Assembly (NCBI RefSeq): GCF_024741795.1
Contig: NZ_CP102950.1
Location: 1,922,001 to 1,986,000 of the forward strand
Reading direction: 5' to 3'
Length of the DNA stretch: 64,000 bases
DNA from: Arthrobacter sp. CJ23
Lineage (GTDB): Bacteria > Actinomycetota > Actinomycetes > Actinomycetales > Micrococcaceae
Of the stretch, positions 1-64,000 are shown piece after piece. How positions within the stretch are numbered: position 1 is the stretch's first letter; each line of letters starts with the position of its first letter. A model generated the notes under the pieces. The model was given only the letters and a program-made list of their open reading frames with translations, made no database searches and had not been told where the DNA came from. A program made the position numbers and the translations under genes.

Positions 1-402
1 CCCGCTGCCAACCTTGTTGGTTCTTGGCTGGGACGCCCTTACCCTGCGTACTGCAGTGACGCCGGCCAGGCCCTCCTGTGGGACACGCCCGAAGAGGAGG
101 TGCGGAGGATCTTCCAGAACGTGGAGTTCGTCCAGCACGGGCCCAACACCCCGTCGTCGGTAGACGACTTTCTTCAGCGCTTGGAAAGTGCCAGGAGCAG
201 GGGCTACTCCATCGTCGATGAGGAGGCCGAACCCGGTCTCTATTCGCTCGCCGCACCGGTCCGTGACTTCAAAGGTGATGTGGCCGCAGCGCTGCAGATA
301 GTTGGCCCGAAAGCGCGGCTGGAGCCTCGGCGGGAACATCATGCCCTGGTACTCGCTTCGTGGCGCGACTGGCTCGAAACCCGGGTCGGGGGAAGTCAGT
401 AA
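1..402 (+). CDS. IclR-family regulator, C-terminal part (cut by window edge)
   Basis: The reading frame is open from the first base to a TAA at 400-402, so the N-terminus and its DNA-binding domain lie outside the window. The 133 visible residues are an IclR effector-binding domain: GRPYPAYCSDAGQALLWD (residues about 11-28) matches the family's conserved pocket motif. The later GYSIVDEEAEPGLYSLAAPV segment matches the GYA-x-EEx3G-x3-AxP block. It meets the next IclR gene tail to tail, overlapping it by 7 bases. The ligand cannot be read from the sequence. Confidence 0.85.
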   Translation, partial: PAANLVGSWLGRPYPAYCSDAGQALLWDTPEEEVRRIFQNVEFVQHGPNTPSSVDDFLQRLESARSRGYSIVDEEAEPGLYSLAAPVRDFKGDVAAALQIVGPKARLEPRREHHALVLASWRDWLETRVGGSQ

Positions 403-1166
403 ACCTGCCCCTGGGCGGAGCCCAACCGTTTGGACGCGGCCTGCAGGGCATCGGCCACAATAGCAATGTCCAGCTCGGCCCCGGACCGGCTGCCCAGGAC
501 GCTGAGCCCTGCCAGGATATCCCCACGGGGTGAGCGCACAGGGACTGCCAGTTCCCATACATCGTGCTCGTATTCTTCGGTCGCCAAGACGTATCCTGCC
601 GGCTTGTCGCGCGCCATCAGTTTCTGGACCTCGGCTGGAGTGTGTGCAGCGGCCGGTCCACCCACCCCGATGAAATTCACGTCCCTAAGCAACGACTCCA
701 AGGCGCCGGCGTCGTGATCCCACAGCAGTGCCCTGCCAGCTCCCGTGCACCAGGCCGGTGTCACCATTCCAGGCTTGGCGAAGCCACCGAAAGCGGCGTT
801 GTTGTTTGAGGAGCGCAGGAGCTGCACCCGCACGCCGTCCCGCACGGAGAGGCGGGCTCGAAGACCAAAACCAGCTACCAGTTCTTCCAACTCGGCCTTG
901 GACTCATGGACCCAGTTCCGGTTGAGGGAACCCGCCAGGGCGAAGAAGCGCCGACCCACCCTGAATGGTCCACGGTCTTCCCGCTCCAACAGTTCGAGGT
1001 CGCAAAGCTCCTGGGCGAGCCGGGACACGCGGCTCTGTTCCATGTCCAGCTCCGCGGCCAATTGCGAGACCCCCAGCAACTGTCTGCCCTGTTTTTCCCG
1101 GTCCGCCACCAACCGCACCAAGCGGAGGCCCTGGGCCAAGGACGAGGCTTCGGATGGTACATCCAC
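396..1166 (-). CDS. IclR-family transcriptional regulator
   Basis: A 256-residue repressor/activator with a winged helix near residues 30-75 (GVSQLAAELDMEQSRVSRLA) and an IclR effector domain from about 80 to 250. The GTG at 1166 was chosen because AAAGGAG stands 8 bases upstream. The longer in-frame reading runs back into the racemase gene and has no family match. It lies 34 bases downstream of the racemase gene on the same strand and may be co-transcribed with the racemase. A role in controlling the amino-acid genes next to it is inferred from position only. Confidence 0.85.
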   Translation of the reverse strand: MDVPSEASSLAQGLRLVRLVADREKQGRQLLGVSQLAAELDMEQSRVSRLAQELCDLELLEREDRGPFRVGRRFFALAGSLNRNWVHESKAELEELVAGFGLRARLSVRDGVRVQLLRSSNNNAAFGGFAKPGMVTPAWCTGAGRALLWDHDAGALESLLRDVNFIGVGGPAAAHTPAEVQKLMARDKPAGYVLATEEYEHDVWELAVPVRSPRGDILAGLSVLGSRSGAELDIAIVADALQAASKRLGSAQGQVY

Positions 1167-1200
1167 GGATCGGGCTCCTTTCAGCAAGCTCAAGCCATTC

Positions 1201-2355
1201 TCACATGGCGGCCTCCGAGGCGAGGACACGGGAGCCGCCCGCCCACACCGTGTACAGATCGGCCAGGATGTTCCCGTTGGCGGACTCCAGCTCATCCACC
1301 GTGATCTCCTGGCTGCCTTGGCGGCCGAAAAGGACCACCTCGTCACCCGGGCAGACGTCCGGAACGTCGGAAACGTCCACCACCATCGAGTTCATGGAGA
1401 CCGCATCCACGACGGGCACCCGCTGTCCCCTGACAAGCACACTGCCTCCCACGGCCAGCGCACGCCTGTAGCCGTCGCCGTACCCTGCGGTGACTGTGGC
1501 CAGCCGCGCCTCGCAGCGCAGCGTGTGCAGGTGGCCGTACCCTACCTTGCTTCCGGCGGGGTAACTGTTCACCGAGCCGATTCTGGCCTTGAAGGCCAGG
1601 CAACGCCGGTACCCGGGGTGACGCAGGTCAGAGTCTCCGTAGAGCAACGCGCCCGTCCTGACCATATCCAGCCATGTGGCGGGGACGTTGAGCGTTGCGT
1701 AGGAATTTGCTGCATGCAGCAGGACCTGCTCACGTGGAACGTTGGCCGCACGCAGGATGGACATTGCCTGCTCCAGGAAGCGCCCCAGGCCTGCCTCGAT
1801 GTCTCCAATGTCGTCCAGCGGGAAATGCGTCATGATGCCGGCAAGCTCCAGGTTCCGGTGACTCAGTATTCCCGCTGCGCTTGCCCGCCCCAATGCACTG
1901 GAGACGTCAAGGCTGTGACGGCTTATGCCCGATGAGTTGATATCCAGATGGATGCGGACCACCCGCCCGGCAGCAGCTGCGATCCGGCTGATCTCCCACG
2001 CGCTTTGCGGGTCGGCAACCAGTTCTTCGACGCCGTACCCGACGGCGGCCGCGATCTCCTGCGGTGCTGCGGCGCGGACCCGCAGCAGCTTGCCGGTGTA
2101 CCCGTGGCTGCGGGCAATTCCGGCTTCCGTGTTGGACCCGACGCCGATGTACGGGACGCCGGACCTCACGAGCGAAGGCACTAAGAGCTCCGCCCCGTGC
2201 CCGTACCCGTCGGACTTAATGACGGCGCAGAGCCCGGCACGGTCACGCAACAGTTCCTGCACTGCGCGGACGTTGAATTCGAAGGCTTCTCCGTCTACCT
2301 CCACCCAGCTGGCGAGATTGTCGGTACGGGGTGCGGGGGGACCCGAATGCAACAT
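1201..2355 (-). CDS. Alanine-racemase-fold PLP amino-acid racemase
   Basis: This 384-residue protein has both domains of fold-type III alanine racemases. The PLP lysine is K47 in CAVIKSDGYGHG. The tyrosine-bearing KVGYGHLHTL and AGYGDGYRR motifs are in the C-terminal beta domain. Start ATG 2355 follows AAAGGA by 8 bases. Housekeeping alr genes normally sit with tsaE/tsaD-type genes. This one sits between an IclR gene and an amino-acid permease, beside homoserine and aspartate enzymes, so a catabolic racemase acting on a D-amino acid such as D-homoserine or D-aspartate is likely (inference). Confidence 0.8.
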   Translation of the reverse strand: MLHSGPPAPRTDNLASWVEVDGEAFEFNVRAVQELLRDRAGLCAVIKSDGYGHGAELLVPSLVRSGVPYIGVGSNTEAGIARSHGYTGKLLRVRAAAPQEIAAAVGYGVEELVADPQSAWEISRIAAAAGRVVRIHLDINSSGISRHSLDVSSALGRASAAGILSHRNLELAGIMTHFPLDDIGDIEAGLGRFLEQAMSILRAANVPREQVLLHAANSYATLNVPATWLDMVRTGALLYGDSDLRHPGYRRCLAFKARIGSVNSYPAGSKVGYGHLHTLRCEARLATVTAGYGDGYRRALAVGGSVLVRGQRVPVVDAVSMNSMVVDVSDVPDVCPGDEVVLFGRQGSQEITVDELESANGNILADLYTVWAGGSRVLASEAAM

Positions 2356-2424
2356 GTTTGGGTTCCTTTGAAAATGGCTTCGCGGCCAGGCAAACACTGC
2401 CCGGCCGCGAAGGATGGAAGGGGA

Positions 2425-3870
2425 TCAGGCCGACTGGTCCTTGCGGTTTCTGCCGCCGTACCGGAGCCGGAAGAACAGGTAGCAGGCAGCCACGAACGGA
2501 ACCCCGAAGTACAGGGCTGCGATCTGGGACGGGTCCATGGCAATGCCAATGAGGGAAACGAGGCACAGGACGAAGGCAAGGATAGGCACCACCGGATACA
2601 GCGGAGCTTTGTAGGCGAGGTCGGCCACCTTTCCGCCATTGCGGACAAACGCGCGGCGATGGAAAAAGTGGGAAGCCACAATGGACATCCACACGCCAAC
2701 CACGGCAAAACCGGCCACGGACACCAACGCCAGGTAGACGGATTCAGGGGCCACGACGCTGCTGATGAGGGATGCGAGGCCACCCAGCATGCTGACGGAG
2801 AGTGCGATCAGGGGAATGCCCCGGCTGGTCAGTTTCTTGAAGGCTTGCGGCGCGTGGCCCTCGTCGGCCAGCGAATAGAGCATGCGGGCACAGGAGAACA
2901 GTCCGCTGTTGCCGGCAGACAGCAGGGCGGTGATGATGACGAAGTTCATGATGTCTGCCGCAAAAGGAATTCCCACGGAAGAGAACACCGTAACGAAGGG
3001 GCTCTCGTCCAGGCCTACCTGGTCATAGGGGACCGTTGCCGCAATGACAGCGATTGCGCCAACGAAGAAGATCAGCAAACGAATGACGGTGCTCCGCATA
3101 GCCTTGGGAATGTTGCGGGACGGATCGGCCGTTTCTCCTGCCGCGACGCCGATCAGTTCGGATCCTGAGAAGGCATAGAAGACCGCAAGGGCAGTTACCA
3201 GGACGCCGGTGAACCCATTGGGGAAGAGGCCGGCGGAAGTGTTGAAGTTCTCAAAGAGGAACGGATGGTTTCCCGAGTCCGACAACGGCTGAAAGCCAAA
3301 GAGGGCCGCGCCGCCGAGGATGATCAGGCCAATGATCGCGCCCACCTTGATGATGGCAAACCAGAACTCGGATTCACCAAAGAACCGTGAAGAGACCGCG
3401 TTGAACCCAAAGAGGATCGCCGCGAAGACAAGGCACCATACCCAAACCTCGACGTCGGGGAACCAGCGCTGCATCAACAATCCTGACGCCGTGAACTCCG
3501 AACCGATGGCAACGGCCCAGCAAAGCCAGTACAACCAGGCCGTCGCGAATCCCGTTGCCGGTCCGATCGATCTCGCGGCGTAGATGTGGAACGCCCCGGA
3601 GACCGGATAGGCAATAGCAAGTTCGCCAAGGCAGGCCATCACCAGGTACACGACGAACGCGCCCACCAGATAGGCAATGACAGCGCCCAGCGGTCCTGCC
3701 TGAGAGATCGTGTACCCGGAGCTCAGGAAGAGCCCTGACCCAATCACGCCTCCCATCGCGATCATGACCAGGTGCCTGGTGCCCATTGATCGGCGAAGTC
3801 CGCTCTGGGCAGGTTCGGCGCCGGGTATTTCGGACCGTTGGTCCAGCTGCAGAGGTGTTGAAGATTCCAT
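2425..3870 (-). CDS. Amino-acid permease, APC superfamily (AAT type)
   Basis: A 481-residue integral membrane protein with about 12 hydrophobic segments, beginning with a short hydrophilic tail and then GTRHLVMIAMGGVIGSGLF. That is the AAT-family signature found in GABA, lysine and aromatic permeases. ATG 3870 is preceded by CGGAG at good spacing; the upstream extension in the frame is not membrane-like and is left out. It is divergent from the homoserine dehydrogenase operon and lies 69 bases upstream of the racemase gene. It probably imports the amino acid that the operon degrades. Confidence 0.88.
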   Translation of the reverse strand: MESSTPLQLDQRSEIPGAEPAQSGLRRSMGTRHLVMIAMGGVIGSGLFLSSGYTISQAGPLGAVIAYLVGAFVVYLVMACLGELAIAYPVSGAFHIYAARSIGPATGFATAWLYWLCWAVAIGSEFTASGLLMQRWFPDVEVWVWCLVFAAILFGFNAVSSRFFGESEFWFAIIKVGAIIGLIILGGAALFGFQPLSDSGNHPFLFENFNTSAGLFPNGFTGVLVTALAVFYAFSGSELIGVAAGETADPSRNIPKAMRSTVIRLLIFFVGAIAVIAATVPYDQVGLDESPFVTVFSSVGIPFAADIMNFVIITALLSAGNSGLFSCARMLYSLADEGHAPQAFKKLTSRGIPLIALSVSMLGGLASLISSVVAPESVYLALVSVAGFAVVGVWMSIVASHFFHRRAFVRNGGKVADLAYKAPLYPVVPILAFVLCLVSLIGIAMDPSQIAALYFGVPFVAACYLFFRLRYGGRNRKDQSA

Positions 3871-4047
3871 GTGATTCTCCGGTCGATGACGGATGCGAAG
3901 GGGGAAGAGTCGAGCGGGCTGGATATCACCCGCTGAAGTCCGTAGTGATGAAGGTAACACACATCACCGTCGAATAGTCATTAAAGGCAACTGTGAATGT
4001 CTATAACGCACGCATCTGAGTGGGCTAACTCCAAGATGTCCGCCGAA

Positions 4048-4062
4048 TGGTCACAATGACCA
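4048..4062. promoter_or_regulatory. 15-bp dyad in divergent promoter region
   Basis: TGGTCA-CAA-TGACCA is a perfect 6-3-6 inverted repeat in the 278-base gap between the divergent permease and homoserine dehydrogenase genes. It lies 86 bases before the latter's start. It is a good operator candidate for one of the local regulators (IclR or Lrp type). No binding protein can be assigned from sequence alone. Confidence 0.45.
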
Positions 4063-4148
4063 CGTTCTTTGCCGAATCGACATGGCCGCACTGACACGGG
4101 GCCACAGCAGGATTGAGTCATCAAGCCACCCCACCCAAAAGGAGCACC

Positions 4149-5195
4149 ATGACCACCTACGATCTCGCCCTCATTGGCTTCGGCGGAGTCAACCGCACGC
4201 TTGCCGAAATCATCCACGAACGCGGTGAAGAACTCCGCGCGGACCTCGGGTTCGGTCTGCGGATTGTTGCAATCACAGACCTTCGGCTTGGCTCGCTGAT
4301 GGTCCCCGGCGGAATCGACCTCGGCGTGGCCCTGCACCTCCCGGCCGGTGAAACATTCGCAGACCACGGGGGATCCCAGGACACCAACAACGAGGAAGTT
4401 ATCCGCAACTGCACGGCTGACATCATTTGTGAAGCCACCTTCACCAACCCGGAAGACGGGGAACCAGCCGTATCCCACGTCCGCTGGGCACTGGAATCCG
4501 GCAAGAGCGTCTGCACCACCAACAAGGGCCCCGTAGCACTCCAAGGACCGGAACTGACCCGCCTGGCCGAAGCAAACGGAGCCAGATTCGAGTTTGAAGG
4601 CGCTGTCATGAGCGGCACCCCCGTCATCAGACTCGCAAAGCAGATGTTCACCGGGCTCGCCATCGACGGGTTCGAGGGCATCCTGAACGGCACCAGCAAC
4701 TACGTGCTCGGGCGGATGGAAGCAGGCCTCGACCTCCAGTCGGCCGTTCGTGAAGCGCAGGAACTCGGCTACGCAGAAGCCAACCCCACCGCAGACATCG
4801 AAGGCTTTGACGTCCAACTCAAGGTACTGATTTTGGCCAATGAACTGCTGGGCGCCGGAATCACACTCAAAGACGTCAGTCGCGAAGGCATCTCCTCCGT
4901 AACCCCCGCAGACATCTCAAAAGCGGTGGCGGACGGGCGGCGCTGGAAGCTGATCGGATCAGCAAACAGGAATGCCGACGGCACCGTGTCGGCTTCAGTC
5001 AAACCTATGGCGCTGCCCCTGGACCACGGCTTGGCCGGCATCTCCGGTGCCACCAACGCCGTCTCCTTCACCACCGATTTGTTGGGCCCGGTAACGATCT
5101 CCGGCCCCGGCGCCGGACGGGTTGAAACCGCCTATGCATTGCTCTCCGACATCATCGCCATCCACGCAGCCAAGAAAGTTGTTTCCCATGCCTGA
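4149..5195 (+). CDS. Homoserine dehydrogenase
   Basis: NAD(P)-dependent enzyme interconverting homoserine and aspartate 4-semialdehyde. The 348 residues cover the nucleotide-binding domain (LIGFGGVNRTLAEI near the N-terminus), the SGTPVI and NGTSNYVLGRM substrate-domain motifs, and EGFDVQLKVLILAN with the conserved Asp221 and Lys225. The C-terminal ACT regulatory domain of biosynthetic actinobacterial Hom (about 430 residues) is absent, so feedback inhibition by threonine is not expected. ATG 4149 follows AAAGGAG. Its last codons overlap the start of the aldehyde dehydrogenase gene, and it is followed by aspartase, which points to degradation rather than synthesis. Confidence 0.85.
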   Translation: MTTYDLALIGFGGVNRTLAEIIHERGEELRADLGFGLRIVAITDLRLGSLMVPGGIDLGVALHLPAGETFADHGGSQDTNNEEVIRNCTADIICEATFTNPEDGEPAVSHVRWALESGKSVCTTNKGPVALQGPELTRLAEANGARFEFEGAVMSGTPVIRLAKQMFTGLAIDGFEGILNGTSNYVLGRMEAGLDLQSAVREAQELGYAEANPTADIEGFDVQLKVLILANELLGAGITLKDVSREGISSVTPADISKAVADGRRWKLIGSANRNADGTVSASVKPMALPLDHGLAGISGATNAVSFTTDLLGPVTISGPGAGRVETAYALLSDIIAIHAAKKVVSHA

Positions 5196-6597
5196 GGCCC
5201 TCATCGTAGAGCTTGCCACTGAAACCGCCGTCCAGGACGTCACCAGTCCCTTCGACCACCGCATAGTGGGCAGCATCAAACTCACTAAACCCGACGACGT
5301 GGCAGATGTCCTTGCCACCGTACGTGCCGGTGCCAAGGCGTCGGCAGCGCTCTCCCGTAACGACCGCGGCAGAATCCTGGACCGCGCTGCGCAGTCCATC
5401 GAGGATCGCAGCGAAATTTTTGCCCGGACCATCGTCGATGAAGCAGGAAAGACCATCCGCCAGGCGCGCAAAGAGGTCCTGAGGGCAGTCAACACCCTGC
5501 GGTTGTCAGCTGCGGAGGCCCGGCGCAACGCCGGTGAAGTCATCCCCTTCGACGCGTACGAAGGATCCGAGGACCGTCACGGCTGGTTTTCCCGTGAACC
5601 GCTCGGGATCATCCTGGCCATCACGCCCTTCAATGATCCCCTCAACCTGGTAGCCCACAAGGTGGGGCCTGCAATCGCTGGAGGCAACGCGGTCGTCCTT
5701 AAACCTTCGGCGCTGACTCCGTTGTCCGCGCAGCTGCTGGCGGAAACCTTGTTCGATGCGGGACTTCCGGACACCGTACTGACCGTTGTCCACGGCGGTC
5801 GCGAGGTTGCCCGGAAGATCCTGGCCGCACCGGACGTACGCATGGTGTCCTTCACCGGCGGCTTCTCAACAGGGGAGGACATCGCCAGGACAGCGGGACT
5901 CAAGAAGCTGGCCATGGACCTCGGCGGAAATGCTCCCGTCATCGTCATGGACGACGCCGACCTGCAGAAAGCGGTCGAGTCCTGCGTCTCCGGGGCGTTC
6001 TGGGCAGCCGGTCAGAACTGCGTGGGAGTCCAGCGCATCCTGGTCCACAGCTCCGTCTACCAGGAGTTCAAAACCAAGTTCCTGGCCGAAACGGCAGCGC
6101 TGGTGGTGGGCGACCCAAGTGACGGGAAGACCGACGTCGGACCGATGATCACCACCGAGGCTGCCGCCACACTCATGGACAAGATTCGCTTGGCCGTCGA
6201 CGCCGGTGCGGTCCTGCTTGCCGGTGGCAAGAACTTCGGAAACCTGGTTCAGCCGACTGTGGCCGAGGCAGTCCCCGAAGACAGCCGGCTGTGGCAGGAA
6301 GAAGCCTTCGGGCCACTCGTGATGCTGCGGCCAGTGGATTCCCTGCAGGAAGCCGTGGACGTTGCCAACTCGATCGACTTCAGTCTCCATGCAGGGATCT
6401 TCACATCTTCCATCGGCAATGCCATGGGCGCAGCCAAGCAGATCCAGGCCGGTGGCGTGATGATCAACGATTCCTCCGACTACCGCTTCGACGGCATGCC
6501 GTTCGGCGGCTTCAAGTACGGCAGCCTGGGCCGCGAAGGAGTCCGCTTCGCCTACGAGGACATGACCCAGCCCAAGGTCATCTGCATCAAGAACTGA
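5188..6597 (+). CDS. NAD(P)-dependent aldehyde dehydrogenase (aspartate-semialdehyde oxidising?)
   Basis: A 469-residue ALDH-superfamily protein with the TPFNDPLNLVAHKVGPA coenzyme motif, FTGGFSTG, and catalytic Cys278 in GQNCVGVQ. The usual catalytic Glu of the ELGG motif is Asp244 here (MDLGGNAP), as in some relatives of phosphonoacetaldehyde and lactaldehyde dehydrogenases. The ATG overlaps the homoserine dehydrogenase stop (ATGCCTGA), which suggests translational coupling. Given its position between homoserine dehydrogenase and aspartase, oxidation of L-aspartate 4-semialdehyde to aspartate is the best inference. Other semialdehydes are possible. Confidence 0.8.
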   Translation: MPEALIVELATETAVQDVTSPFDHRIVGSIKLTKPDDVADVLATVRAGAKASAALSRNDRGRILDRAAQSIEDRSEIFARTIVDEAGKTIRQARKEVLRAVNTLRLSAAEARRNAGEVIPFDAYEGSEDRHGWFSREPLGIILAITPFNDPLNLVAHKVGPAIAGGNAVVLKPSALTPLSAQLLAETLFDAGLPDTVLTVVHGGREVARKILAAPDVRMVSFTGGFSTGEDIARTAGLKKLAMDLGGNAPVIVMDDADLQKAVESCVSGAFWAAGQNCVGVQRILVHSSVYQEFKTKFLAETAALVVGDPSDGKTDVGPMITTEAAATLMDKIRLAVDAGAVLLAGGKNFGNLVQPTVAEAVPEDSRLWQEEAFGPLVMLRPVDSLQEAVDVANSIDFSLHAGIFTSSIGNAMGAAKQIQAGGVMINDSSDYRFDGMPFGGFKYGSLGREGVRFAYEDMTQPKVICIKN

Positions 6598-6609
6598 GGG
6601 AGGAAAACC

Positions 6610-8031
6610 TTGCACAAGTACTATCGGGTGGAGGAAGACTCCCTTGGCCGCATCGAGGTGCCGGCCGACGCCTACTGGGGAGCCCACACGGCCCGGGCCC
6701 TGGAGAACTTTCCCATCAGCGGGACAACCTTGGCAGATCACCCTCGGCTCGTCACGGCCCTGGCAATGGTCAAAAGGGCTGCCGCCGTCACCAACGGACG
6801 ACTCGGCGCCATTGATGCGGCCACTGCCACGGCCATCAGCGGGGCCTGCGAGGCCATTGAGACTGGGCGCTTTCATGACCAGTTCTGCGTGGACGTGATC
6901 CAGGGAGGTGCCGGCACCAGCACCAACATGAACGCCAACGAGGTGATTGCCAACATTGCCCTGGAAACCCTGGGGCACCCGCTCGGCTGCTACCAGGTGC
7001 TCCATCCCATAGACCACGTCAACCGCTGCCAGTCCACCAACGATGTCTATCCGACGGCCCTTAAATTGGCTTTGGCAGGCGCCGTGCAGGGCCTATGCCA
7101 GGAACTCGACAGGCTGGCAGAGGCGTTCCAGGACAAAGGAATCGCCTTCGCTGACATCGTGAAAATGGGGCGCACGCAACTGCAGGATGCGGTCCCCATG
7201 ACCTTGGGCCAGGAGTTCCACGCCTTCGCGGCGACTGTCACCGAGGACCGGCAGCGGCTGGAAGAGTCTGCCGGCCTCCTCCTCGAGTGCAGTCTGGGAG
7301 CTACCGCCATTGGAACCGGAATCACGGCAGCGGCCGGTTACCGGGAGCAGGTAGTGGACGCACTGGCGGAAATCAGCGGTTATCGGCTGGTGCCGGCCGC
7401 CAACCTGGTAGAGGCCACCTCCGATGTGGGCGTGTTCATGCACTTGTCCGGAATGCTCAAGCGCTCGGCAGTCAAGATATCCAAAATCAGCAGCGACCTC
7501 AGATTGCTTTCCAGCGGACCACAAAATGGTTTGGGTGAGCTGCGGCTGCCGCCACGGCAAGCAGGCTCCTCGATCATGCCCGGGAAAGTCAACCCCGTCA
7601 TCCCCGAAACGCTCAACCAGATCGCTTTCGCCGTCGCAGGTGCGGACACAACCGTCACCATGGCCGCCGACAACGGCCAACTCCAACTCAACGCCTTCGA
7701 GCCGGTGATTGGGCACGTACTGCTACAGGGGTTGTCCTGGTTGACCAACGGAGCCCGAATCCTCCGGACTCACTGCGTCGACGGCATCGAAGCGAATGAG
7801 GAGCTGCTACGAGTGAAGGTGGCCAGCTCCGCGGGTTTGGCCACCGCCTTCATCCCGGCGATCGGATACGCGGCAGCCGCTGCGGTAGCCAAACGCGCAC
7901 TCCATGACGATACGCCCGTGCTGGAGGCCATCACGTCACTGGGAGTGTTGGACCGGGAGGCGGCCCGGATCATCATGGAGGACGCCGTTGGCCTGTCGCC
8001 GCGGATACCGGAGAAACCGTTTGTGCCTTAG
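6610..8031 (+). CDS. aspA: Aspartate ammonia-lyase (aspartase)
   Basis: A 473-residue fumarase/aspartase superfamily enzyme that deaminates L-aspartate to fumarate. It starts EEDSLGRIEVPADAYWGAHT and carries GAGTSTNMNANEV, CQSTNDVYPTA and the flexible catalytic loop GSSIMPGKVNPVIPE at residues 319-333. All are characteristic of AspA/FumC, and the N-terminus is closer to AspA. The TTG start at 6610 follows GGGAGG. It closes the hom-aldehyde dehydrogenase operon with 12 bases of spacing. Its TAG overlaps the stop of the convergent Lrp gene. Fumarase is the alternative, but the operon favours aspartase. Confidence 0.8.
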   Translation: MHKYYRVEEDSLGRIEVPADAYWGAHTARALENFPISGTTLADHPRLVTALAMVKRAAAVTNGRLGAIDAATATAISGACEAIETGRFHDQFCVDVIQGGAGTSTNMNANEVIANIALETLGHPLGCYQVLHPIDHVNRCQSTNDVYPTALKLALAGAVQGLCQELDRLAEAFQDKGIAFADIVKMGRTQLQDAVPMTLGQEFHAFAATVTEDRQRLEESAGLLLECSLGATAIGTGITAAAGYREQVVDALAEISGYRLVPAANLVEATSDVGVFMHLSGMLKRSAVKISKISSDLRLLSSGPQNGLGELRLPPRQAGSSIMPGKVNPVIPETLNQIAFAVAGADTTVTMAADNGQLQLNAFEPVIGHVLLQGLSWLTNGARILRTHCVDGIEANEELLRVKVASSAGLATAFIPAIGYAAAAAVAKRALHDDTPVLEAITSLGVLDREAARIIMEDAVGLSPRIPEKPFVP

Positions 8032-8477
8032 GCGGAAACCCTGCGGATCACATTGGAGAGCGTCATTGCCGTAACGGTATCGGCCACGCCAGGGATGGCA
8101 GCGATCTCCTCCCAGATCTCCTGAACGCGGCCCAGGGAACGGGCTTCCACCCGGACAATCAAGTCGAAGTCGCCACTCAGGACATCGCAAAGTACTACCT
8201 CGGGGATGGCACGGAGCGCGGCCAGGACATCAGCTCCGCGCATGCGGTCCTTCCGGTAAACCATGAGGAACGCCGAGACGGAGTCCTGGCCCACGCCACC
8301 GGCCACCACCGTGTAGCCCTGGATGTAGCCTTGCCGCTCCATTCTCTCGATCCGCTGCCGTACCGCGTTCCTTGACAGCATCACCTTGCTGGCAAGGACC
8401 GCGTGAGGGACTCGGGCGTTCCTGGTCAACTCCGCGAGGATGCTTTGGTCAATACCGTCCAGGCCTGGTCGTTCCAT
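8028..8477 (-). CDS. Lrp/AsnC-family transcriptional regulator
   Basis: A 149-residue regulator with an N-terminal helix-turn-helix (LDGIDQSILAELTRNARVPH through SRNAVRQRIERME, residues about 5-50) and an AsnC ligand-binding (RAM) domain with LSGDFDLIVRVE. Start 8477 gives the family's usual length; an in-frame ATG 9 bases further upstream at 8486 is possible. It is tail to tail with aspartase and divergent from the HAD gene. It is likely an amino-acid-responsive regulator of the homoserine/aspartate genes (inference). Confidence 0.85.
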   Translation of the reverse strand: MERPGLDGIDQSILAELTRNARVPHAVLASKVMLSRNAVRQRIERMERQGYIQGYTVVAGGVGQDSVSAFLMVYRKDRMRGADVLAALRAIPEVVLCDVLSGDFDLIVRVEARSLGRVQEIWEEIAAIPGVADTVTAMTLSNVIRRVSA

Positions 8478-8548
8478 GCGTCCCATCCACAAATAAGCAC
8501 GCAGGCGCAAAGTACAGCACCTGCCTTGACCGAAAGGCCCAGAAAGAA

Positions 8549-9232
8549 ATGATACGTCCACTGCTCCACGATTCAGTCGAGGGAGAATTCACCTGCATCC
8601 TTTTCGACATGGACGGCACCTTGGTCGACTCCGCCGAAGGAGTGACAGGGAGTGCAGCCGCGGCACTGGAGGCAGTTGGAGCTGAGGTACCCGGACCGGC
8701 GGAACTGTTGTCCTTCGTGGGTCCACCGATGCTGGAGTCGTTCCGCTCGCTTCCGGGCATGGATGAAGTACGCGCCCAGCTGGCACTGAAACATTATCGA
8801 TCCATCTACGCCCAGCAGGGAGCAGGGCAAAGCCGCCTGTTCGACGGCGTCGTCGAACTCCTCCAACAACTCCAAGGCAGCCTTCCCATGGCCGTCGCCA
8901 CCTCCAAGATTGAAGACCAGGCCCTTCGGGTGGCTGTCCTGTTGGGCATCGACAGGCACTTCGTAGATATCTGTGGCGCCTCCGACGCCGTGGACAGGTC
9001 ACGCAAAAAAGACGTCATCCAAGAATCCTTGCGGCGACTCCAGTCCAAAGGCATTGATGTTGCCAGGCCGGTCATGGTGGGAGACCGGATGTACGACGTC
9101 GAAGGAGCTGCCGCGTTTGGGATCCCCACAGTTTTCGCCCAGTGGGGCTACGGTAGCCAAGAAGAGCGGTCCAGCGCCGCAGCCATCGCAGCCCAGCCGA
9201 ACGATGTGGCCTCCATAGTGTTTGGCCAATAG
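8549..9232 (+). CDS. HAD-superfamily phosphatase (phosphoglycolate-phosphatase-like)
   Basis: A 227-residue hydrolase with the HAD motif I nucleophile pair Asp20/Asp22 (LFDMDGTLVDS), motif II threonine/serine in VATSKIE, motif III lysine in SRKKDVI and motif IV in MVGDRMYDVEGA. The helical cap between motifs I and II is the C1 type of phosphoglycolate phosphatase and beta-phosphoglucomutase. ATG 8549 has AGAAAGAA upstream. It is divergent from the Lrp gene across 71 bases. The substrate is unknown. Confidence 0.8.
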   Translation: MIRPLLHDSVEGEFTCILFDMDGTLVDSAEGVTGSAAAALEAVGAEVPGPAELLSFVGPPMLESFRSLPGMDEVRAQLALKHYRSIYAQQGAGQSRLFDGVVELLQQLQGSLPMAVATSKIEDQALRVAVLLGIDRHFVDICGASDAVDRSRKKDVIQESLRRLQSKGIDVARPVMVGDRMYDVEGAAAFGIPTVFAQWGYGSQEERSSAAAIAAQPNDVASIVFGQ

Positions 9233-9516
9233 CTCGTCACTGCAAAGCCTGCGCCGGCCTGGATGTGGCCGTTCCGTCGGCACTCCAAGCACCGCGGGTT
9301 AGGGAGTCGGCGAGATGCGGGAGCCCCCAGGGGACAACATTCCAGGGCAAGTCTGGCCAACGGCAGGATGCACGCAAACCTTCAGGAAGGCTTGACTGAA
9401 AAGGGGACACAACAGGTCCGTTATGGGGCTGGAGTTCTCTCAGCTACCCCTACTCGCTTGGTTTTGAGGCCGATAACGGACAATCCGTAAGACGGCATTT
9501 ACTCGGAAAAAGTGGC

Positions 9517-10548
9517 TTATGCCATGTCGAGTTGGGTTTTGTAGGAGGTGGTCTTGTTGGTGTTCCAGCCTGCGATGATGCCGGCGCCGAGCATTTGGTC
9601 GGTGAGGTGGGCGAAGCGGTAGCCGGGGTCGGTGTCGAGGGCTAGTTGGAGGTATTGGTGTGCTTTGGAGCCTCGGCCTTGCCACCAGTTGATGTAGCCG
9701 ATGGTGGAGAGTATGGGTGCTGCGTGTTGGGGCGTGGTTCTGGTGTAGGCGTGGAGGAGCAGTTGTTGTGCCCATTCGATCCGTGGCCAATGGGGCGGTT
9801 TTTGGGTTTGTGCGAAGAGGATGTGGTGGGGTGGTGCGTTGATGCCGGGGATGTCGGCCATGAGTTGGTCGCGGATGTGGGGGAACTGGAAGTACGCGAC
9901 AAGCTTGAGGACTTCCTCGTCGGTGGGGTAGTCGGTGCTGTCCAGCATGGTTGTCCAGAGTTCGTGGGCTTGCCGGACTGCTTCCTCAGGGTGCAGTCCC
10001 TTGAGGGTTGCCACGTGGTTTTCGACGGCGGTCGCTTGCTCCGCTTCATGTGTTGGCGGTGGCAGGGTGACGGCGTTGGTTGGTTCGATGGTGCTGCCGC
10101 GGTAGATGAATTCTGCGTTGACTTGGCTGTATTCGGTGGTGCTGATGGGCAAGGTGATGTCTTGGCCAGGTTCTGTGTCGTAAGGCGAGTAACCGTCGTT
10201 GCCTACGAAGATGCCGTCGCGGACGGTGATGCCGTTCTCTGCGAGGACGCCCGTAAGTGCGGCGATGGTTCCGGCGTGCGGTTTCAGCTGACCGGGCAAG
10301 CAATGGGCCTTGGTGTAGAGGGCGAAGACCATGCTGGTGGCGTTTGAGTCGTTCGTGAGGTAGCTGGCAACAGTCCGGGCGAAGAGGAGTTCGTGGTCCG
10401 GTTGACGCGGGAGGTCGATGCGGAGCGTGGCACCTACCTTGCTCTGATCGAGGGTGATGCATACGAGGCTTTCTTGTGGCCAGAAGCCGAGAGTGTGGCC
10501 GATGAAGCTGAGTAGGTCTGCTGGATTCTTGATGGTGAGAGCGTTCAT
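9517..10548 (-). CDS. DUF4192-domain protein
   Basis: A 343-residue protein of unknown function, recognised by the DUF4192 opening (KNPADLLSFIGHTLGFWPQESLVCITL, read here from residue 7). The family is almost confined to Actinobacteria. The C-terminal third has a TPR-like stretch with WWQGRGSKAHQYLQLALD. ATG 10548 has AGGAACAGG upstream; the longer frame reaching to 10914 lacks family features. It is isolated, with non-coding DNA on both sides, and carries no sign of a catalytic motif. Confidence 0.75.
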   Translation of the reverse strand: MNALTIKNPADLLSFIGHTLGFWPQESLVCITLDQSKVGATLRIDLPRQPDHELLFARTVASYLTNDSNATSMVFALYTKAHCLPGQLKPHAGTIAALTGVLAENGITVRDGIFVGNDGYSPYDTEPGQDITLPISTTEYSQVNAEFIYRGSTIEPTNAVTLPPPTHEAEQATAVENHVATLKGLHPEEAVRQAHELWTTMLDSTDYPTDEEVLKLVAYFQFPHIRDQLMADIPGINAPPHHILFAQTQKPPHWPRIEWAQQLLLHAYTRTTPQHAAPILSTIGYINWWQGRGSKAHQYLQLALDTDPGYRFAHLTDQMLGAGIIAGWNTNKTTSYKTQLDMA

Positions 10549-11079
10549 GGTCCTGTTCCTTTGCACTTGTCCGTTCTTTTGTGGTCGTTTGGTCTTGTGG
10601 ATCGTTCTGGTAGGGGACTTGTGCGCTGGGTTTGGAGCCGGTGTGCGAGCAACCTGATTGCGCGGATGCACTGCCAGCGATAATCGGGATATCAGAATGA
10701 CAAGCATCGTTGTTGCTTCTGGCTGTTCATTGACCGGCGCGAGCCCGCCAGCATGACGCTGGCCAGTGCTGCTTCTAGTGGGGAGACTCAGGTCTGTCGG
10801 TGTGACCTTTTTCGCGGTTCGAGCCCCGTCGCGGTCGGGCCCAAAGAAGGGGTCAGCTCCCAGATCCATCGCCTGCGGTGGGTGGTCGGTCTCTTGTCCT
10901 TCAGTGAAAGTCACGGTGATTGGGCTAGGAGCCGCAATGAAGTTGTGAAAGGAGGCACGCCGATGAACGGCTTCAATTCTCTGGCGGAGAGCGCCCCGCG
11001 GCTTCGAGGTCTGGTGAGCTGCAGCGATTTGCTGTGCCTACTGCGGGGTGCAGGTCGGCGCTCGTTCACGGCAAAAAGG
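10549..11079. other. Gene-free stretch upstream of DUF4192 gene
   Basis: No frame here shows codon bias, a ribosome site with a sensible protein, or family similarity. It runs from the DUF4192 start to repeat copy A. It presumably contains the DUF4192 promoter, but no convincing -35/-10 pair was found. Confidence 0.4.
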
Positions 11080-11957
11080 AAGTGTGCACATTGTGCACAC
11101 TTTCCGTCCCGGATTGCCTCGTACTGCCTCCGGATTGCCCCGGATTCCGCATGTTTCCGCCACTTCCCAGTGTTACCAGTACCCGGAATCCCGTTCGAGT
11201 CCCACCTCGGGCACAGCATGACCCCTCGTCAGAGGGGTTTTTGCTTTAACCTGTGTACAAAGCTTGACAGTTGCCTCTGCCTCATCGCCCCGGGCTCGTG
11301 CCTGGCCGCCGGGTGTGGCCTGTTCAGTTGGGTGGGAGCGGGTTCAGCGTCCTGGCTGGTGGGCGCTCCACTTGCTAGGTTGTGGGGTCATTCAGTCCTC
11401 CTTGGTGGGTGTGTTGCGGCCGCCCCTGTTGGCCGCTCACGTCTTCATGGTCGCCGGCAGTCTTGATGACATGACTTTGGGCAAATTCTTTGAATAATTT
11501 CGGTTGGTTGGATCTCCTTTGGGCCGGTTTGAAGGACTGGTGCATGAGGGGTTGTCCGATCAAAGGGGGTGTGGACAATGTCCACACTTAAATCTTCTTT
11601 CTTAGTGCCGCACGAACGTGGTTCTTTTGGTCGTCGTCTGCTGTCCCTTGTTCATTTGCAACCCGGTGTTGACAACATGACTCCGAGCTCTCCGGGGTCC
11701 AACGGCTATGGATATTCGTCCGTAGCAGTCGATCCGGTGAAACACGACGCCGACAAGTCAGAGACTGCCCTGCACTGACGCTGAATGAGGGGGCTTGTGG
11801 GTCAAAACAGTTGCGGGTTTGCTTTGGTCGACTGAAGCAGGGCGCCTCGTGCTTGGATCGCCCACAAGGTCCACGCCCATAGTCGGGGCAGAACCTGATG
11901 CGCCGGACCGCTAGGGAGGCGGAATGATGGTTAGCACGTTCTGCTCCATCTGTCAGC
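11080..11957 (+). repeat. Repeat copy A: palindrome - tRNA-Leu 3'-end-like segment - palindrome
   Basis: A diverged direct copy of 29945-30896. It starts with a near-perfect palindrome (core GTGTGCACA-T-TGTGCACAC, 11082-11100). Next come a tRNA-Leu-like 3' end (11193-11215), a small terminator (11222-11242), and about 300 bases with matching islands. A second palindrome follows (11569-11587). It ends in a block reading GACCGCTAGGGAGGC and an ATGATGGTTAG start-like motif. The two copies agree closely in the tRNA/terminator part and more loosely elsewhere. No intact ORF is present. An integration/recombination site region is one reading (inference). Confidence 0.6.
11222..11242 (+). terminator. 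Rho-independent terminator behind tRNA-like 3' end (copy A)
   Basis: CCCCTC-GTCA-GAGGGG followed by TTTTT, directly after the tRNA-Leu-like 3' end. It is identical to the hairpin at 30088-30108. A terminator right behind a tRNA 3' end without the tRNA body suggests that both were carried here together. Confidence 0.7.
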
Positions 11958-11984
11958 CGACGGCCTGGAAGGCCCGGGCAGCGG

Positions 11985-12518
11985 CAACGGGATCTCGGAG
12001 CGTCCACCCGAGATCGAGGACCGCGCTGTGCCCGGGCACTGGGAAGGGGACCTCATCACCGGCGCCTACAACCAGTCCGCGATCGGAACCTTGGTCGAAC
12101 GCACCACACGCTAAGGGATGCTCGTCCACCTGCCCGGTGACCACACCGCCGAAACCGTCCGCGACGGACTCATCGCCACCATGGCCACCCTCCCGGAACA
12201 CCTGCAAGGGTCCCTGACCTGGGACCAGGGCGCCGAAATGGCCGCCCACCGCTCATTCAGCATGGCCACGGACAAGCCCGCCTATTTCTGCGACCCCGCC
12301 AGCCCCTGGCAGCGCGGTTCCAACGAAACACCAACGGTCTGCTGCGCCAATACTTCCCCAAAGGCGCCGACCTGTCCGCCTACGGGCCTGAAGACCTCGA
12401 ACACGTCGCCCAGGAACTCAACGGCCGCCCACGCAAAACGCTCGGCTGGAATACTCCAGCCGAGCGTTTACGTGATCTACTACTAACCACCTAACCAACA
12501 GGTGTTGCAACGACCCCT
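11985..12518 (+). pseudogene. IS30-family transposase, C-terminal remnant
   Basis: The frame gives an IS30 catalytic core: [20 protein letters not shown], an in-frame stop at 12114-12116, then LTWDQGAEMA, DPASPWQRGSNE, a frameshift, and ELNGRPRKTLGW. The DDE residues are therefore recognisable but the gene has at least two lesions and no N-terminal half. The coding end contains an inverted repeat around 12444-12476, and an IS30-like right end (GTGTTGCAACGACC) lies near 12502. It abuts the end of repeat copy A and may have cut the ORF that began there. Confidence 0.75.
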
Positions 12519-12663
12519 AGAAACCGCCCTGTAGGGACTCGCCCCTCCGTGGGCGGGTGCGTCGCCTGACTATGATGAAGTCTGCCTGTGTGATGGCCGA
12601 AATAAGTTGCGGATAGTGAACGTTGATGCCCACGGTGAGTACTTGAATGCTCCGCTCACGACC

Positions 12664-12927
12664 CCGTCTTTGAGCCGAACGTCGGCTTCCCGGCCAATGA
12701 CTACGCGGAGGCCCAAGCATGGTCAGGGTAGCCTGGGTGTTGCCTGGCGCAAATACAGTCATGACTCTGCAGGATTCAGGCGTTCGGGTCCTCAGCCGCG
12801 GCCGTGATGCCGCCTTGCGTCGCGTACTTCGGGCCCGGCGCAAGGGCGATATGTGTGCCCCCGACGATGTCGCTTTCCACTCACCGCTTATTAGAATCGC
12901 ACTCGAACGGGCAGTGCCTATCTCTGA
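12664..12927 (+). pseudogene. LysR regulator C-terminal remnant, relative of the LysR gene at 33.9 kb
   Basis: This stretch matches the last third of the intact LysR gene at 33933-34871: TTTGAGCCGAAC, GAGGCCCAAGC, and the protein run DVAFHSPLIRIALER against EVAFHSTLLEIARER. Frame changes are needed to follow the match, and there is no N-terminal HTH, so it is a decayed fragment. Between the IS30 remnant and this point (12519-12663) nothing was recognised. Confidence 0.65.
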
Positions 12928-12965
12928 GGCGAACGCTAGGATTCGCTGTTTGTCGGATGTAGGCG

Positions 12966-13628
12966 TCAGGCCTCGTCTAAGGTTTGAGCGCTGAGCGCAT
13001 TGTGGAATTGACTCAGCATTTCCTTGCGGTAGCCATCGAAGTCACCCTCCAATGCAAGCGCAGCCAACTTCTCGTGCTCAACGGCAACGTCGTGGAGATC
13101 GCTGTACGTACGATGGTCGACCGAGAGGTAGAGACGTAGCTTGGTCTCCCAACCGGTCCAAAGGCTCTGCAAGGCGGAGTTGCCTGAAAATTCGTAGAAG
13201 AGTCTGTGGAAGCGAAGGTGAGCGTCGATGCTGGCCGGGATGTCGTTCGTGTCCGTGGCCCGGTAAAGTTCCTCGATGGTTTGCTTCAAGCGAAGCTGTT
13301 CAGGACCCCGAAGCGTCGGGGCAGCGAGTTCGGCAGCGTAAGGCTCAACGAGCATGCGGATCGATGCGATCTCGGCGACGTCGCGAGCGCTCACTTCCAC
13401 AACGAACGATCCCCGGAAAGGGACCTTTACTACAAGGCCCTCCTCCTCAAGCTTGGTCAGTGCCTCACGTAGTGGCGACCGGCTGATGCCTAGATCTGAA
13501 GCGATGTGCGTCTCGCGCAGTTGTTCTCCGGGAGAGACAGTCCCGTCCAGGATGGCGCTACGGAGGACGCGGTAGACGCCGTCCGGCGTCGTCGTCCGCT
13601 GTTCTTGCCACTCGAACTTGCGGTCCAT
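12966..13628 (-). CDS. GntR-family (FadR/FCD type) regulator
   Basis: A 220-residue regulator with a GntR winged helix at residues about 14-75 (VYRVLRSAILDGTVSPGEQLRE and SRSPLREALTKLEEEG). An FCD effector domain covers 90-215 with the metal-binding histidines in DAHLRFHRLFYE and the later FHNAL. ATG 13628 follows GGAAGGCGG. A dyad-like TTGTCGATTGTCGAT just upstream of the gene resembles sites upstream of the HAD gene at 25.7 kb. Autoregulation and control of the cluster are therefore plausible. Confidence 0.88.
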   Translation of the reverse strand: MDRKFEWQEQRTTTPDGVYRVLRSAILDGTVSPGEQLRETHIASDLGISRSPLREALTKLEEEGLVVKVPFRGSFVVEVSARDVAEIASIRMLVEPYAAELAAPTLRGPEQLRLKQTIEELYRATDTNDIPASIDAHLRFHRLFYEFSGNSALQSLWTGWETKLRLYLSVDHRTYSDLHDVAVEHEKLAALALEGDFDGYRKEMLSQFHNALSAQTLDEA

Positions 13629-13641
13629 TGTTCCGCCTTCC

Positions 13642-13661
13642 TTGTCGATTGTCGATTATAC
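13642..13661. promoter_or_regulatory. Candidate GntR operator
   Basis: TTGTCGATTGTCGATTATAC holds two GTCGAT half-sites directly upstream of the GntR gene ending at 13628. The half-site recurs in the 25772-25848 cluster as ATTGTCGACAAT. A FadR-type regulator binding both places is inferred. Confidence 0.45.
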
Positions 13662-13791
13662 AGCCAAGCCGGCCTGACCCGGATGGCCCGGAGTGCTGAC
13701 GGCCAAATTTCTCGATCGCTGACAGCCGCGGGGGTCGTTGCAGGACCCAGGAAGGTTGAGTCCTGCAACGACCTCCAGCGGACAGGCCATC

Positions 13792-14457
13792 TCAGACGCT
13801 GACTGGCTTGTCCTGCCGGGTTGCTGTGAGGTCCTCAACGGCTTTTTGCATGTGCCGCTTAATGGCCTTGAGGAGTCCATTCCGGTCGCCTGACTCCAAT
13901 AGTTCCAGGATGATCTGGTGTTCCTTTATCAGAAGGTCCACCCTTGGGTAGGAGACTTTCAGGTCGAGGATACACATCCTCGATTCAGCCGCCAGCGTCT
14001 TGTAAATACGAATGAAGCGGGAATTTCCCATGCCGGCAACGAGGGCTGAATGGAACTGCATGTCAAGCCGGGCAATGCTCTGCCAATCGGAGGCGGCCAT
14101 TTGCCCCGCCATTTCGCCCAAGATGTCTTTCAGCACTTCGCAGGTGTCCTGGATCTGATTCGGGCTGCCGTCCAATAGCCTGCCGGCCGCGGCGGACTCG
14201 ATGATGTCACGAACCTCGTAGATCTCCCTAAGGTCATGCGTTTCAAATTCCAGGACGAACACCCCGTAGTTGCGCCTGCTGACGAGGATCCCCTCCTGAC
14301 ACAAGCGCTGGAGTGCCTCCCTCAGAGGACCTCTGGACCTGTTGAGCTGGCTCGCCACGAGGGATTCGTTGATCTGCTGCCCGGGACGGAGGAGTCCCAG
14401 GACGATCTGTTCGCGCAGGTGATCAGCGATCACCTGCGCTGTAGGCCTTCCCTCCAT
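13792..14457 (-). CDS. GntR-family (FadR/FCD type) regulator
   Basis: A 221-residue FadR-type regulator: wHTH at about 5-70 (VIADHLREQIVLGLLRPGQQ, SRGPLREALQRLCQEG) and FCD domain with RLDMQFHSALV and the later IKRHMQKA. The start codon lies three bases after the stop of the semialdehyde dehydrogenase gene, so it is the last gene of that transcription unit. It is a second, clearly different FadR homologue next to the 12.97-kb one. It is a likely effector-sensing switch for the amine/amino-acid operon. Confidence 0.85.
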   Translation of the reverse strand: MEGRPTAQVIADHLREQIVLGLLRPGQQINESLVASQLNRSRGPLREALQRLCQEGILVSRRNYGVFVLEFETHDLREIYEVRDIIESAAAGRLLDGSPNQIQDTCEVLKDILGEMAGQMAASDWQSIARLDMQFHSALVAGMGNSRFIRIYKTLAAESRMCILDLKVSYPRVDLLIKEHQIILELLESGDRNGLLKAIKRHMQKAVEDLTATRQDKPVSV

Positions 14458-14460
14458 TCG

Positions 14461-15915
14461 TTAGACAGCCAGCGCGGTGTACTTGTACTCCAGGAATTCT
14501 TCGATGCCGACCTTTCCACCTTCGCGTCCCAGTCCGGACTGCTTGACGCCGCCGAACGGTGCCGCCGGGTTGGACACCAAGCCCGTGTTGAGTCCGACCA
14601 TTCCGACCTCCAGGTCCGCGGAGAACTGCATTCCTTTGTCCAGGCTCTCGGTGAATACGTATCCCACAAGGCCCCACTCCGTGTCGTTGGCCAGGCGGAG
14701 GACTTCCTCCTCGCTGTCGAACGGCGTAATTGCTGCTACCGGTCCGAAGATTTCCGTGCTCATTAATTCGGAATCCAGCGCCACATCAACCAGGACGGTG
14801 GGGGTGTAGAAGTACCCGGGTCCTTTCGGACGGCTTCCGCCGGTCAGGATACGCGCGCCCTTGTTGACTGCGTCGGCGACAAGGCTTTCGACCTTTTCCA
14901 GGCCCTTCCGGTCGATAAGGGGCCCGACATCGGTGCCAGCCAATGCGCCGTCGCCTACCTGAAGTTCGGAAATCCTTTTTGCGAACTTCTCGCTGAATTC
15001 CCCGACGACGGAGCGGTGGACGAAGAAGCGGTTGGCTGCGGTGCAGGCCTCTCCCATATTCCGCATCTTGGCTTTCAAGGCCCCCTGGACTGCATTTTCG
15101 ATGTCTGCATCGGCAAGCACGATGAATGGAGCGTTCCCGCCGAGCTCCATGGAGGAGCGCATCACGTTGTCGGCTGCCTGGCGCAGTAGAGTCTTGCCCA
15201 CCTCGGTGGACCCAGTGAAGCTGACCTTGCGTGCGATTCCGCTGCTCATCCAGGGATCTACCACGCTGGAGGCCTTGGAGGTGGTGACGACATTCAAGAC
15301 GCCGTCAGGAAGGCCCGCTTCCCGGAAAATCTCTACAAGGGCAAGTGACGTCAGCGGCGTCAAAGCCGCCGGCTTGAAGACCATGGTGCAACCCGCGGCC
15401 ACCGCGGGGGCGATCTTGCGGGCGCCCATGGCGAGCGGGAAGTTCCACGGAGTGACCAGCACGCAGGGACCGATAGGTTCCTTGGTGATCATGATCCTGG
15501 TGTTGCCATCCACTGAGGTGGCGCTGTCGCCGCCGATGCGGACCGCTTCCTCGGAGAACCAGCGGAGCATGTCGGCGCCGTAGGCCACTTCGCCTCTTGC
15601 CTCCGCGAGGGGTTTTCCCATCTCGGCGGTCATGATTGCTGCCAAGCGGTCCGTATTGGCGATGACGAGGTCGAAGGCGCGTCGGAGAATGTCCGCCCGT
15701 TCGCGTGGGGTGGATTTTCCCCATGCTGCCTGCGCGCGTCCTGCGGCCTCAATGGCCAGGGCGGCATCTTCAGGGCCGCCGTCGGCAACGTAGGCAATGA
15801 TGTCGTTCGTGGCGGGGTTCTCTACAGCAAATGTGGCGCCCTTTGCGGCCTTCTGCCAGTGTCCGTCGATGAACAGCCCTGTGTGAAGAGTGGTGGGATC
15901 AAATGAAGTGCTCAT
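14461..15915 (-). CDS. gabD: NAD(P)-dependent succinate-semialdehyde dehydrogenase
   Basis: A 484-residue ALDH with TPWNFPLAMGARKIAPA, FTGSTEVGK, the general base Glu in MELGGNAPFIV, and the catalytic Cys in GEACTAANRF. This combination is typical of GabD-class succinate-semialdehyde dehydrogenases. It would oxidise succinate semialdehyde to succinate. It directly follows the GABA-type aminotransferase gene (67 bases apart). A related semialdehyde, such as glutarate semialdehyde, cannot be excluded. The ribosome site before ATG 15915 is weak. Confidence 0.85.
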   Translation of the reverse strand: MSTSFDPTTLHTGLFIDGHWQKAAKGATFAVENPATNDIIAYVADGGPEDAALAIEAAGRAQAAWGKSTPRERADILRRAFDLVIANTDRLAAIMTAEMGKPLAEARGEVAYGADMLRWFSEEAVRIGGDSATSVDGNTRIMITKEPIGPCVLVTPWNFPLAMGARKIAPAVAAGCTMVFKPAALTPLTSLALVEIFREAGLPDGVLNVVTTSKASSVVDPWMSSGIARKVSFTGSTEVGKTLLRQAADNVMRSSMELGGNAPFIVLADADIENAVQGALKAKMRNMGEACTAANRFFVHRSVVGEFSEKFAKRISELQVGDGALAGTDVGPLIDRKGLEKVESLVADAVNKGARILTGGSRPKGPGYFYTPTVLVDVALDSELMSTEIFGPVAAITPFDSEEEVLRLANDTEWGLVGYVFTESLDKGMQFSADLEVGMVGLNTGLVSNPAAPFGGVKQSGLGREGGKVGIEEFLEYKYTALAV

Positions 15916-15981
15916 GTCACGCTTTCAGTCGTTTAGGAGGGAGTTTGGTGGAGCAGTGTGGCCTTGCCGAGCTTTGGTTTG

Positions 15982-17235
15982 TCAGGAGGTGGCCGTTTTG
16001 AGGGCCTGGGTGAACCTGGTCAGGCCTGCCTGGATTTCATCGCTGCTGACGTTCAGGGCGGGGATGAGGCGGATGACGTTGCCGTGCGGACCGCAGGTCA
16101 GGAGCAGGAGCTCTTCCTTGATGGCGGCCTGCTGGACGGCGAGGGCGGTTGCCGGGTCCGGGGTGTTGTCGGCTGCGGTGAATTCGACGCCCTGCATCAG
16201 GCCCCGGCCGCGGACGTTGCCGATTCCGGTGAACTCTGCCTGCAGTGCGTCCAGCCCTGCCCTGAGTTCGTCGCCGCGCAGCTGGGCGTTTTCCACCAGG
16301 TTTTCCCGCTGGATGACGCCCAGCGTGGCGACGCCGGCTGCTGCTGCGACGGCGTTTCCGCCGTAGGTGCCGCCCTGGGAACCGGGCCAGGCCTTGCCCA
16401 TCAGCTCTGCGGAGGCGGCGATGGCGGAGATCGGGAAGCCGCTGGCGAGGCCTTTGGCGGTGATCACGACGTCGGGCCGGATTCCGGCCCAGTCGTGGCC
16501 CCAGAACTTGCCCGTGCGGCCGACGCCGGCCTGGACCTCGTCCAGGATGAGCACGATGCCGTGCCGGTCAGCGCGTTCCCGGAGTCCCTGGAGGAAGGCA
16601 ACGGGGGTGGGGATGTAGCCGCCGTCACCGAGGACGGGTTCGATGATGAACCCTGCGGTGTCACTCGGGGTGCTGATGGTGAGGAGAAGGTGGTCCAGTT
16701 CCTTCAGGGCGAATTCGACGGCGGTGGCTTCGTCCCAGCCGTACCGGTACCAGTGCGGGAAGGGGGCCACGTGCACGCCACTCATCAGGGGGGAGAATCC
16801 TGAGCGGAACTTGGTTCCGGCGGTGGTCAGGGATGCCGCCGCGACGGTGCGCCCGTGGAAGCCGCCCTGGAAGGAGATGATGTTGGGCCGGCCGGTGGCC
16901 ATGCGGGCCAAACGGATGGAGGCTTCCACGGCTTCGGAGCCGGAGGTGGCGTAGAAGACGCTGTCCAAACCCTGGGGCAGGACGTCGCCGAGGAGTTCCG
17001 TGAGTTCCAGCAAAGGCTTGTGCATCACGGTCGTGTACTGGGCGTGCACGATCTTGCCCACCTGCTCGCGGGCCGCCGCGACAACGTCGGGGTGGCAATG
17101 ACCCGTGCTGGTGACGCCGATCCCGGTGGTGAAATCGAGGTACTTCTTGCCGTCGGTCGCGTGGATCCAGCTGCCGGACGCGTGGTCGACGACCACGGGG
17201 GTCGCCTGCTTCAGGATAGGGCTGAGTGTTGCCAT
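15982..17235 (-). CDS. gabT: Class III aminotransferase (4-aminobutyrate aminotransferase type)
   Basis: A 417-residue PLP enzyme moving an omega-amino group to 2-oxoglutarate and giving a semialdehyde. It shows GIGVTSTGHCHPDV, the GSEAVEASIRLAR cofactor motif, FQGGFHGRT, VLILDEVQAGVGRTG and the Schiff-base lysine in DVVITAKGLASGFP. The pairing with gabD next door supports GABA or a similar omega-amino acid as intermediate. It sits between gabD and the FAD amine oxidase gene on the same strand. Confidence 0.85.
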   Translation of the reverse strand: MATLSPILKQATPVVVDHASGSWIHATDGKKYLDFTTGIGVTSTGHCHPDVVAAAREQVGKIVHAQYTTVMHKPLLELTELLGDVLPQGLDSVFYATSGSEAVEASIRLARMATGRPNIISFQGGFHGRTVAAASLTTAGTKFRSGFSPLMSGVHVAPFPHWYRYGWDEATAVEFALKELDHLLLTISTPSDTAGFIIEPVLGDGGYIPTPVAFLQGLRERADRHGIVLILDEVQAGVGRTGKFWGHDWAGIRPDVVITAKGLASGFPISAIAASAELMGKAWPGSQGGTYGGNAVAAAAGVATLGVIQRENLVENAQLRGDELRAGLDALQAEFTGIGNVRGRGLMQGVEFTAADNTPDPATALAVQQAAIKEELLLLTCGPHGNVIRLIPALNVSSDEIQAGLTRFTQALKTATS

Positions 17236-17305
17236 GGCTTCATACTTTCTTCTTGGATTGCAACGCTTGCAGTGTCAGGGCCGTAGTGGTGGCTGACGGA
17301 GCGGC

Positions 17306-18439
17306 CTAGCTCGCCTTGAACCGTTCGGGGCGTACGAATTCCAGGCCTTCGAGGGACTGCTTCCCGAGTGCTTCACATGCGGCAATATGGCCGTACCCGG
17401 TGGCGTTCTTGAATCCGCCTCCGGAGAAGCCGGTTGCGGAGTAGATCCTGCTTGACCCGCTGAGCCACCCCAGCAAAGGGTTCCGGTCCCGGGTGAACAG
17501 GTCCGGGAAGGCATCAGAGCGCACGATTGTCGGTATGAGACCGGGGAAGAACTCCGAGACCGTTTCGATAGTCTCGGTGATCTCAGCTGTTGTGAGTTCC
17601 CTGGGAACGCGGTCTGGGTCCGGCGTGCCTGCCCCACGGCCGTCAAGTGTGGCTTTGACCGTCACGCCGTCCACGGTTGGCGCGCCATACATGGAGCGGT
17701 CCTCATTGATCCGGCTGAATATGGGGAACTTGTCCGGCGTGAACTCGGAGGCGTCGCGCGCAACGAACCATGAGAGAAAAATCCGGCGCGTTTCCGTATG
17801 CGCCTTCAGATACTCCGGCATCAGGCGCTGGGACCAGCCACCCGAGGCAACGATGACGCGCTCGAAGGTCCAGGACTTGTCACCGGAAGTGACGACAGCG
17901 CCGTCGTCGGTTTCCCGGATACCGGTGATCGGAGTGTTGGTGAGTACCGTCGCCCCATTGGCCTGGGCGGCGGCGACGGCGGCGGTCACGGCACGGTCGG
18001 TGCGCAGGACCCCAGCGTTGGGGTCGTAAACGGCGATGTCGTCGGCCCTGAGGTTGTGTTGGGGGTAGCGTTCGGCCATTTCCTGGCGGCTGAGGATGCG
18101 GTGGTCGGCCATGTTGATTCTGGTGGTTTCGAGCAGGGCCGGAATGTAGGGGCCGTCAACTGTCCCTATGGAGAGCCCACCGCAGCGGGTGAGGATGTCC
18201 TGTCCGGTTTCTGCTTCCAGTTCGGCCCAGAGGTCCCGTGAGTGTTGCAGGATGGGGTAGTAGTCAGGCCTGCCGCGATACAACATGCGGAAGAGTCGTG
18301 TATCGCCACCTGCGGCGCTCCTGGCGTGACCCGGGGAGTGTGCTTCGAAGCCGACCACTGAGTCGGTCAGGCGGGACGCTTGCCATAGCGCCATGCTGCC
18401 GACGCTGCCAAGGCCGATGACTGCGAGTTTTCCGTCCAT
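17306..18439 (-). CDS. FAD-dependent amine oxidase (sarcosine/N-methyltryptophan oxidase-like)
   Basis: A 377-residue DAO-fold flavoprotein starting with the Rossmann motif [18 protein letters not shown] and ending with the [12 protein letters not shown] block of monomeric sarcosine oxidases and SolA. The cysteine that covalently holds FAD in that family should lie in the stretch [14 protein letters not shown], but none is present there. FAD is therefore probably non-covalent and the substrate may differ. It is encoded 3 bases downstream of the ABC ATPase gene, suggesting that the transported amino compound is oxidised here. Confidence 0.8.
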
Positions 18440-18442
18440 TGC

Positions 18443-19210
18443 CTACAGCACCTTTTCCAGGAACGCCTGGGTCCTGGCTTCCTTCGGATTGCCCAGGACC
18501 GCCCTGGCGTCACCGCGCTCCACCACAAAACCCTCATCCATGAAGAGCAAGGAATCTGCTACTTCGCGGGCGAAGCCCATTTCATGGGTAACCACCACCA
18601 TGGTCATGCCCTTTTTGGCGAGGTCCTGCATGACGGCCAGAACCTCTCCCACTTTTTCCGGGTCAAGGGCGCTGGTGGGTTCGTCGAAGAGGATGATTTC
18701 CGGGTCCATGGCCAGGGACCGGGCGATGGCGACGCGTTGTTGCTGGCCACCTGAAAGCTCGGCGGGGTAGCGGTCACCGAAAGCGCCCAGGCCGACGCTG
18801 GTGAGCAGTTCCTGAGCCCGTTTGGCCGATTGCTTCTTGTTGGCGCCTTTGACCAAGACCGGCCCGGCCATGACGTTGTCGCGGGCGGTCATGTTGGGGA
18901 ACAGGTTGAATTGCTGGAACACCATCCCCACGCGGGTGCGCTGCAGCGCGAGTTTCTTCGGGCTCAGGGCATGGTAGGAGGTGTCTGTTTCGTAGTAGCC
19001 GAAGTCTTCGCCGTTGACCTTGAGGACGCCGGAGTCCACGGTTTCCAGGCCGTTGATGCAGCGCAGCAGGGTGGACTTGCCGGAGCCGCTGGGGCCGATG
19101 ATGCAGCAGATTTCACCGCTGGCAATGTCAAGGTCGACGTCCTTGAGGACGGTTTTGGGTCCGAAGGATTTGCGGATCCCCCGGGCGTAGATCGTGCCGT
19201 CGTTGCTCAT
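18443..19210 (-). CDS. Polar amino-acid ABC transporter, ATP-binding protein
   Basis: A 255-residue ATPase of the GlnQ/HisP class. Walker A is [13 protein letters not shown], the signature is [17 protein letters not shown], Walker B is [14 protein letters not shown], and the H-loop is in VVVTHEM. ATG overlaps the permease stop (ATGA). It forms a complete importer with the permease and lipoprotein genes upstream. Confidence 0.93.
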
Positions 19211-20139
19211 CGTGCGATGCCTTCCGGTGCGGTCAATACAGCCTTCCTGGACTTGCGGGGAATCCGGACGGAGGTATGTGAGTATTTCTGTTCCAGCTTG
19301 GACTGCGGGTAGCTCAGCAGCAGGGTCATCACCAGGTACCAGGCGCTGGCGACGATCAGCAGCGGGATGGTTTCGTAGGTGCGGGCGTAGATCAGCTGGG
19401 CGCTCTGGAGCAGTTCGGCGACGCCCAGGACGCTGACCAGGGAGGTTTCCTTGAACATGCCGATGACCTGGTTGCCGGTGGCCGGGATGATCGAGGGCAT
19501 GGCCTGGGGGATGATGACTTTGCGCATCTTCATGGACGCGCTCATGCCCAGGGAGTCCGCGGCTTCGATCTGTCCCTTGCCGACGGAGGAGAAGCCGCCG
19601 CGGATGATCTCGGCCATGTACGCGGCTTCATTCAGGGTCAGGCCGATCAGGGCCGCCGTGATCGGGCCCATCAGCGCGTTCACGTCGATCGCCGTGCCGA
19701 TGTCAGTGAACGGGATGCCGATGGTCAGGTTCGGGTACAGGGCAGCGATGTTGAACCAGAAGATCAGCTGGACCAGGACAGGGGTGCCCCGGAACAAGGT
19801 GATGTACGCCCCGGCCAGGACCGCGATAGGTTTAATGCTCGAAGCCCTCATGATCGCCAGACCCAGGCCCAGGAGAGTGCCCAGGGCCATGCTGGCCACC
19901 GTGAGGAAGATCGTGAGCATCAAGCCGCGCAGGATCGATTCGTGCGTGAAGTACTTCGCCACGACATCCCACTTGAAGTTCGGGTTCGTCGCAACCGAAG
20001 CCAGGATGCCGGCGCCGACCAACGTGCACACCACCCAGGAGACATACTCGAACGTGCTGCGCCGCTTGAGCCTGGGCTTGAGCGCCGGATCCATCCCGTT
20101 CATTGTCGGTGTGCTTCTCTCAATAGTTGCTTGCTTCAT
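19207..20139 (-). CDS. Polar amino-acid ABC transporter, permease
   Basis: A permease of about 310 residues of the HisMQ type. It has a cytoplasmic N-terminus of roughly 35 residues, a membrane segment from [12 protein letters not shown], and the coupling loop [20 protein letters not shown] that docks the ATPase. ATG 20139 is preferred; a GTG at 20151 overlapping the stop of the binding-protein gene is possible. A single permease gene implies a homodimeric channel. Confidence 0.9.
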
Positions 20140-20150
20140 CTGTGAACCCA

Positions 20151-21074
20151 CTAGTTCAGCTTGGCGTCGGTGATGGCGCCGGAGTCAAGACCCCACTTCT
20201 CGAGGGATTCCTTGTATTCAGGGGTTGCAAGGACGGACTGCAGCGCTGCCTGCAGGGCCGGGGTGAGCGGCGAGCCCTTCTTCAGGCCGACGGCGGTCAG
20301 GTCGCTGGAGCCGACGTTGACCCGGCCGAGGATGGTGAAGGAGTCCGGCTGCTGCTTGGCGGCCCACGCGAGTGCGGTTGTGTCGTAGAGGATGCCGTCG
20401 ATCCGCTTGGAGTGCAGCTGCGTCAGGGCTTCCTGGACGTTGGGCAGCGTCACGGCGTTGATCGCCGGCTGTCCCTTGGAGGTGCAGCTCTGCTCACTGA
20501 GGGCCGGGAGGCGCTTGAGCTGGCCGGTGGAGCCCTGGGTGACGGCGATGTTCTTCCCGCACAAGGTCTCAACCGTGAGCTTCAGCGGGTTCCCTGCGGC
20601 CGCGGCCACGGACGTGCCGGCCCTGAAGTAATCGATCATGTCCAGGACCTTGAGCCGCTCCTCGGTCTTGGACATCGTCGTGGCCGTGAAATCGAAACGT
20701 CCGCCGTCAAGGCCGGGGATGATGGTGTCGAACTTCGTGTCCACGAACTTCAGCTTCAGGTCGAGCTTCTTCGCAATGAGCCGGGCAACGTCCGGGTTCA
20801 AACCAATCGGGGTGCTGTTGTCCTCCGCCAGGAACGTCGTCGGCGGGTAATGCAAGTCCATCGCAACCGTCAACTCGCCCTTGTCCTTGAACGACTGCGG
20901 CAACAAGGCCACAGCAGCCTGGTCAGGCTGAACACCCTCAGAAATATCCGCTGTGTTCGAGGCTTTGCTATCTCCTGAAGGGGCGGAGCCCGGGGCAGAC
21001 CCGCCACAAGCGGTCAGGGCCAACAGGACTGCGAGACCTGCGGTCGCTGTCTGAATCTTACTGATGGTTTTCAT
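20151..21074 (-). CDS. Amino-acid ABC transporter, substrate-binding lipoprotein
   Basis: A 307-residue family-3 solute-binding protein. The N-terminus is a lipoprotein signal peptide ending in the lipobox LALTACGG, so it is anchored outside the membrane. GLNPDVARLIAKKLDLKLKF and FDFTATTMSKTEERLKVLDM are family-3 signatures. Of two ATGs 6 bases apart, 21074 is chosen because GAAGGA then has normal spacing. The ligand is not predictable; neighbours suggest an amino acid or amine. Confidence 0.9.
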   Translation of the reverse strand: MKTISKIQTATAGLAVLLALTACGGSAPGSAPSGDSKASNTADISEGVQPDQAAVALLPQSFKDKGELTVAMDLHYPPTTFLAEDNSTPIGLNPDVARLIAKKLDLKLKFVDTKFDTIIPGLDGGRFDFTATTMSKTEERLKVLDMIDYFRAGTSVAAAAGNPLKLTVETLCGKNIAVTQGSTGQLKRLPALSEQSCTSKGQPAINAVTLPNVQEALTQLHSKRIDGILYDTTALAWAAKQQPDSFTILGRVNVGSSDLTAVGLKKGSPLTPALQAALQSVLATPEYKESLEKWGLDSGAITDAKLN

Positions 21075-21119
21075 AATCATTCCTTCAAAGGGTTTCGGTT
21101 GAGAGATTTGGTTGGTGCA

Positions 21120-22526
21120 CTATTCGTGGAGTCCGGCGAGCCTGCTGCCGAATTTGGCCAGGAGTGAGGTCTTGGTGGAATCCCGGCGTTCTTCCCATTG
21201 GTCAGCCAGACCGAAGAGTCGGTACATGCCGTGAACACCTAGCCAGCGGATGGGCTCCGGCTCCCAGTTGCGGGAGCGGTAGCCCACCCAGGGAAGTGTG
21301 GTTCGTTCGGTCTCGCGTTCGAAGGCCAGTTCCGCGAGGGTTCGTCCGCCGACATAGGCGGCCGTGACTCCGTGTCCCGCATAGCCTGTTGACGATCCGA
21401 TCCCGGCCTCTTGATCCCAATGAACACCGCCGTTCCAGTCGCGGGTCACTCCCAGAACTCCTGACCAGGCGTGGTCCACTTCGAAGCGGACGCCCGGGAA
21501 GAATGTTCGGAGCTTCTCCGAGATCAGGTTGACGGTGGACTGGGCTGTTGAGCCGGTTCCTCCGGTGCCCGAGCCGTAGCGGTAGGGGACTCCTCGGCCT
21601 CCCATGGTGATGCGGCCATCCGCTGTTCGCTGGGCGTAGATAAAGGTGTGCGCGGAGTCGCTGAGGCACTGGAGCCCGTTCCATCCGATCTGCTGCCAGG
21701 CCTCGTCCGAGAGTGGCTTGGTTACGATCATTGAGGAATTGATCGGTATCAGTGTTCTGCGGCCAAGCAGCGGTCCCGAATAGCCTTCCGTGCAGATAAA
21801 CGTCTTGGCAGCGTTGACGCGTCCCGTGGCCAAGGTGAGGGTGTTCTCGTCGACACTGTTCACTCGACTGCCTTCGTAGATGCTGACGCCCATGGAGGTC
21901 AGGGTGTCGGCAAGGCCGTACACGAGTTTCGCGGGGTGGAACCGCGCGCAATGCTTGTAAAAGAGCCCGCCATGGACGGTGGAGATGTTGATCCGGCTCT
22001 GGAAATCATCGCGGTCGAGCATCTGGATTTCGTCTTCGGACAGCCCGTATTTCAGGTCGGCGGCACGCCTGGCCACCAGCCGTCCAAGACCCGCCTTGGT
22101 GTGGGCAGCCACGAGGGCTCCGCCCTTGTGCTGATCAGCGTTGATGCCCTCAGTCTGAAGAATATCCAGGACAGAATCGACGCCGGCCACAAACTCCTGC
22201 TGCAAGGCCCTGCTCGCTTCCAGACCACCTGCTGATGCGCGGGCGAAGGTGGCTCGGTTTCCTGGGGGCATTGCTGAGAGCCAGCCGCCGTTTCGGCCGG
22301 AGGCGCCGTAGCCTATCTGTTCTGCCTCAAATACTGCCACCTTGAGTGAGGGTTCAAGCTTCTTGGCAAAGTAGGCGGCCCACAGGCCTGTGTAACCACC
22401 ACCCACAATGGCCAGGTCTACAGAGTCCTGCCCAGAGAAGCCGGGGTAAGTAGGCTTGTTGTCCGCGAGTCCGGCCATCCAGAAGCCGAGGTCTCCGTTT
22501 CGGGGTGTTGCTGCAAGGGCATTCAT
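21120..22526 (-). CDS. FAD-dependent oxidoreductase (PuuB/gamma-glutamylputrescine-oxidase-like)
   Basis: A 468-residue DAO-fold protein with LAIVGGGYTGLWAAYFAKK as the FAD-binding motif, YGASGRNGGWLSAM, and the C-terminal STGYAGHGVTAAYVGGRTLAEL block. That is the PuuB/OrdL pattern of flavin amine oxidases releasing hydrogen peroxide and an aldehyde or imine. No gamma-glutamylputrescine synthetase (PuuA) or hydrolase (PuuD) gene is in the window, so putrescine is not supported as substrate. It lies just upstream of the ABC transporter genes. Confidence 0.8.
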   Translation of the reverse strand: MNALAATPRNGDLGFWMAGLADNKPTYPGFSGQDSVDLAIVGGGYTGLWAAYFAKKLEPSLKVAVFEAEQIGYGASGRNGGWLSAMPPGNRATFARASAGGLEASRALQQEFVAGVDSVLDILQTEGINADQHKGGALVAAHTKAGLGRLVARRAADLKYGLSEDEIQMLDRDDFQSRINISTVHGGLFYKHCARFHPAKLVYGLADTLTSMGVSIYEGSRVNSVDENTLTLATGRVNAAKTFICTEGYSGPLLGRRTLIPINSSMIVTKPLSDEAWQQIGWNGLQCLSDSAHTFIYAQRTADGRITMGGRGVPYRYGSGTGGTGSTAQSTVNLISEKLRTFFPGVRFEVDHAWSGVLGVTRDWNGGVHWDQEAGIGSSTGYAGHGVTAAYVGGRTLAELAFERETERTTLPWVGYRSRNWEPEPIRWLGVHGMYRLFGLADQWEERRDSTKTSLLAKFGSRLAGLHE

Positions 22527-22580
22527 CTTAGTCCTACTTTTGGTGTGGAGTAGTGGGGCCGCTGGGAGGCGACCTGTTGG

Positions 22581-23315
22581 TCAGAAGGCGGTGTATCCGC
22601 CGTCGACGGGGAGAACCGCTCCGGTGATGTATGAGGACTCCGGCGACGCCATGAAAAGGATCGCGTCGGCGATCTCGTCGGGAGTGGCGAGGCGTTGGAG
22701 CGGGATCTGGCCCTCGCGCTCCCGACGGTAGGCGACGGGGTCGTCCCTGCGCTGGAACGATGCTTCGATGACCGGGGTCACGGTCAGTCCCGGGGCGACG
22801 ACGTTGACGCGGATGTTCCGTGGTGCCCACTCGATGGCCGCACCCTTGGCCAGCATGATGAGGCCGCCCTTGGCTGCGGAATACAGGACCTCATCGGGCT
22901 TGCCCACCAAGCCGAGCCGCGAGCTGACGAGGACGAACGAACCACCAGCGGCGGGCATCAGTGGTGCGAAGTGCTTCATCATCAGGAACGCACTGAGCAG
23001 GTTGCTGTGAAGCACGTTCTTCGCATCCTCGTAGGCCATCTCCGTCAGTGGGCCACTGACCTGCAGTCCGTGGTTGAGGACTACGACGTCCACGGTCCCG
23101 AACGAGTCGGCGGCCTGGCGCGCTAGTTCTTCGACGAATGCCTCATCGTTGAGGTCTCCGGGAACGTACAAGTCTTCAGGTTGGGCGCTATCGATTCGTT
23201 CCCTGCGGCCTGTGAGCAGGAGCCGTGCGCCTTCGTGACGGAAATGTGCACTTACTGCCTCGCCGATTCCGCTGCTGGCCCCTGTTACTACAGCCGTGGT
23301 CTTATCAAGTCTCAT
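22581..23315 (-). CDS. Short-chain dehydrogenase/reductase
   Basis: A 244-residue SDR with TAVVTGASSGIGEAV, NHG (in place of NAG), Ser in FVLVSSRLG, catalytic YSAAK and the C-terminal GAVLPVDGGYTAF block. ATG 23315 follows AAAGGTG. It lies between the FAD oxidase and the D-threonine-aldolase-like gene, in the same direction. It is likely to act on a hydroxy or keto intermediate of that pathway; the substrate is unknown. Confidence 0.85.
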   Translation of the reverse strand: MRLDKTTAVVTGASSGIGEAVSAHFRHEGARLLLTGRRERIDSAQPEDLYVPGDLNDEAFVEELARQAADSFGTVDVVVLNHGLQVSGPLTEMAYEDAKNVLHSNLLSAFLMMKHFAPLMPAAGGSFVLVSSRLGLVGKPDEVLYSAAKGGLIMLAKGAAIEWAPRNIRVNVVAPGLTVTPVIEASFQRRDDPVAYRREREGQIPLQRLATPDEIADAILFMASPESSYITGAVLPVDGGYTAF

Positions 23316-23386
23316 GTTGGTCACACCTTTGTGAAGTAGATTGCTTGTCTGAATGGTCCATACCATCGCTGTTTGTTGGTGACGGC

Positions 23387-24493
23387 TCAGCTGAGGAATC
23401 CACGGGCGTCCACTTTCCAGCGCTCAAGCGATGTTCCCGTGCTGTCCGTGACGATCAACTCTTCAAAATTGATGACTACCGGGCAGACGTGGTTGGGCAC
23501 GATCGGAATGACGGTGCCGATGCTGGGGCGGAAATCGCCGGCGGGTAGCGGGAGGAACCCGTGGTACTCGTTGAGTTTGGAGAGGACGGCCCGAGTGCCG
23601 GGGACTGCGCCGTAGCCGATATCGGGGCTGCCTTCGCGGCTCAGTGCCTTGGTGCCTACATTGACAATGACCTGATCGGGAACCCAGTTGCTGACCACGG
23701 TGCCAGCGACGAACAGAGCAATCTGATCTTCCGTGCAGGCCCCGAGGCGGGTGTTGTTGAGGTCATTGAAAACGTACTCGCCGGGCCGGATCTCGGTGAT
23801 GATGCTGCTGGTTGAGTATTCGATCGTGGGTGTGGAGCCGGCACTGACCACATCTGCGCTGATGCCTACCGCGTTGAAGCTGCGAACGGCGGCGGTGAGC
23901 GCGGCTTCCTGGTCTATCGCGGCACGCTTGCGGGCCTCCCGGCTGGAGCTGCCGTGACCTGGGTAGGTGAAGACACCCACCGGCACCAGGCCTCTCTTGC
24001 GGGCGGCAACCCCGAGGTCGCCCGCCGCCTCGGGCGGTGCGCCGGAACGGCGGGCACCGCAGTCGACCTCGATCACGACTTCCAGCCGTTCGGCCTCAGA
24101 GCCCATCGCATCAGCAATGGCGTCGAGTGCCGCAAAATTATCGACGCCGACCCGTAGCCGGGTGCTTACGGCAAGCTTTCGGATCCTCACGCCTTTGGTC
24201 CCGGAAGGCCAAATGGGGTAGGCGATGAAGATATCGTCGAAGCCGGCCGCGGCAAACACCTCGGCCTCACCCACATTGCCTGCGGTGATTCCGACTGCAC
24301 CGGCTTTCACCTGGCGCCGGCCTATCTCGACGCATTTGTGCGTCTTGACATGCGGCCTGACGTCGAGGTTCCGCCCGGTGGCGAAGGCCTGCATGCGATC
24401 GATGTTGTCCTGCATCACGTCGACCAACACGATGGGTGCGGGAGTGTCGATCCGCTCGACCAATGCGTTGAGTGCTTGGTGAATACGGTTCAC
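23387..24493 (-). CDS. D-threonine aldolase / D-hydroxyamino-acid dehydratase-like PLP enzyme
   Basis: A 368-residue fold-type III PLP enzyme. The cofactor lysine is in RPHVKTHK (46-53) and the metal-site His/Cys pair is in VPNHVCPVV near the C-terminus. This combination is typical of D-threonine aldolase, D-serine dehydratase and D-threo-3-hydroxyaspartate dehydratase. The GTG at 24493 follows GAGGAG. It may cleave or dehydrate a D-3-hydroxy-amino acid; a RidA protein encoded just upstream would hydrolyse an enamine/imine product. Confidence 0.85.
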   Translation of the reverse strand: MNRIHQALNALVERIDTPAPIVLVDVMQDNIDRMQAFATGRNLDVRPHVKTHKCVEIGRRQVKAGAVGITAGNVGEAEVFAAAGFDDIFIAYPIWPSGTKGVRIRKLAVSTRLRVGVDNFAALDAIADAMGSEAERLEVVIEVDCGARRSGAPPEAAGDLGVAARKRGLVPVGVFTYPGHGSSSREARKRAAIDQEAALTAAVRSFNAVGISADVVSAGSTPTIEYSTSSIITEIRPGEYVFNDLNNTRLGACTEDQIALFVAGTVVSNWVPDQVIVNVGTKALSREGSPDIGYGAVPGTRAVLSKLNEYHGFLPLPAGDFRPSIGTVIPIVPNHVCPVVINFEELIVTDSTGTSLERWKVDARGFLS

Positions 24494-24531
24494 GCTGTTC
24501 TCCTCATGAGTTTGCCGCCAACACATCCGCA

Positions 24532-25017
24532 CTAAACGGCTGTGCAGATCATCTGGATCTCTACCGGAGTGTTGAGCGGTAATCCGGCGACGCCGATCGC
24601 GGTGCGCGCGTGCCGTCCGTTCTCGCCCAACACTTCAATGAGCAAGTCACTGGCCGCGTTGGCGACCTGCGACTGCAGACCGAAATCCGGTGCACTTGCC
24701 ACGAAGACCAGCATCTGCACGATCCGTACCCTGTCCAGATCTCCGACCGCCTGCACTGCGGCGGCGAGGCAGTTAAGCGCGGTATGGCGTGCGAGGTCCT
24801 TCGCTGTCTCCAGCTCGACATCCCGGCCGACAATCCCTTGGCCGAGCAGCTCACCGTCCTTGTAAGGCAGTTGGCCGGAGATGTGGATGCTGGAGTCCAC
24901 GGCCCGGTGGTGCACGAAGTACGGGTTGTCAGCGAGGCTTGGAAGAACCAGGCCGAGGACCCGGAGCCTTTCTGAAGCCGAGTTGCCCTTGACGGTTTGA
25001 GCTAGCGGCAATCTCAT
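24532..25017 (-). CDS. RidA/YjgF-family protein (enamine/imine deaminase-like)
   Basis: A 161-residue member of the RidA superfamily of the longer class (about 150 residues): VHHRAVDSSIHISGQLPYKDG, NCLAAAVQAVGDLDRV and HARTAIGVAGLPLNTPVEIQ. It contains the conserved arginine (HARTAIG) that binds the carboxylate of 2-iminoacids. RidA proteins hydrolyse reactive enamines/imines made by PLP dehydratases and flavin amine oxidases. Both enzyme types are encoded next to it. Confidence 0.82.
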   Translation of the reverse strand: MRLPLAQTVKGNSASERLRVLGLVLPSLADNPYFVHHRAVDSSIHISGQLPYKDGELLGQGIVGRDVELETAKDLARHTALNCLAAAVQAVGDLDRVRIVQMLVFVASAPDFGLQSQVANAASDLLIEVLGENGRHARTAIGVAGLPLNTPVEIQMICTAV

Positions 25018-25057
25018 CCGGCCATCGCCTTCTTGTGGTTCACGCTCTCAGTTCTCC

Positions 25058-25744
25058 TTAGGCAGCAGAACGGGGGAGGCCGAAGAGGACGGGGAGGTCG
25101 GCGATGTCGGTGATCCGCTCGTAGCCGAGCCAGTGTTCGTCGTGCTCGAAGCCACGGTCTACGTACACCTTGTTCTTGATGCCCATTACGGCTGCTGGTC
25201 GCAGGTCGTACATCGGGCTCGCGGAGACGTGCGCGATCTCGTCGGGTGTAGCGCCCAGTTTGTCGAACATGTACTCAAATGCACGGAGCCGTGGCTTGTA
25301 GACACCCGACTGTTCTGCGCTGATGATGGTGTCGAATGGGGCCTGGAGGTTCTCCGCGAGGCGCACAGCGTGCGCAGTGTCGCTGTTGGTGATGATGACC
25401 AGCGGGACTTCCTCCGCCAGGCGGTTCAGTGCCTCGGTAACGCCGGGGTACGGGCCCCACGTAGGAATGTGCTCGTACACTGCCTGCGCGTCGGCCGCAC
25501 GAAATTCCAGATCGAACCCTCGGGTGGCGCGTTCCATGGATTCGGCGACGATCTGGTGGAACGGCTTGTATTCGCCCGTGCACTCGTCGATCCGGTACGC
25601 CTTGCAGGCCTTCAGGTAGTCGTCTGCGATCTCGGCGGGGAGTCGCTCGCCCAAGACTTCACGGATCGCGTCGTTGATGCGGAATTGGATCAGCGTTCCG
25701 TTCATGTCGAAGGTAACGAATTTCGGTTTGGTTTCGAATGCCAT
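25058..25744 (-). CDS. Haloacid-dehalogenase type II-like HAD hydrolase
   Basis: A 228-residue HAD protein with FDMNGTLIQF as motif I. The nucleophile Asp is present, while the fourth-position residue is Asn where 2-haloacid dehalogenases have Tyr. IITNSD, SGVYKPRLRAFEYM and SASPMYDLRPAAVMG follow the type II dehalogenase layout. Dehalogenation cannot be claimed; a phosphatase or other hydrolase role is equally possible. ATG 25744 follows GGAGG. It is the first gene of the long minus-strand cluster, behind three ATTGTCGAC-type dyads. Confidence 0.75.
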   Translation of the reverse strand: MAFETKPKFVTFDMNGTLIQFRINDAIREVLGERLPAEIADDYLKACKAYRIDECTGEYKPFHQIVAESMERATRGFDLEFRAADAQAVYEHIPTWGPYPGVTEALNRLAEEVPLVIITNSDTAHAVRLAENLQAPFDTIISAEQSGVYKPRLRAFEYMFDKLGATPDEIAHVSASPMYDLRPAAVMGIKNKVYVDRGFEHDEHWLGYERITDIADLPVLFGLPRSAA

Positions 25745-25771
25745 GAGTCCTCCAGTAATTTGTTGTGTCGT

Positions 25772-25848
25772 CGATTGTCGACGAGTTGCGGTGAAGTAGT
25801 GCCGTCGATTGTCGACAATACTCGCTGTGTGTGTAGATTGTCAACGAT
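25772..25848. promoter_or_regulatory. Cluster of three ATTGTCGACAAT-type operator sites
   Basis: Upstream of the HAD gene stand CGATTGTCGACGAG (25772-25785), the perfect 12-bp palindrome ATTGTCGACAAT (25808-25819), and ATTGTCAACGAT (25837-25848). The spacing and similarity suggest cooperative binding of a GntR/FadR-type regulator, probably the one encoded at 12966-13628, whose own upstream region carries the same half-site. Confidence 0.55.
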
Positions 25849-25902
25849 TCTACTCAGATCTTGATGGTGCCGTCCGGAATGAGATGGACGTTGGAATGTC
25901 TT

Positions 25903-28800
25903 CTATGTGAGGGGCTTCGGATCAAGGAGCTCGGCGAGGTGGAGGCTCTTGCGCCCGGGCTCCAGCTGCTTGACCTGCATCGCACAGCTGAAGCCGTCAG
26001 CCAGGACGGGCGTGTCAGCTGCAGTGGCTTCGAGGGCAGGCATGAGCGCTTGTTGTGCCACCGTCATGGAGATGTCGTAGTGGCTCGCTTCGAAGCCAAA
26101 GTTTCCCGCTACTCCGCAGCAGCCTGTTGCCTCGGTGATATCGGCTACGCCGATGGCCGCCAACGCCTTCCTTTGTACCGCCGCCCCGAAGGTTGAGTAT
26201 TCGTGGCAATGAGTCTGAACGGTCACGGCCGTCGGTATTGATCGCGGTTTCCAGCCGTCCTCCACCCATAGTTTCACCGCTTCGGCAAAGCTTTGGACGC
26301 GATGGGAAACGCGTTCGGCGGCTTCGGTGCCGAGAAGCTCGGGACCGTCCTTTTTCAATGCTGCGGCACAGCTGGGCTCGATGACAACGATTGGGGCGTC
26401 GCTGCCGTCATCCAGCTTGGCTATGGTCCTGGTCAGCATCTTTTTGGCAGCGTCCAGCTGGCCGGTTGATATCCAAGTGAGGCCACAGCAGGCGTCTGTT
26501 TCGCAGGAGACCTGCCTGCCAGCGCCGGCAATGACCCGTGCAGCGGCTCCGGCCACTTCGGGTCGGAAACCCTTGGTAAAGGAGTCGACGAAGAGCACAG
26601 TGTCAGCGCCCGCCGGCGACTTTGTGAATCCTTCGAGGGCTTCGCGGAGCATCTCCCGGGAAGCGAACTTCGGCAGGGCCCGCTGTGTGGTGAGGCCGCC
26701 CGCCGCCGCCACGAGCTTCCCAAGAGGGCTTGCCAGGACGGCATTGACCACCGGGCTGATGCGGGACGTGAGCTTCAGCCATCTGGGCAACCACCCGAGA
26801 GAGAAATGCGACATTGGCCGCAGCCTGCCCTGGTAATAGTGCGAGAAGAACTCGGACTTGTAGCTCGCCATGTCCACGCCAGCGGGACAGTCGTTGGAGC
26901 AGGCCTTGCAGGCCAGGCACAGGTCCAGTGCTTCACGGACGTTTTCCGACTTCCAGCCTTCGTCGATGGTGCGGGCACCGCGCACCATGTCTTGGAGGAC
27001 CCTGGAGCGTCCACGCGTTGAGTCTTTCTCGTCGCCTGTGGCCCGGAAGCTCGGGCACATCACTCCTCCGGAGTCAGAACGGCATCTTCCGACGCCGATG
27101 CACGCCTGGACGGCGTGCACCCAAGGGTCGGTTCCGGCCGCGGCGGCATCGACGGGCCGTAGCTCGAAGTGCGTTCGCCACTCACGGTCGGGGACGCCCT
27201 CGTGCGCCAGATTGGTGTCAATGGGATCCGGATCGGTAATCGACCCCGGATTCAGTGTCCCTGCCGCATCCCAGAGCTTGCGGTACTCCTGGAACGCGGC
27301 GAGCATGCGAGGGGAGTACATGTACGGAAGCAGCGCCGACCGGGCTCGTCCGTCTCCGTGTTCTCCAGACAAGGAGCCCCCGTGACGGACAACAAGCTCC
27401 GCGGCGGCCTGCGTGAACTTGCGGAACACGCTGCGGCCTTGTTCGCTGCGCAGATCGTAGGTGATGCGGATGTGCATGCAACCCGCTCCAAAGTGGCCGT
27501 ACATGATCCCGGTCAGCTCGTACTCGTCCAGGAGCCTCCGGAAGTCGGCCAAGTAGGCTGCAAGGTTCTGCGGTGCGACCGCGGAGTCCTCCCAACCGGC
27601 TTGGGATTCTCCGCCACTGGCGGGCCTGGACGACAGGCCCGCGCCGTCTTCCCGCACCCGCCACAATGTAGCGCGTTCGGCAGGGTCCGGCACTGCACAC
27701 CCATCGACCAGCCGGCCGTTCGCAGCGAGCCGTTCCAGCAGCAGGGCGGCTTGGCGGGCCACTTGGTCCCGGTCGTCGCCGTCGAGGTCTACGTACAGGA
27801 AGGCGTTTCCCCGGGGAAGCCCCAGGACGGCGTCGTCTCCGCGGCGCAGCCGCATGGTATCCACGATGGCCTCATCGATTCCTTCCACCGCTGCTGGCGA
27901 GAATTCGAGGATGGTTTCGATGTCCTTTGCGGCGTCCACCACGTCGGCATAGCCGAGGCATACCAGCAGTGCGCTGGACGGCTTGGGGACGAGTTTCATG
28001 CGGGCGCGGACGACGACGGCGCAGGTTCCTTCGGTGCCGACCAGCGCCTTGGCAATGTTCAGGCCATTCTCGGGCAGGAGATTGGCAAGATGGTAGCCGG
28101 AAACCTGGCGTTGGATACGCGCAAGTTCAAGGCGAAACGCGGCCAGGTTATTTTGGGCGAGGTCTTTGAGTTCCTCACCCAACTGGAAGGCGCGGGAGAC
28201 GGAATGAGCGTCGGAGGGATCGGTGGCCCGGACGCCGTCGAGCGATACCGTAAGGAGGGCTCCGTCGGAGGTGACGACGTCGATCTCGTGGACGTGATCG
28301 GAAGTCCGCCCATATCGTACGGAGTGGTTGCCGCATGCATCGTTGCCGATGGCGCCACCGATCGTAGCGCGGTTCTTTGATGATGGGTCAGGTGCGAAGG
28401 TCAGATTCCCGCCGGTTGCCCGTTCAGTTTCCCGGGTTAGTTGGGCAAGCACCACCCCGGCCTCGACATCTGCCGTTCCGGTGGTCGCATCGATGCTCAA
28501 GATACGGTTCATGTGCCGCGAGAAATCCAACACGATTCCAGGTCCAATGGCGTTCCCAGCCATGGACGTCCCTCCGCCCCTGGGTATCAGAACAGTTCCG
28601 GTTTCACGGCACACCGCGATGATGGCGAGGACGTCCTCAACGTCGCGCGGAAACGCGACGCCGACAGGCGGGATCCGGTAATTGGACGCGTCATAGGAGT
28701 ATGCGGCCAGTCGGTGACCCGAGGCCTCCACTGGCACACCGGCGATCTGAAGCCTTGCAATGACGTGTGCACGATCCGGGGCGGTGAGGTTTGAGTGCAT
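25903..28800 (-). CDS. FAD/Fe-S 2-hydroxyacid dehydrogenase (GlcD-GlcF fusion type)
   Basis: A 965-residue membrane-associated type of dehydrogenase. Residues about 40-260 are a PCMH FAD-binding domain (RGGGTSMAGNAIG, IGGAIGNDACGNHSVRYGRT). About 270-530 is the FAD-oxidase C-terminal domain. About 560-660 has Cys clusters CIGVGRCRSDSGGVMCPSF and CLACKACSNDCPAG for 4Fe-4S centres. The C-terminus has CCG-domain motifs (CCGLTW, HCHEYSTFG, GCCGVAGNFG). The layout fits D-lactate, D-2-hydroxyglutarate or glycolate dehydrogenases passing electrons to quinone. D-2-hydroxyglutarate fits the GABA-type context but is unproven. Confidence 0.85.
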   Translation of the reverse strand: MHSNLTAPDRAHVIARLQIAGVPVEASGHRLAAYSYDASNYRIPPVGVAFPRDVEDVLAIIAVCRETGTVLIPRGGGTSMAGNAIGPGIVLDFSRHMNRILSIDATTGTADVEAGVVLAQLTRETERATGGNLTFAPDPSSKNRATIGGAIGNDACGNHSVRYGRTSDHVHEIDVVTSDGALLTVSLDGVRATDPSDAHSVSRAFQLGEELKDLAQNNLAAFRLELARIQRQVSGYHLANLLPENGLNIAKALVGTEGTCAVVVRARMKLVPKPSSALLVCLGYADVVDAAKDIETILEFSPAAVEGIDEAIVDTMRLRRGDDAVLGLPRGNAFLYVDLDGDDRDQVARQAALLLERLAANGRLVDGCAVPDPAERATLWRVREDGAGLSSRPASGGESQAGWEDSAVAPQNLAAYLADFRRLLDEYELTGIMYGHFGAGCMHIRITYDLRSEQGRSVFRKFTQAAAELVVRHGGSLSGEHGDGRARSALLPYMYSPRMLAAFQEYRKLWDAAGTLNPGSITDPDPIDTNLAHEGVPDREWRTHFELRPVDAAAAGTDPWVHAVQACIGVGRCRSDSGGVMCPSFRATGDEKDSTRGRSRVLQDMVRGARTIDEGWKSENVREALDLCLACKACSNDCPAGVDMASYKSEFFSHYYQGRLRPMSHFSLGWLPRWLKLTSRISPVVNAVLASPLGKLVAAAGGLTTQRALPKFASREMLREALEGFTKSPAGADTVLFVDSFTKGFRPEVAGAAARVIAGAGRQVSCETDACCGLTWISTGQLDAAKKMLTRTIAKLDDGSDAPIVVIEPSCAAALKKDGPELLGTEAAERVSHRVQSFAEAVKLWVEDGWKPRSIPTAVTVQTHCHEYSTFGAAVQRKALAAIGVADITEATGCCGVAGNFGFEASHYDISMTVAQQALMPALEATAADTPVLADGFSCAMQVKQLEPGRKSLHLAELLDPKPLT

Positions 28801-29944
28801 GGTGCGCTTTCCGTTTGGTGTAGGAGCGGGATTGATGAATAACGGGGACTCACTTTTGGCTCAACGAAATTCCTCTCGTTCGGGCCAAGATTTTGAGATC
28901 CCGCGAAACGGCCTGTATCGCACCGGAGCGCGTCGTTGGTCTCCGGATCGTTGGGACTTCGGCTTCAAGGCGCTCCGCGTGGTGTGAACTAGGGGAGCGA
29001 GGGAGCAGGGAATCCTTGGAAAACTCGGGCAGCCCGGAGCCTGCATCTTCGAAGGGATCATGAAACACCAGTTCCGGTCCGTTCTGAGAAGGCGCGCGGG
29101 CAAGCAGGTGGGGAGGGTTCCGGATCGGTCCCTCGCCTACTCCGGACACTTGTCGTGTCAACGAAACGCCCCCAGTTGAATATTGACAGCAAGGAGAACG
29201 AGCGCTCCCGCGACAGATCCGGCGCTGATATGCACGGCGGCCGCGTGCTTCCACCTTCGATTGCCGCCCATTCCCGGCGGGGGCCACGGCAGGAGGGGAA
29301 CTGCGCTGGTTACAAGCGCCGCGGCTAAGAGCAGACTCACGCTGAGCATTGCGGCGCGATTCCATCCATGATCCCGGTCACGGCGTCTCCAGACTCTGAA
29401 TGGGCGTCAAATCTGGTGGGCGACGGCTTTGTCGCATTTTCCGCCTTTCGGCTCGGGGCAAGGAGTGACCGTTTACCCACGGGGAGGCTGCTTCGCGGGA
29501 CGGAGGTTGTCGGCGTATTCGGGCTGCGCTGAGGGCGCGGGTACTTCCGGACAAGTAGGATTCCCGGCCAGCCTATCGTCAATTGTTGACGATCACTATA
29601 TGCGTGTTGAACGTCGAATGAAAAGTTGCGGCGGGCGCCCTTCCCCTGACCTGCTGCGCCATGTCGCAAGGAGCGCCGCCCGGGCGTGGGTCCGGCTGTT
29701 GAAGAGGTTCGTTGCGCGGGCCACCCTTGAGCCGCAATGGCCACGAGGGCCCGCGGTGTTCTGGGGTTCTTAGGAGGGCGCGTCTTGGATGGCAAGTGCT
29801 ACGCCGATTAGGTCACGATCGACGGGACTGCCATCGAAGCGACGCTGACGATTCGGCCGCCGCAGGCGACGTCATTGAGGCGGCCGTCAAAGGCGGAAAC
29901 GGATCTCGGGGGAGCCCCACTTGGCTCGGAGTGGGACAAGAGAG
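28801..29944. other. Gene-free stretch upstream of hydroxyacid dehydrogenase gene
   Basis: No convincing gene. Only a 63-codon hydrophobic frame (29158-29349, minus) and some shadow frames are open. The one clear signal is the dyad at 29575-29593. The stretch ends at repeat copy B. Confidence 0.4.
29575..29593. promoter_or_regulatory. Perfect 8-3-8 dyad ATCGTCAA-TTG-TTGACGAT
   Basis: A perfect inverted repeat with 8-base arms, related to the ATTGTCGACAAT/ATTGTCAACGAT sites at 25.8 kb. On the minus strand it directly follows TATAGT, a plausible -10 box. It may therefore govern a promoter reading toward the hydroxyacid dehydrogenase gene, 775 bases away, or mark a lost gene. Confidence 0.45.
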
Positions 29945-30896
29945 AAAGTGTGGACATTGTCCACACTTTTCGCCCTGGACTGGCCCGTACAGCTGCCGGA
30001 TCGGCCCGGATTCCCTATGTTTCAGCCACTTCCCAGTGTTTCCAAGGCACAGAATCCCGTTCGAGTCCCACCTCGGGCACAGCATGACCCCTCGTCAGAG
30101 GGGTTTTTGCTTTAACGTGTTGACAATTGTTGACACGAGTCTCTGATGTGTGGTGCCGGCTGGTGCCTGGCCGCCGGTTGGCCTGTTCAGTTGTGGGGAG
30201 CGGGTTCAGGGTTGTGGCTGTGGGCCCTCCGCTTGCTCTGTGATGGGGCTATGCGTTCCTCTCTTGGTGCGTCCGGTAGGTCGTGGTTGCCCTACACCTC
30301 TTCATGGGTAGAAGGACTGAGCACAACATGACTTCGACAGCCTGCGTCAAAGGCCTCTGGCTTCGGCCCGTTCCTGGCGTGAGGAGGCCGATCTTGCCGA
30401 TGCTTTGTCAGGCCAAAAGGGGTGTGTGCGTTGTGCACACTTAAGTCTGCTTTCTTGTGACTGATTGCAGTCATTGGCTTGTCCCACCTTTGGCTTGCAT
30501 CTGCACTTCATTGCATGGGAGTGGCCGTTGAGACATGACGCCGACGCGCAAGCGCTCCATGCTCAGGGCCATTTCGGTGCGAGAGTTCAGTCGCTACGGC
30601 CGACCGAGTGCCTTCGGGCTGGTTTCGTGCGCGCCGTCGACGCGACGCTACGAATCAAGAGGCGAGCGGTCCTCGCGCAGATTTGTAGGTCGTAGCGTGG
30701 CCTCCGGAGCACTACTCGCGATTGTCGGCTGAGCATGTAGAGCCGAACAGTTTGCCGGTATGGGCCCCTATCTCGGCTTGATTTAGCCCTTCGCGGCTGA
30801 CGGATCACAAGGTCCATTCGTAGGGGCGGAACCCGATCCGCCAGACCGCTAGGGAGGCCAAATGATGGTTAGTTCGGTCTGCTCCAACTGTCAGCT
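29945..30896 (+). repeat. Repeat copy B: palindrome - tRNA-Leu 3'-end-like segment - palindrome
   Basis: Direct, diverged copy of 11080-11957, in the same orientation. Palindrome one is GTGTGGACA-T-TGTCCACAC (29948-29966, with extra AAA/TTT at the edges). The tRNA-Leu-like 3' end is at 30059-30081 and its terminator at 30088-30108. TTGACA repeated 10 bases apart lies at 30120-30135. A weaker palindrome is at 30422-30440, and a final ATGATGGTTAG block near 30862. The two palindromes lie 474 bases apart (487 in copy A). No intact gene is contained. Confidence 0.6.
30088..30108 (+). terminator. Rho-independent terminator behind tRNA-like 3' end (copy B)
   Basis: CCCCTC-GTCA-GAGGGG plus TTTTT, identical to the copy A hairpin at 11222-11242 and in the same place behind the tRNA-Leu-like 3' end. 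Confidence 0.7.
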
Positions 30897-30959
30897 GGCG
30901 TCCGGAGCCTCCTGGGCGGCGGCGTGGGCACGTTCTGTGCGGCTTCGTCGATATGGCTT

Positions 30960-31008
30960 ACGCAACAACGGCAGGGCCACCTTGAGGGTGGCCCTGCCGT
31001 TGTTGCGT
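30960..31008 (-). terminator. Long perfect hairpin downstream of MatC-type permease gene
   Basis: Two perfectly complementary 22-base arms (30960-30981 and 30987-31008) around the loop TTGAG, 109 bases beyond the stop of the minus-strand permease gene. There is no T-run after it in either direction, so termination may be inefficient or Rho-assisted. It could also be a relic of an inverted-repeat element at the edge of repeat copy B. Confidence 0.5.
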
Positions 31009-31116
31009 GGGGTCCGTCCTGCGCCCGTATTTCGGGCTTCCTGTTGCGATGGAGTGCAGGATGCAGTCCCTTGACGCGGCCGAACTGTTTGCCGGCGGTC
31101 GGTTTGGTCGGGGAAG

Positions 31117-32562
31117 TTACATGATGCCGGTGGGTACCAGCAGTGCCCAGGCGAGGGCTGGTGCCGCAAGGACAACTCCGCCGGCGTACATCATGAGTTG
31201 CTTGTAGACACGTTGCCGGTCCTCTTCGCGGGCGTTCGCAACAACCAGGGCGCCGTCGGTGGAGAAGGGGGATACGTCCACGACGGTTGCGGCTATGGCG
31301 AGGGCGGCGACCGTTCCTGAGGCGCTGAGTGAGCTTGTTGCGAGCAGGGGGCCGGCCAGGGGAATGAACGCGGTGAGCAGTGCGGTGGAGGAGGCGAAGG
31401 CTGAGCCAACGCCGATGACGTAGCAGAGCATGAGGGCGATGAGCAGTGGTGCGCCGAGGGCAAGGGCTTGCTCGGCAAGGGTATCGATGACGCCGACGTG
31501 TTGGAGTAGGGAGACGTAGGTGATCATGCCGGCAACGAGCAGGACGGTGGACCAGGAAACTCCGCCGATGAAGGTCCGGTGTTCCTTGATGTTGACCAGT
31601 GCCAGAAGGAGCCCGGCAGAGAGGGCGACGAATCCGATGGGCATGTGGAGGCCCAGGGCGCAGACAAGCATCGCCACGATCAGTGCAAGGGTGAAGATCT
31701 GCTGGCCGTGGGGCCGGGTTTTGCGTGTCTCCAGGTCGGCGTGCCGGCCTGTTTCGCCGTCGCGAAGCTTACCCAGGAGGGCGAACAGCACCACGGTCAG
31801 CACTGACAGGATCAGATTCAGGGCGAAGCTTGCTCCGAAGAGCGCGCCTTGGGAGATCGGGAAGCCGTTCTTCACAGCGATGTCATGCACCAGGACTCCA
31901 GCGACGGAGAGCGGGGAGAAGCCGCCGGCATGGGCTCCGTTGATAATGAAAGCGCCCATGAGAACGGGGTGGATGCGTGATTCGTAGGCCAGCCCGATGG
32001 CGGCGGGCGCCAGCAGTGCGACGGCGGCGGGGGAGAACGTGCCCAGTGCTGTGAGTGACGCTGCCAGGAGGAAGAATACCCATGGCAGTAGCAGCGTCTT
32101 GCCGCGCACAAACCGGACGCAGTTCTGGACAATGATGTCGATGGTCCCGTTCCGCTGGGCCATGTTGAAGAAATACGTGACGCCGATGATCGTGATCACG
32201 ATGTTGGCGGGGAAGTCGGCCAAGATCTCCTTGTCTGTCATGCCGAGCATGAAATACCCAACACCGAAGGAGGCGACGAGCCCCATGACACCGATGTTCA
32301 ACGGCCACTTGGTGGCGACGACGAACATCACCACGAGGATGACCAGCGGGATGATCTGGGTGGCGGTCATGGTCGGCTCCGATTCCGGGGTAGCTGCCGG
32401 GTTGAAGATGGCACCCCCGAACAGGATGGCAACCAGACCCAGGATGACGGAAGCGGCAACCGTCATCAGCAGGATACGGCGGCGGTTGTTGGGTCGCTGG
32501 GAACGTACTTCCCGGATGTCGCTCTCTGCCTCGGGAGCTGGTTGGTAAATAGTCTTAGCCAT
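31117..32562 (-). CDS. SLC13/MatC-type dicarboxylate or tricarboxylate permease
   Basis: A 481-residue membrane protein. The cytosolic N-terminus is followed by a first membrane segment near residues 30-52, a linker, and about 11 more segments. GTFSPAAVALLAPAAIGLAY and NGAHAGGFSPLSVAGVLVHDIA belong to the MatC/dicarboxylate carrier N-terminal family within the ion-transporter superfamily. ATG 32562 follows GAGGAG. It is encoded 12 bases after the PrpF-family gene, so the two are one operon. It likely imports the acid that PrpF acts on. Confidence 0.85.
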   Translation of the reverse strand: MAKTIYQPAPEAESDIREVRSQRPNNRRRILLMTVAASVILGLVAILFGGAIFNPAATPESEPTMTATQIIPLVILVVMFVVATKWPLNIGVMGLVASFGVGYFMLGMTDKEILADFPANIVITIIGVTYFFNMAQRNGTIDIIVQNCVRFVRGKTLLLPWVFFLLAASLTALGTFSPAAVALLAPAAIGLAYESRIHPVLMGAFIINGAHAGGFSPLSVAGVLVHDIAVKNGFPISQGALFGASFALNLILSVLTVVLFALLGKLRDGETGRHADLETRKTRPHGQQIFTLALIVAMLVCALGLHMPIGFVALSAGLLLALVNIKEHRTFIGGVSWSTVLLVAGMITYVSLLQHVGVIDTLAEQALALGAPLLIALMLCYVIGVGSAFASSTALLTAFIPLAGPLLATSSLSASGTVAALAIAATVVDVSPFSTDGALVVANAREEDRQRVYKQLMMYAGGVVLAAPALAWALLVPTGIM

Positions 32563-32574
32563 GGTGGTGTCTCC

Positions 32575-33693
32575 TCATCGAGTGGCTGCTGCTAGTGAGG
32601 CTTCGACTGCGTTGCCGAGAGTCTCCGGGAGGTGAATGATGCTCGTGGCGATGGTGCGGGCTGTCCGGTCGACGCCCACTAGAAGGGTCCCTTCGTGTTC
32701 CTCGCTCCAGGTTTCGATGACGCCCGCAGGTGTCCTGAGTTTCAGGACTGCCTCTGATGTGTTGCCCGTGATGGTGTTGAGCACGGTGCCGGGTGTCCGG
32801 GCGGCGAGAGTCAGGGCAATGCTGCCGGTGATGGCCAGGGCGGGATGCGGTTTGCCCATGGAAAGCATCATGACGTTGACGTCGCCTTCAGCGTCCGACC
32901 CCGTAGGTGGTCCGACGATTGCGACCTTGGGAACTGCCCGCGCGGCTTGAGCGGGGGTTGCCGCCATTCCCATGCGGACCGCTGCCTGGCGACGGATAAT
33001 GTCCAGGGTGTCCAACTGCAGTTCGACGCCGGCTTTCCACGTGTCGTAGCGGGCGGTGTCCAGCCCCAACTCTTCGGCGCGGACAATCACGACTGGTGCT
33101 CCGGCGTCGACCATCGAAACAGTCCAGGGTGTTCCGCCGGCCATGATCGCGTCAGTTGCTGCACCGGTGGGCAGTAGTTTTCCCGTGGTCTTGCCGGCAG
33201 GATCCTGGAAGCCGAGACCTACTCTGTAACCGGGAAACACGACGCCGGGCATCTGCGCGTCCGGAACGATTGGCAGGGCACCGGCTGGAGTTGAAACCCG
33301 CTGAATGATGATCTGGCCTGTGTTGGTATTGCGGGTGACGATTCGCGTGGAATCGCCGGTGGGCACAACCCACCCTTTTTCGATGGCGTAGAGGCCTACA
33401 ACCGCCGAGCAGTTCCCGCAGTTGCTGCCCCAATCAACAGCAGCCTCTTCGATCCCCACCTGTGCGAAAGTGAACTCGACGTCGACCTCGTCTTCCGCCG
33501 GTCGGCTGAGGATCATTGCTTTGCTTGTAGTCGAGGTAGCCCCGCCCACCCCATCAATTTGGCGGGAATCCGGACTTCCGAAGAGTCGAGGCAGGAGATC
33601 ATCCAGCTTGGTATGGGCCTTATCCAGATGGTCAGTATCAAAGACCCAGCACTTGCTGGTGCCTCCGCGCATCCATTCGGCTTCTATCTTCAT
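32575..33693 (-). CDS. PrpF-family isomerase (aconitate/oxalomesaconate tautomerase-like)
   Basis: A 372-residue PrpF-fold protein. It opens MRGGTSKCWVFDTDHL, carries IDGVGGATSTTSKAMI, WGSNCGNCSAVVG with the family's conserved cysteines, and MSMGKPHPALAITG (MLSMGKPHP) near the C-terminus. Relatives isomerise 2-methyl-trans-aconitate, 4-oxalomesaconate or similar unsaturated tricarboxylates. ATG 33693 has GGGAA upstream. With a MatC-type carrier and a divergent LysR gene this is a compact uptake-and-isomerisation unit. Which acid is unknown. Confidence 0.82.
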   Translation of the reverse strand: MKIEAEWMRGGTSKCWVFDTDHLDKAHTKLDDLLPRLFGSPDSRQIDGVGGATSTTSKAMILSRPAEDEVDVEFTFAQVGIEEAAVDWGSNCGNCSAVVGLYAIEKGWVVPTGDSTRIVTRNTNTGQIIIQRVSTPAGALPIVPDAQMPGVVFPGYRVGLGFQDPAGKTTGKLLPTGAATDAIMAGGTPWTVSMVDAGAPVVIVRAEELGLDTARYDTWKAGVELQLDTLDIIRRQAAVRMGMAATPAQAARAVPKVAIVGPPTGSDAEGDVNVMMLSMGKPHPALAITGSIALTLAARTPGTVLNTITGNTSEAVLKLRTPAGVIETWSEEHEGTLLVGVDRTARTIATSIIHLPETLGNAVEASLAAATR

Positions 33694-33932
33694 GGTGTTC
33701 CCTGCTTCCCGTGGCGCTTTGTAAACTTTGTGGCCTATTACGAGGATGATGCGGATCACATATGAAGACAATGTTGGATAGATGAAGAGGAGTGTAGAGA
33801 TGCTTCATTCACTGATGCAGCGGTCCTAGTTGCTCTGCTCTTGCGGGCTAGTTTGTCTCGATTCGTGTGCAAACAGGCGCGAAACCACAATGTGCTGCAT
33901 AGAATGAACCAAAGAAGAGGAAGGATGAAGTA

Positions 33933-34871
33933 TTGCTTAACGATGAGAACTTGGATTTATTTGATATCCGCCGACTTGCCCTCCTGGTGGAGGTGGTCGA
34001 ACAGGGATCCATCACGGCGGCGGCTGACATCATGATGTATTCGCCCTCAGCCGTCTCGCAGCAATTGCGAAAGCTGGAGCAAGAAGTGGGGCAGCCCCTC
34101 CTTAATCGACGATCCCGCGGGGTGGTTCCCACTGAGGCCGGTCAGGTGCTGGCGGGACACGCGCGGAAGATCGTCGGACAGATGCGCGCAGCCCGGTCCG
34201 ACCTGGGCCAGATCGCCGGCTTGAGGCGCGGCTCGTTGACCGTCGGCACCTTCCCCACGCTGGCCGGCTCATTCCTGCCATTGGTGATCCGCGCCTTCAA
34301 GACGCGATACCCGGCGATTGGCCTATCTGTGCGCAGCGCCCGATTCGACGAACTCGTCTCGGACCTCGAGTCCGGAGTGACCGGACTGTGCTTACTCTGG
34401 GACTATCCTTGGAACCGGTTCAACGACGAGTCCATTCGGATCACGGAAGTTTTCCAGGAGAGCACGGTGATCCTGGTGGCCAAGGGCCACCCCCTCGCTG
34501 AGCGTGATGAAGTGTCGATGAAAGACCTCCGAAAGGAGTCGTGGATAGTCCGCGCGGAGGCCCACCCCGTGGTGGAGGTACTTCAACGATCCGCCCATGA
34601 CGCCGGCTTTGAGCCGAACATCGGCTTCCTTGCCAACGATTACCAGGAGGCCCAAGCCATGGTTAGCGTCGGCATGGGGGTGGCGATGGTCCCAAAGACT
34701 GCAGTGGCCCTGCAGCATCCGGATGTCAGGATTCTCAGTCTTGGCTCCAACGCCCCCCTGCGGCGAGTACTTCTGGCCCAGCGCCAGGACAAGGTGTATG
34801 CGCCCGCAGAGGTAGCTTTCCACTCAACGCTTCTGGAAATTGCACGTGAACGGGGAGGCGACTATCTCTGA
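33933..34871 (+). CDS. LysR-family transcriptional regulator
   Basis: A 312-residue LysR regulator with HTH at residues about 8-65 (RRLALLVEVVEQGSITAAAD, SAVSQQLRKLEQEVGQPLL) and a type 2 periplasmic-binding-fold effector domain from about 95. The TTG at 33933 is preceded by GAGGAAGG at 9 bases. It is divergent from the PrpF-MatC operon across 240 bases, the classic arrangement for a LysR activator of that operon. A decayed copy of its last third lies at 12664-12927. Confidence 0.88.
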   Translation: MLNDENLDLFDIRRLALLVEVVEQGSITAAADIMMYSPSAVSQQLRKLEQEVGQPLLNRRSRGVVPTEAGQVLAGHARKIVGQMRAARSDLGQIAGLRRGSLTVGTFPTLAGSFLPLVIRAFKTRYPAIGLSVRSARFDELVSDLESGVTGLCLLWDYPWNRFNDESIRITEVFQESTVILVAKGHPLAERDEVSMKDLRKESWIVRAEAHPVVEVLQRSAHDAGFEPNIGFLANDYQEAQAMVSVGMGVAMVPKTAVALQHPDVRILSLGSNAPLRRVLLAQRQDKVYAPAEVAFHSTLLEIARERGGDYL

Positions 34872-34885
34872 CGCGATGCGTTGGG

Positions 34886-36289
34886 TCAGGCAGTGTAAAG
34901 CTCTTGTCGAATCGTGGCCGGGGCGGAGGATTTGGGCACAAAACGGCGGATGAAGGTTGCGGTGATCGCCCCCAAGAAGGACAGGACGAGCCAGGGGGCC
35001 AGTCCACTGATGGATGGGGTGTAGGCGAGTTCGTAGAGGGGAGCGAGTGCCGTGTTGCCCAGGACTACGGCCAGCCCTCCGGCGCTCGCCAGCAATCCGT
35101 AGTACGCGCCTGTGGGTCGTCCGGCCGCGAACTCCAGTACCAGGCCCATCGCGACGGGCAGGACGCATATGTTCCCGAGTGCAGTACCCGTCACCAGCAA
35201 GAAGGCAGGAAGGATCGGGAACCCGCTCGGTGGTGGGACCGTGGCCAACGCACCGAGAGAGGCGAAGCCCAGTGACTGCAGGGCGAAACCCAAGGGAAGA
35301 GCGATCCCTGGGCCGGCTTTGCGCATTAGTCGGGCTATTGGCCATTGGAGAGTGATGGTCAGGAACGATGCGTAGGCAAAAACGACCGCTAGTGAACTTA
35401 CTCCTGCCCCGCTTCGCTCAAGTTCCACTGGAAGTCCGAAGTAGAGCTGGTTGGTTGCCAGAAGGTTGACGCTGAAGAAGGCGGCAAACCCGATGAACCT
35501 TTTGTCCTTCAGGCAGGACCAAGCACCCGACGGCGGCACGCGGCCCGGCAACTGGGCTGAGGTGTTGGGGGCGTGGGTGCGGGTCTTGGGCAGGAAGAGC
35601 CAAAAGACCACAGCCATGAGTGCAAAGACGGCGGACCCCGTCAGCGGTGCGGTGTCAAAGCCAATGACCAACAGAAGTGATCCCAGCAATGGACCGACAA
35701 CGACGCCGACCTCACCGCAGATGACCAGCAGTGCAAAAAGGGTGGACCTGTTGCTTTGCCTCGGGCTGCCCTTCGGCGAAACTTCAATTGGGGAGTTTCC
35801 TTCGGCGCGATCGGCTTCCTTGGAAGAGCCTCTTTCGGCGGCAGCGCCGAAGAGGCTTTGCAGCGCAGGAGAAAACAATGCACCGCCGATCCCCGTAACG
35901 ACGGCCCCGATCAGGAACAGTGGAAAGTCGGCAGCCCACGCCAGAAGCAAGAAGCCGGCGATCCGGACCAGGCATCCCGTGATCATGGACTGCCGAGCTC
36001 CCCACCGGTCTGCAAGAGCCCCGCCAAAAAGGAACATTCCCTCTTGGGCGAAGGTGCGTGCGCCCAGGACGACGCCGATCGCCATTGCGCCCATACCGAA
36101 GTCATTTCGCATGGCCACCGCAAGGTACGGCACAACGGCATAGAAGCCAATGTTGAAAATCAGTTGACTGGCCAGCAGCAGCTGCGGGGCGGGTTTAACC
36201 CTGGCAGGACGTCGCTTGGTAACTTTCGGGCGAAAGGTCCGCGTCGCCGTCTGACTGATCTTTTGCTTCCGAGTGGCGGGGCTGGCCAT
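34886..36289 (-). CDS. Major facilitator superfamily transporter (drug/metabolite exporter-like)
   Basis: A 467-residue protein with a basic N-terminal tail, then 12 predicted membrane segments. MFS motif A appears as LFGGALADRWGARQSMI, and a central hydrophilic loop of about 45 residues lies between helices 6 and 7. ATG 36289 follows AAAGGA. It is convergent with the LysR gene (14 bases apart). The dyad AAGAATCATTCTT lies 44 bases upstream of its start. The substrate is unknown. Confidence 0.85.
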   Translation of the reverse strand: MASPATRKQKISQTATRTFRPKVTKRRPARVKPAPQLLLASQLIFNIGFYAVVPYLAVAMRNDFGMGAMAIGVVLGARTFAQEGMFLFGGALADRWGARQSMITGCLVRIAGFLLLAWAADFPLFLIGAVVTGIGGALFSPALQSLFGAAAERGSSKEADRAEGNSPIEVSPKGSPRQSNRSTLFALLVICGEVGVVVGPLLGSLLLVIGFDTAPLTGSAVFALMAVVFWLFLPKTRTHAPNTSAQLPGRVPPSGAWSCLKDKRFIGFAAFFSVNLLATNQLYFGLPVELERSGAGVSSLAVVFAYASFLTITLQWPIARLMRKAGPGIALPLGFALQSLGFASLGALATVPPPSGFPILPAFLLVTGTALGNICVLPVAMGLVLEFAAGRPTGAYYGLLASAGGLAVVLGNTALAPLYELAYTPSISGLAPWLVLSFLGAITATFIRRFVPKSSAPATIRQELYTA

Positions 36290-36332
36290 GGCGGATCCTT
36301 TACCTGAGGCAGCTGAACACCGACAGCTTATC

Positions 36333-36345
36333 AAGAATCATTCTT
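36333..36345. promoter_or_regulatory. AT-rich dyad between MFS and OtnC-like genes
   Basis: AAGAATCATTCTT (6-1-6) within a longer A/T-rich patch, unusual in this GC-rich sequence. It sits in the 76-base gap upstream of the MFS gene. It resembles metal-regulator (Fur/DtxR-like) boxes loosely, without matching a consensus well. Confidence 0.35.
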
Positions 36346-36365
36346 ATTAATGCGAGTGTGTCCAA

Positions 36366-36998
36366 CTACGTCTGTGCCCGGGAGTGCAGCAGGGCCACTT
36401 CGGCGGGTTGGAGGTGGCGCGTCGGGAGGCCTTGGAGAATGAAGAACAACCGGGCTGTTTCCTCTACTTCCTCAACGGCGTCCACTGCTTGTGGCAGGGT
36501 AGGCGCAGAAACGATCGGTCCATGGTTAGCCAGCAGCAGAGCACGGCTTGAGTCTGCGGCCTGTTGGGCAGCTTCGGCCAAGCCCTGATCTCCGGGCGCA
36601 AAGTAGGGCAACCGGACCAGTCGGCCCACCCTCATTGCAAAGTAGGCGGTCAAAGGCGGCAGGGCGTCGTCGTCGTTTAGCTCTTCCAGGCATGAAAGGG
36701 CGGTGGCGTAGGTGGAGTGAAGGTGAACTGCGGCGCGGTCCTCCGGCCTCGCGCGATACATCGCCAAATGGAGGAAGGCCTCTTTGGACGGGCGGGCTCC
36801 GGACAGGTGCTCACCGGTATCGGAGACCATTGCCAGATCATCCGCTGTGAGTTCGCCCAAGGAGGCGTTGGTGGGGCTGACCAGCATCCCGCCGGCCACG
36901 CGCACACTCACGTTTCCGGATGTTCCTCGGGTGAGGCCTCTCTGGTGTAGGGATTTGGCCAATCGAACGAGTTCATTGCGGCTGTCCATGCCGGTCAC
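36366..36998 (-). CDS. otnC: Class II aldolase/adducin-family protein (OtnC-like 3-oxo-tetronate 4-phosphate decarboxylase)
   Basis: A 210-residue zinc enzyme. RGTSGNVSVRVAGGMLVSPTNASLGEL, the catalytic acid in SKEAFLHLAMY and the metal histidines in AVHLHSTYATALSC and LLANHGPIV match the family. The gene overlaps by 4 bases the remnant of a four-carbon acid sugar kinase gene. That is the otnK-otnC order of D-threonate/L-erythronate degradation pathways. It likely decarboxylates 3-oxo-tetronate 4-phosphate to dihydroxyacetone phosphate. With the kinase broken, its pathway here is probably not working. Confidence 0.75.
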   Translation of the reverse strand: MTGMDSRNELVRLAKSLHQRGLTRGTSGNVSVRVAGGMLVSPTNASLGELTADDLAMVSDTGEHLSGARPSKEAFLHLAMYRARPEDRAAVHLHSTYATALSCLEELNDDDALPPLTAYFAMRVGRLVRLPYFAPGDQGLAEAAQQAADSSRALLLANHGPIVSAPTLPQAVDAVEEVEETARLFFILQGLPTRHLQPAEVALLHSRAQT

Positions 36999-37615
36999 CG
37001 GTTGTGCTCCCTTGCGTCAAGGAATAGTCCCGGCTCACCGAGGTTTCCGGACTTGAGCAGGATGGCCAGTTCGGGGACAGTGTCCGTTCTGAGCCATGGC
37101 ACTCCCGGTGAGACTTCTTTGCCAACATGGGCCGTGGTGATTCCCAGACGGTGGACCACGGCCCCGGAGGTTTCACCGCCAGCGACTATGAGTTGCCGGC
37201 ATCCCAGCCCTACAAGGCCTTCAGCGATCGCCGCCAGGCAGTCTTCCGTTAACTCCGCAGCCCGGGCTCTTCCAAGGTGCCTCTGCGCTTCGGATACTTC
37301 GTGAGGGGACGCGGTGGAATGAATCAGGACGGGGCCGTCCGGTAGGTGCTCCCGGGCGAAGACCAGAGCGTCGGCGAGCACGTTGTCTCCCTTGGCGATG
37401 GCGACTGGATCAATCCGGAAACACGGGCGGAATTGGCGGAATGCTTCGATTTGCTCGTTCGTCATTTCCGAGCAGCTTCCGGCGATAATCGGGCTCTTCA
37501 CTATGGAGTTGTGGACCGGTTGGTCTGGCTCCTTGATGGGACGTGGCGGCCTCGGCTTGCTGGATGCAGGATGGTCTGGTGAGGCGGGTCTGACTCTCGG
37601 CTCTTCTGACATCAC
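36995..37615 (-). pseudogene. otnK: OtnK-like four-carbon acid sugar kinase, C-terminal remnant
   Basis: From about 37510 downward the frame encodes the nucleotide-binding C-terminal domain of OtnK/DUF1537 kinases: PIIAGSCSEMTNEQIEAF, VLIHSTASP, RQLIVAGGETSGAVVHRLG and GVPWLRTD. The N-terminal substrate-binding half (about 240 residues) is missing. The residues read above that point are proline-rich and do not match the family. The break lies just beside the IS110 element, which suggests an insertion-linked deletion. Full-length homologues are about 420 residues. Confidence 0.75.
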
Positions 37616-37639
37616 CCCCTGGTGATTGTCCTTCCCGTG

Positions 37640-38870
37640 ACCTGTCGGCCGACCTGGCTCATTTTCGAAGTGCAGCCCGGCAGGCCGTCATGTCCTGATA
37701 GGAGTCTGGCGAGTCCCCGATAGTGAACTGACTGACGCCCACCGAGCTGCGCACCCGACAACGAGGAAGGGCGCAGTTTCCATGGTGAACGAGAAGCAAA
37801 TCAAGGTCTACGGCGGAATCGACACGCATACCGACACGCATCACATCGCCGTTATCGACGCTGCAGGACAACGGCTGGCAGATGTGGAGGTGCCCACTAC
37901 CGCTGCTGGTTATCAAGCGGCATTACGGTTCCTGAGAATGTGGCCGGCCTTGGTGAGCGTCGGTATCGAGTGCACCGGCTCCTACGGGGCCTCGGTCACC
38001 CGTGTCGTCCGCGAGGCCGGTATTGAGGTGTTCGAAGTCAACAGGCCCAACCGGTTCGATCGTAGGCTCCGGGGCAAGACTGACGTCTTCGATGCTTACT
38101 CGGCCGCCGAAGCTGTTCTTTCGGGGCGCGCAACGGCTGCACCGAAAGGTGGTGACGGCCTCGTGGAGTCTCTGCGGGTTTTACGCACGTCAAGGTCCTC
38201 AGCATTGACGGCCAGGACCGCCACGATCAACCAGATCAAGGGCATGCTGATCGCAGCACCTGAGCAACTTCGGGCCCGATACCGCGGCCTGCCAAACACC
38301 AAACTGATTGCCGCATTGGCGACATCGAGACCAACGAAAACGCCCGTCAACGCGGCCGAGGCCACGGCCTACAGCTTGCGCCTTCTCGCGCGGCGTTGGC
38401 TCGATCTAACCGAGCAAATCCAAGACCTGACCCGGCACCTGAAACGGCTTCTCGAGGACCACGCACCAGCCCTGATGGGCGTGTTCGGCTGCGGACCAGA
38501 CACCACCGCCCAACTGCTGATCACCGCCGGAGACAACCCCGAAAGGCTCCGTTGCGAGGCTGCATTCGCTGCACTGACCGGCGTGAGCCCGATCCCGGCG
38601 TCATCGGGTAAAACGAACCGTCACCGACTAAGCCGAGCCGGTGACCGCCAAGCGAATTCGGCGCTCTATCACATCGTCATCGTGCGGCTGCGCTACGACC
38701 AAACAACCCGAGACTATGCTGCTCGAAGGACCGCCGAGGGCAAAACGAAAATGGAAATCGTTCGCTGCCTCAAGCGCTACCTCGTCCGCCAGCTCTACCC
38801 CCTCATCGTCCGAACACTGCAGGACCCAAGCGAGACATCAACGCTTGAAATCAGTCAATAGGAGTGTCAC
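37640..38870 (+). mobile_element. IS110-family insertion sequence (approximate ends)
   Basis: The transposase gene and a leader of about 140 bases before it form an IS110-type unit. The left end is uncertain, because IS110 elements lack clear terminal inverted repeats. The right side ends where the ISL3 inverted repeat begins at 38871, only 9 bases after the transposase stop. The long non-coding leader is where IS110 elements encode their bridge RNA. Confidence 0.5.
37782..38861 (+). CDS. IS110-family transposase
   Basis: A 359-residue DEDD transposase. The N-terminal RuvC-like domain begins YGGIDTHTDTHHIAVID with the first catalytic Asp, continues with ECTGSYGASV, and KTDVFDAYSAA with the later acidic residues. 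The C-terminal transposase-20 domain has LMGVFGCGPDTTAQLL, ALTGVSPIPASSGK and the serine-containing region after it. The ATG follows GAGGAAGG. The gene is intact, so the element may still be active. Confidence 0.92.
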   Translation: MVNEKQIKVYGGIDTHTDTHHIAVIDAAGQRLADVEVPTTAAGYQAALRFLRMWPALVSVGIECTGSYGASVTRVVREAGIEVFEVNRPNRFDRRLRGKTDVFDAYSAAEAVLSGRATAAPKGGDGLVESLRVLRTSRSSALTARTATINQIKGMLIAAPEQLRARYRGLPNTKLIAALATSRPTKTPVNAAEATAYSLRLLARRWLDLTEQIQDLTRHLKRLLEDHAPALMGVFGCGPDTTAQLLITAGDNPERLRCEAAFAALTGVSPIPASSGKTNRHRLSRAGDRQANSALYHIVIVRLRYDQTTRDYAARRTAEGKTKMEIVRCLKRYLVRQLYPLIVRTLQDPSETSTLEISQ

Positions 38871-40298
38871 GGTTCGTGGGGAAATGAATCCCCCGGGATG
38901 AGTGTCATGCCGCCGTCCGGACGGCGCTTCTCAGGAGAATAACTGATTTGTAGTTGTCTGGGTTGCGATAGCCACGGGCGGTGCGTTTGATGTTCTTGAT
39001 TGCTGTGTTGTTTGCTTCTACTTTCGCCGTGGTCGCGCCAGTGACTACGAGGACTTCAATCTCTTTCCACCACCGGCAGATCGTGCGCCAGAGCCGGTTC
39101 GTTTCCGGCTGCGCAGCGCGTTCAACCAGACCCTGCAGGCGGTCTTTCGCTGCGGCCGCGTCGGCAAGAGAGCCGGTGGCGAGCAGCGTCCGGAGCTGCT
39201 CTTTGACCAGCCAGGCAGCCTGCAGCTTCCCGGTGGCGTCGTCCGTGGCGAACACGGTGCTGAGCCTGTCCCGAGCCCGGTCCGAGAGGCTGTCGCCGGC
39301 GCGCAGGAGCAGGCGCCGGTTGGCCCAGACCGGGTCGACGGAGCGTCCCCGCCGGCCATGAATCTGCTGGGTGAGCCGCTGCCGGACCTCGGTGAGCATG
39401 TCGTTGCCGAGCTTGACCAGGTGAAACGCGTCGACAGAGACCGCGGTGCGCGGGAGCCACATCCGCAGGGCCTTGCGGAACGCCGCAGACGGATCGATCG
39501 CGACGACCTGCACGCCCAGACGCCACTGAAGCGGCCGGGCGAACAGCCAGTCTCCGACGCCTTCGCTGTCGCGGCCATCGACGATCCCGAGCACCTGGCC
39601 GGTGTCGAGATCGACAATGGTGGTCATCCAGGGCTCATAGCGTTTCCAGGCATTCGTGGCCGGGTCGCGGAAGAACCGCACGGACCGGTAACGGTGCTCA
39701 TCGATGCCGAGCATCCGGGGTGCGAGGGCATCAATATCAGGCAGCGTCAGCGCCGCGGAGTCCAGAGCCCGCTGGACCAGCCACCATGAGACACCGAACG
39801 AGGAGGCCGCTTCCGCGGCGGCTCTTCCGGAACCGATGACGGCGGCCACGAGGGCGTCGCGGAGCCTGCGGGTGGACCGGGCGCGGCGGGGCACCTGGGC
39901 GGTTTCCTCGGCGAAAGTCCTGCGGGGGCACAAGTACTCATCGCAGAAGAATCTCCGCTTGGCCCAGACCAGTTCGACCGGGCCGGCGACAGGGATGTCG
40001 CGCAGGCGCTGTGGCCGGCGTGAATGCACGCGGGTGCCGATCACGCCACAGGACGGGCAGCCGGCCTCGGCGGTGGCTTCGACGCGGACCCGCCGCTGTC
40101 CGAAAGTGAGGATCTCAGTGTCGGTGACGCGGTAGTCGGGCAGGTTGAGAATGGCGGTGGCAGCATCGGGGCGCGGGGAAGTAGGCTCGATCAAGGCTCG
40201 TAGCTCCTGACTCTTGATGAATGCGTAGAGAACATCCATCACAGCAGGGCTACGAGCCCTTCAGCTTTCAAGACACGGAATCCGTTTCACCACGAACC
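38871..40298 (-). mobile_element. ISL3-family insertion sequence
   Basis: Imperfect inverted repeats begin GGTTCGTGG at 38871 and, on the other strand, at 40298; about 17 of 22 positions match inside the element. The element is 1428 bp and holds one transposase gene. The 8 bases outside each end do not match, so no target duplication is visible. The right end may have recombined with the related ISL3 end that follows. Confidence 0.75.
38905..40242 (-). CDS. ISL3-family transposase
   Basis: A 445-residue DDE transposase with an N-terminal zinc-binding region (CPSCGVIGTRVHSRR and FFCDEYLCPRRTF). LGIDEHRYRSVRFF holds the first catalytic Asp, followed by VVAIDPSAAFRKAL and AVSVDAFHLVKLGN. VEANNTAIKNIKRTARGYRN at the end holds the catalytic Glu. 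The gene looks intact. Confidence 0.92.
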   Translation of the reverse strand: MMDVLYAFIKSQELRALIEPTSPRPDAATAILNLPDYRVTDTEILTFGQRRVRVEATAEAGCPSCGVIGTRVHSRRPQRLRDIPVAGPVELVWAKRRFFCDEYLCPRRTFAEETAQVPRRARSTRRLRDALVAAVIGSGRAAAEAASSFGVSWWLVQRALDSAALTLPDIDALAPRMLGIDEHRYRSVRFFRDPATNAWKRYEPWMTTIVDLDTGQVLGIVDGRDSEGVGDWLFARPLQWRLGVQVVAIDPSAAFRKALRMWLPRTAVSVDAFHLVKLGNDMLTEVRQRLTQQIHGRRGRSVDPVWANRRLLLRAGDSLSDRARDRLSTVFATDDATGKLQAAWLVKEQLRTLLATGSLADAAAAKDRLQGLVERAAQPETNRLWRTICRWWKEIEVLVVTGATTAKVEANNTAIKNIKRTARGYRNPDNYKSVILLRSAVRTAA

Positions 40299-40306
40299 AC
40301 GGAGAG

Positions 40307-40493
40307 CCGAGATGACGCGGTAGTCGGGAAGGTTGAAGATGCTGGTGGCAGCGTCGGACGCCACAACGATAGGCTCAGTCAAGGCTCGTGGTCCTGTTCC
40401 CGGTTGAATGCTAGACACACTCATCCCAGCAGGGCCACGGGCCCCTTCCTTATCTACGACACGGAATCAATTCCCCACCAACCACGAAGAGCC
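40307..40493 (-). mobile_element. ISL3 end remnant (second, related element)
   Basis: From GATGACGCGG near 40310 to the end motif at about 40493, the sequence repeats the promoter-proximal end of the neighbouring ISL3 element (40122-40298) with substitutions. It includes the transposase N-terminal codons (with lesions) and a terminal motif reading GGGCTCTTCGTGGTTGG on the minus strand. It is the stub of an older ISL3 copy next to the intact one. Confidence 0.6.
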
Positions 40494-40551
40494 CGTTTGT
40501 TACGAGGAGACGGCTACGTCACTGTCCGGGGGTGCCGCTACAGACCGGGTG

Positions 40552-41343
40552 TCAGGATTTGGAGCTGGGTCGACCAGGGATATGGCTAAGAATGGATTTG
40601 GTGAAGCCGCCATCGACGCAGATGTCTTGCCCCGTGACGTAGCCCGATAGCGGGCCTATTAGAAACTCGATCACGTTCGCAATGTCCGTTGGATCTCCAA
40701 TTCTTGCCAAGGGGATGATGTTTTCCCTTGCCTTCTTGATCTGGGGATCGGCGTACATTTTTTCGGTCATCCGCGTGTGGGTCATGCCTGGGGAGACCAC
40801 GTTGACTCGAATTCCTTCGGGTGCCCATTCCAGCGCGAGTGTTTGGGCCAGCATCGTCAACGCGGCCTTGCTGGGGCTGTAAGCGCCTGATCCAGCGTGT
40901 GGTATCTGACCAGACATGGAAGAGGTGAAGCAGGCGGATCCGCGGCTCTGCCTCAAATGCGGGTGGCTTGCTTTGGCAAGAAGCCACGCGCCGCGAAGGT
41001 TCACGGCGAACATCTCGTCCCAGTCTTTAAGGGACACGTCGCAGATGGCGCCAGGGTTTGCGATCCCCGCGTTTGCTACTAGTGCGTCCAACCCACCGAA
41101 CTCCGCTACCGCTGCTTCTACCAATTTACCTGGCACTTCTGGGTCACCGATGTTGCCCGCCAAAGCGATAGCGGTCCCGCCCATTGACTGGATTGAACGA
41201 ACGACTTGCTCCTGGTTGCCGTTCGAATCGTGTCCTGCCACTGCAATCATCGGGTGTACGCCACGAGCCAGAGCCGCTTCTGCAATTCTCACGCAGGTAG
41301 ATGCTCCTATGCCGCTGCTTCCGCCACTTACCAAAGCTCTCAT
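40552..41343 (-). CDS. Short-chain dehydrogenase/reductase
   Basis: A 263-residue SDR with MRALVSGGSSGIGAS, NAGIANPG, FTSSMSGQ, catalytic YSPSK and VTGQDICVDGGFTKS. ATG 41343 follows AAAGGAG. It lies next to the ISL3 remnant and 166 bases downstream of the TIM-barrel isomerase gene on the same strand. It is probably a sugar or polyol dehydrogenase of the neighbouring pathway. It has no obvious lesion despite the IS next to its 3' end. Confidence 0.85.
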   Translation of the reverse strand: MRALVSGGSSGIGASTCVRIAEAALARGVHPMIAVAGHDSNGNQEQVVRSIQSMGGTAIALAGNIGDPEVPGKLVEAAVAEFGGLDALVANAGIANPGAICDVSLKDWDEMFAVNLRGAWLLAKASHPHLRQSRGSACFTSSMSGQIPHAGSGAYSPSKAALTMLAQTLALEWAPEGIRVNVVSPGMTHTRMTEKMYADPQIKKARENIIPLARIGDPTDIANVIEFLIGPLSGYVTGQDICVDGGFTKSILSHIPGRPSSKS

Positions 41344-41509
41344 CGCACATACTCCTTTATCAGCGGTTCACATAAGAAATTTCTGCTGCGAAATTTCATA
41401 GAATCAGGACCTGCCAGGTTGTTGGGTGGTGCAGATCCATTCCCAATGTGAACTATTACAATTTTTCCTGTAGGTCTTCGACTACCGTGCCGCGATCTCA
41501 AACTTGGGG

Positions 41510-42331
41510 CTAGTTTGCCAGTTCCCAGCCTTGATCTTTGAGGTCCTGCATCGCTTTCTTGAATTCTTGCACGGGGTTCTCCTCGCGAATGATCTCAAGA
41601 ACAACGTTATTGACTCCGCACGTTTCGTTGACGGCGTTGCCCAGTCCCTTCCAGTCGATCACTCCGGTGCCGATCGGATCGTGACCCCAGGTCTCCGTGC
41701 CCGTATCAGAAATATGCACTAGTCCAATTGATCCGTGATGGGAGAGCAAGCTCTGTACGGGATCTTCTCCGATGTAGGCAGCGTTGGCGACGTCGTACAC
41801 AATCTTGACTGCGTCGTCGTTGATGGTGTTTACGACGCCTGCCAAGTCCTGGATGGTTGGAGTGAAGCAATAGGGAGTGTTTTCGAAAAGTAGTCGTGTG
41901 CCGGCCTGTTTAGCCAGTGGGATGAGATTCTCCAGGCTCTCGTACATCCACCCGTAAACCCGCTCCAGCGAAGGTGAAATCATTGGGCGTCTTGTGCCAG
42001 GGGAGATGACAACCTCGGGGACATCCCAGGCTGCGGCCAGGTCAATCACCGTTTTGATGTGCTCGACGCTTTTGCGACGCATATTGGCGCCGGGGCTGGC
42101 CAGGTTGATGTCATAGCCGCCCGCGTTCAGCGACCTGATTTTGGCGCCGTAGTCATTGAGCCTTGCATAGCTTGCTGAACGCTCCGAATCTGACATTTCA
42201 TCCGGCCAGCAATGGGGTGAACTGATGGGAACTTCAAATGTTTTATACCCGTTGGTGACCAATTCAGCTATCGCATCAATTGCCGTCGATGACCATAAAT
42301 AAGAAAAGGTGTTAATAACAATTTGGTTCAT
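41510..42331 (-). CDS. Sugar phosphate isomerase/epimerase (xylose-isomerase-like TIM barrel)
   Basis: A 273-residue AP-endonuclease-2-family TIM barrel. TRLLFENTPYCF and VKIVYDVANAAYIGEDP, LVHISDTGTETWGHDPIGTGVIDW and NNVVLEIIREENP carry the metal-binding Glu, Asp, His and Glu of the family. ATG 42331 follows AAAGGA; the 17-codon extension upstream is not conserved-looking. Its neighbours, an SDR and an MHS transporter, point to sugar or cyclitol catabolism. Confidence 0.82.
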   Translation of the reverse strand: MNQIVINTFSYLWSSTAIDAIAELVTNGYKTFEVPISSPHCWPDEMSDSERSASYARLNDYGAKIRSLNAGGYDINLASPGANMRRKSVEHIKTVIDLAAAWDVPEVVISPGTRRPMISPSLERVYGWMYESLENLIPLAKQAGTRLLFENTPYCFTPTIQDLAGVVNTINDDAVKIVYDVANAAYIGEDPVQSLLSHHGSIGLVHISDTGTETWGHDPIGTGVIDWKGLGNAVNETCGVNNVVLEIIREENPVQEFKKAMQDLKDQGWELAN

Positions 42332-42503
42332 TTGAAGGTATCCTTTCAGTTCTTCGCCTATGGAGAAGAAGCGTTCATTCATAACGCATTGTCAATCGCC
42401 CTCTGGGGGTCGTCGGCGCGGGCAAGGCGGCTCGACGAGACCTCGCGCAGCCACGCCCCTTCTTGCCCAGGCGGGCCGCCGGACTAGTTGGCAATTAGTG
42501 TGC

Positions 42504-43916
42504 CTACCGGGAACGCACAGCCTCGTCTGCGGCCTGCGGAGTGCTCAGGAGCAGGCGTTCGCCTTCGAGTACCTCGGGGTCGGCGGGAGCTACGGTGGCT
42601 CGGGAGGCGCGGCTGCCGGTCTCCGGGAGGGTGCAGTAGACGATGAGGCTGAGGGCGACAATGGCGATCATGTAGACCGCGACGAGCATTGGCTGTCCGG
42701 CGCCGACGAACGCAGCGGCGATCAGCGGCGCGGTGCCACCGAAGACGGCAATCACGATTTGGTGTGCGAAGCCGATGCCCGATACCCGTACCGAAGCTGG
42801 GAACAGTTCGGCCTGGATGGTTGGATAGACCGACTGCCAGATACCGAGAACAACCCACCCGGACGCCGATACCAGGACGTATACCCAGAAGCCCGGCTGG
42901 TTCAGCAGCAGGAGCATGGGGTAGAAGAGAACGATCATGCCGATGGCGCCGATGATGGGGAAGATTTTGCGTCGGCCGAGTCGATCAGAGAGCGCGGCGC
43001 AGGTCGGAACGATGATTACGAGCAAGGCCAGTCCGATAACGCTCCCGGCCAGGGTGGAGGACAGGTCCCGGCCGGTGGTGAGCTTGGCGTAGGTGGGAAG
43101 GAAGGTGGCCCAGGTGTAGTAGGCCACGGCCGGGGCAGAGAGCGCTGCTGCCTGCAGCAGCGCCTTCGGGTGTTCGCGAAGGAGTTCCATCAGGCGGGCC
43201 GCGGCGGACTTGTGATCCACGAGGGACTCTGCCTCAAACTCAGGGGTCTCCTCTGCCCGGGCCCTCAAGATAAGGCCGACGATGCCGAGGATGCCACCCA
43301 CGACGAATGGGATGCGCCAGCCCCAGGCGGCGAGGTCGGCGGGTGAATAGGATGATGTCACCAGTGCCGCGGCGCCAGTCGCAACGAGGGTCGCAAGGCC
43401 GCTCGCCATGTTGGTGAAGGAACCGAACAGGCCCCTCCGGTTCGCTGGAGCGTGCTCAACCATGAACGCGATGGCGCTCTGTCCCTCGCTACCGGCCGAG
43501 ATGCCCTGGATGATGCGTGCGACCAGAAAGAGAACGGGCGCAGCGTAGCCGATGGTCGCAAACGATGGCGTGAGGCCGATGATGAGCGAGCCGAGCGCCA
43601 TGCCGGAGACGGACAGCGTCAGGATGAGCCTTCGGCCGAAACGGTCGGCCAGTGGAGAGATGATGATGCCGCTGAGCGGGCGTACAACAAACCCGACGGC
43701 GTAGGCGAGCAGTGCCGCGATCAAGGAGGCGAACGGGGAATCACTTGGAAATATTTGTGATGAGAACACCGCTGCCAGGAGCCCATAAATGTACCAGTCG
43801 TACCACTCCACGAAGTGGCCGATCGTGCCTGCAACGATGTTGTGGCGGCTGCGGCCGGGCGCTTTGGGATGATCGGAAGGGTCCGGGCTGCGGAGGGCGT
43901 CTTGCGAGGTCTTCAT
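42504..43916 (-). CDS. MHS-family MFS metabolite:H+ symporter
   Basis: A 470-residue 12-segment transporter. GHFVEWYDWYIYG at the first helix and SPLADRFGRR in loop 2-3 mark the metabolite:H+ symporter family (ShiA, KgtP, ProP relatives). ARIIQGISAGSEGQSA follows. ATG 43916 is chosen over an ATG 12 bases upstream because GGAG stands correctly before it. It is the first gene behind the tandem operator at 44101-44128, so it belongs to the shared regulon. It likely imports an organic acid or sugar acid. Confidence 0.88.
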   Translation of the reverse strand: MKTSQDALRSPDPSDHPKAPGRSRHNIVAGTIGHFVEWYDWYIYGLLAAVFSSQIFPSDSPFASLIAALLAYAVGFVVRPLSGIIISPLADRFGRRLILTLSVSGMALGSLIIGLTPSFATIGYAAPVLFLVARIIQGISAGSEGQSAIAFMVEHAPANRRGLFGSFTNMASGLATLVATGAAALVTSSYSPADLAAWGWRIPFVVGGILGIVGLILRARAEETPEFEAESLVDHKSAAARLMELLREHPKALLQAAALSAPAVAYYTWATFLPTYAKLTTGRDLSSTLAGSVIGLALLVIIVPTCAALSDRLGRRKIFPIIGAIGMIVLFYPMLLLLNQPGFWVYVLVSASGWVVLGIWQSVYPTIQAELFPASVRVSGIGFAHQIVIAVFGGTAPLIAAAFVGAGQPMLVAVYMIAIVALSLIVYCTLPETGSRASRATVAPADPEVLEGERLLLSTPQAADEAVRSR

Positions 43917-44100
43917 TGAACTCTCCATATTTTCACGTTTGTTGCGGAGGGGTATTGGACGATTTCCCGGACACCTGATGGGGTGTGCGGGAAATCGTCC
44001 GGCTGTAACTCGGCTCGACGGACAATCGACCGCCAAGACCAACAGCCAGAGCAGCTTGCAGCGGGGCAGAAGCTGATCCAGGCTCCCCATATTTCATAAA

Positions 44101-44161
44101 TGAGATCGGTTGCTGAGATCGGTTGCAAGCAACGATACGGATGAAAAGTGATCCTTGTCAA
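44101..44161 (-). promoter_or_regulatory. Promoter P1 with tandem TGAGATCGGTTGC operator (MHS transporter)
   Basis: Reading on the minus strand: TTGACA (44156-44161), an 18-base spacer, TATCGT (44132-44137), and then a 28-base block (44101-44128) of two adjacent 13-bp TGAGATCGGTTGC copies plus AA (given in plus-strand orientation). The operator covers the expected start point and downstream region, as in a repressor road-block. The block is shared with P2, P3 and P4. Confidence 0.75.
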
Positions 44162-44236
44162 CGTCTCGTGGGCTCGCGGCGCGGATATCGAAGACAGGCC
44201 TCCGACTCAGTGCCTAATCGCCTGACGGGGTTCACG

Positions 44237-44782
44237 TCAATCGACCGGAAGGGGCGCCTCATTGTTGAAGTCTTGGAAATGCACTCCTGACCAGGCGCAC
44301 TCCAGGCTGCCGTATACCGACCAGTAGTCATCCCAGTGGGCAAGTTTCCACTGGTCTCGCTCCAGTCCGCGGCGGGTGAGCCGCGTACGTAGAAGGTCTT
44401 GAGGTACCCGGACCCGTATTACGGTGATCGCCGGCGACGGCCATTGGAATTTCTCTGCCATGCGTCTCAGATAGTCTGGGTCTCCGAAATAGGCTCCAAA
44501 GGGAGCGTCAAGGACAACTGACCGGCCGAGACGCAGGTTTATCCCCGCCACGTCCATCAGAGTCTGGTACTCGAGGGGCAGCAAATTTCGGCGATAGTAG
44601 TCGTTGGACTCGCGGTCGCTGGGATCATGCCCGGTAGCGGTCAGCGCGAATTCGACGAAGCGGCCACTGACCCGGTCCTTGTCCAGGTACGCAGCCCCGT
44701 GCTCTTGTGCTGTTTGCTGGGCAATCGTTGTTTTCCCTGAGCCGGCAGGACCGATGACAATGAAGACTTTGGGGGCGGTCAT
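44237..44782 (-). CDS. Small P-loop kinase (gluconate-kinase-like AAA domain)
   Basis: A 181-residue P-loop protein with Walker A IGPAGSGKT near residue 9, AYLDKDRVSGRF, VVLDAPFG and a lid-like VRVPQDLLRTRLTRRGLERD. The size and motifs fit small sugar or sugar-acid kinases such as gluconokinase, but the family cannot be fixed. Its ATG overlaps the KDPG aldolase stop by 4 bases. A kinase feeding a phosphorylated 2-keto-3-deoxy acid to that aldolase is a reasonable inference. Confidence 0.75.
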   Translation of the reverse strand: MTAPKVFIVIGPAGSGKTTIAQQTAQEHGAAYLDKDRVSGRFVEFALTATGHDPSDRESNDYYRRNLLPLEYQTLMDVAGINLRLGRSVVLDAPFGAYFGDPDYLRRMAEKFQWPSPAITVIRVRVPQDLLRTRLTRRGLERDQWKLAHWDDYWSVYGSLECAWSGVHFQDFNNEAPLPVD

Positions 44783-45426
44783 TGGCGGGCCTCTGCTACA
44801 GCTGACAGGAACTCCTTGGCGGCCTCGGTGACGCGGGAGAAGTCGCCATCGGGTTGCCATGCTTTCGTCACGTAGCTGCCCACGCCGACGCCGGCCACGC
44901 CTGCCGCGAACCATTCGCCCACGTTCTCTACGGTTACGCCGCCAGCCGGCATGATCGGCAGATGCGCCAGCGGAGCCAGCACGGACTTCGCGTAGGAGAC
45001 TCCGCCGGCCTCTGTCGGGAAGAGCTTGATGATGTCGGCGCCTGCTTCGGCGGACTCAAGGAGCTCGGTTGGTGTATAGGCGCCGCTGATTGTCGGCACC
45101 TGGTACCGGTTTGCGGTACGGATCATCGCGGGGTTCAGCTGAGGACTGACGAGGAACTGAGCGCCGGCCCGAATGCATTCATACGCTGAGTGCTCGTCCA
45201 GCACTGTTCCGGCACCGATTGCCACTCCGGTGGAGCCGTGTTTGGCCGCGAGCCGACGGATCACGTCGACAGCGCCTGGAATTGAAAGCGTGATCTCGAG
45301 TGCCCGGAAACCTCCTTCGATAGCAGCTTCCGCAACGCGCTCGGCAACCTCCGCGTTCTCCAGCCGCACGATGAGGACGGCCCCTGACTCGTGGATGGTT
45401 TGCAGGGTGCGGAGTTTCTTGTGCAT
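44779..45426 (-). CDS. eda: KDPG/KHG aldolase
   Basis: A 215-residue class I aldolase that splits 2-keto-3-deoxy-6-phosphogluconate (or a 2-keto-4-hydroxy acid analogue) to pyruvate and an aldehyde. It has ALEITLSIPGAVDVI with the catalytic Glu, GAGTVLD, and the Schiff-base lysine in ADIIKLFPTEAGG, plus MPAGGVTVENVGEW. ATG 45426 follows GAGAGAGG. It is divergent from the MocA-LacI operon over 147 bases that contain promoter P2. It ties the region to sugar-acid breakdown. Confidence 0.88.
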   Translation of the reverse strand: MHKKLRTLQTIHESGAVLIVRLENAEVAERVAEAAIEGGFRALEITLSIPGAVDVIRRLAAKHGSTGVAIGAGTVLDEHSAYECIRAGAQFLVSPQLNPAMIRTANRYQVPTISGAYTPTELLESAEAGADIIKLFPTEAGGVSYAKSVLAPLAHLPIMPAGGVTVENVGEWFAAGVAGVGVGSYVTKAWQPDGDFSRVTEAAKEFLSAVAEARQ

Positions 45427-45496
45427 GTTGGCCTCTCTCTGGCCGGGTATCTCTTACTTCTTGAGCGACCCGACCCCTTGTTGGTGTTTAGTTCCG

Positions 45497-45555
45497 TTGA
45501 CAAACTCTCCCACCATCCATAGTGTTATTGCAACCGATCTCAGCAACCGATCTCA
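45497..45555 (+). promoter_or_regulatory. Promoter P2 with tandem operator (MocA-LacI operon)
   Basis: TTGACA (45497-45502), a 17-base spacer, TAGTGT (45520-45525), then the 28-base operator at 45528-45555, made of two copies of GCAACCGATCTCA (the complement of the P1 form). The operator ends just before the AAGGAGG ribosome site of the first gene. Since the operon includes the lacI-type gene, this implies autoregulation. Confidence 0.8.
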
Positions 45556-45573
45556 TGCAAGGAGGTATTGCGG

Positions 45574-46560
45574 TTGACTTACGTACGCACAATCATTCTT
45601 GGTGCTTCCCATTGGCATGTTCCGCTCTGCGCGCCGGCCATTGCCGAAGTGCACGAGGTGATCGGAGTCAGTGACGAGGATGTATCCCGCGTGCAGGTGC
45701 AGGACCTGGCCGAAGGCTGGGGGGCGCCGGTTGAAGCCGACTGGCAGAAGCTGGTTGATCTCCCTGATGTCGGACTTGCATATGTCTTTGGTCCCCATGA
45801 GGGTATGGCTGAAAAGTGTTTCGCCTTGATCGAGCGCAGTATTCCGTTCGTCGTGGAAAAGCCATTGGGCACTTCCCTTGACGAGCTTTCTGCCGTACGT
45901 CAGGCCGCCGAGGCTGCTGGCGTGCCTGTCACTGTCCCCCTGGTCCAGCGCGGCGGACCCACAGATCAGTGGCTTGCCAAGGCAGGACGGCCCGCTTACC
46001 AGCGAACCTCATTTATTGCTGGTCCACCATCCCGGTATCTCGATAATGCCAATCCCTGGATGCTCGACCCGGTCAAGGCGGGCGGGGGGTGTCTGGCGAA
46101 CCTGGGTCCACATTTTGTTGAGCTGTTCCTCAGGGGCAGCGGCGAGACTGCAGCACATGTGGACTCCCGGCTCTCATCGTTTCTTCACAGCCAGGCTGTC
46201 GAGGATCATGCCACCCTCATCATCACGACGCCGGAGGGACGCGAAGCCATAGTGGAAGTTGGCTATGCATTCCCTGGCTCGCCGCTTAAGCGCTACTGCA
46301 GCTTCACCTCGGTCGGTGAGGCAGGATTCGCCTCAGTTGATTCGGACGGTACAGCTACGTTCACGGCATTGGATGGCACCACGGAGGTCGACAAGATCAA
46401 TGTGGATAGCGACCCTCTTTACGATCCGTTCGTGCGCAGCGTCGCCCGGACGCTGGATGATGGATTCCGGGGCCTGCCGACGCTGGCCCAGCTCGAAAAT
46501 GTCATGCGCCCCATTTGGCAGGCCTATGACGACCAGCACGGAGGAAGAGAACATGCCTGA
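45574..46560 (+). CDS. Gfo/Idh/MocA-family oxidoreductase (1)
   Basis: A 328-residue NAD(P)-dependent sugar or cyclitol dehydrogenase family member. The Rossmann start is RTIILGASHWHVPL rather than the usual GxGxxG. The family's EKP motif is present in FVVEKPLG, and GGGCLANLGPHFVELF is the substrate-domain motif. The TTG at 45574 is preferred over the one at 45568 because AAGGAGG then has an 8-base gap. Its stop overlaps the start of the LacI gene (ATGCCTGA). First gene of a six-gene operon. Confidence 0.82.
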   Translation: MTYVRTIILGASHWHVPLCAPAIAEVHEVIGVSDEDVSRVQVQDLAEGWGAPVEADWQKLVDLPDVGLAYVFGPHEGMAEKCFALIERSIPFVVEKPLGTSLDELSAVRQAAEAAGVPVTVPLVQRGGPTDQWLAKAGRPAYQRTSFIAGPPSRYLDNANPWMLDPVKAGGGCLANLGPHFVELFLRGSGETAAHVDSRLSSFLHSQAVEDHATLIITTPEGREAIVEVGYAFPGSPLKRYCSFTSVGEAGFASVDSDGTATFTALDGTTEVDKINVDSDPLYDPFVRSVARTLDDGFRGLPTLAQLENVMRPIWQAYDDQHGGREHA

Positions 46561-47548
46561 TCTGAGTATCGACGTCGTTGCAAAAGCTGCCGGTGTCCAT
46601 CGGTCAACGGTCTCCCGGGCGTTCTCACGCCCTGAGGCGGTAAAGAGTGAAACACGCGAGCACATCCTCCGAGTCGCCGAGGAGCTTGGCTACACGATGA
46701 GTCCACTCGCCCAGGCCCTTCGGACAAAGACCAGCACGTTCATCCCGCTGATCGTGCCGGACATTACTAACCCCTTCTTTGCAGAACTTGCCAAGACGAT
46801 GACACAGGCCGCTGACGAGCGCGGATACCAGCTACTGCTCTGCGTCACCAACGGGGACCCGGCCAAAACCGACGGATACTTCACCGCCATGCAGGCCATG
46901 TATGCCCCCTTCGGCATCGTCGCGCCGTCCACAAAGGTCGATACCGAGGCCATGAAACGCTTCGACTTCGGCCACAAGGTTGTGGTGATCGACCGGGTTG
47001 AAGGGGACGATGCCGTCCCAACGGTCACCGTCGACAGCCGCCGCGGAATCATGATCGCCCTGGAGCACCTGCACTCTCTGGGGCACACCTCGATCGGCTA
47101 CGTATCCGGCATCGCCGGAACGCACACCGCCCAGGACCGGATGGACGCCTATTTGGAGCTGTCCGCCGAGAGCGGCAGCGCACCTGTCGTGCTGGACAGC
47201 GGGTCGGATCTGGATGCGGGCACGCGCGGGGCAGAACATTACCTCGAGATGGACAATCCTCCAACGGCAATTATCGCGGCCAATGACATGGTGGCCTTTG
47301 CTGTCATCTCGGCACTCGGCCAACGTGGCGTAAGGGTACCGGAGGACGTGTCGGTCATCGGCTTCGACGGTCTCGCTCTCGGCGCCCGGTTCAACCCTCC
47401 TCTGACCACGGTTCGCCAGCCGATTGCCGACATGGGACACATCGCCATCGAACTGGCTGAGAAGCAGAACATTGACGGCTCCGTGGACCACATCGTCCTC
47501 GAACCTCAGCTTCTGGTCCGCGGCTCCACCTCTGGACCACGCAAATGA
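46553..47548 (+). CDS. LacI-family transcriptional regulator
   Basis: A 331-residue LacI regulator: HTH and hinge at residues 1-60 (SIDVVAKAAGVHRSTVSRAF, ELGYTMSPLAQALRTK) and a periplasmic-binding-like sugar domain (IPLIVPDITNPFFAELA, YVSGIAGTHTAQDRMDAY, VIGFDGLALGARFNPPLTTV). ATG 46553 follows GGAGGAAG. It is the only DNA-binding regulator encoded between 41.5 and 59 kb. It is therefore the likely reader of the four shared tandem operators. Confidence 0.92.
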   Translation: MPDLSIDVVAKAAGVHRSTVSRAFSRPEAVKSETREHILRVAEELGYTMSPLAQALRTKTSTFIPLIVPDITNPFFAELAKTMTQAADERGYQLLLCVTNGDPAKTDGYFTAMQAMYAPFGIVAPSTKVDTEAMKRFDFGHKVVVIDRVEGDDAVPTVTVDSRRGIMIALEHLHSLGHTSIGYVSGIAGTHTAQDRMDAYLELSAESGSAPVVLDSGSDLDAGTRGAEHYLEMDNPPTAIIAANDMVAFAVISALGQRGVRVPEDVSVIGFDGLALGARFNPPLTTVRQPIADMGHIAIELAEKQNIDGSVDHIVLEPQLLVRGSTSGPRK

Positions 47549-48111
47549 CCAGGGGACAGGAGTCAACGCTCCGGCGCCTGCCAGGGCTCCAGCACACAGA
47601 CCATGTCGGCCTGACAGTGCCAAACCTTGAGGAAGGCATCCGCTTCTTCGTCGAAGTCCTCGGAGCTGAGGAGCTCTACCGCTCCGAACGCGGGCCCGAC
47701 GAAGAATTCATGCCCACAAATTTCGAAGTCCCGGCAGATGCCAAGCTCACGCTCGCAATGTTGCGCCTGCCACCAAACCTCAACATCGAGCTTTTCGAAT
47801 GGAGCAGCGCTGAGCGCCGTGATACCCCGCCGCGGCACTGCGACGCCGGCGGCCACCACTTGTGCTTCGTCGTGGACGACGTCGACGAAGCGATCGAAGT
47901 GCTGCAGGCAACACCTGGAGTACGCGTGCTCGGCGAGCGCAAAGAAGTCGCTGGCGACAGCCCCCGAGTAGCCGGCAATCGCTGGACATACTTCATCACC
48001 CCTTGGGGATTGCTGATGGAAATCGTGGATCGATCCCGCGTCGCAGCCCCGCCCCGGCTCGTCGGTCCCACGGACTGGGCAGCACCTCCAAACATTTCAG
48101 AAAGGACATAA
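47545..48111 (+). CDS. VOC-superfamily (glyoxalase-fold) protein (1)
   Basis: A 188-residue vicinal-oxygen-chelate protein: HTDHVGLTVPNLEEGIRFF (first metal His), NIELFEWSS (Glu), GGHHLCFVVDDVDEAI (second His) and GLLMEIVDR (second Glu). So a full metal site is present in one chain. Its ATG overlaps the LacI stop by 4 bases. Members act as lyases, epimerases or dioxygenases; here possibly an epimerase or lyase on a keto-sugar intermediate. The activity is unknown. Confidence 0.82.
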   Translation: MTRGQESTLRRLPGLQHTDHVGLTVPNLEEGIRFFVEVLGAEELYRSERGPDEEFMPTNFEVPADAKLTLAMLRLPPNLNIELFEWSSAERRDTPPRHCDAGGHHLCFVVDDVDEAIEVLQATPGVRVLGERKEVAGDSPRVAGNRWTYFITPWGLLMEIVDRSRVAAPPRLVGPTDWAAPPNISERT

Positions 48112-48114
48112 ACA

Positions 48115-49014
48115 ATGCGGCTTGCCGGTCACACACTAGGCACCCCGGACCACACGGTTCCCCAAGCACTTGATCTATTCCGAGCCGCAGGGCTCGATGC
48201 CGCCGAAGTCATCTACCAGAATGACTACAAATCAGGATTGCCATTAGGTGATCGGCGTGCCGCGATGGAGGCACTGGAAGCGGCCGAAAGCGCAGGGATA
48301 CCCATCGTGGGCCTGACGCCTTACACAACCGCCATCAACTCACTGGACGACGCGGAATGGCGCACAGCAGTCGATGAATTCCGTGGCGCCATAGAAACCG
48401 CACACCTGCTCGGCGCTGACCGGGTTCGTGTCTATGCTGGTTCGTGGCACCCCGGGGACAACGACCACGCGGCGCGTTGGGTAAAACTGCGTGAAGCATT
48501 GGAGACCCTCGCGCCTGAAGCAGACCAGGCCGGGGTTCGCCTTTGCGTGGAAAACCATTTCGGCACCATGACCCAGACCGCGGCGGACACCGCTGCCCTT
48601 GTCCGGGAAATTGCTCATCCGGCCGTCCGCGTTCTCTATGACCAGGCGAACCTGACATTCACCCACGACGAGACGTTCGAACAGGCCCTCGCTGTTCAAG
48701 GTGACCTGATCGGTCACGTTCACGTGAAGGACCTCGTCTTCACTGATCCCAACGCGGCCTTCCGCGCCACTGAAACAGCCCGGGTCAACGCTTCCGAGCG
48801 AGCCGTCCGGTCCCGCGTCGTCGGAAGCGGCGTCGTTCCATGGTCTCAAATTCTCGCCGGGTTGCTGCAGCATGGCTACGACGACGTGCTGAGCATCGAG
48901 CTCGAGTACCGTTGGCACCCGCAAGACCTCCCTGCGCCCGAGGACGGATTCCGCGAATCCGCCGCCGTCCTGCGCTCAATGCTCTCTGATCTGGCTAAAG
49001 TGAGGAACGCCTGA
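48115..49014 (+). CDS. Sugar phosphate isomerase/epimerase (TIM barrel)
   Basis: A 299-residue xylose-isomerase-like TIM barrel. VRLCVENHFGTMTQT, VRVLYDQANLTFTHDE, GHVHVKDLVFTD and DDVLSIELEYRWHP carry the metal ligands. ATG 48115 follows AAAGGA. The downstream MocA gene starts on its last base (TGATG), so translation is coupled. Together with the MocA proteins it suggests an oxidise-isomerise-cleave sequence on an unusual sugar. Confidence 0.85.
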   Translation: MRLAGHTLGTPDHTVPQALDLFRAAGLDAAEVIYQNDYKSGLPLGDRRAAMEALEAAESAGIPIVGLTPYTTAINSLDDAEWRTAVDEFRGAIETAHLLGADRVRVYAGSWHPGDNDHAARWVKLREALETLAPEADQAGVRLCVENHFGTMTQTAADTAALVREIAHPAVRVLYDQANLTFTHDETFEQALAVQGDLIGHVHVKDLVFTDPNAAFRATETARVNASERAVRSRVVGSGVVPWSQILAGLLQHGYDDVLSIELEYRWHPQDLPAPEDGFRESAAVLRSMLSDLAKVRNA

Positions 49015-50006
49015 TGAACACCACCCGTCTCCGTGTCGGAGTTGTCGGCGCGGGCAACATCGCCACCATTGCCCAATTACCCACCCTCGTACAACGCGAT
49101 GACGTTGAGTTGGCCGCTCTGGTGTCCCGGCGTGAGGATCCAGGCAATCTGGTCCGGCGCTGGGGCTTCAACGCCGCTTACAAAACAGTAGAGGACATGC
49201 TGGATTCGCAGGAGCTGGACGCAGTCTTCGTCCTCACGCCGCGGTCCGAGCACGCCCACGCCGTCCAGTTGTGCCTGAGCCGTGACGTCGACGTGTTCTG
49301 CGAAAAGCCATTGGCCCCGGCAACCGATGAAGCAGAACGTCTGGCAGACCTCGCCGACGAGCGGGGCCGCATCCTGATGGTGGACTTCAACCGCCGCTAT
49401 GCGCCCGTCTATACCGCCGGCCGGGAAGTCTTTGGCGCCAAAGGCGCCACCTTCTGCGTCGCCCAGAAAAACCGCCCTGGATCGGAATACCGTGCGACAT
49501 TCGAGAACGCCATTCACATGGTCGATCTCCTCCGCTGGTACTGCGGCGGCGAGCCGGTGGACGTCGCCGCGCACGCCGCCGGTGACGACCCTTGGGAAGA
49601 AGACGGCGTCGCAGCAACTATCCGCTTCAGTACCGGGAACACGGGCGTCCTGATGGCAGCCCGTACGGCAGGTGCATGGAACGAAAAATTGGACGCCTAC
49701 GGCGACGGAAAGACCGTCGAAGTCAGGGCACCGGAGACGGTTTCGACCACTGTCAAGGGTGTCACCACATCGCGGGAACTTAGCGCCGAAGCCTATGGCT
49801 GGGCTACTGCGACAGACACTCTGGGATTTTCGGCCGCCGTTCATCATTTCCTTGACCGGGTTGCTGACAGGGCGCAGCCGCTTACCTCAGGCCGGGAAGC
49901 TGTCCATACCCAACGCTTGCTCGACCGGATTCTCGCTGCCGCCGGTTTGCCGACAGAAGAGCAAGCCGGTCGGGAATGGGCCAGCCACGCAGTAAACGGA
50001 AGCTAA
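49014..50006 (+). CDS. Gfo/Idh/MocA-family oxidoreductase (2)
   Basis: A 330-residue NAD(P)-dependent dehydrogenase with RVGVVGAGNIATIAQLP, VFCEKPLAPATDEAERL and NRPGSEYRATFENAIHMVDL, where the conserved catalytic-region His lies in the last block. The start overlaps the isomerase stop. The sequence differs clearly from MocA (1), so the two probably act at different steps or positions of the substrate. Confidence 0.88.
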   Translation: MNTTRLRVGVVGAGNIATIAQLPTLVQRDDVELAALVSRREDPGNLVRRWGFNAAYKTVEDMLDSQELDAVFVLTPRSEHAHAVQLCLSRDVDVFCEKPLAPATDEAERLADLADERGRILMVDFNRRYAPVYTAGREVFGAKGATFCVAQKNRPGSEYRATFENAIHMVDLLRWYCGGEPVDVAAHAAGDDPWEEDGVAATIRFSTGNTGVLMAARTAGAWNEKLDAYGDGKTVEVRAPETVSTTVKGVTTSRELSAEAYGWATATDTLGFSAAVHHFLDRVADRAQPLTSGREAVHTQRLLDRILAAAGLPTEEQAGREWASHAVNGS

Positions 50007-50242
50007 CAACCAAACGAGCTCTCCCATTCTCCATTGCACTTCCAGTCCTTGATGCGGGCACTGAGGAACCGTGGCTTGAACAAACCTGCTGAAAAGACGG
50101 AGGTGCAAACATAGCTCTATTTCGCCTGCGTCAGGGCAGACCACACATCGGGGGAGCGGGGAGACAGCCGTTACGGGGCCGGCTCGCCGCGCTTGCCGGC
50201 ATCCTGCTGGTCGCGTTCAGCGCCAGAGAAGCGGTTTCGGCG

Positions 50243-51397
50243 GTGTCCCCGCTCCTTGGTCCAATAAGCGAGGACCTTCCCCTCGACGCGGTGACGACAG
50301 GGATCCTTGGGATGCTGCCGACCGCCGGCTTCGCAGTGATGGGCTTCCTGGCTCCGCCGCTCCTCCGGCGTATCGAGCTGGAACACCTGCTACTGGTCTC
50401 GATCCTGCTGACAACATTTGGTCAGGTCGGCCGCGCACTGGGATGGAACATCCCGGCATTCTTGGTGTTCACCTGGATCGCGATGCTCGGGATCGGGGTG
50501 GTCAATGTGGTGATTCCGCCTCTGCTGATGAAGTACTTTCCCGACAAGACCGGGATCCTGGCAACGCTCCACATCACTCTCCTGGGCGCCAGCACGGCTG
50601 TGGCCGCCCAATCTGCCATACCCCTGGGCAATCTTTATGGCTGGCGGTTCTCCATCGGCATCTGGGCGGCCGTCAGCGCGGTCGCTGCGATGCCTTGGCT
50701 GATTCTTCTTGCAGGTAAGCGGACTGTTGCCCGCTCCAAGACATCACCAGCCCACGATGGGCCGTCTCCTCCTGCGAACGCGATCAAACCCTGGAGATCA
50801 TCAATTGGCTGGGGTGCAGCACTGATCTTCGCTGGTTGCTCGAGCAATACTTTTGCGGCGCTCAGTTGGCTTCCGGCTGTTCTTGTCGACAGAGGAATGA
50901 GTCAGGAAACCGCTGGATCCATGCTGGCGCTCTATTCAATCCTCACCGTGCCTGTCGCCCGGATTGTGCCCCTGGTAGTGGTGAGAATGCCTCGCCCGCC
51001 ACCCGTCGCAATCCTGTTTGTCGTCGCATTCGCCATCGGTTACGGAGGCATCATTTTTGCTCCACCAGCCTCTGCAGTGGTCTGGGTCGTCATAGCTGGC
51101 CTTGGCCAAGGCGCGTACTCCTTCGCGTTCACGATGATCAATAAGCGAACACGAACGCAATCCGGCTCAGGGATCCTATCCGGGTTCGCCCAGGGAGTGG
51201 GCTACGCCCTCGCGAGCGTTGGCCCGTTCCTTTTTGGGCTCCTGCATCATCCAGGGGACGGCTGGCTGCCCTCGTTTGGCATGCTCGGAGCCTGGCTCGC
51301 GGTGCTTTCGGTAGGAGCCGTGATGGTCGACAAGCCGCGCTTGCTCGAAGACGCCTTCCGGGTTGCACGCCCAGGCGCCAACGAAGCAAGAAACTGA
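50243..51397 (+). CDS. MFS transporter (CynX/NimT-like); start uncertain
   Basis: From the first standard start (GTG 50243) the gene gives 384 residues, but that cuts the first membrane helix in half. The frame is open back to 50093. The stretch RLAALAGILLVAFSAREAVS before the GTG is the normal first helix of this MFS family. There is no ATG, GTG or TTG in that part. A strong GGAGGT stands 6 bases before an ATA at 50111, which would give 428 residues. The rest shows 11 further membrane segments. It is the last gene of the P2 operon, probably a sugar or acid carrier. Confidence 0.8.
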   Translation: MSPLLGPISEDLPLDAVTTGILGMLPTAGFAVMGFLAPPLLRRIELEHLLLVSILLTTFGQVGRALGWNIPAFLVFTWIAMLGIGVVNVVIPPLLMKYFPDKTGILATLHITLLGASTAVAAQSAIPLGNLYGWRFSIGIWAAVSAVAAMPWLILLAGKRTVARSKTSPAHDGPSPPANAIKPWRSSIGWGAALIFAGCSSNTFAALSWLPAVLVDRGMSQETAGSMLALYSILTVPVARIVPLVVVRMPRPPPVAILFVVAFAIGYGGIIFAPPASAVVWVVIAGLGQGAYSFAFTMINKRTRTQSGSGILSGFAQGVGYALASVGPFLFGLLHHPGDGWLPSFGMLGAWLAVLSVGAVMVDKPRLLEDAFRVARPGANEARN

Positions 51398-51489
51398 TGC
51401 AGAGCCCGGCTGCAGCAAGTCACAAAACCGAAATAATCTACGCAGACAACGAGAACGCCTGGCCCCCGAAACCCGAACCACATAGATCA

Positions 51490-51577
51490 TTGACAGATCC
51501 TTCTTGGGACCATAAGTTTATTGCAACCGATCTCAGCAATCGATCTCACTGACACTAAAAGAACGTAACCGATCTCA
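51490..51577 (+). promoter_or_regulatory. Promoter P3 with tandem operator (MocA-SDR-VOC unit)
   Basis: TTGACA (51490-51495), a 17-base spacer, TAAGTT (51513-51518), then the tandem operator at 51521-51548 (second copy with one change, CAATCGATC). A third half-site, TAACCGATCTCA, follows at 51566-51577, just before the ribosome site of the leader ORF. Same architecture as P1, P2 and P4. Confidence 0.8.
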
Positions 51578-51590
51578 AGGGAGAGACATT

Positions 51591-51641
51591 ATGGTCAACT
51601 GCTTTGTCCCTGGCATCATCTTCGGCGTACCGACATCATGA
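51591..51641 (+). CDS. 16-residue leader ORF coupled to MocA (3)
   Basis: MVNCFVPGIIFGVPTS follows the ribosome site AAGGGAGAG. Its TGA overlaps the ATG of the next gene (ATGA). The downstream MocA gene has no ribosome site of its own, so this short frame probably delivers ribosomes to it. No function of the peptide itself is suggested. Confidence 0.45.
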   Translation: MVNCFVPGIIFGVPTS

Positions 51642-52663
51642 CGGCGACGGCACATGGCCCGCGCGTCGCCGTCGTGGGGGCGGCTGGCTGGGCCGGATCA
51701 CGGCACGCGCGGGCATTCGCTGCGGCAGGTGCCAATGTCACCATCCTTGTGGAGAACGACGGGCGCGGCGTTGCCCTCGCTCAGGAGCTGGGCGCACAGC
51801 TGGTGCCCAGTACCGCGGAACTACACCCCGAAGACTTGGACCTGGTAGTCGTAGCGCTACCGACCACCATGCAACCGGCCATATGCGCAGACCTGCTGAA
51901 CAGGGGATTCCGAGTGTTGACTGAAAAGCCGGTGGCCGCAGATGCCGAGGGTGCTGCCGTCCTGGCTGCCGCTTGGGGCGTTAACGAGAGGCTCATGGTC
52001 GGGTATACGCTCCACCAACATCCCGCCGGCACACTTGTCTCTCAATGGATCAGGAACAAGAACGTGATCGCCGTGTCTGTTCGTTCCGTCGCCCATAAAC
52101 AGAACGTCCACTCATGGCGCGCTGACCCGAAGGAGGGCGGCGTCGCTGTAGTGAATGGCATTCACGCCATCGAATTAGTCTCATCGTGGTTTGACGGCTA
52201 CCCGAAAGTACTGGCCAGCAGCGCCAGCAGCAGCCTCTATGGGTCACCGGTACCGGAGCACGTCGTCTCCACCCTCGAATTTCCTGAGGGCGTCATATTC
52301 ACCATGCAGAGCTACTGGTCTCCCTGGAAGGAACCTCAAGGCCTCAATCAGGGCGACTGGAGCCTCACCATCGACGTCCTGGCCACTGAGGGCCGGATGT
52401 TATGGTCCAACGACTCCCTTCACGTGTGGGAGCGTGACGGTGGCCAGTATGACACGACCTTCGAGCCCTCCGACCTCTTCCTTCGCCAAGCTGAGATGGC
52501 GCTGAAGTTTTGCACGGGTGGAACCCCTGCAGTCACATTCGCCCAGGCACTCCGCGCTACGGAAATCGCCGATGCAGTCCTGGCAGCCGCAACATCCAGA
52601 GCTGAAGGCATGGTCGCCCCGTCGCATCACCAAAAACCTGAACAACAGGCAACCGTCGACTGA
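51638..52663 (+). CDS. Gfo/Idh/MocA-family oxidoreductase (3)
   Basis: A 341-residue dehydrogenase with VAVVGAAGWAGSRHARAF as the Rossmann start, LTEKPVAADAEGAAVL for the EKP motif, and GGVAVVNGIHAIELV in the substrate domain, where the His lies. The start at 51638 overlaps the stop of a 16-codon leader ORF. It is the first main gene behind promoter P3. It is more distant from MocA (1) and (2) than a recent duplicate would be. Confidence 0.85.
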   Translation: MTATAHGPRVAVVGAAGWAGSRHARAFAAAGANVTILVENDGRGVALAQELGAQLVPSTAELHPEDLDLVVVALPTTMQPAICADLLNRGFRVLTEKPVAADAEGAAVLAAAWGVNERLMVGYTLHQHPAGTLVSQWIRNKNVIAVSVRSVAHKQNVHSWRADPKEGGVAVVNGIHAIELVSSWFDGYPKVLASSASSSLYGSPVPEHVVSTLEFPEGVIFTMQSYWSPWKEPQGLNQGDWSLTIDVLATEGRMLWSNDSLHVWERDGGQYDTTFEPSDLFLRQAEMALKFCTGGTPAVTFAQALRATEIADAVLAAATSRAEGMVAPSHHQKPEQQATVD

Positions 52664-52688
52664 ACAGCCCTAATTAAGGAACTTAGAC

Positions 52689-52760
52689 ATGAAGCGAGCA
52701 ACTCACGCTCCGACCGCAGGAGAACCGCGGCGCAGCCGCATCCAGAGTGGGGAAAACTGA
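52689..52760 (+). CDS. 23-residue leader ORF coupled to SDR
   Basis: ATG 52689 after AAGGAAC opens a basic 23-residue frame whose TGA overlaps the SDR ATG (TGATG). Same arrangement as the ORFs at 51591 and 53669. It may be a coupling leader or chance; the peptide has no recognisable features. Confidence 0.35.
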   Translation: MKRATHAPTAGEPRRSRIQSGEN

Positions 52761-53509
52761 TGAGCCTCAAAGACCAGGTGGTTCTGGTAACCGGATCGAG
52801 CGGGGGAATCGGCGATGCTGCTGTCAGCGCATTCACAACTGCAGGCGCCATCGTCGTCGGCGCTGATCGTTCCCCCAAGGAGGATCAGGCGCTGGGGGCC
52901 TTCTATCCTCTCGACATCACGTCCGAGCAACAATGCGCAACGGCTATCCAGGACATCAAAGCCAGATTCGGCCGCATCGACGTCCTCGTCCATGCAGCAG
53001 GAGTGCTCGGCACCACGCCGGACATTATGGAGACAACCACAGAAGAGTTCGACTCCATTCTGAGGATCAATGCCTCTGCAACGTTCTCGATGGTACGAGA
53101 GACTGCAAAGTCAATGCTTGAGTCCGGCACGGCCGGCGCCATCGTGGTCTTATCCTCCGTCGCGGCCAAAGAAGCACGCCTGAACTACCTGCCTTATAAC
53201 GCGAGCAAGCTCGCAGTCCTACACATCATGTGGTCATTCGCAGAATTACTCGGGCCTCAGGGCATCTCCGTCAACGCCGTCGCACCAGGCCCGGTGAACA
53301 CACCCATGTGGGCACAGTTTGCCAAAGATTCAGGCCCGGATGCGGCTGCCAACCGGGCGAAGAGGGCAGCGCAACTGCCGATGCGCCGGTTTGCCGAACC
53401 CGACGAAGTCGCCCGCGCCATCCTTTTTCTGACCGATCCCGACAACCGCTACATCACCGGAGTGTCTCTCGATGTGGCTGGCGGAGCACACCTGGGAATA
53501 GGAACCTGA
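52760..53509 (+). CDS. Short-chain dehydrogenase/reductase
   Basis: A 249-residue SDR with VVLVTGSSGGIGDAAV, HAAGVLG in place of NAG, VVLSSVAAKE, catalytic YNASK, and ITGVSLDVAGGAHLG at the end. It lies 97 bases downstream of MocA (3) in the P3 unit. It likely reduces or oxidises a hydroxyl of the same substrate family; specificity is unknown. Confidence 0.87.
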   Translation: MSLKDQVVLVTGSSGGIGDAAVSAFTTAGAIVVGADRSPKEDQALGAFYPLDITSEQQCATAIQDIKARFGRIDVLVHAAGVLGTTPDIMETTTEEFDSILRINASATFSMVRETAKSMLESGTAGAIVVLSSVAAKEARLNYLPYNASKLAVLHIMWSFAELLGPQGISVNAVAPGPVNTPMWAQFAKDSGPDAAANRAKRAAQLPMRRFAEPDEVARAILFLTDPDNRYITGVSLDVAGGAHLGIGT

Positions 53510-53668
53510 ACCCCCTGTACCGTGCCTCGCAGTCGTAGAGGCCATCACGCACCTTTTGCGGGTGGCAACCCAGCGTACACATACGCCAGGCAAACTCAGC
53601 ACCGACCCCTCAAGCTGTGTCTGAGCAACCCCAGCGAAATTTCAGTCCAAAACTATGAGGAGAAGCCT

Positions 53669-53725
53669 ATGTCCGTTCTTTGGTCCCAGTTCAAGCCTTC
53701 GGGGATGTTTAGGCGGGAGAAATGA
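53669..53725 (+). CDS. 18-residue leader ORF coupled to VOC (2)
   Basis: MSVLWSQFKPSGMFRREK follows GAGGAG at 7 bases. Its TGA overlaps the ATG of the VOC gene (ATGA). Third case of a short frame ending on the next start in this unit. Confidence 0.45.
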   Translation: MSVLWSQFKPSGMFRREK

Positions 53726-54186
53726 AAACTGCAATTCGACATCATCACACTGCCCTGCACGTTACGGACATGGAGCGCAGCGCACGGTTCTACGTGGAAG
53801 GGCTTGGCCTTGTCCGCTTGAAAGCGTGGACATCGGGCCCATACGTCGGCGAACTTTACGGCCGTCCGGACGTTAAGGTCAAAGCACTAATGCTCTCAAC
53901 GGGTGACGGTACCTTCAACTTGGAGCTGGTCCAGGTTGAAGATCCGCCACCGGCCGTTAACCCATCAGAGGCGCAGCCGGGGACTGCACATCTTGCTTTT
54001 ACCGATATTGACCTGCGCAAGGTTTACGCCAGAATGACAGCGCTCGGGTACAGCGCTTTGTCCGAACCGGTCGCACCTACGTCGGGCCCGGTTGCAGGAG
54101 GCTTGCTGATCTACCTGCTCGATCCAGACGGAAATCGTGTGGAGCTAATTCAGCCGCCAGACTGGCCGCCAAGCGACAACTCTTGA
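53722..54186 (+). CDS. VOC-superfamily (glyoxalase-fold) protein (2)
   Basis: A 154-residue VOC protein: RHHHTALHVTDMERSARFY (His), FNLELVQVED (Glu), GTAHLAFTDIDLRKVYARM (His) and GNRVELIQPPDWPPS (Glu). This is the lactoylglutathione-lyase/methylmalonyl-CoA-epimerase pattern with all four metal ligands. It is the last gene of the P3 unit. A lyase or epimerase role in the sugar pathway is inferred from context only. Confidence 0.85.
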   Translation: MKTAIRHHHTALHVTDMERSARFYVEGLGLVRLKAWTSGPYVGELYGRPDVKVKALMLSTGDGTFNLELVQVEDPPPAVNPSEAQPGTAHLAFTDIDLRKVYARMTALGYSALSEPVAPTSGPVAGGLLIYLLDPDGNRVELIQPPDWPPSDNS

Positions 54187-55065
54187 GCTATCCGCACCCG
54201 GGTAAAGATGCTCGGAGTGCCTAGCGCCAGCTAACCAGACTGGGCAAACCAGGGGAAACAGCGCATGGAACGAGGAGCGCGGCTTTAAGATTCCGGAAGG
54301 GGTCCTCCACTCATCAAACGAGCCTTGAGTCTTTTCGATAGCAATGACACCTTTGCCGAGAAGGCCGATATATTGGCAAGTCCGTGGCATGGACTTGCTG
54401 CGACACCTGATGGTTTGGCTCGCGTGAGGACAGAAGGCGTCCCCTGTGCCTGCTATCCCAAGAGCAGTCGACCTTCAGCGGCTGGCACGGCAACATGACT
54501 CAAACCCTGTCCTTTCGCAAAAAACGGTACACGGACGCGGACTGTAGTCTGGTCCTCGCCCTCTTAACGGTGAGCACGGTTTAAGAGGGCGAGGTAGTGG
54601 TACCTGTTCGGGAGCCGCTTGTGGTGGGCGAGCAGTAGGCTGGGCCTGTGTTCCGCATATCGACTGTTTGGTACATGATTCAGCGCTTCGTGGGTGAGGG
54701 GATCTCCCCGACGCGTCGCAAGGTTGCTGCGACACATGCAGGAATGGTCTAGGGAGCGCTGCCAGGCTTCGCGCAAGATGTGGCTACCCCCTGCATCCCT
54801 GAAGCTCCTGCTATTCGGCCCGCGGCATCACGCGGGTGGCAGTTGGATCCCATCGTGTGGGGGGTGAGATCTGGTTGCTCGTGGGACCGTAGGAGCACTT
54901 TGAGAAGCCATGCCCGTATGCTCGGGTCCCTAATGAACTCTGCCGTTTCGTAGCGGTTCATCGATTGAGTTACGGGTTGCAGATGATCCTAACCTCAGCA
55001 GTGCGGGTGAGGTAAGGCCTGCCGAAATAGCCGAACAGGGTTCATAGCTGGAGTGGCTGCCTGCC
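54187..55065. other. Gene-free decay zone
   Basis: No supported gene. Short open frames on both strands lack family similarity. The hairpin at 54554-54594 is the only clear structure. It connects the P3 unit to the ROK and isomerase remnants. Confidence 0.4.
54554..54594. terminator. Inverted repeat, 14-bp arms
   Basis: CCTCGCCCTCTTAA and its exact complement TTAAGAGGGCGAGG flank a 13-base loop. It lies 368 bases beyond the VOC (2) stop and has no T-run, so it may be a weak terminator or a remnant of a mobile element end. Confidence 0.35.
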
Positions 55066-55395
55066 TTAAAGGTCCAGGACCTTCTTGAACTGCTTTTTTG
55101 TTTCGCTTGGCAGCAACCTGCCCAGATTCTCAAGCTCGAGCCCAGCGCCGACCCTCAGAGGGGACTTTGCAATTGCCGGTCCGCCACTCAAGGCGACGAG
55201 ACACCCCTTGTTTCCGCAAATACACGGAAAATCTACGCCGCGTTGAATGGGGATGTGTCCAATGGCGCCAGCAGTGCCCTTGATTCCGCGAAGCGGAGTA
55301 CCACGGTCAATCAGCCCTGCGCCAATGCCGGTGGAAGATTCAACAGCGATCATTTTCGTCGCGGCAGGCCTCAACAGGTGTTCGCCGTCCCCCAA
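55066..55395 (-). pseudogene. ROK-family sugar kinase/regulator remnant
   Basis: On the minus strand the frame shows the ROK core: MIAVESSTGIGAGLIDRG, AGAIGHIPIQ and the zinc motif CICGNKGCLVAL. It lacks the N-terminal ATP-binding or HTH part and most of the C-terminus, about 110 of some 400 residues. A decayed fragment of a sugar kinase or NagC-type repressor. Confidence 0.65.
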
Positions 55396-55439
55396 GAGCG
55401 GGAGTCGACGCTGGCTTCGTGGCGGAATTCGAGCTCATT

Positions 55440-55577
55440 TCCAGCGCCAGGTCTCAAGACGGTCTCCGGAGACGGCGATTTAAGGCCGTCGTAGCCCCAT
55501 CCTGAGGCGAGCTTGCCGTCTTCGTCGAGGGGAAGATTGGCCCACTGGCCGGTGGGCAGGGCGTTCGGGCGGTGCAT
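55440..55577 (-). pseudogene. TIM-barrel isomerase N-terminal remnant
   Basis: ATG 55577 after a good GAAGGAG begins PTGQWANLPLDEDGKLASGW, then GYDGL. That is the N-terminus of a sugar phosphate isomerase/epimerase (typical form TGQWADLPLEEL). Similarity is lost within about 45 codons and the frame runs into the ROK remnant. A truncated gene. Confidence 0.5.
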
Positions 55578-55592
55578 TGGTCAGGCTCCTTC

Positions 55593-55620
55593 GTTGGCGT
55601 TGGCGTTGGTGTTGGTGTTG
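55593..55620. repeat. GTTGGY hexamer tandem repeat
   Basis: About 4.7 copies of GTTGG(C/T) just upstream of the isomerase remnant. A short tandem array prone to slippage; no role assigned. Confidence 0.5.
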
Positions 55621-55715
55621 AATGAGCGCATTCGGCCCCCGCGGGTACTTAAGACGCGGGCTGAGGGGCTTGTCAGAGTTTAGGGATTGCAGTTCCGGTG
55701 GGTTGGTCGCGAAAG

Positions 55716-55757
55716 GGCACGCCACATGACCGCTTGGAAGCGGCCATGTGGCGTGCC
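55716..55757 (-). terminator. Hairpin terminator downstream of sugar ABC operon
   Basis: GGCACGCCACATG and CATGTGGCGTGCC form a 13-bp stem that continues with a further near-complete CCGC/GCGG stem around TTGGAA. It starts 40 bases after the stop of the last permease gene, and a CCTTTC run follows on the minus strand. Likely transcription terminator for the ABC transporter operon. Confidence 0.6.
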
Positions 55758-55796
55758 TTTCTGGGTTGGGCCTGGGCAGCAGAACTCTTGCTGTAG

Positions 55797-56657
55797 TTAT
55801 CCCTTGACACCACCGGACGTCATGCCGGCAACAAACCAGCGCTGGAAGGCCAGGAAGATTGAGAGAACGGGGATGAAAGCAACGACGATGAATGCAGCGA
55901 AGAGTCCCCAGAAGCTACCGAAGCCCGTGGTTATATACCGCACGATGCCGTTCTGGACGGTCTTCATGTCTTCTGTGGTGGCGAGGACGGTGCCTACAAG
56001 GAAGTCGTTCCAAACGAATACGAAGATGAAGATGGCTACAGCAGCGATACCGGGACGGATGAGTGGGAGGATGATTCGCCACAAGATCTGTATCCGGGAG
56101 CAGCCATCGATTGCGGCCGCTTCCTCAATCTCGACGGGTATGTTTTCGATGAAGTTGCGAAGAAACAGGATGGTCTGTCCACAAATGATGGCCGTGTAGA
56201 CGACGATCAGCATCGGGTACGTGTTGATTAAGGCGGTTTTGACGAACATGGAGTACAGCGCGATAAAGACCACGATTGCCGGAACCATCGATAGGACCAG
56301 GATCCCGGTCATGAGAGTTTCCATGCGGCGGCTTCGGTATCTGGTGGCAACGTATGCTGCAGGAATGGAAATCGCCAACGCGAGGGCGATGGAACCGCCA
56401 GCGTAGATGAGGGAGTTAATAAAAAACCGGATGTTCGTTGACGTCAGCAGGCCCGCATAGCCCTCGAATGAGATCGGGTCCGGAATCCATCTTGGCGGGA
56501 ACTCAAGGGTATCCGAGGCCGTTTTCAGCGAGGTGGATACGATCCATGCGACAGGCGGTAGAACGATCGCAGCTGAGAGGGTGACGTATGCCCAGGCCGG
56601 AACCGCCCGAAGGACCGCGCCGACGCGGCCTTGGCGTCGTGAAGTTGTGGTGCTCAC
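55797..56657 (-). CDS. Carbohydrate ABC transporter permease (MalG type)
   Basis: A 286-residue permease with six membrane segments and the ATPase-docking EAA loop EEAAAIDGCSRIQILWRIILP. It starts with GTG 56657 after GGAAGGAAAG, overlapping the stop of the other permease gene by 4 bases (GTGA). No ATPase gene is in the operon, so a shared MsiK-type ATPase encoded elsewhere is expected, as is usual in Actinobacteria. Confidence 0.9.
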   Translation of the reverse strand: MSTTTSRRQGRVGAVLRAVPAWAYVTLSAAIVLPPVAWIVSTSLKTASDTLEFPPRWIPDPISFEGYAGLLTSTNIRFFINSLIYAGGSIALALAISIPAAYVATRYRSRRMETLMTGILVLSMVPAIVVFIALYSMFVKTALINTYPMLIVVYTAIICGQTILFLRNFIENIPVEIEEAAAIDGCSRIQILWRIILPLIRPGIAAVAIFIFVFVWNDFLVGTVLATTEDMKTVQNGIVRYITTGFGSFWGLFAAFIVVAFIPVLSIFLAFQRWFVAGMTSGGVKG

Positions 56658-57586
56658 AGGCTTTCCTTCCGTCGGAAGCGAATCGCGACAAGAGTGAGGA
56701 CAATATTTACGGCAAAAAGGAGGATAGCCGTTGCTGATGCCCCGGAGAGATCGAACTTGTCGAACATCTGGTTGTATACCCGCATTGACAGCGTCTCGGT
56801 CGATCCGATGGGACCACCTCGTGTCGTCACCAGGATGATGGTGACCATCTGTACATAGAGCATGAGTAGAACGATCACCACGGAGACGATGGTGTTGCGC
56901 AGGTGAGGCAAAGTGATGTTGACAAATGCGTGCCGGATCCCCCCGCCGTCCACTCTGAGGCTTTCGTACAATTCCTCTGGAATGGTTTGAAGGGCGCCGA
57001 GAAAGAGAAGCATGGCTTGCGGGTAGGACCACCACGCTGTCATCAGAGTCACGGCAACGAGCGCACTATTCGGGGACGAGAAGACATCAGTAGGACCGAA
57101 CCCTAGGGATTTGGTGATAGCTGAGGCCGGCCCGTAATTGGGGTTGAGAAACCAAAGCCAGATTGTTCCTGCTGTGGCCTGGGACATAAGCCACGGCAAC
57201 AGGAAGAGGCTGCGGACGGAGCGCTTGAATCGGTGCAGGTTGTTCAGCACAAGTGCAGACAAGAGTCCCGCGGGCAAGGCAATGACCAGCGCCCCGAGCG
57301 AAAATACAAGGGTTGTCCAGATGCGGGCGGGCAGATCGGAGTCGGAGAACAGCTTGGTAAAAGAGTTCAGACCGGAGAATTTTCCGATCTGGTAATACGA
57401 AGTCTCGTGAAGGGCTGTCCATGCCGTGTAGATGAGCGGTCCAACAAATACAAAGAGGAACACGGCAGTGACGGGGACGACGTACAACCAGACCGTGCGG
57501 TCCTTACGAGCCCGGCGGAGAGCCTGGATGCCTGTGGGTGGAGTGGCCGTCTGAGATGAAGTGCGGGTTGGGCTGTTTGTTGACAT
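56654..57586 (-). CDS. Carbohydrate ABC transporter permease (MalF type)
   Basis: A 310-residue permease. The short cytosolic N-terminus is followed by six membrane segments and an EAA loop ELYESLRVDGGGIRHAFVNI. ATG 57586 follows GGGAGAG. It lies 57 bases downstream of the binding-protein gene; the intervening gap is almost filled by a strong hairpin. Confidence 0.9.
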   Translation of the reverse strand: MSTNSPTRTSSQTATPPTGIQALRRARKDRTVWLYVVPVTAVFLFVFVGPLIYTAWTALHETSYYQIGKFSGLNSFTKLFSDSDLPARIWTTLVFSLGALVIALPAGLLSALVLNNLHRFKRSVRSLFLLPWLMSQATAGTIWLWFLNPNYGPASAITKSLGFGPTDVFSSPNSALVAVTLMTAWWSYPQAMLLFLGALQTIPEELYESLRVDGGGIRHAFVNITLPHLRNTIVSVVIVLLMLYVQMVTIILVTTRGGPIGSTETLSMRVYNQMFDKFDLSGASATAILLFAVNIVLTLVAIRFRRKESL

Positions 57587-57596
57587 TATCTCTCCC

Positions 57597-57634
57597 TTCC
57601 GGGGGGAGCCTGATTTTTCAGGCTCCCCCCGGAA
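57597..57634 (-). terminator. Intercistronic hairpin between binding-protein and permease genes
   Basis: Perfect 17-base arms (57597-57613 and 57618-57634) with a TTTT loop in the 57-base gap. Such structures behind solute-binding-protein genes commonly protect the upstream mRNA or partly stop transcription, giving more binding protein than permease. Confidence 0.75.
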
Positions 57635-57643
57635 TGTTGGGGG

Positions 57644-58900
57644 CTATTTCTTGTTGGCCGCATCCTGGGCGGAACGGATAAATTCGCTGCCCGATGTACC
57701 GTTGAGGTTCAGTTTCTGTCCGGCCTGGGAGAGCCCGGTGGCCAGCGAGGTCCAGTTATTGGAGTATGTGCGGGGTTTGCTGTTGCTCTTGACGTAGGCG
57801 GCGATGTCGTTCACCGTTTTCGCTTCGGGCGTGGAGAAGAATGGCTGCTCATAAGTGGCGGCGCGTGTGGGGACCTCGCCGCCGGTGGCCATCTTTGCGC
57901 CGGCTTCGGGACCGGTCATGTACTCGATGAACTTCCAGGCCGCCTCTGTGTGCTTGCTTCCCGAGCCTATTCCCAGAGTCCACCCGATGGTGGTGCCGGT
58001 GGTGTCTCCAGCAGACGCCTTTGGCAGGGAGGTCCACTTGAGGTCCGGGTTCTGCGAGGCGAAGGAAACGGCTCGTTCCGTGCCGAGGACTGCCATTGCG
58101 ACAGTGCCGCTGGCCATGCCGTCTGCTACGGTGCCGTACGTATCGGAAACGACATTGCTACCAAGAGCCTTTGCGTCCCGGAGTTTGCTCAGGAAGTTGC
58201 CAAACTCCTCGCCCTTCTTTGTCGCAAAATCTGCCTGTCCGTCCCCAGTCCATATTTCCTGGTCGACCTGCGTCATGAAGCAGTTGAAGAAAGTGCTGAT
58301 GATGGCTGAATTGTCAGTGTCCGAGAACCCGGTTCCGAACCCGGTGAATCCAGCTGCGGCAGCTTTTCGTGCAACGTCGACGACTTCCTCGTAGGTGGTT
58401 GGAGTGGCCGCACCGATCTGAGAAAGAATTTTCTGGTTGTAGTACAGCGCGCAGGTGCGGTATTCATAGGGCACCGCGACCTGCTTGCCGTCAGGTCCAG
58501 CGAGAGTGTCGGTGGGGCGAAGCCAGTCAGTGACCTTGGAGGCAGCATCAGGCAGCGGCGAGTAGACGCCGGCGCCGGCCATTTGGGGGACGATCGGGGT
58601 GAACATCTTAAATACATCCGGCGTCTGGCCGGCCGCTGCTGACTGCGGCAGCCTGTTCAGCATATCGCCCAGAGAAACCACCGAGAGATTGATCTTAATG
58701 TCAGGGTTTGCCGCCTCGAAGTTGGCGATGTTTTCCTTCAGTGCCTTTGAGCGGGGGTTGGCTTGGCTGGGATCGAGGAAGTCCCAGTAGTTCAGTGTCA
58801 CCGGCCCCCCAGATTGCGGAGTTGAGGGGGAGCAGCCGCTGAGGGCAAGGCTAGCTACGACTGCTGTGACGAGTGCTAAGCCCCATCGCTTCTTGATCAT
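57644..58900 (-). CDS. Carbohydrate ABC transporter, substrate-binding lipoprotein
   Basis: A 418-residue family-1 sugar-binding protein. Signal peptide MIKKRWGLALVTAVVASLAL precedes the lipobox Cys at residue 23 (SGCSPS). TLNYWDFLDPSQ and GWTLGIGSGSKHTEAAWKFI are typical of the family. ATG 58900 follows AGGAG; the long upstream frame is not coding. First gene behind promoter P4, which carries the regulon operator, so uptake is co-controlled with the MocA operons. Confidence 0.92.
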   Translation of the reverse strand: MIKKRWGLALVTAVVASLALSGCSPSTPQSGGPVTLNYWDFLDPSQANPRSKALKENIANFEAANPDIKINLSVVSLGDMLNRLPQSAAAGQTPDVFKMFTPIVPQMAGAGVYSPLPDAASKVTDWLRPTDTLAGPDGKQVAVPYEYRTCALYYNQKILSQIGAATPTTYEEVVDVARKAAAAGFTGFGTGFSDTDNSAIISTFFNCFMTQVDQEIWTGDGQADFATKKGEEFGNFLSKLRDAKALGSNVVSDTYGTVADGMASGTVAMAVLGTERAVSFASQNPDLKWTSLPKASAGDTTGTTIGWTLGIGSGSKHTEAAWKFIEYMTGPEAGAKMATGGEVPTRAATYEQPFFSTPEAKTVNDIAAYVKSNSKPRTYSNNWTSLATGLSQAGQKLNLNGTSGSEFIRSAQDAANKK

Positions 58901-59020
58901 GTATTTCTCCTGTGTGCGGGGTTGCTGATGCGGGAGCATGCCGTACTCAAAACGACGCCTGCTGAATGTGGGGCTACCGAAGGTCCGGGGATGAGCCAGG
59001 TGATCATCGAGTCTCTCCTT

Positions 59021-59104
59021 TGAGATCGGTTGCATTAATGAACAGTGAGATCGGTTGCTGAGATCGGTTGCAATAAACATAGGACTGCAGGAAGGCTCTG
59101 TCAA
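59021..59104 (-). promoter_or_regulatory. Promoter P4 with tandem operator plus extra half-site (sugar ABC operon)
   Basis: Minus strand: TTGACA (59099-59104), a 17-base spacer, TATGTT (59076-59081), then the 28-base tandem operator at 59046-59073 and a third TGAGATCGGTTGC copy at 59021-59033. Like P3, it has three half-sites. The mRNA leader would be about 170 bases. Confidence 0.8.
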
Positions 59105-59259
59105 GGATTCTTTTAGTGCGGATCTAGGGGGCCCGGAGTTCTCGATCGTCATCGAATATCGTGTTTGTGTTCTGCTGCGATCGGGCTCTATCCGCTTCTT
59201 GCTTCCTTAGAGGGCGTGCCAGCTCCCGTGTCGGTGTGCGGATCTAGGAAATCCCTTTA

Positions 59260-60217
59260 GGGTCTGTCCTGTAAGTCAGCGTAGCGAGAGCACGATGCTG
59301 GCGATTGTTAGTTCCGAGGCGTAGTAGGCTGCCCGTTTTGCGTACCTGGTGGACAGGTCGCGGAATTGTTTGAACCGGTTGAAGCACCGTTCGACCACGT
59401 TGCGTCCTTTGTAGGACTGGGCGTCGAAGGCTGGCGGTCGGCCGCCGGTGGAGCCTTTGGACTTGCGGTGCTTCTTCTGGTCTTCGCGTTCGGGGCAGGT
59501 GTACTTGATGCCTTTGCGGCGCATCGCGTCCCGGGTGCTTGGATGGGAGTAGGCCTTGTCGGTTCGTACCTCGTCCGGGCGGGTGCGTGGACGGCCCGGA
59601 CCGGGCTTGTTGACGCTGATCTGTTCAAGGACCGGCAGCAGTTGCGGGTTGTCCCCGGCTTGTCCTTCGGTGAGGATCACGCTGACGGGCAGCCCGCGGC
59701 CTTCGACGCCGAGATGGATTTTGGTGCTCAGTCCTCCGCGTGAGCGTCCGATGCATTCCCCGTCGATAGCGATGTCTTCGATGGCTGCGCTGCAGCCCCT
59801 TTTTTCCGGGCGCCAGCGGCATGCTGGTGCGCCCGGATTACGGAGGAATCCACGGATACTACCCATTCAACGTCTCCGACGGCATCGTCCCGGGTGACTA
59901 CGTGGTCCAGGATCTTTGCCCACGTCCCGTCCAGGGTCCAGACCCGCAGACGTTCGTGACAGGTTTTCCAAGGACCGTAGCGTTCAGGGACATCGCGCCA
60001 CGGGGCACCGGTGCGCAGCTTCCAGAGAATCCCGTTGATGACCTGTCTGTGGTCACGCCAGCGCCGCCCGCTGCCATTGCTTGGCAGCAGGGGTTCGATC
60101 ACTTTCCATGCGTCGTTGGTCAATTCTCCGCGTCCTGGCATGACTCCAGGATTAACAGCTTTCGAACGGGATTAAAAGCCGCCGCACCAGCCACGAGACC
60201 ACTTACAGGACAGACCC
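59260..60217 (-). mobile_element. IS5-family insertion sequence
   Basis: A 958-bp element bounded by perfect 17-bp inverted repeats GGGTCTGTCCTGTAAGT (59260-59276 and, complemented, 60201-60217). TA stands on both outer sides, consistent with a short target duplication. It encodes a transposase in two overlapping frames. Ends and genes look intact. Confidence 0.88.
59276..60141 (-). CDS. IS5-family transposase (two frames, -1 frameshift)
   Basis: Frame one (59728-60141, 137 residues) has the DUF4096-like N-terminus (LTNDAWKVIEPLLP, GILWKLRTGAPWRDVPERYG) and the first catalytic Asp in VVSVDSSVIRAHQHA. Frame two (59276-59866) continues with GLSTKIHLGVEGRGLPV, TDKAYSHPSTRDAM and VERCFNRFKQFRDLSTRYAK, which hold the second Asp and the Glu. 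A run of six A in the mRNA (GGAAAAAAGGGG, near 59800) permits a -1 shift joining them, as in IS427-group elements. Confidence 0.85.
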
Positions 60218-60420
60218 TAGTCACGTGCGCGGCTGCAACCTGGACGACGTAGCCAGCGAACTCATGGCCGAGGCTATGAGGCCCTGTTTCTCCCATGATC
60301 GGGTTCGCGTAATCCTGAGGTACGGGTGCGTCTTGTTGAAGCGCCAGGTCCTACTGGCTCTACCTCATCGCCATCGAGTTTCTCGATTATCATTCCCGAC
60401 TCGACGCCTTCCTGCGCGAT

Positions 60421-60552
60421 TCATAGCAACTCCGAAGTTGCTTCTACCACGCGGCCAGTTCTGAAGTATGTTCCATTTCGGCGGACTTCCACAGTTGCTC
60501 CCCGCAGGTCGGACCAGTCATGGAGACGGTGTGTATACGCTGTTCGTGCCAT
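60421..60552 (-). pseudogene. Truncated small actinobacterial hypothetical protein
   Basis: The 43 residues include LRGATVEVRRNG and RTGRVVEA, resembling a common actinobacterial protein of about 60 residues of unknown function. The part after RTGRVVEA is lost. An IS256 element sits 66 bases upstream of its start. Support is modest: one motif and a weak AGGA. Confidence 0.3.
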
Positions 60553-60617
60553 GAAAATCCTGTGGTCGACGTTGGCCGTCCATGCGGTTGGATGTCCTGC
60601 TGGTGAACTCATGTGGG

Positions 60618-61997
60618 GGGACTGTCTGACTAAGGGTGTGTGGGGTTCGGCCTGATCCGAAGGAGACGGCCGTGTCATGATCCGCGACCGAGATGACAGG
60701 GGTGATGATCGATCCTGTGACGGGAGAAATCATTGACCAGAAGGAGCTTGCGGAGCGGTTGCTCGCGCAGGCCAAGGAACAGGGCGTGAGCCTGGTGGGC
60801 CCTGGCGGGCTGCTGAACCAGCTCACGAAGAACGTCCTGGAAGCCGCGCTGGACGCGGAACTGACCGAGCACCTCGGGCATGAGCATGGCCAGAAACCGG
60901 TCGCCGCGAACATGCGTAACGGCACGAGATCAAAGACCGTGCTGACCGAGATCGGCCCGGTTGAGATCGAGGTGCCCCGGGACCGGGACGGGTCATGTGA
61001 GCCGGTGATCGTGCCGAAACGGAGACGGCGTTTGGACGGGATCGACGAGGTCGTGCTCTCGCTCTCGGCACGTGGGCTGACTACCGGGGAAATTGCCGCG
61101 CACTTCGAGGAGGTTTACGGGGCCAGGGTCTCTAAAGACACCATCAGCCGCATCACGGAGAAAGTCGCCGCCGAACTGGCTGAATGGTCGGCCCGGCCGC
61201 TGGATCCGGTTTATCCGGTGCTCTTCGTTGACGCGATCGTGGTCAAGGTCCGTGACGGGCAGGTACGCAATACCCCGTTCTATGTCGTCATGGGAGTCAC
61301 CGCGAACGGGGAACGGGACATTCTGGGTATCTGGGCCGGTGACGGTGGCGAGGGTGCCCGGTTCTGGCTGCAGGTATTCTCCGAGCTGAAGAACCGGGGT
61401 GTGGAAGATGTTTTGATCGCTGTCTGCGACGGGCTCAAGGGCCTGCCGGAAGCGATCACGACCACATGGGAACGCACGATCGTGCAGCAATGCATCGTGC
61501 ACCTGATCCGCAACAGCTTCCGCTACGCCGGACGCCAGCACCGCGACGGCATCGTGAAGGCACTCAAACCCGTTTACACCGCCCCGTCCGAGCAGGCGGC
61601 CAAGGACCGGTTCGCTGAGTTCACGGCAGAGTGGGGTCACCGGTATCCGGCAATCGTGCGGCTCTGGGAGTCCTCTTGGGCCGAGTTCGTGCCGTTCCTG
61701 GAATACGACGTCGAGATCCGGAGGGTGATCTGCACGACGAACGCGATCGAGTCGATCAACGCCCGCTACCGCAGGGCCGTGAGGGCCCGAGGCCACTTTC
61801 CGAACGAGAATGCTGCCCTGAAATGCCTGTATCTGGTCACCAGATCCCTTGATCCAACGGGCGGCGGAAGAGCACGCTGGACCATGAGGTGGAAGCCCGC
61901 ACTCAACGCGTTCGCCATAACGTTCGCCGGACGGTTCGAAAGAACCATCAAACAATGAAAACCGCCGGAGCCCACACACCGTTTATCGGACAGTCCC
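60618..61997 (+). mobile_element. IS256-family insertion sequence with 8-bp target duplication
   Basis: A 1380-bp element. Both ends read GGGACTGTC(T/C)GA inward and share further matches (GGTGTGTGGG). It is flanked by a perfect direct 8-bp duplication CATGTGGG (60610-60617 and 61998-62005). Identical duplications and an intact transposase indicate a recent simple insertion. Confidence 0.93.
60693..61958 (+). CDS. IS256-family transposase
   Basis: A 421-residue mutator-type DDE transposase: GGLLNQLTKNVLEAALDAEL at the N-terminus, YPVLFVDAIVVKVRDGQ (first Asp), VLIAVCDGLKGLPEAI (second Asp), and CTTNAIESINARYRR (Glu). Full length and without lesions. Confidence 0.95.
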   Translation: MTGVMIDPVTGEIIDQKELAERLLAQAKEQGVSLVGPGGLLNQLTKNVLEAALDAELTEHLGHEHGQKPVAANMRNGTRSKTVLTEIGPVEIEVPRDRDGSCEPVIVPKRRRRLDGIDEVVLSLSARGLTTGEIAAHFEEVYGARVSKDTISRITEKVAAELAEWSARPLDPVYPVLFVDAIVVKVRDGQVRNTPFYVVMGVTANGERDILGIWAGDGGEGARFWLQVFSELKNRGVEDVLIAVCDGLKGLPEAITTTWERTIVQQCIVHLIRNSFRYAGRQHRDGIVKALKPVYTAPSEQAAKDRFAEFTAEWGHRYPAIVRLWESSWAEFVPFLEYDVEIRRVICTTNAIESINARYRRAVRARGHFPNENAALKCLYLVTRSLDPTGGGRARWTMRWKPALNAFAITFAGRFERTIKQ

Positions 61998-62241
61998 CAT
62001 GTGGGTCCTTGGCTGTGCTGGTTACTTCGAATCAGTGGGATTGGTGGCGACCGCGGGCGGGATATCCTGCGGCGGCACGGCTGACAGTTGGTTGCAAGAG
62101 CCGAAGAGTGGCTTGGTATGTTGTGCCGCTGGCTGTGTGCTTGCCAACCGGATAGGTATCACTACTCGCAAGCGGTTACTATGCGGCAGCCCAGGGAAGC
62201 GCCGCTAAACAATGCAACTGAGGTATGTGTTCGCGGGAGCT

Positions 62242-62925
62242 TCAGCGCACTTCTGTGCTCTGTGCTGTGGCGCGTCTCGCCGATTTTGGGGCGATGGCTG
62301 TTGGGACGGTGCGGGCGGCGACGGCCAGGGTGAGGGCTGTTGCGAGGCTAAGAATCGTCCAGGCGCAAATTCCCCTGCCGGGGAGGTCGGTGATTGCAAG
62401 CCAGCGGATGGAATAGTTCGCGGTTGCAGCAACGGGAAGGTGAACACTCAAAACATTTGCGTGAAGGGAGCTTGCGGTACTCGGCGAGGAGCATGAGCTG
62501 CATCAGCGCCATGATCAACAGCACGCCCGTTAGACCAAGCTGGACGAGCCCCACGGGTTCTGGATGTGACAGCATCCAGGCAATGTTGCCCGTTGCGGGC
62601 GCGGCGAGATAGGCGGACAGTCCGGTTGTAGCGGCTGGTGACAGCTCGCCGCCGGTCATCAGGCGGACGGTGACCCCAGTGAGCGAGGAGCTGCGCGGCG
62701 ACGATGGCAAGGGCGGTAATGAAATCTATACACAGCCAGGCGCCCCATGGCGGCAGATACTGGCTGTAGTGGGACGAAAGCAGGATCCCCACGAGCGGGA
62801 TGAAGGAGGTGAAGGGCCACGGCGGGGTCACCCCGCCACTTCATCTCGCAGGTCTGCCCGGAATGCTCCTTTCCGGCGAAGGCCCCGAAACACGTAGACG
62901 GCGGTCAGCATCATCCACAGCGAGC
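62242..62925 (-). pseudogene. SLAC1/TehA-family transporter, frameshifted
   Basis: Three minus-strand frames must be joined to read one membrane protein. The first gives SFIPLVGILLSSHYSQYLP and WLCIDFITALAIVAAQLLA (about 62831-62680). The second gives VRLMTGGELSPAATTG, TGVLLIMALMQLMLLAEYRK and LPS (to about 62470). The third gives RWLAITDLPGRG and WTILSLATALTLAVAARTV (to about 62260). This order, with the REYR-LPF-like block, is that of TehA/SLAC1 anion channel-type transporters. At least two frameshifts make it non-functional unless these are sequencing errors. Confidence 0.6.
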
Positions 62926-63123
62926 TGGCTGCCCCTTAGAGGATTTCCTCCGGCCGCATCGGGCAACCGAGAGAGCTCCTCGCGGCGGACCAGCCGCCGC
63001 CAAGACCGGCAGGCCCCAAGGGAATGCCGAAGCGGCTCAACGCCGGCATTCCCGAAAGGGGCGCCGGGGGCAAGGCGCGTTCCTGAGCGGCAGGCGTCAG
63101 GGCAAGGGCGGTGCCGGTACCAG

Positions 63124-63699
63124 TCATGTTGTCAGAGCGGCTGGTTGGTGGGGGAAGATGAGCAGCGTGCTCGTGGCGGTGGCGAGGAGTTTTCCGTCGG
63201 CGGTGCTGAGGCGGCCTTCGGTGAAGATCACCCGCGAGCCGGTTTTTACAACTGACCCCTCTGCGCGCAGAGCACCCTTCTGGAGCGTGATGGGTCGCAG
63301 GTACTTGACCGCGAGATCGATAGAGGTGTAGCCGATCCCTGATTCCAAGGTGCTGTGTGCTGCGCAGCCGAGCACTGTGTCGAGGAGCGTGCAGGCCAGG
63401 CCGCCGTGCACCATTCCGAGGGGGTTGTAGTGCGCTTCTCCCGGCCAGCACTGGAACTCGACGTGTCCGTACTTCGCATCGACGAGATCGAAATTCATGA
63501 GGGAAGCGATCGGCGGCGGCGCAATGCTGCCGTCGCGGAGGCCGGAAAAGTAGTCCAGACCCGACAGCCGTGGCAGCTGTTCGAGCGCAATTGCCGGATC
63601 CATCCAGGTGAAGGTTTCCGATCGTTGCGCCGAGGTGTTGGTTGACACGGGTGTTTCCTCCTTAGAGCTCTGCAGGTCTTTAGGGTTTGTCGCGGTCAT
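63124..63699 (-). CDS. PaaI-type hotdog-fold thioesterase
   Basis: A 191-residue single-hotdog protein with YNPLGMVHGGLACTLLDTVLG, the PaaI/YdiI motif in which the HGG segment positions the thioester and the following Asp/Glu acts in catalysis. KYLRPITLQKGALRAEG follows. The first 30 residues are extra and polar. Its ATG overlaps the stop of the upstream SDR gene by 4 bases (ATGA), so the two are co-expressed. Likely hydrolyses an acyl-CoA. Confidence 0.83.
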   Translation of the reverse strand: MTATNPKDLQSSKEETPVSTNTSAQRSETFTWMDPAIALEQLPRLSGLDYFSGLRDGSIAPPPIASLMNFDLVDAKYGHVEFQCWPGEAHYNPLGMVHGGLACTLLDTVLGCAAHSTLESGIGYTSIDLAVKYLRPITLQKGALRAEGSVVKTGSRVIFTEGRLSTADGKLLATATSTLLIFPHQPAALTT

Positions 63700-64000
63700 A
63701 CCGGGGTGCTGGCTGCCAGTACAGGGTACAGATCCGAGATCGAGCCAGCCAGGCCGCGCTTCACTCCGGCGCTGATTTCGTCCACGATGACCTCGTAATC
63801 ACCCTGCTCGAGCCCATCGAACGACTTCCGCGCGACTTCCGCGGGGGAGGTCTTCGGGGCATTCACGCCCTTGGCCATGGCTGTGTCCATATAGCCGACG
63901 TGAACACCCGTGACCCGCGTACCTTGGGGGGCCAGTTCCACGCGGAAGGAGTTGGTCGCCGACCACAGTGCGGCCTTTGATGCGCTGTAGGCGCCGGTGA
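63696..64000 (-). CDS. Short-chain dehydrogenase/reductase, C-terminal part (cut by window edge)
   Basis: About 100 residues are visible. The frame is open to the last base and reads TGAYSASKAALWSATNSFRV, so the catalytic YxxxK pair is just inside the window while the NAD-binding half lies outside. GTRVTGVHVGYMDTAMAKG is the usual SDR region after the active site. Translationally coupled to the thioesterase gene. Confidence 0.85.
   Translation of the reverse strand, partial: TGAYSASKAALWSATNSFRVELAPQGTRVTGVHVGYMDTAMAKGVNAPKTSPAEVARKSFDGLEQGDYEVIVDEISAGVKRGLAGSISDLYPVLAASTPV

Follow-up and report, generated by a model that had tools for sequence, protein, structure and literature searches.

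The window, a 64,000-nucleotide stretch of the genome of Arthrobacter sp. CJ23, carries a gene cluster with four promoters, here called P1 to P4 (Table 1). The start of the MHS-type carrier behind P1 was chosen in our analysis; the longest ORF begins at 44090. Searches against PDB sequences gave no match for the isomerase at 48115-49014 at E values up to 1e-10, and for the second MocA protein they returned putative oxidoreductases and a dehydrogenase only. Levoglucosan was considered as a substrate and rejected: MocA1 and MocA2, the two MocA proteins covered by the NCBIfam scan, scored 24.8 and 41.8 bits with the levoglucosan dehydrogenase model NF052479, far below its cut-off of 650. One relative, Paenarthrobacter LG01, degrades levoglucosan according to the excerpted text of PMC10066097.

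Table 1. Promoters, operator copies and genes of the cluster, numbered by position in the window.
Feature	Position	Strand	Details
SDR	40552-41343	-	after MHS carrier and TIM-barrel isomerase, same strand
TIM-barrel isomerase	41510-42382	-	after MHS carrier, same strand
MHS-type MFS carrier	42504..43916	-	first gene after P1; NCBIfam TIGR00883 340 bits, below the 443 cut-off
P1 operator array	44101..44126	-	two 13-mers, GCAACCGATCTCA twice, read on -; exact matches
P1 core promoter	44132..44161	-	TTGACA 44161-44156, spacer 18 bp, TATCGT 44137-44132
AAA_33 kinase-like protein and KDPG/KHG aldolase	44237..45426	-	divergent from P2
P2 core promoter	45497..45525	+	TTGACA 45497-45502, spacer 17 bp, TAGTGT
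P2 operator array	45530..45555	+	two 13-mers, both exact
Gfo/Idh/MocA oxidoreductase	45568..46560	+	first gene after P2; Pfam PF01408/PF22725
LacI-family regulator (P0001)	46553..47548	+	331 aa; proposed regulator of P1-P4
VOC protein, TIM-barrel isomerase, second MocA	47545..50006	+	remainder of likely P2 operon
P3 core promoter	51490..51518	+	TTGACA 51490-51495, spacer 17 bp, TAAGTT
P3 operator array	51523..51548	+	second unit GCAATCGATCTCA, one mismatch
P3 third copy	51565..51577	+	GTAACCGATCTCA, one mismatch; 29 bp past unit 2
MocA, SDR, VOC genes	51638..54186	+	after P3; MocA3 at 51638-52663
Sugar ABC importer	55797..58900	-	after P4; SBP (ATG at 58900) and two permeases; PF01547, PF00528
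P4 third copy	59021..59033	-	exact; 25 bp past unit 2
P4 operator array	59046..59071	-	two 13-mers, both exact
P4 core promoter	59076..59104	-	TTGACA 59104-59099, spacer 17 bp, TATGTT

Among the cluster proteins of the window that were scanned, LacI was the only one to match a DNA-binding family. Its Pfam scores (PF00356 42.9, cut-off 27; PF13377 116.7, cut-off 26.5; PF00532 79.5, cut-off 22.2) identify it, as judged by domain content, as a LacI-family transcription factor with a LacI-type HTH and a periplasmic-binding-protein domain. The alignment to 1lbg spans chain residues 6-314 of 360, the tetramerisation tail of the E. coli protein is absent, and the regulator is probably dimeric. Orthology with E. 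coli GntR (NF011563, 64.4 bits, cut-off 433) and with CytR (NF008269, 166.3 bits, cut-off 436) was rejected. Among the matches listed, literature searches by title and abstract returned no work on this LacI group and, with stretches of the 13-mer as query, no work on this operator.

Each promoter consists of TTGACA, a spacer of 17-18 bp and a -10 box, as an earlier note on this DNA had described, and the first 13-mer starts 4-5 bases past the -10 box. The array proper measures 26 bp rather than the 28 bp given there; 27-28 bp are reached when flanking bases are counted. The two copies per promoter, taken to be identical, are indeed exact at P1, P2 and P4, but the second copy at P3 differs at one position. 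The third copies claimed for P3 and P4 are both present, the former with one mismatch and the latter exact. The exact 13-mer TGAGATCGGTTGC occurs at 8 places in the whole 4.63 Mb genome, all of them at P1-P4 (reversed control: 0), and at up to one mismatch 10 of 11 places lie at P1-P4. A scan of the window allowing two mismatches yielded 11 matches, of which 8 are exact, 2 (both at P3) have one mismatch and 1 has two. Expected were 2.00 (sd 1.24), and a total of 11 was attained in 0/100 shuffles. The two-mismatch match, at 56469, is within a coding region. The genome-wide search that the same note had proposed found no tandem sites outside this cluster.

The tandem and this LacI occur in the identical 44/198 genomes of the genus (sets compared by eye) and are both absent from 154/198; all 20 array-less genomes listed contained other LacI-like candidates. 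The class-level comparison carried little information, with array and LacI in 1/394 genomes, the window's own. At the order level 3/347 genomes had LacI; two of them also had the tandem, while the third, an Actinotalea, lacked the consensus. Copies exactly 13 bp apart were present at 47/50 loci of LacI orthologues, which extend to Streptomyces, Nonomuraea and Actinomyces, versus 0/30 loci of other LacI proteins, a control set that is smaller (532,902 vs 977,705 bases in all) and drawn from other phyla. The Actinotalea, Pedococcus and Rothia loci deviate from the plain pattern; one orthologue locus, in a Rothia, spaces the units at 12 bp. At three loci (L092, L101 and L118) a second, unrelated LacI (27-28% identity) lies near the orthologue.

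From these loci a set of 92 arrays was chosen at up to 3 mismatches per unit, so that the diverged arrays L069, L109 and L116 fall outside the counts. TTGACA lies 24-29 nt upstream of the arrays, exact in 89/92 and with 5/6 bases in 3/92 (0.48% exact in shuffled upstreams), and the distance from the -10 box to the array is 3-5 nt in 89/92. A same-strand homologue follows 91/92 arrays (MocA1 41, MHS 34, SBP 11, MocA3 5), and the remaining array is at a contig end. Three adjacent units at 13 bp are found in 11/92 arrays, and non-adjacent extra copies in 17/92, at varying distances of 26-32 bp. The orientation of the units to the promoter is fixed across arrays, a constancy that sites read as palindromes alone would not call for. 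The restriction of exact copies to P1-P4 and the conservation of the tandem with LacI, seen in both the genus genomes and the orthologue loci, bear out the earlier note's proposals of one regulon of four promoters and of LacI 46553-47548 as its likely regulator; judged from sequence comparison, both are well supported, if not proven. Because operator and lacI are linked in one cluster, co-occurrence alone cannot separate LacI from the other cluster genes.

The direct repeats had been taken to suggest a new mode of recognition. The substitutions argue against this, and each 13-bp copy is better read as a degenerate LacI-type inverted repeat; the direct-repeat appearance would then arise from two LacI sites overlapping by one bp at 13 bp. 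Read in this way, the unit is a CG-centred 14-bp site with the halves TGCAACC and GATCTCA, in which 4/7 pairs are complementary; other registers of the array reach 4/8 pairs, and such a symmetry count is weak alone and not decisive. The two 14-bp sites of an array have one base pair in common, where the base is A in 82, T in 9 and G in 1 of 92 arrays; an A at this position completes site 1 and a T completes site 2. At the three asymmetric pairs, the changed cells of the 92 arrays are complementary to the actual partner in 42/44 cases and to the consensus partner in 44/44; in unit L115, two symmetry-restoring changes hit one pair and cancel. Near-perfect palindromes (6/7 pairs) replace the unit in Actinotalea (L069), and the inner 12 bp of the second unit form a perfect palindrome in one Streptomyces (L114). 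The changes in the second unit of L109 (GCAATCGATATTT) are not symmetry-restoring. The inner complementary pairs number just 3/6 in 163/195 units, and the units are thus lastingly asymmetric. In nearly all of them TCTCA of the right half is off symmetry, with T at position 11 in 184/195, and the right half GATCTCA is conserved about as well as the left half. Operator changes were seen at 5/5 loci with K at LacI residue 17 and at 2/42 with R; covariation of this residue with operator position 11 (Fisher 1.4e-5) was not retained, as only 2-3 of the pairs behind it are independent (sign test p 0.5).

P1-P4 very probably belong to a single local regulon that the LacI encoded in the cluster represses at overlapping operators spaced 13 bp apart. 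A catabolic cluster of sugar type would thus be controlled by its own, probably dimeric, LacI-family repressor, which would bind two (in relatives sometimes three) 14-bp operators TGCAACCGATCTCA per promoter, with centres 13 bp apart. The operators would span the inferred transcription start, directly downstream of the -10 box, and two dimers, about 90 degrees apart in rotation, would fill the pair together and block RNA polymerase, so that LacI would act as a repressor and not as an activator. An inducer derived from the pathway would release the dimers, and at some promoters the additional copies, which lie at a distance of 25-32 bp, may be auxiliary operators. More tentatively, LacI dimers stacked every 13 bp, about 90 degrees apart, might cooperate via kinking and unwinding of the DNA and not by touching one another, and the conserved asymmetric right half might adjust the sequence in which the sites fill, beginning at the promoter side. 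If true, this would be a cooperative, filament-like LacI binding mode, one not yet seen in a structure as far as the excerpted literature goes.

It is rather unlikely that the overlapping sites are never filled together, with one dimer taking either register and the second copy raising the chance of binding near the transcription start. Such a choice would fit the common base pair and two statements in the excerpted text of PMC4052901: the overlap is part of the zone of specific contacts, and dimers so spaced are unable to interact. However, choosing between registers needs no exact spacing, and the spacing of adjacent units is rigid (13 bp at 47/50 loci, 12 bp at one) while that of non-adjacent extras varies; moreover, a crude geometry with assumed radii places the inner headpieces about 36 A and the cores 89 A apart at 13 bp, with no obvious clash. 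We regard it as improbable that a dimer recognises the GCAACC stretches of adjacent units as direct half-sites, in a CytR-like or new direct-repeat mode: the units are asymmetric and conserved in a single orientation to the promoter, and CytR is reported on direct repeats with 1-bp spacers in the excerpted text of PMC3454398, but both halves are about equally conserved, a complementary pair is left in 42/44 changed cells, and the units at L069 and the second unit at L114 are near-perfect palindromes. That the regulator is another protein, e.g. a further LacI protein, of which the genome has many, with arrays that merely travel with the cluster, is very improbable despite the linkage of arrays and LacI and the second LacI at three loci, given the joint absence of array and this LacI from 154/198 genus genomes, the other LacI candidates in the 20 listed, the lack of a second DNA-binding family match among the scanned cluster proteins, and arrays that track the LacI clade across several families.

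The layout itself is not novel. LacI-family sites overlapping at 13 bp before 110 operons are reported in the excerpted text of Ravcheev et al. (2014, PMC4052901), which calls this overlap hard to square with known structures and cites work showing a gntKU-type arrangement to be functional. The sites described there resemble P1-P4 in intersite distance; their motifs were sought as palindromes, whereas the P1-P4 unit is strongly asymmetric and in one orientation, and the three adjacent 13-bp units of some arrays are a further difference from the sites in that excerpt. At E. coli gntKU, GntR has two CG-centred LacI-type sites, GTTACCGATAACA and GTTACCCGTAACA, which overlap with a spacing of exactly 13 bp, with a T preceding the first site and an A at the junction; these sites have another sequence than P1-P4 and are near-perfect palindromes. 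CytR is a LacI-family protein for which direct repeats are reported, in the same excerpt of PMC3454398, as half-sites that are separated by 1-bp spacers and act together with CRP, whereas the repeats at P1-P4 appear to be full sites. With two sites before the same operon, the P1-P4 arrays would belong to the 13-bp overlapping-site LacI class, and the system is best described as a putative new orthologous group of an already known kind.

The strict 13-bp pair across a wide actinobacterial range offers a clean natural set for working out how a pair of LacI dimers can have one base pair in common; double, triple and 12-bp (Rothia) variants are at hand, and the regulator lacks the tetramer tail. 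The strictness of the spacing, the occasional triple sites and the fixed orientation to the promoter make the 13-bp question testable here, and the operators open a convenient way into a sugar pathway yet to be characterised.

Eight exact copies of TGAGATCGGTTGC were found in the window, together with two one-mismatch copies, both at P3; matches at ≤2 mismatches numbered 11 versus 2.00 expected, a count reached in 0 of 100 shuffles. The whole genome (4,628,024 bases) contains exact copies only at these eight places and none of the reversed control. At ≤1 mismatch, 10 of its 11 places lie at the four predicted promoters P1-P4, and at ≤2 mismatches there are 84 places versus 27 for the control. 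The tandem repeat described in the earlier note, which had also proposed this genome-wide search, is thereby confirmed. The claimed promoter layout was likewise found at P1-P4: TTGACA, a spacer (18 bases in P1, 17 in P2-P4), a -10 box and then 4-5 bases up to the array, i.e. the operator copies (units) repeated at 13 bp. The third copies claimed for P3 and P4 are present at both, separated from the second unit by 29 bp and 25 bp, respectively. The P3 and P4 regions are inverted copies, 79% alike over 102 nt, so one promoter is probably a duplicate of the other.

Coordinates of features in the window and in two orthologue loci
Feature	Position	Remark
LacI	46553-47548 (+)	window
MocA3	51638-52663	window, after P3
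Aldolase-kinase operon	44237-45426	window
P3 and P4 regions	51450-51551; 59043-59144	window
Flanking transposases	38905-40242; 59276-59866; 60693-61958	window
Rothia halotolerans sites	8906-8931	locus L116
Actinotalea caeni sites	11079-11127	locus L069

Among the cluster proteins scanned, one matched a DNA-binding family, the LacI-family protein (PF00356, PF13377; LacI hereafter). The 26-bp tandem at ≤3 mismatches occurs in 44 of 198 genus genomes (control matches, 0) and LacI orthologues (E ≤1e-60) in the identical 44, the two lists being compared by eye. In a scan of named genomes, the best 80 of 231 loci comprised 50 orthologues (L069-L118), the remaining 30 (L119-L148) being other LacI proteins with 30-38% identity to the query. 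An exact 13-bp spacing of copies was seen in 47 of the 50 orthologue loci versus 0 of the 30 others, which hold about half as much sequence; many of the 50 come from genomes that are also among the 198 of the genus, so that these two sets lack independence. Judged by title, 18 orthologue loci belong to organisms outside the Arthrobacter group (e.g. Sinomonas, Nonomuraea, Amycolatopsis, Streptomyces, Actinomyces, Cellulomonas, Rathayibacter, Rothia). The three misses were inspected by hand after the test: Pedococcus (L109) has the 13-bp spacing with a worn second unit, Rothia halotolerans has sites 12 rather than 13 bp apart, a natural one-base variant, and Actinotalea caeni, whose LacI has S at residue 17, carries, between lacI and the following gene, different sites that are near-palindromic and spaced 22 and 13 bp. 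In a tree that gave long-branch warnings, all 50 orthologues group as a single clade (100/100 support), with Actinotalea placed beside the other 49 (96/94), and a MocA-family gene precedes LacI in 50/50 loci (by eye). Some genomes carry two copies of LacI with MocA1, the first gene after P2, and arrays: Pseudarthrobacter GA104 (L084, L086), Arthrobacter P2b (L085, L093) and Arthrobacter ISL-85 (L080, L091). The proposed regulon of P1-P4 and its assignment to LacI are well supported, though not proven, by the genomic co-occurrence and the comparison of loci.

The 47 loci yielded 92 arrays (81 double, 11 triple). All 92 have a same-strand TTGACA-like box 24-29 nt upstream (89 exact; exact TTGACA in 0.48% of shuffled upstreams); the -10 box was chosen by best fit over spacers of 16-19, hence its statistics are fitted. 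Orientation relative to the promoter is identical in 92/92, and 91 arrays precede a same-strand homologue of MocA1, MHS, SBP or MocA3, the remaining one being at a contig end. The array is thus tied to the promoter in a single orientation and is found before different pathway genes in different lineages. The aldolase-kinase operon adjoins the array, pointing away, in 44/50 loci (by eye; relatives in L070-L118), whichever gene lies opposite (MocA1, MHS or the ABC importer); such an array may control both directions.

The earlier note had further suggested a new recognition mode reading direct repeats. The first 14-mer, with halves TGCAACC and GATCTCA, has ends TG...CA and a central CG, which marks even LacI operators according to Ravcheev et al., 2014 (PMC4052901). 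In the consensus unit 4/7 pairs are complementary, and other array registers reach 4/8, making the symmetry count alone weak; 163 of 195 units have only 3/6 inner pairs complementary. The evolutionary evidence for an inverted repeat is stronger. The three mismatched pairs, six positions in all, hold 44 cells that are off consensus (C5T 27, A8G 2, C10T 4, T11G 11; about a dozen lineages by eye, not independent events), and 44/44 are the single change fitting the consensus partner. With the actual partner considered, 42/44 give a complementary pair; the remaining two share a pair in a single unit of L115 and cancel. T11G is the most telling, because C-to-T changes are common anyway. At pairs already matched, symmetry is lost in 20 changed cells (T0C 1, G1A 2, G7A 1, C12T 5, A13G 2, A13T 9), and the nine A13T sit at the base common to two units, completing the first pair of the next unit instead. 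Of the 92 arrays, 82 have A at this base, 9 have T and 1 has G, the pattern predicted if each of the two overlapping sites counts. A two-fold dimer on each unit accounts for these patterns; a dimer reading direct half-sites leaves them unexplained.

The 13-bp tandem is a known, as yet unexplained architecture, because it appears in PMC4052901 and at E. coli gntK, which shows the overlap directly (ATGTTACCGATAACAGTTACCCGTAACAT). In that paper, LacI-family intersite distances peak at 13, 22 and 32 bp, and overlaps of ~13 bp precede 110 operons and are conserved for GntR; the arrangement is called hard to reconcile with structures, DNA unwinding being perhaps involved. Other papers report direct repeats for CytR (PMC3454398), flexible spacers for CcpA (PMC5263246) and a Pseudomonas LacI-family GntR whose motif differs from ours (PMC12195362). 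Paper searches, which covered openly licensed literature, turned up neither the present LacI group nor its motif or its strictness. The recognition mode here is of a known kind.

Counted from the -10 box, transcription would start inside the first unit, and LacI bound there would therefore block RNA polymerase. Looping by a LacI tetramer is not expected, since the protein is without the tetramer tail. In a crude calculation with assumed radii, dimers 13 bp apart stand at 86 degrees, with ~36 Å between inner headpieces and 89 Å between cores, which would leave the dimers free of any obvious clash and also out of contact, in agreement with a remark in PMC4052901 that dimers at such a distance cannot interact. 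Dimers may cooperate through DNA shape or may simply choose a register between overlapping sites. Most units retain TCTCA as the right half (position 11 is T in 184/195), although more symmetric versions exist in relatives; this retention and the single fixed orientation are odd features. LacI residue 17, in the recognition region, pairs K versus R with G versus T at position 11 (5/5 versus 2/42 loci; only 2-3 independent pairs).

Three MocA oxidoreductases are encoded in the cluster, along with pairs of SDRs, TIM-barrel isomerases and VOC proteins, one kinase-like protein, one KDPG-type aldolase, an MHS and an MFS carrier and an ABC importer. In an NCBIfam scan of ten of its proteins, none reached an equivalog cut-off among the families shown; the aldolase exceeded one subfamily cut-off (TIGR01182). 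Transposases of ISL3, DDE_Tnp_1 and Mutator types flank the cluster on both sides, which, together with its presence in 44/198 genus genomes, suggests a catabolic island that has been gained or lost.
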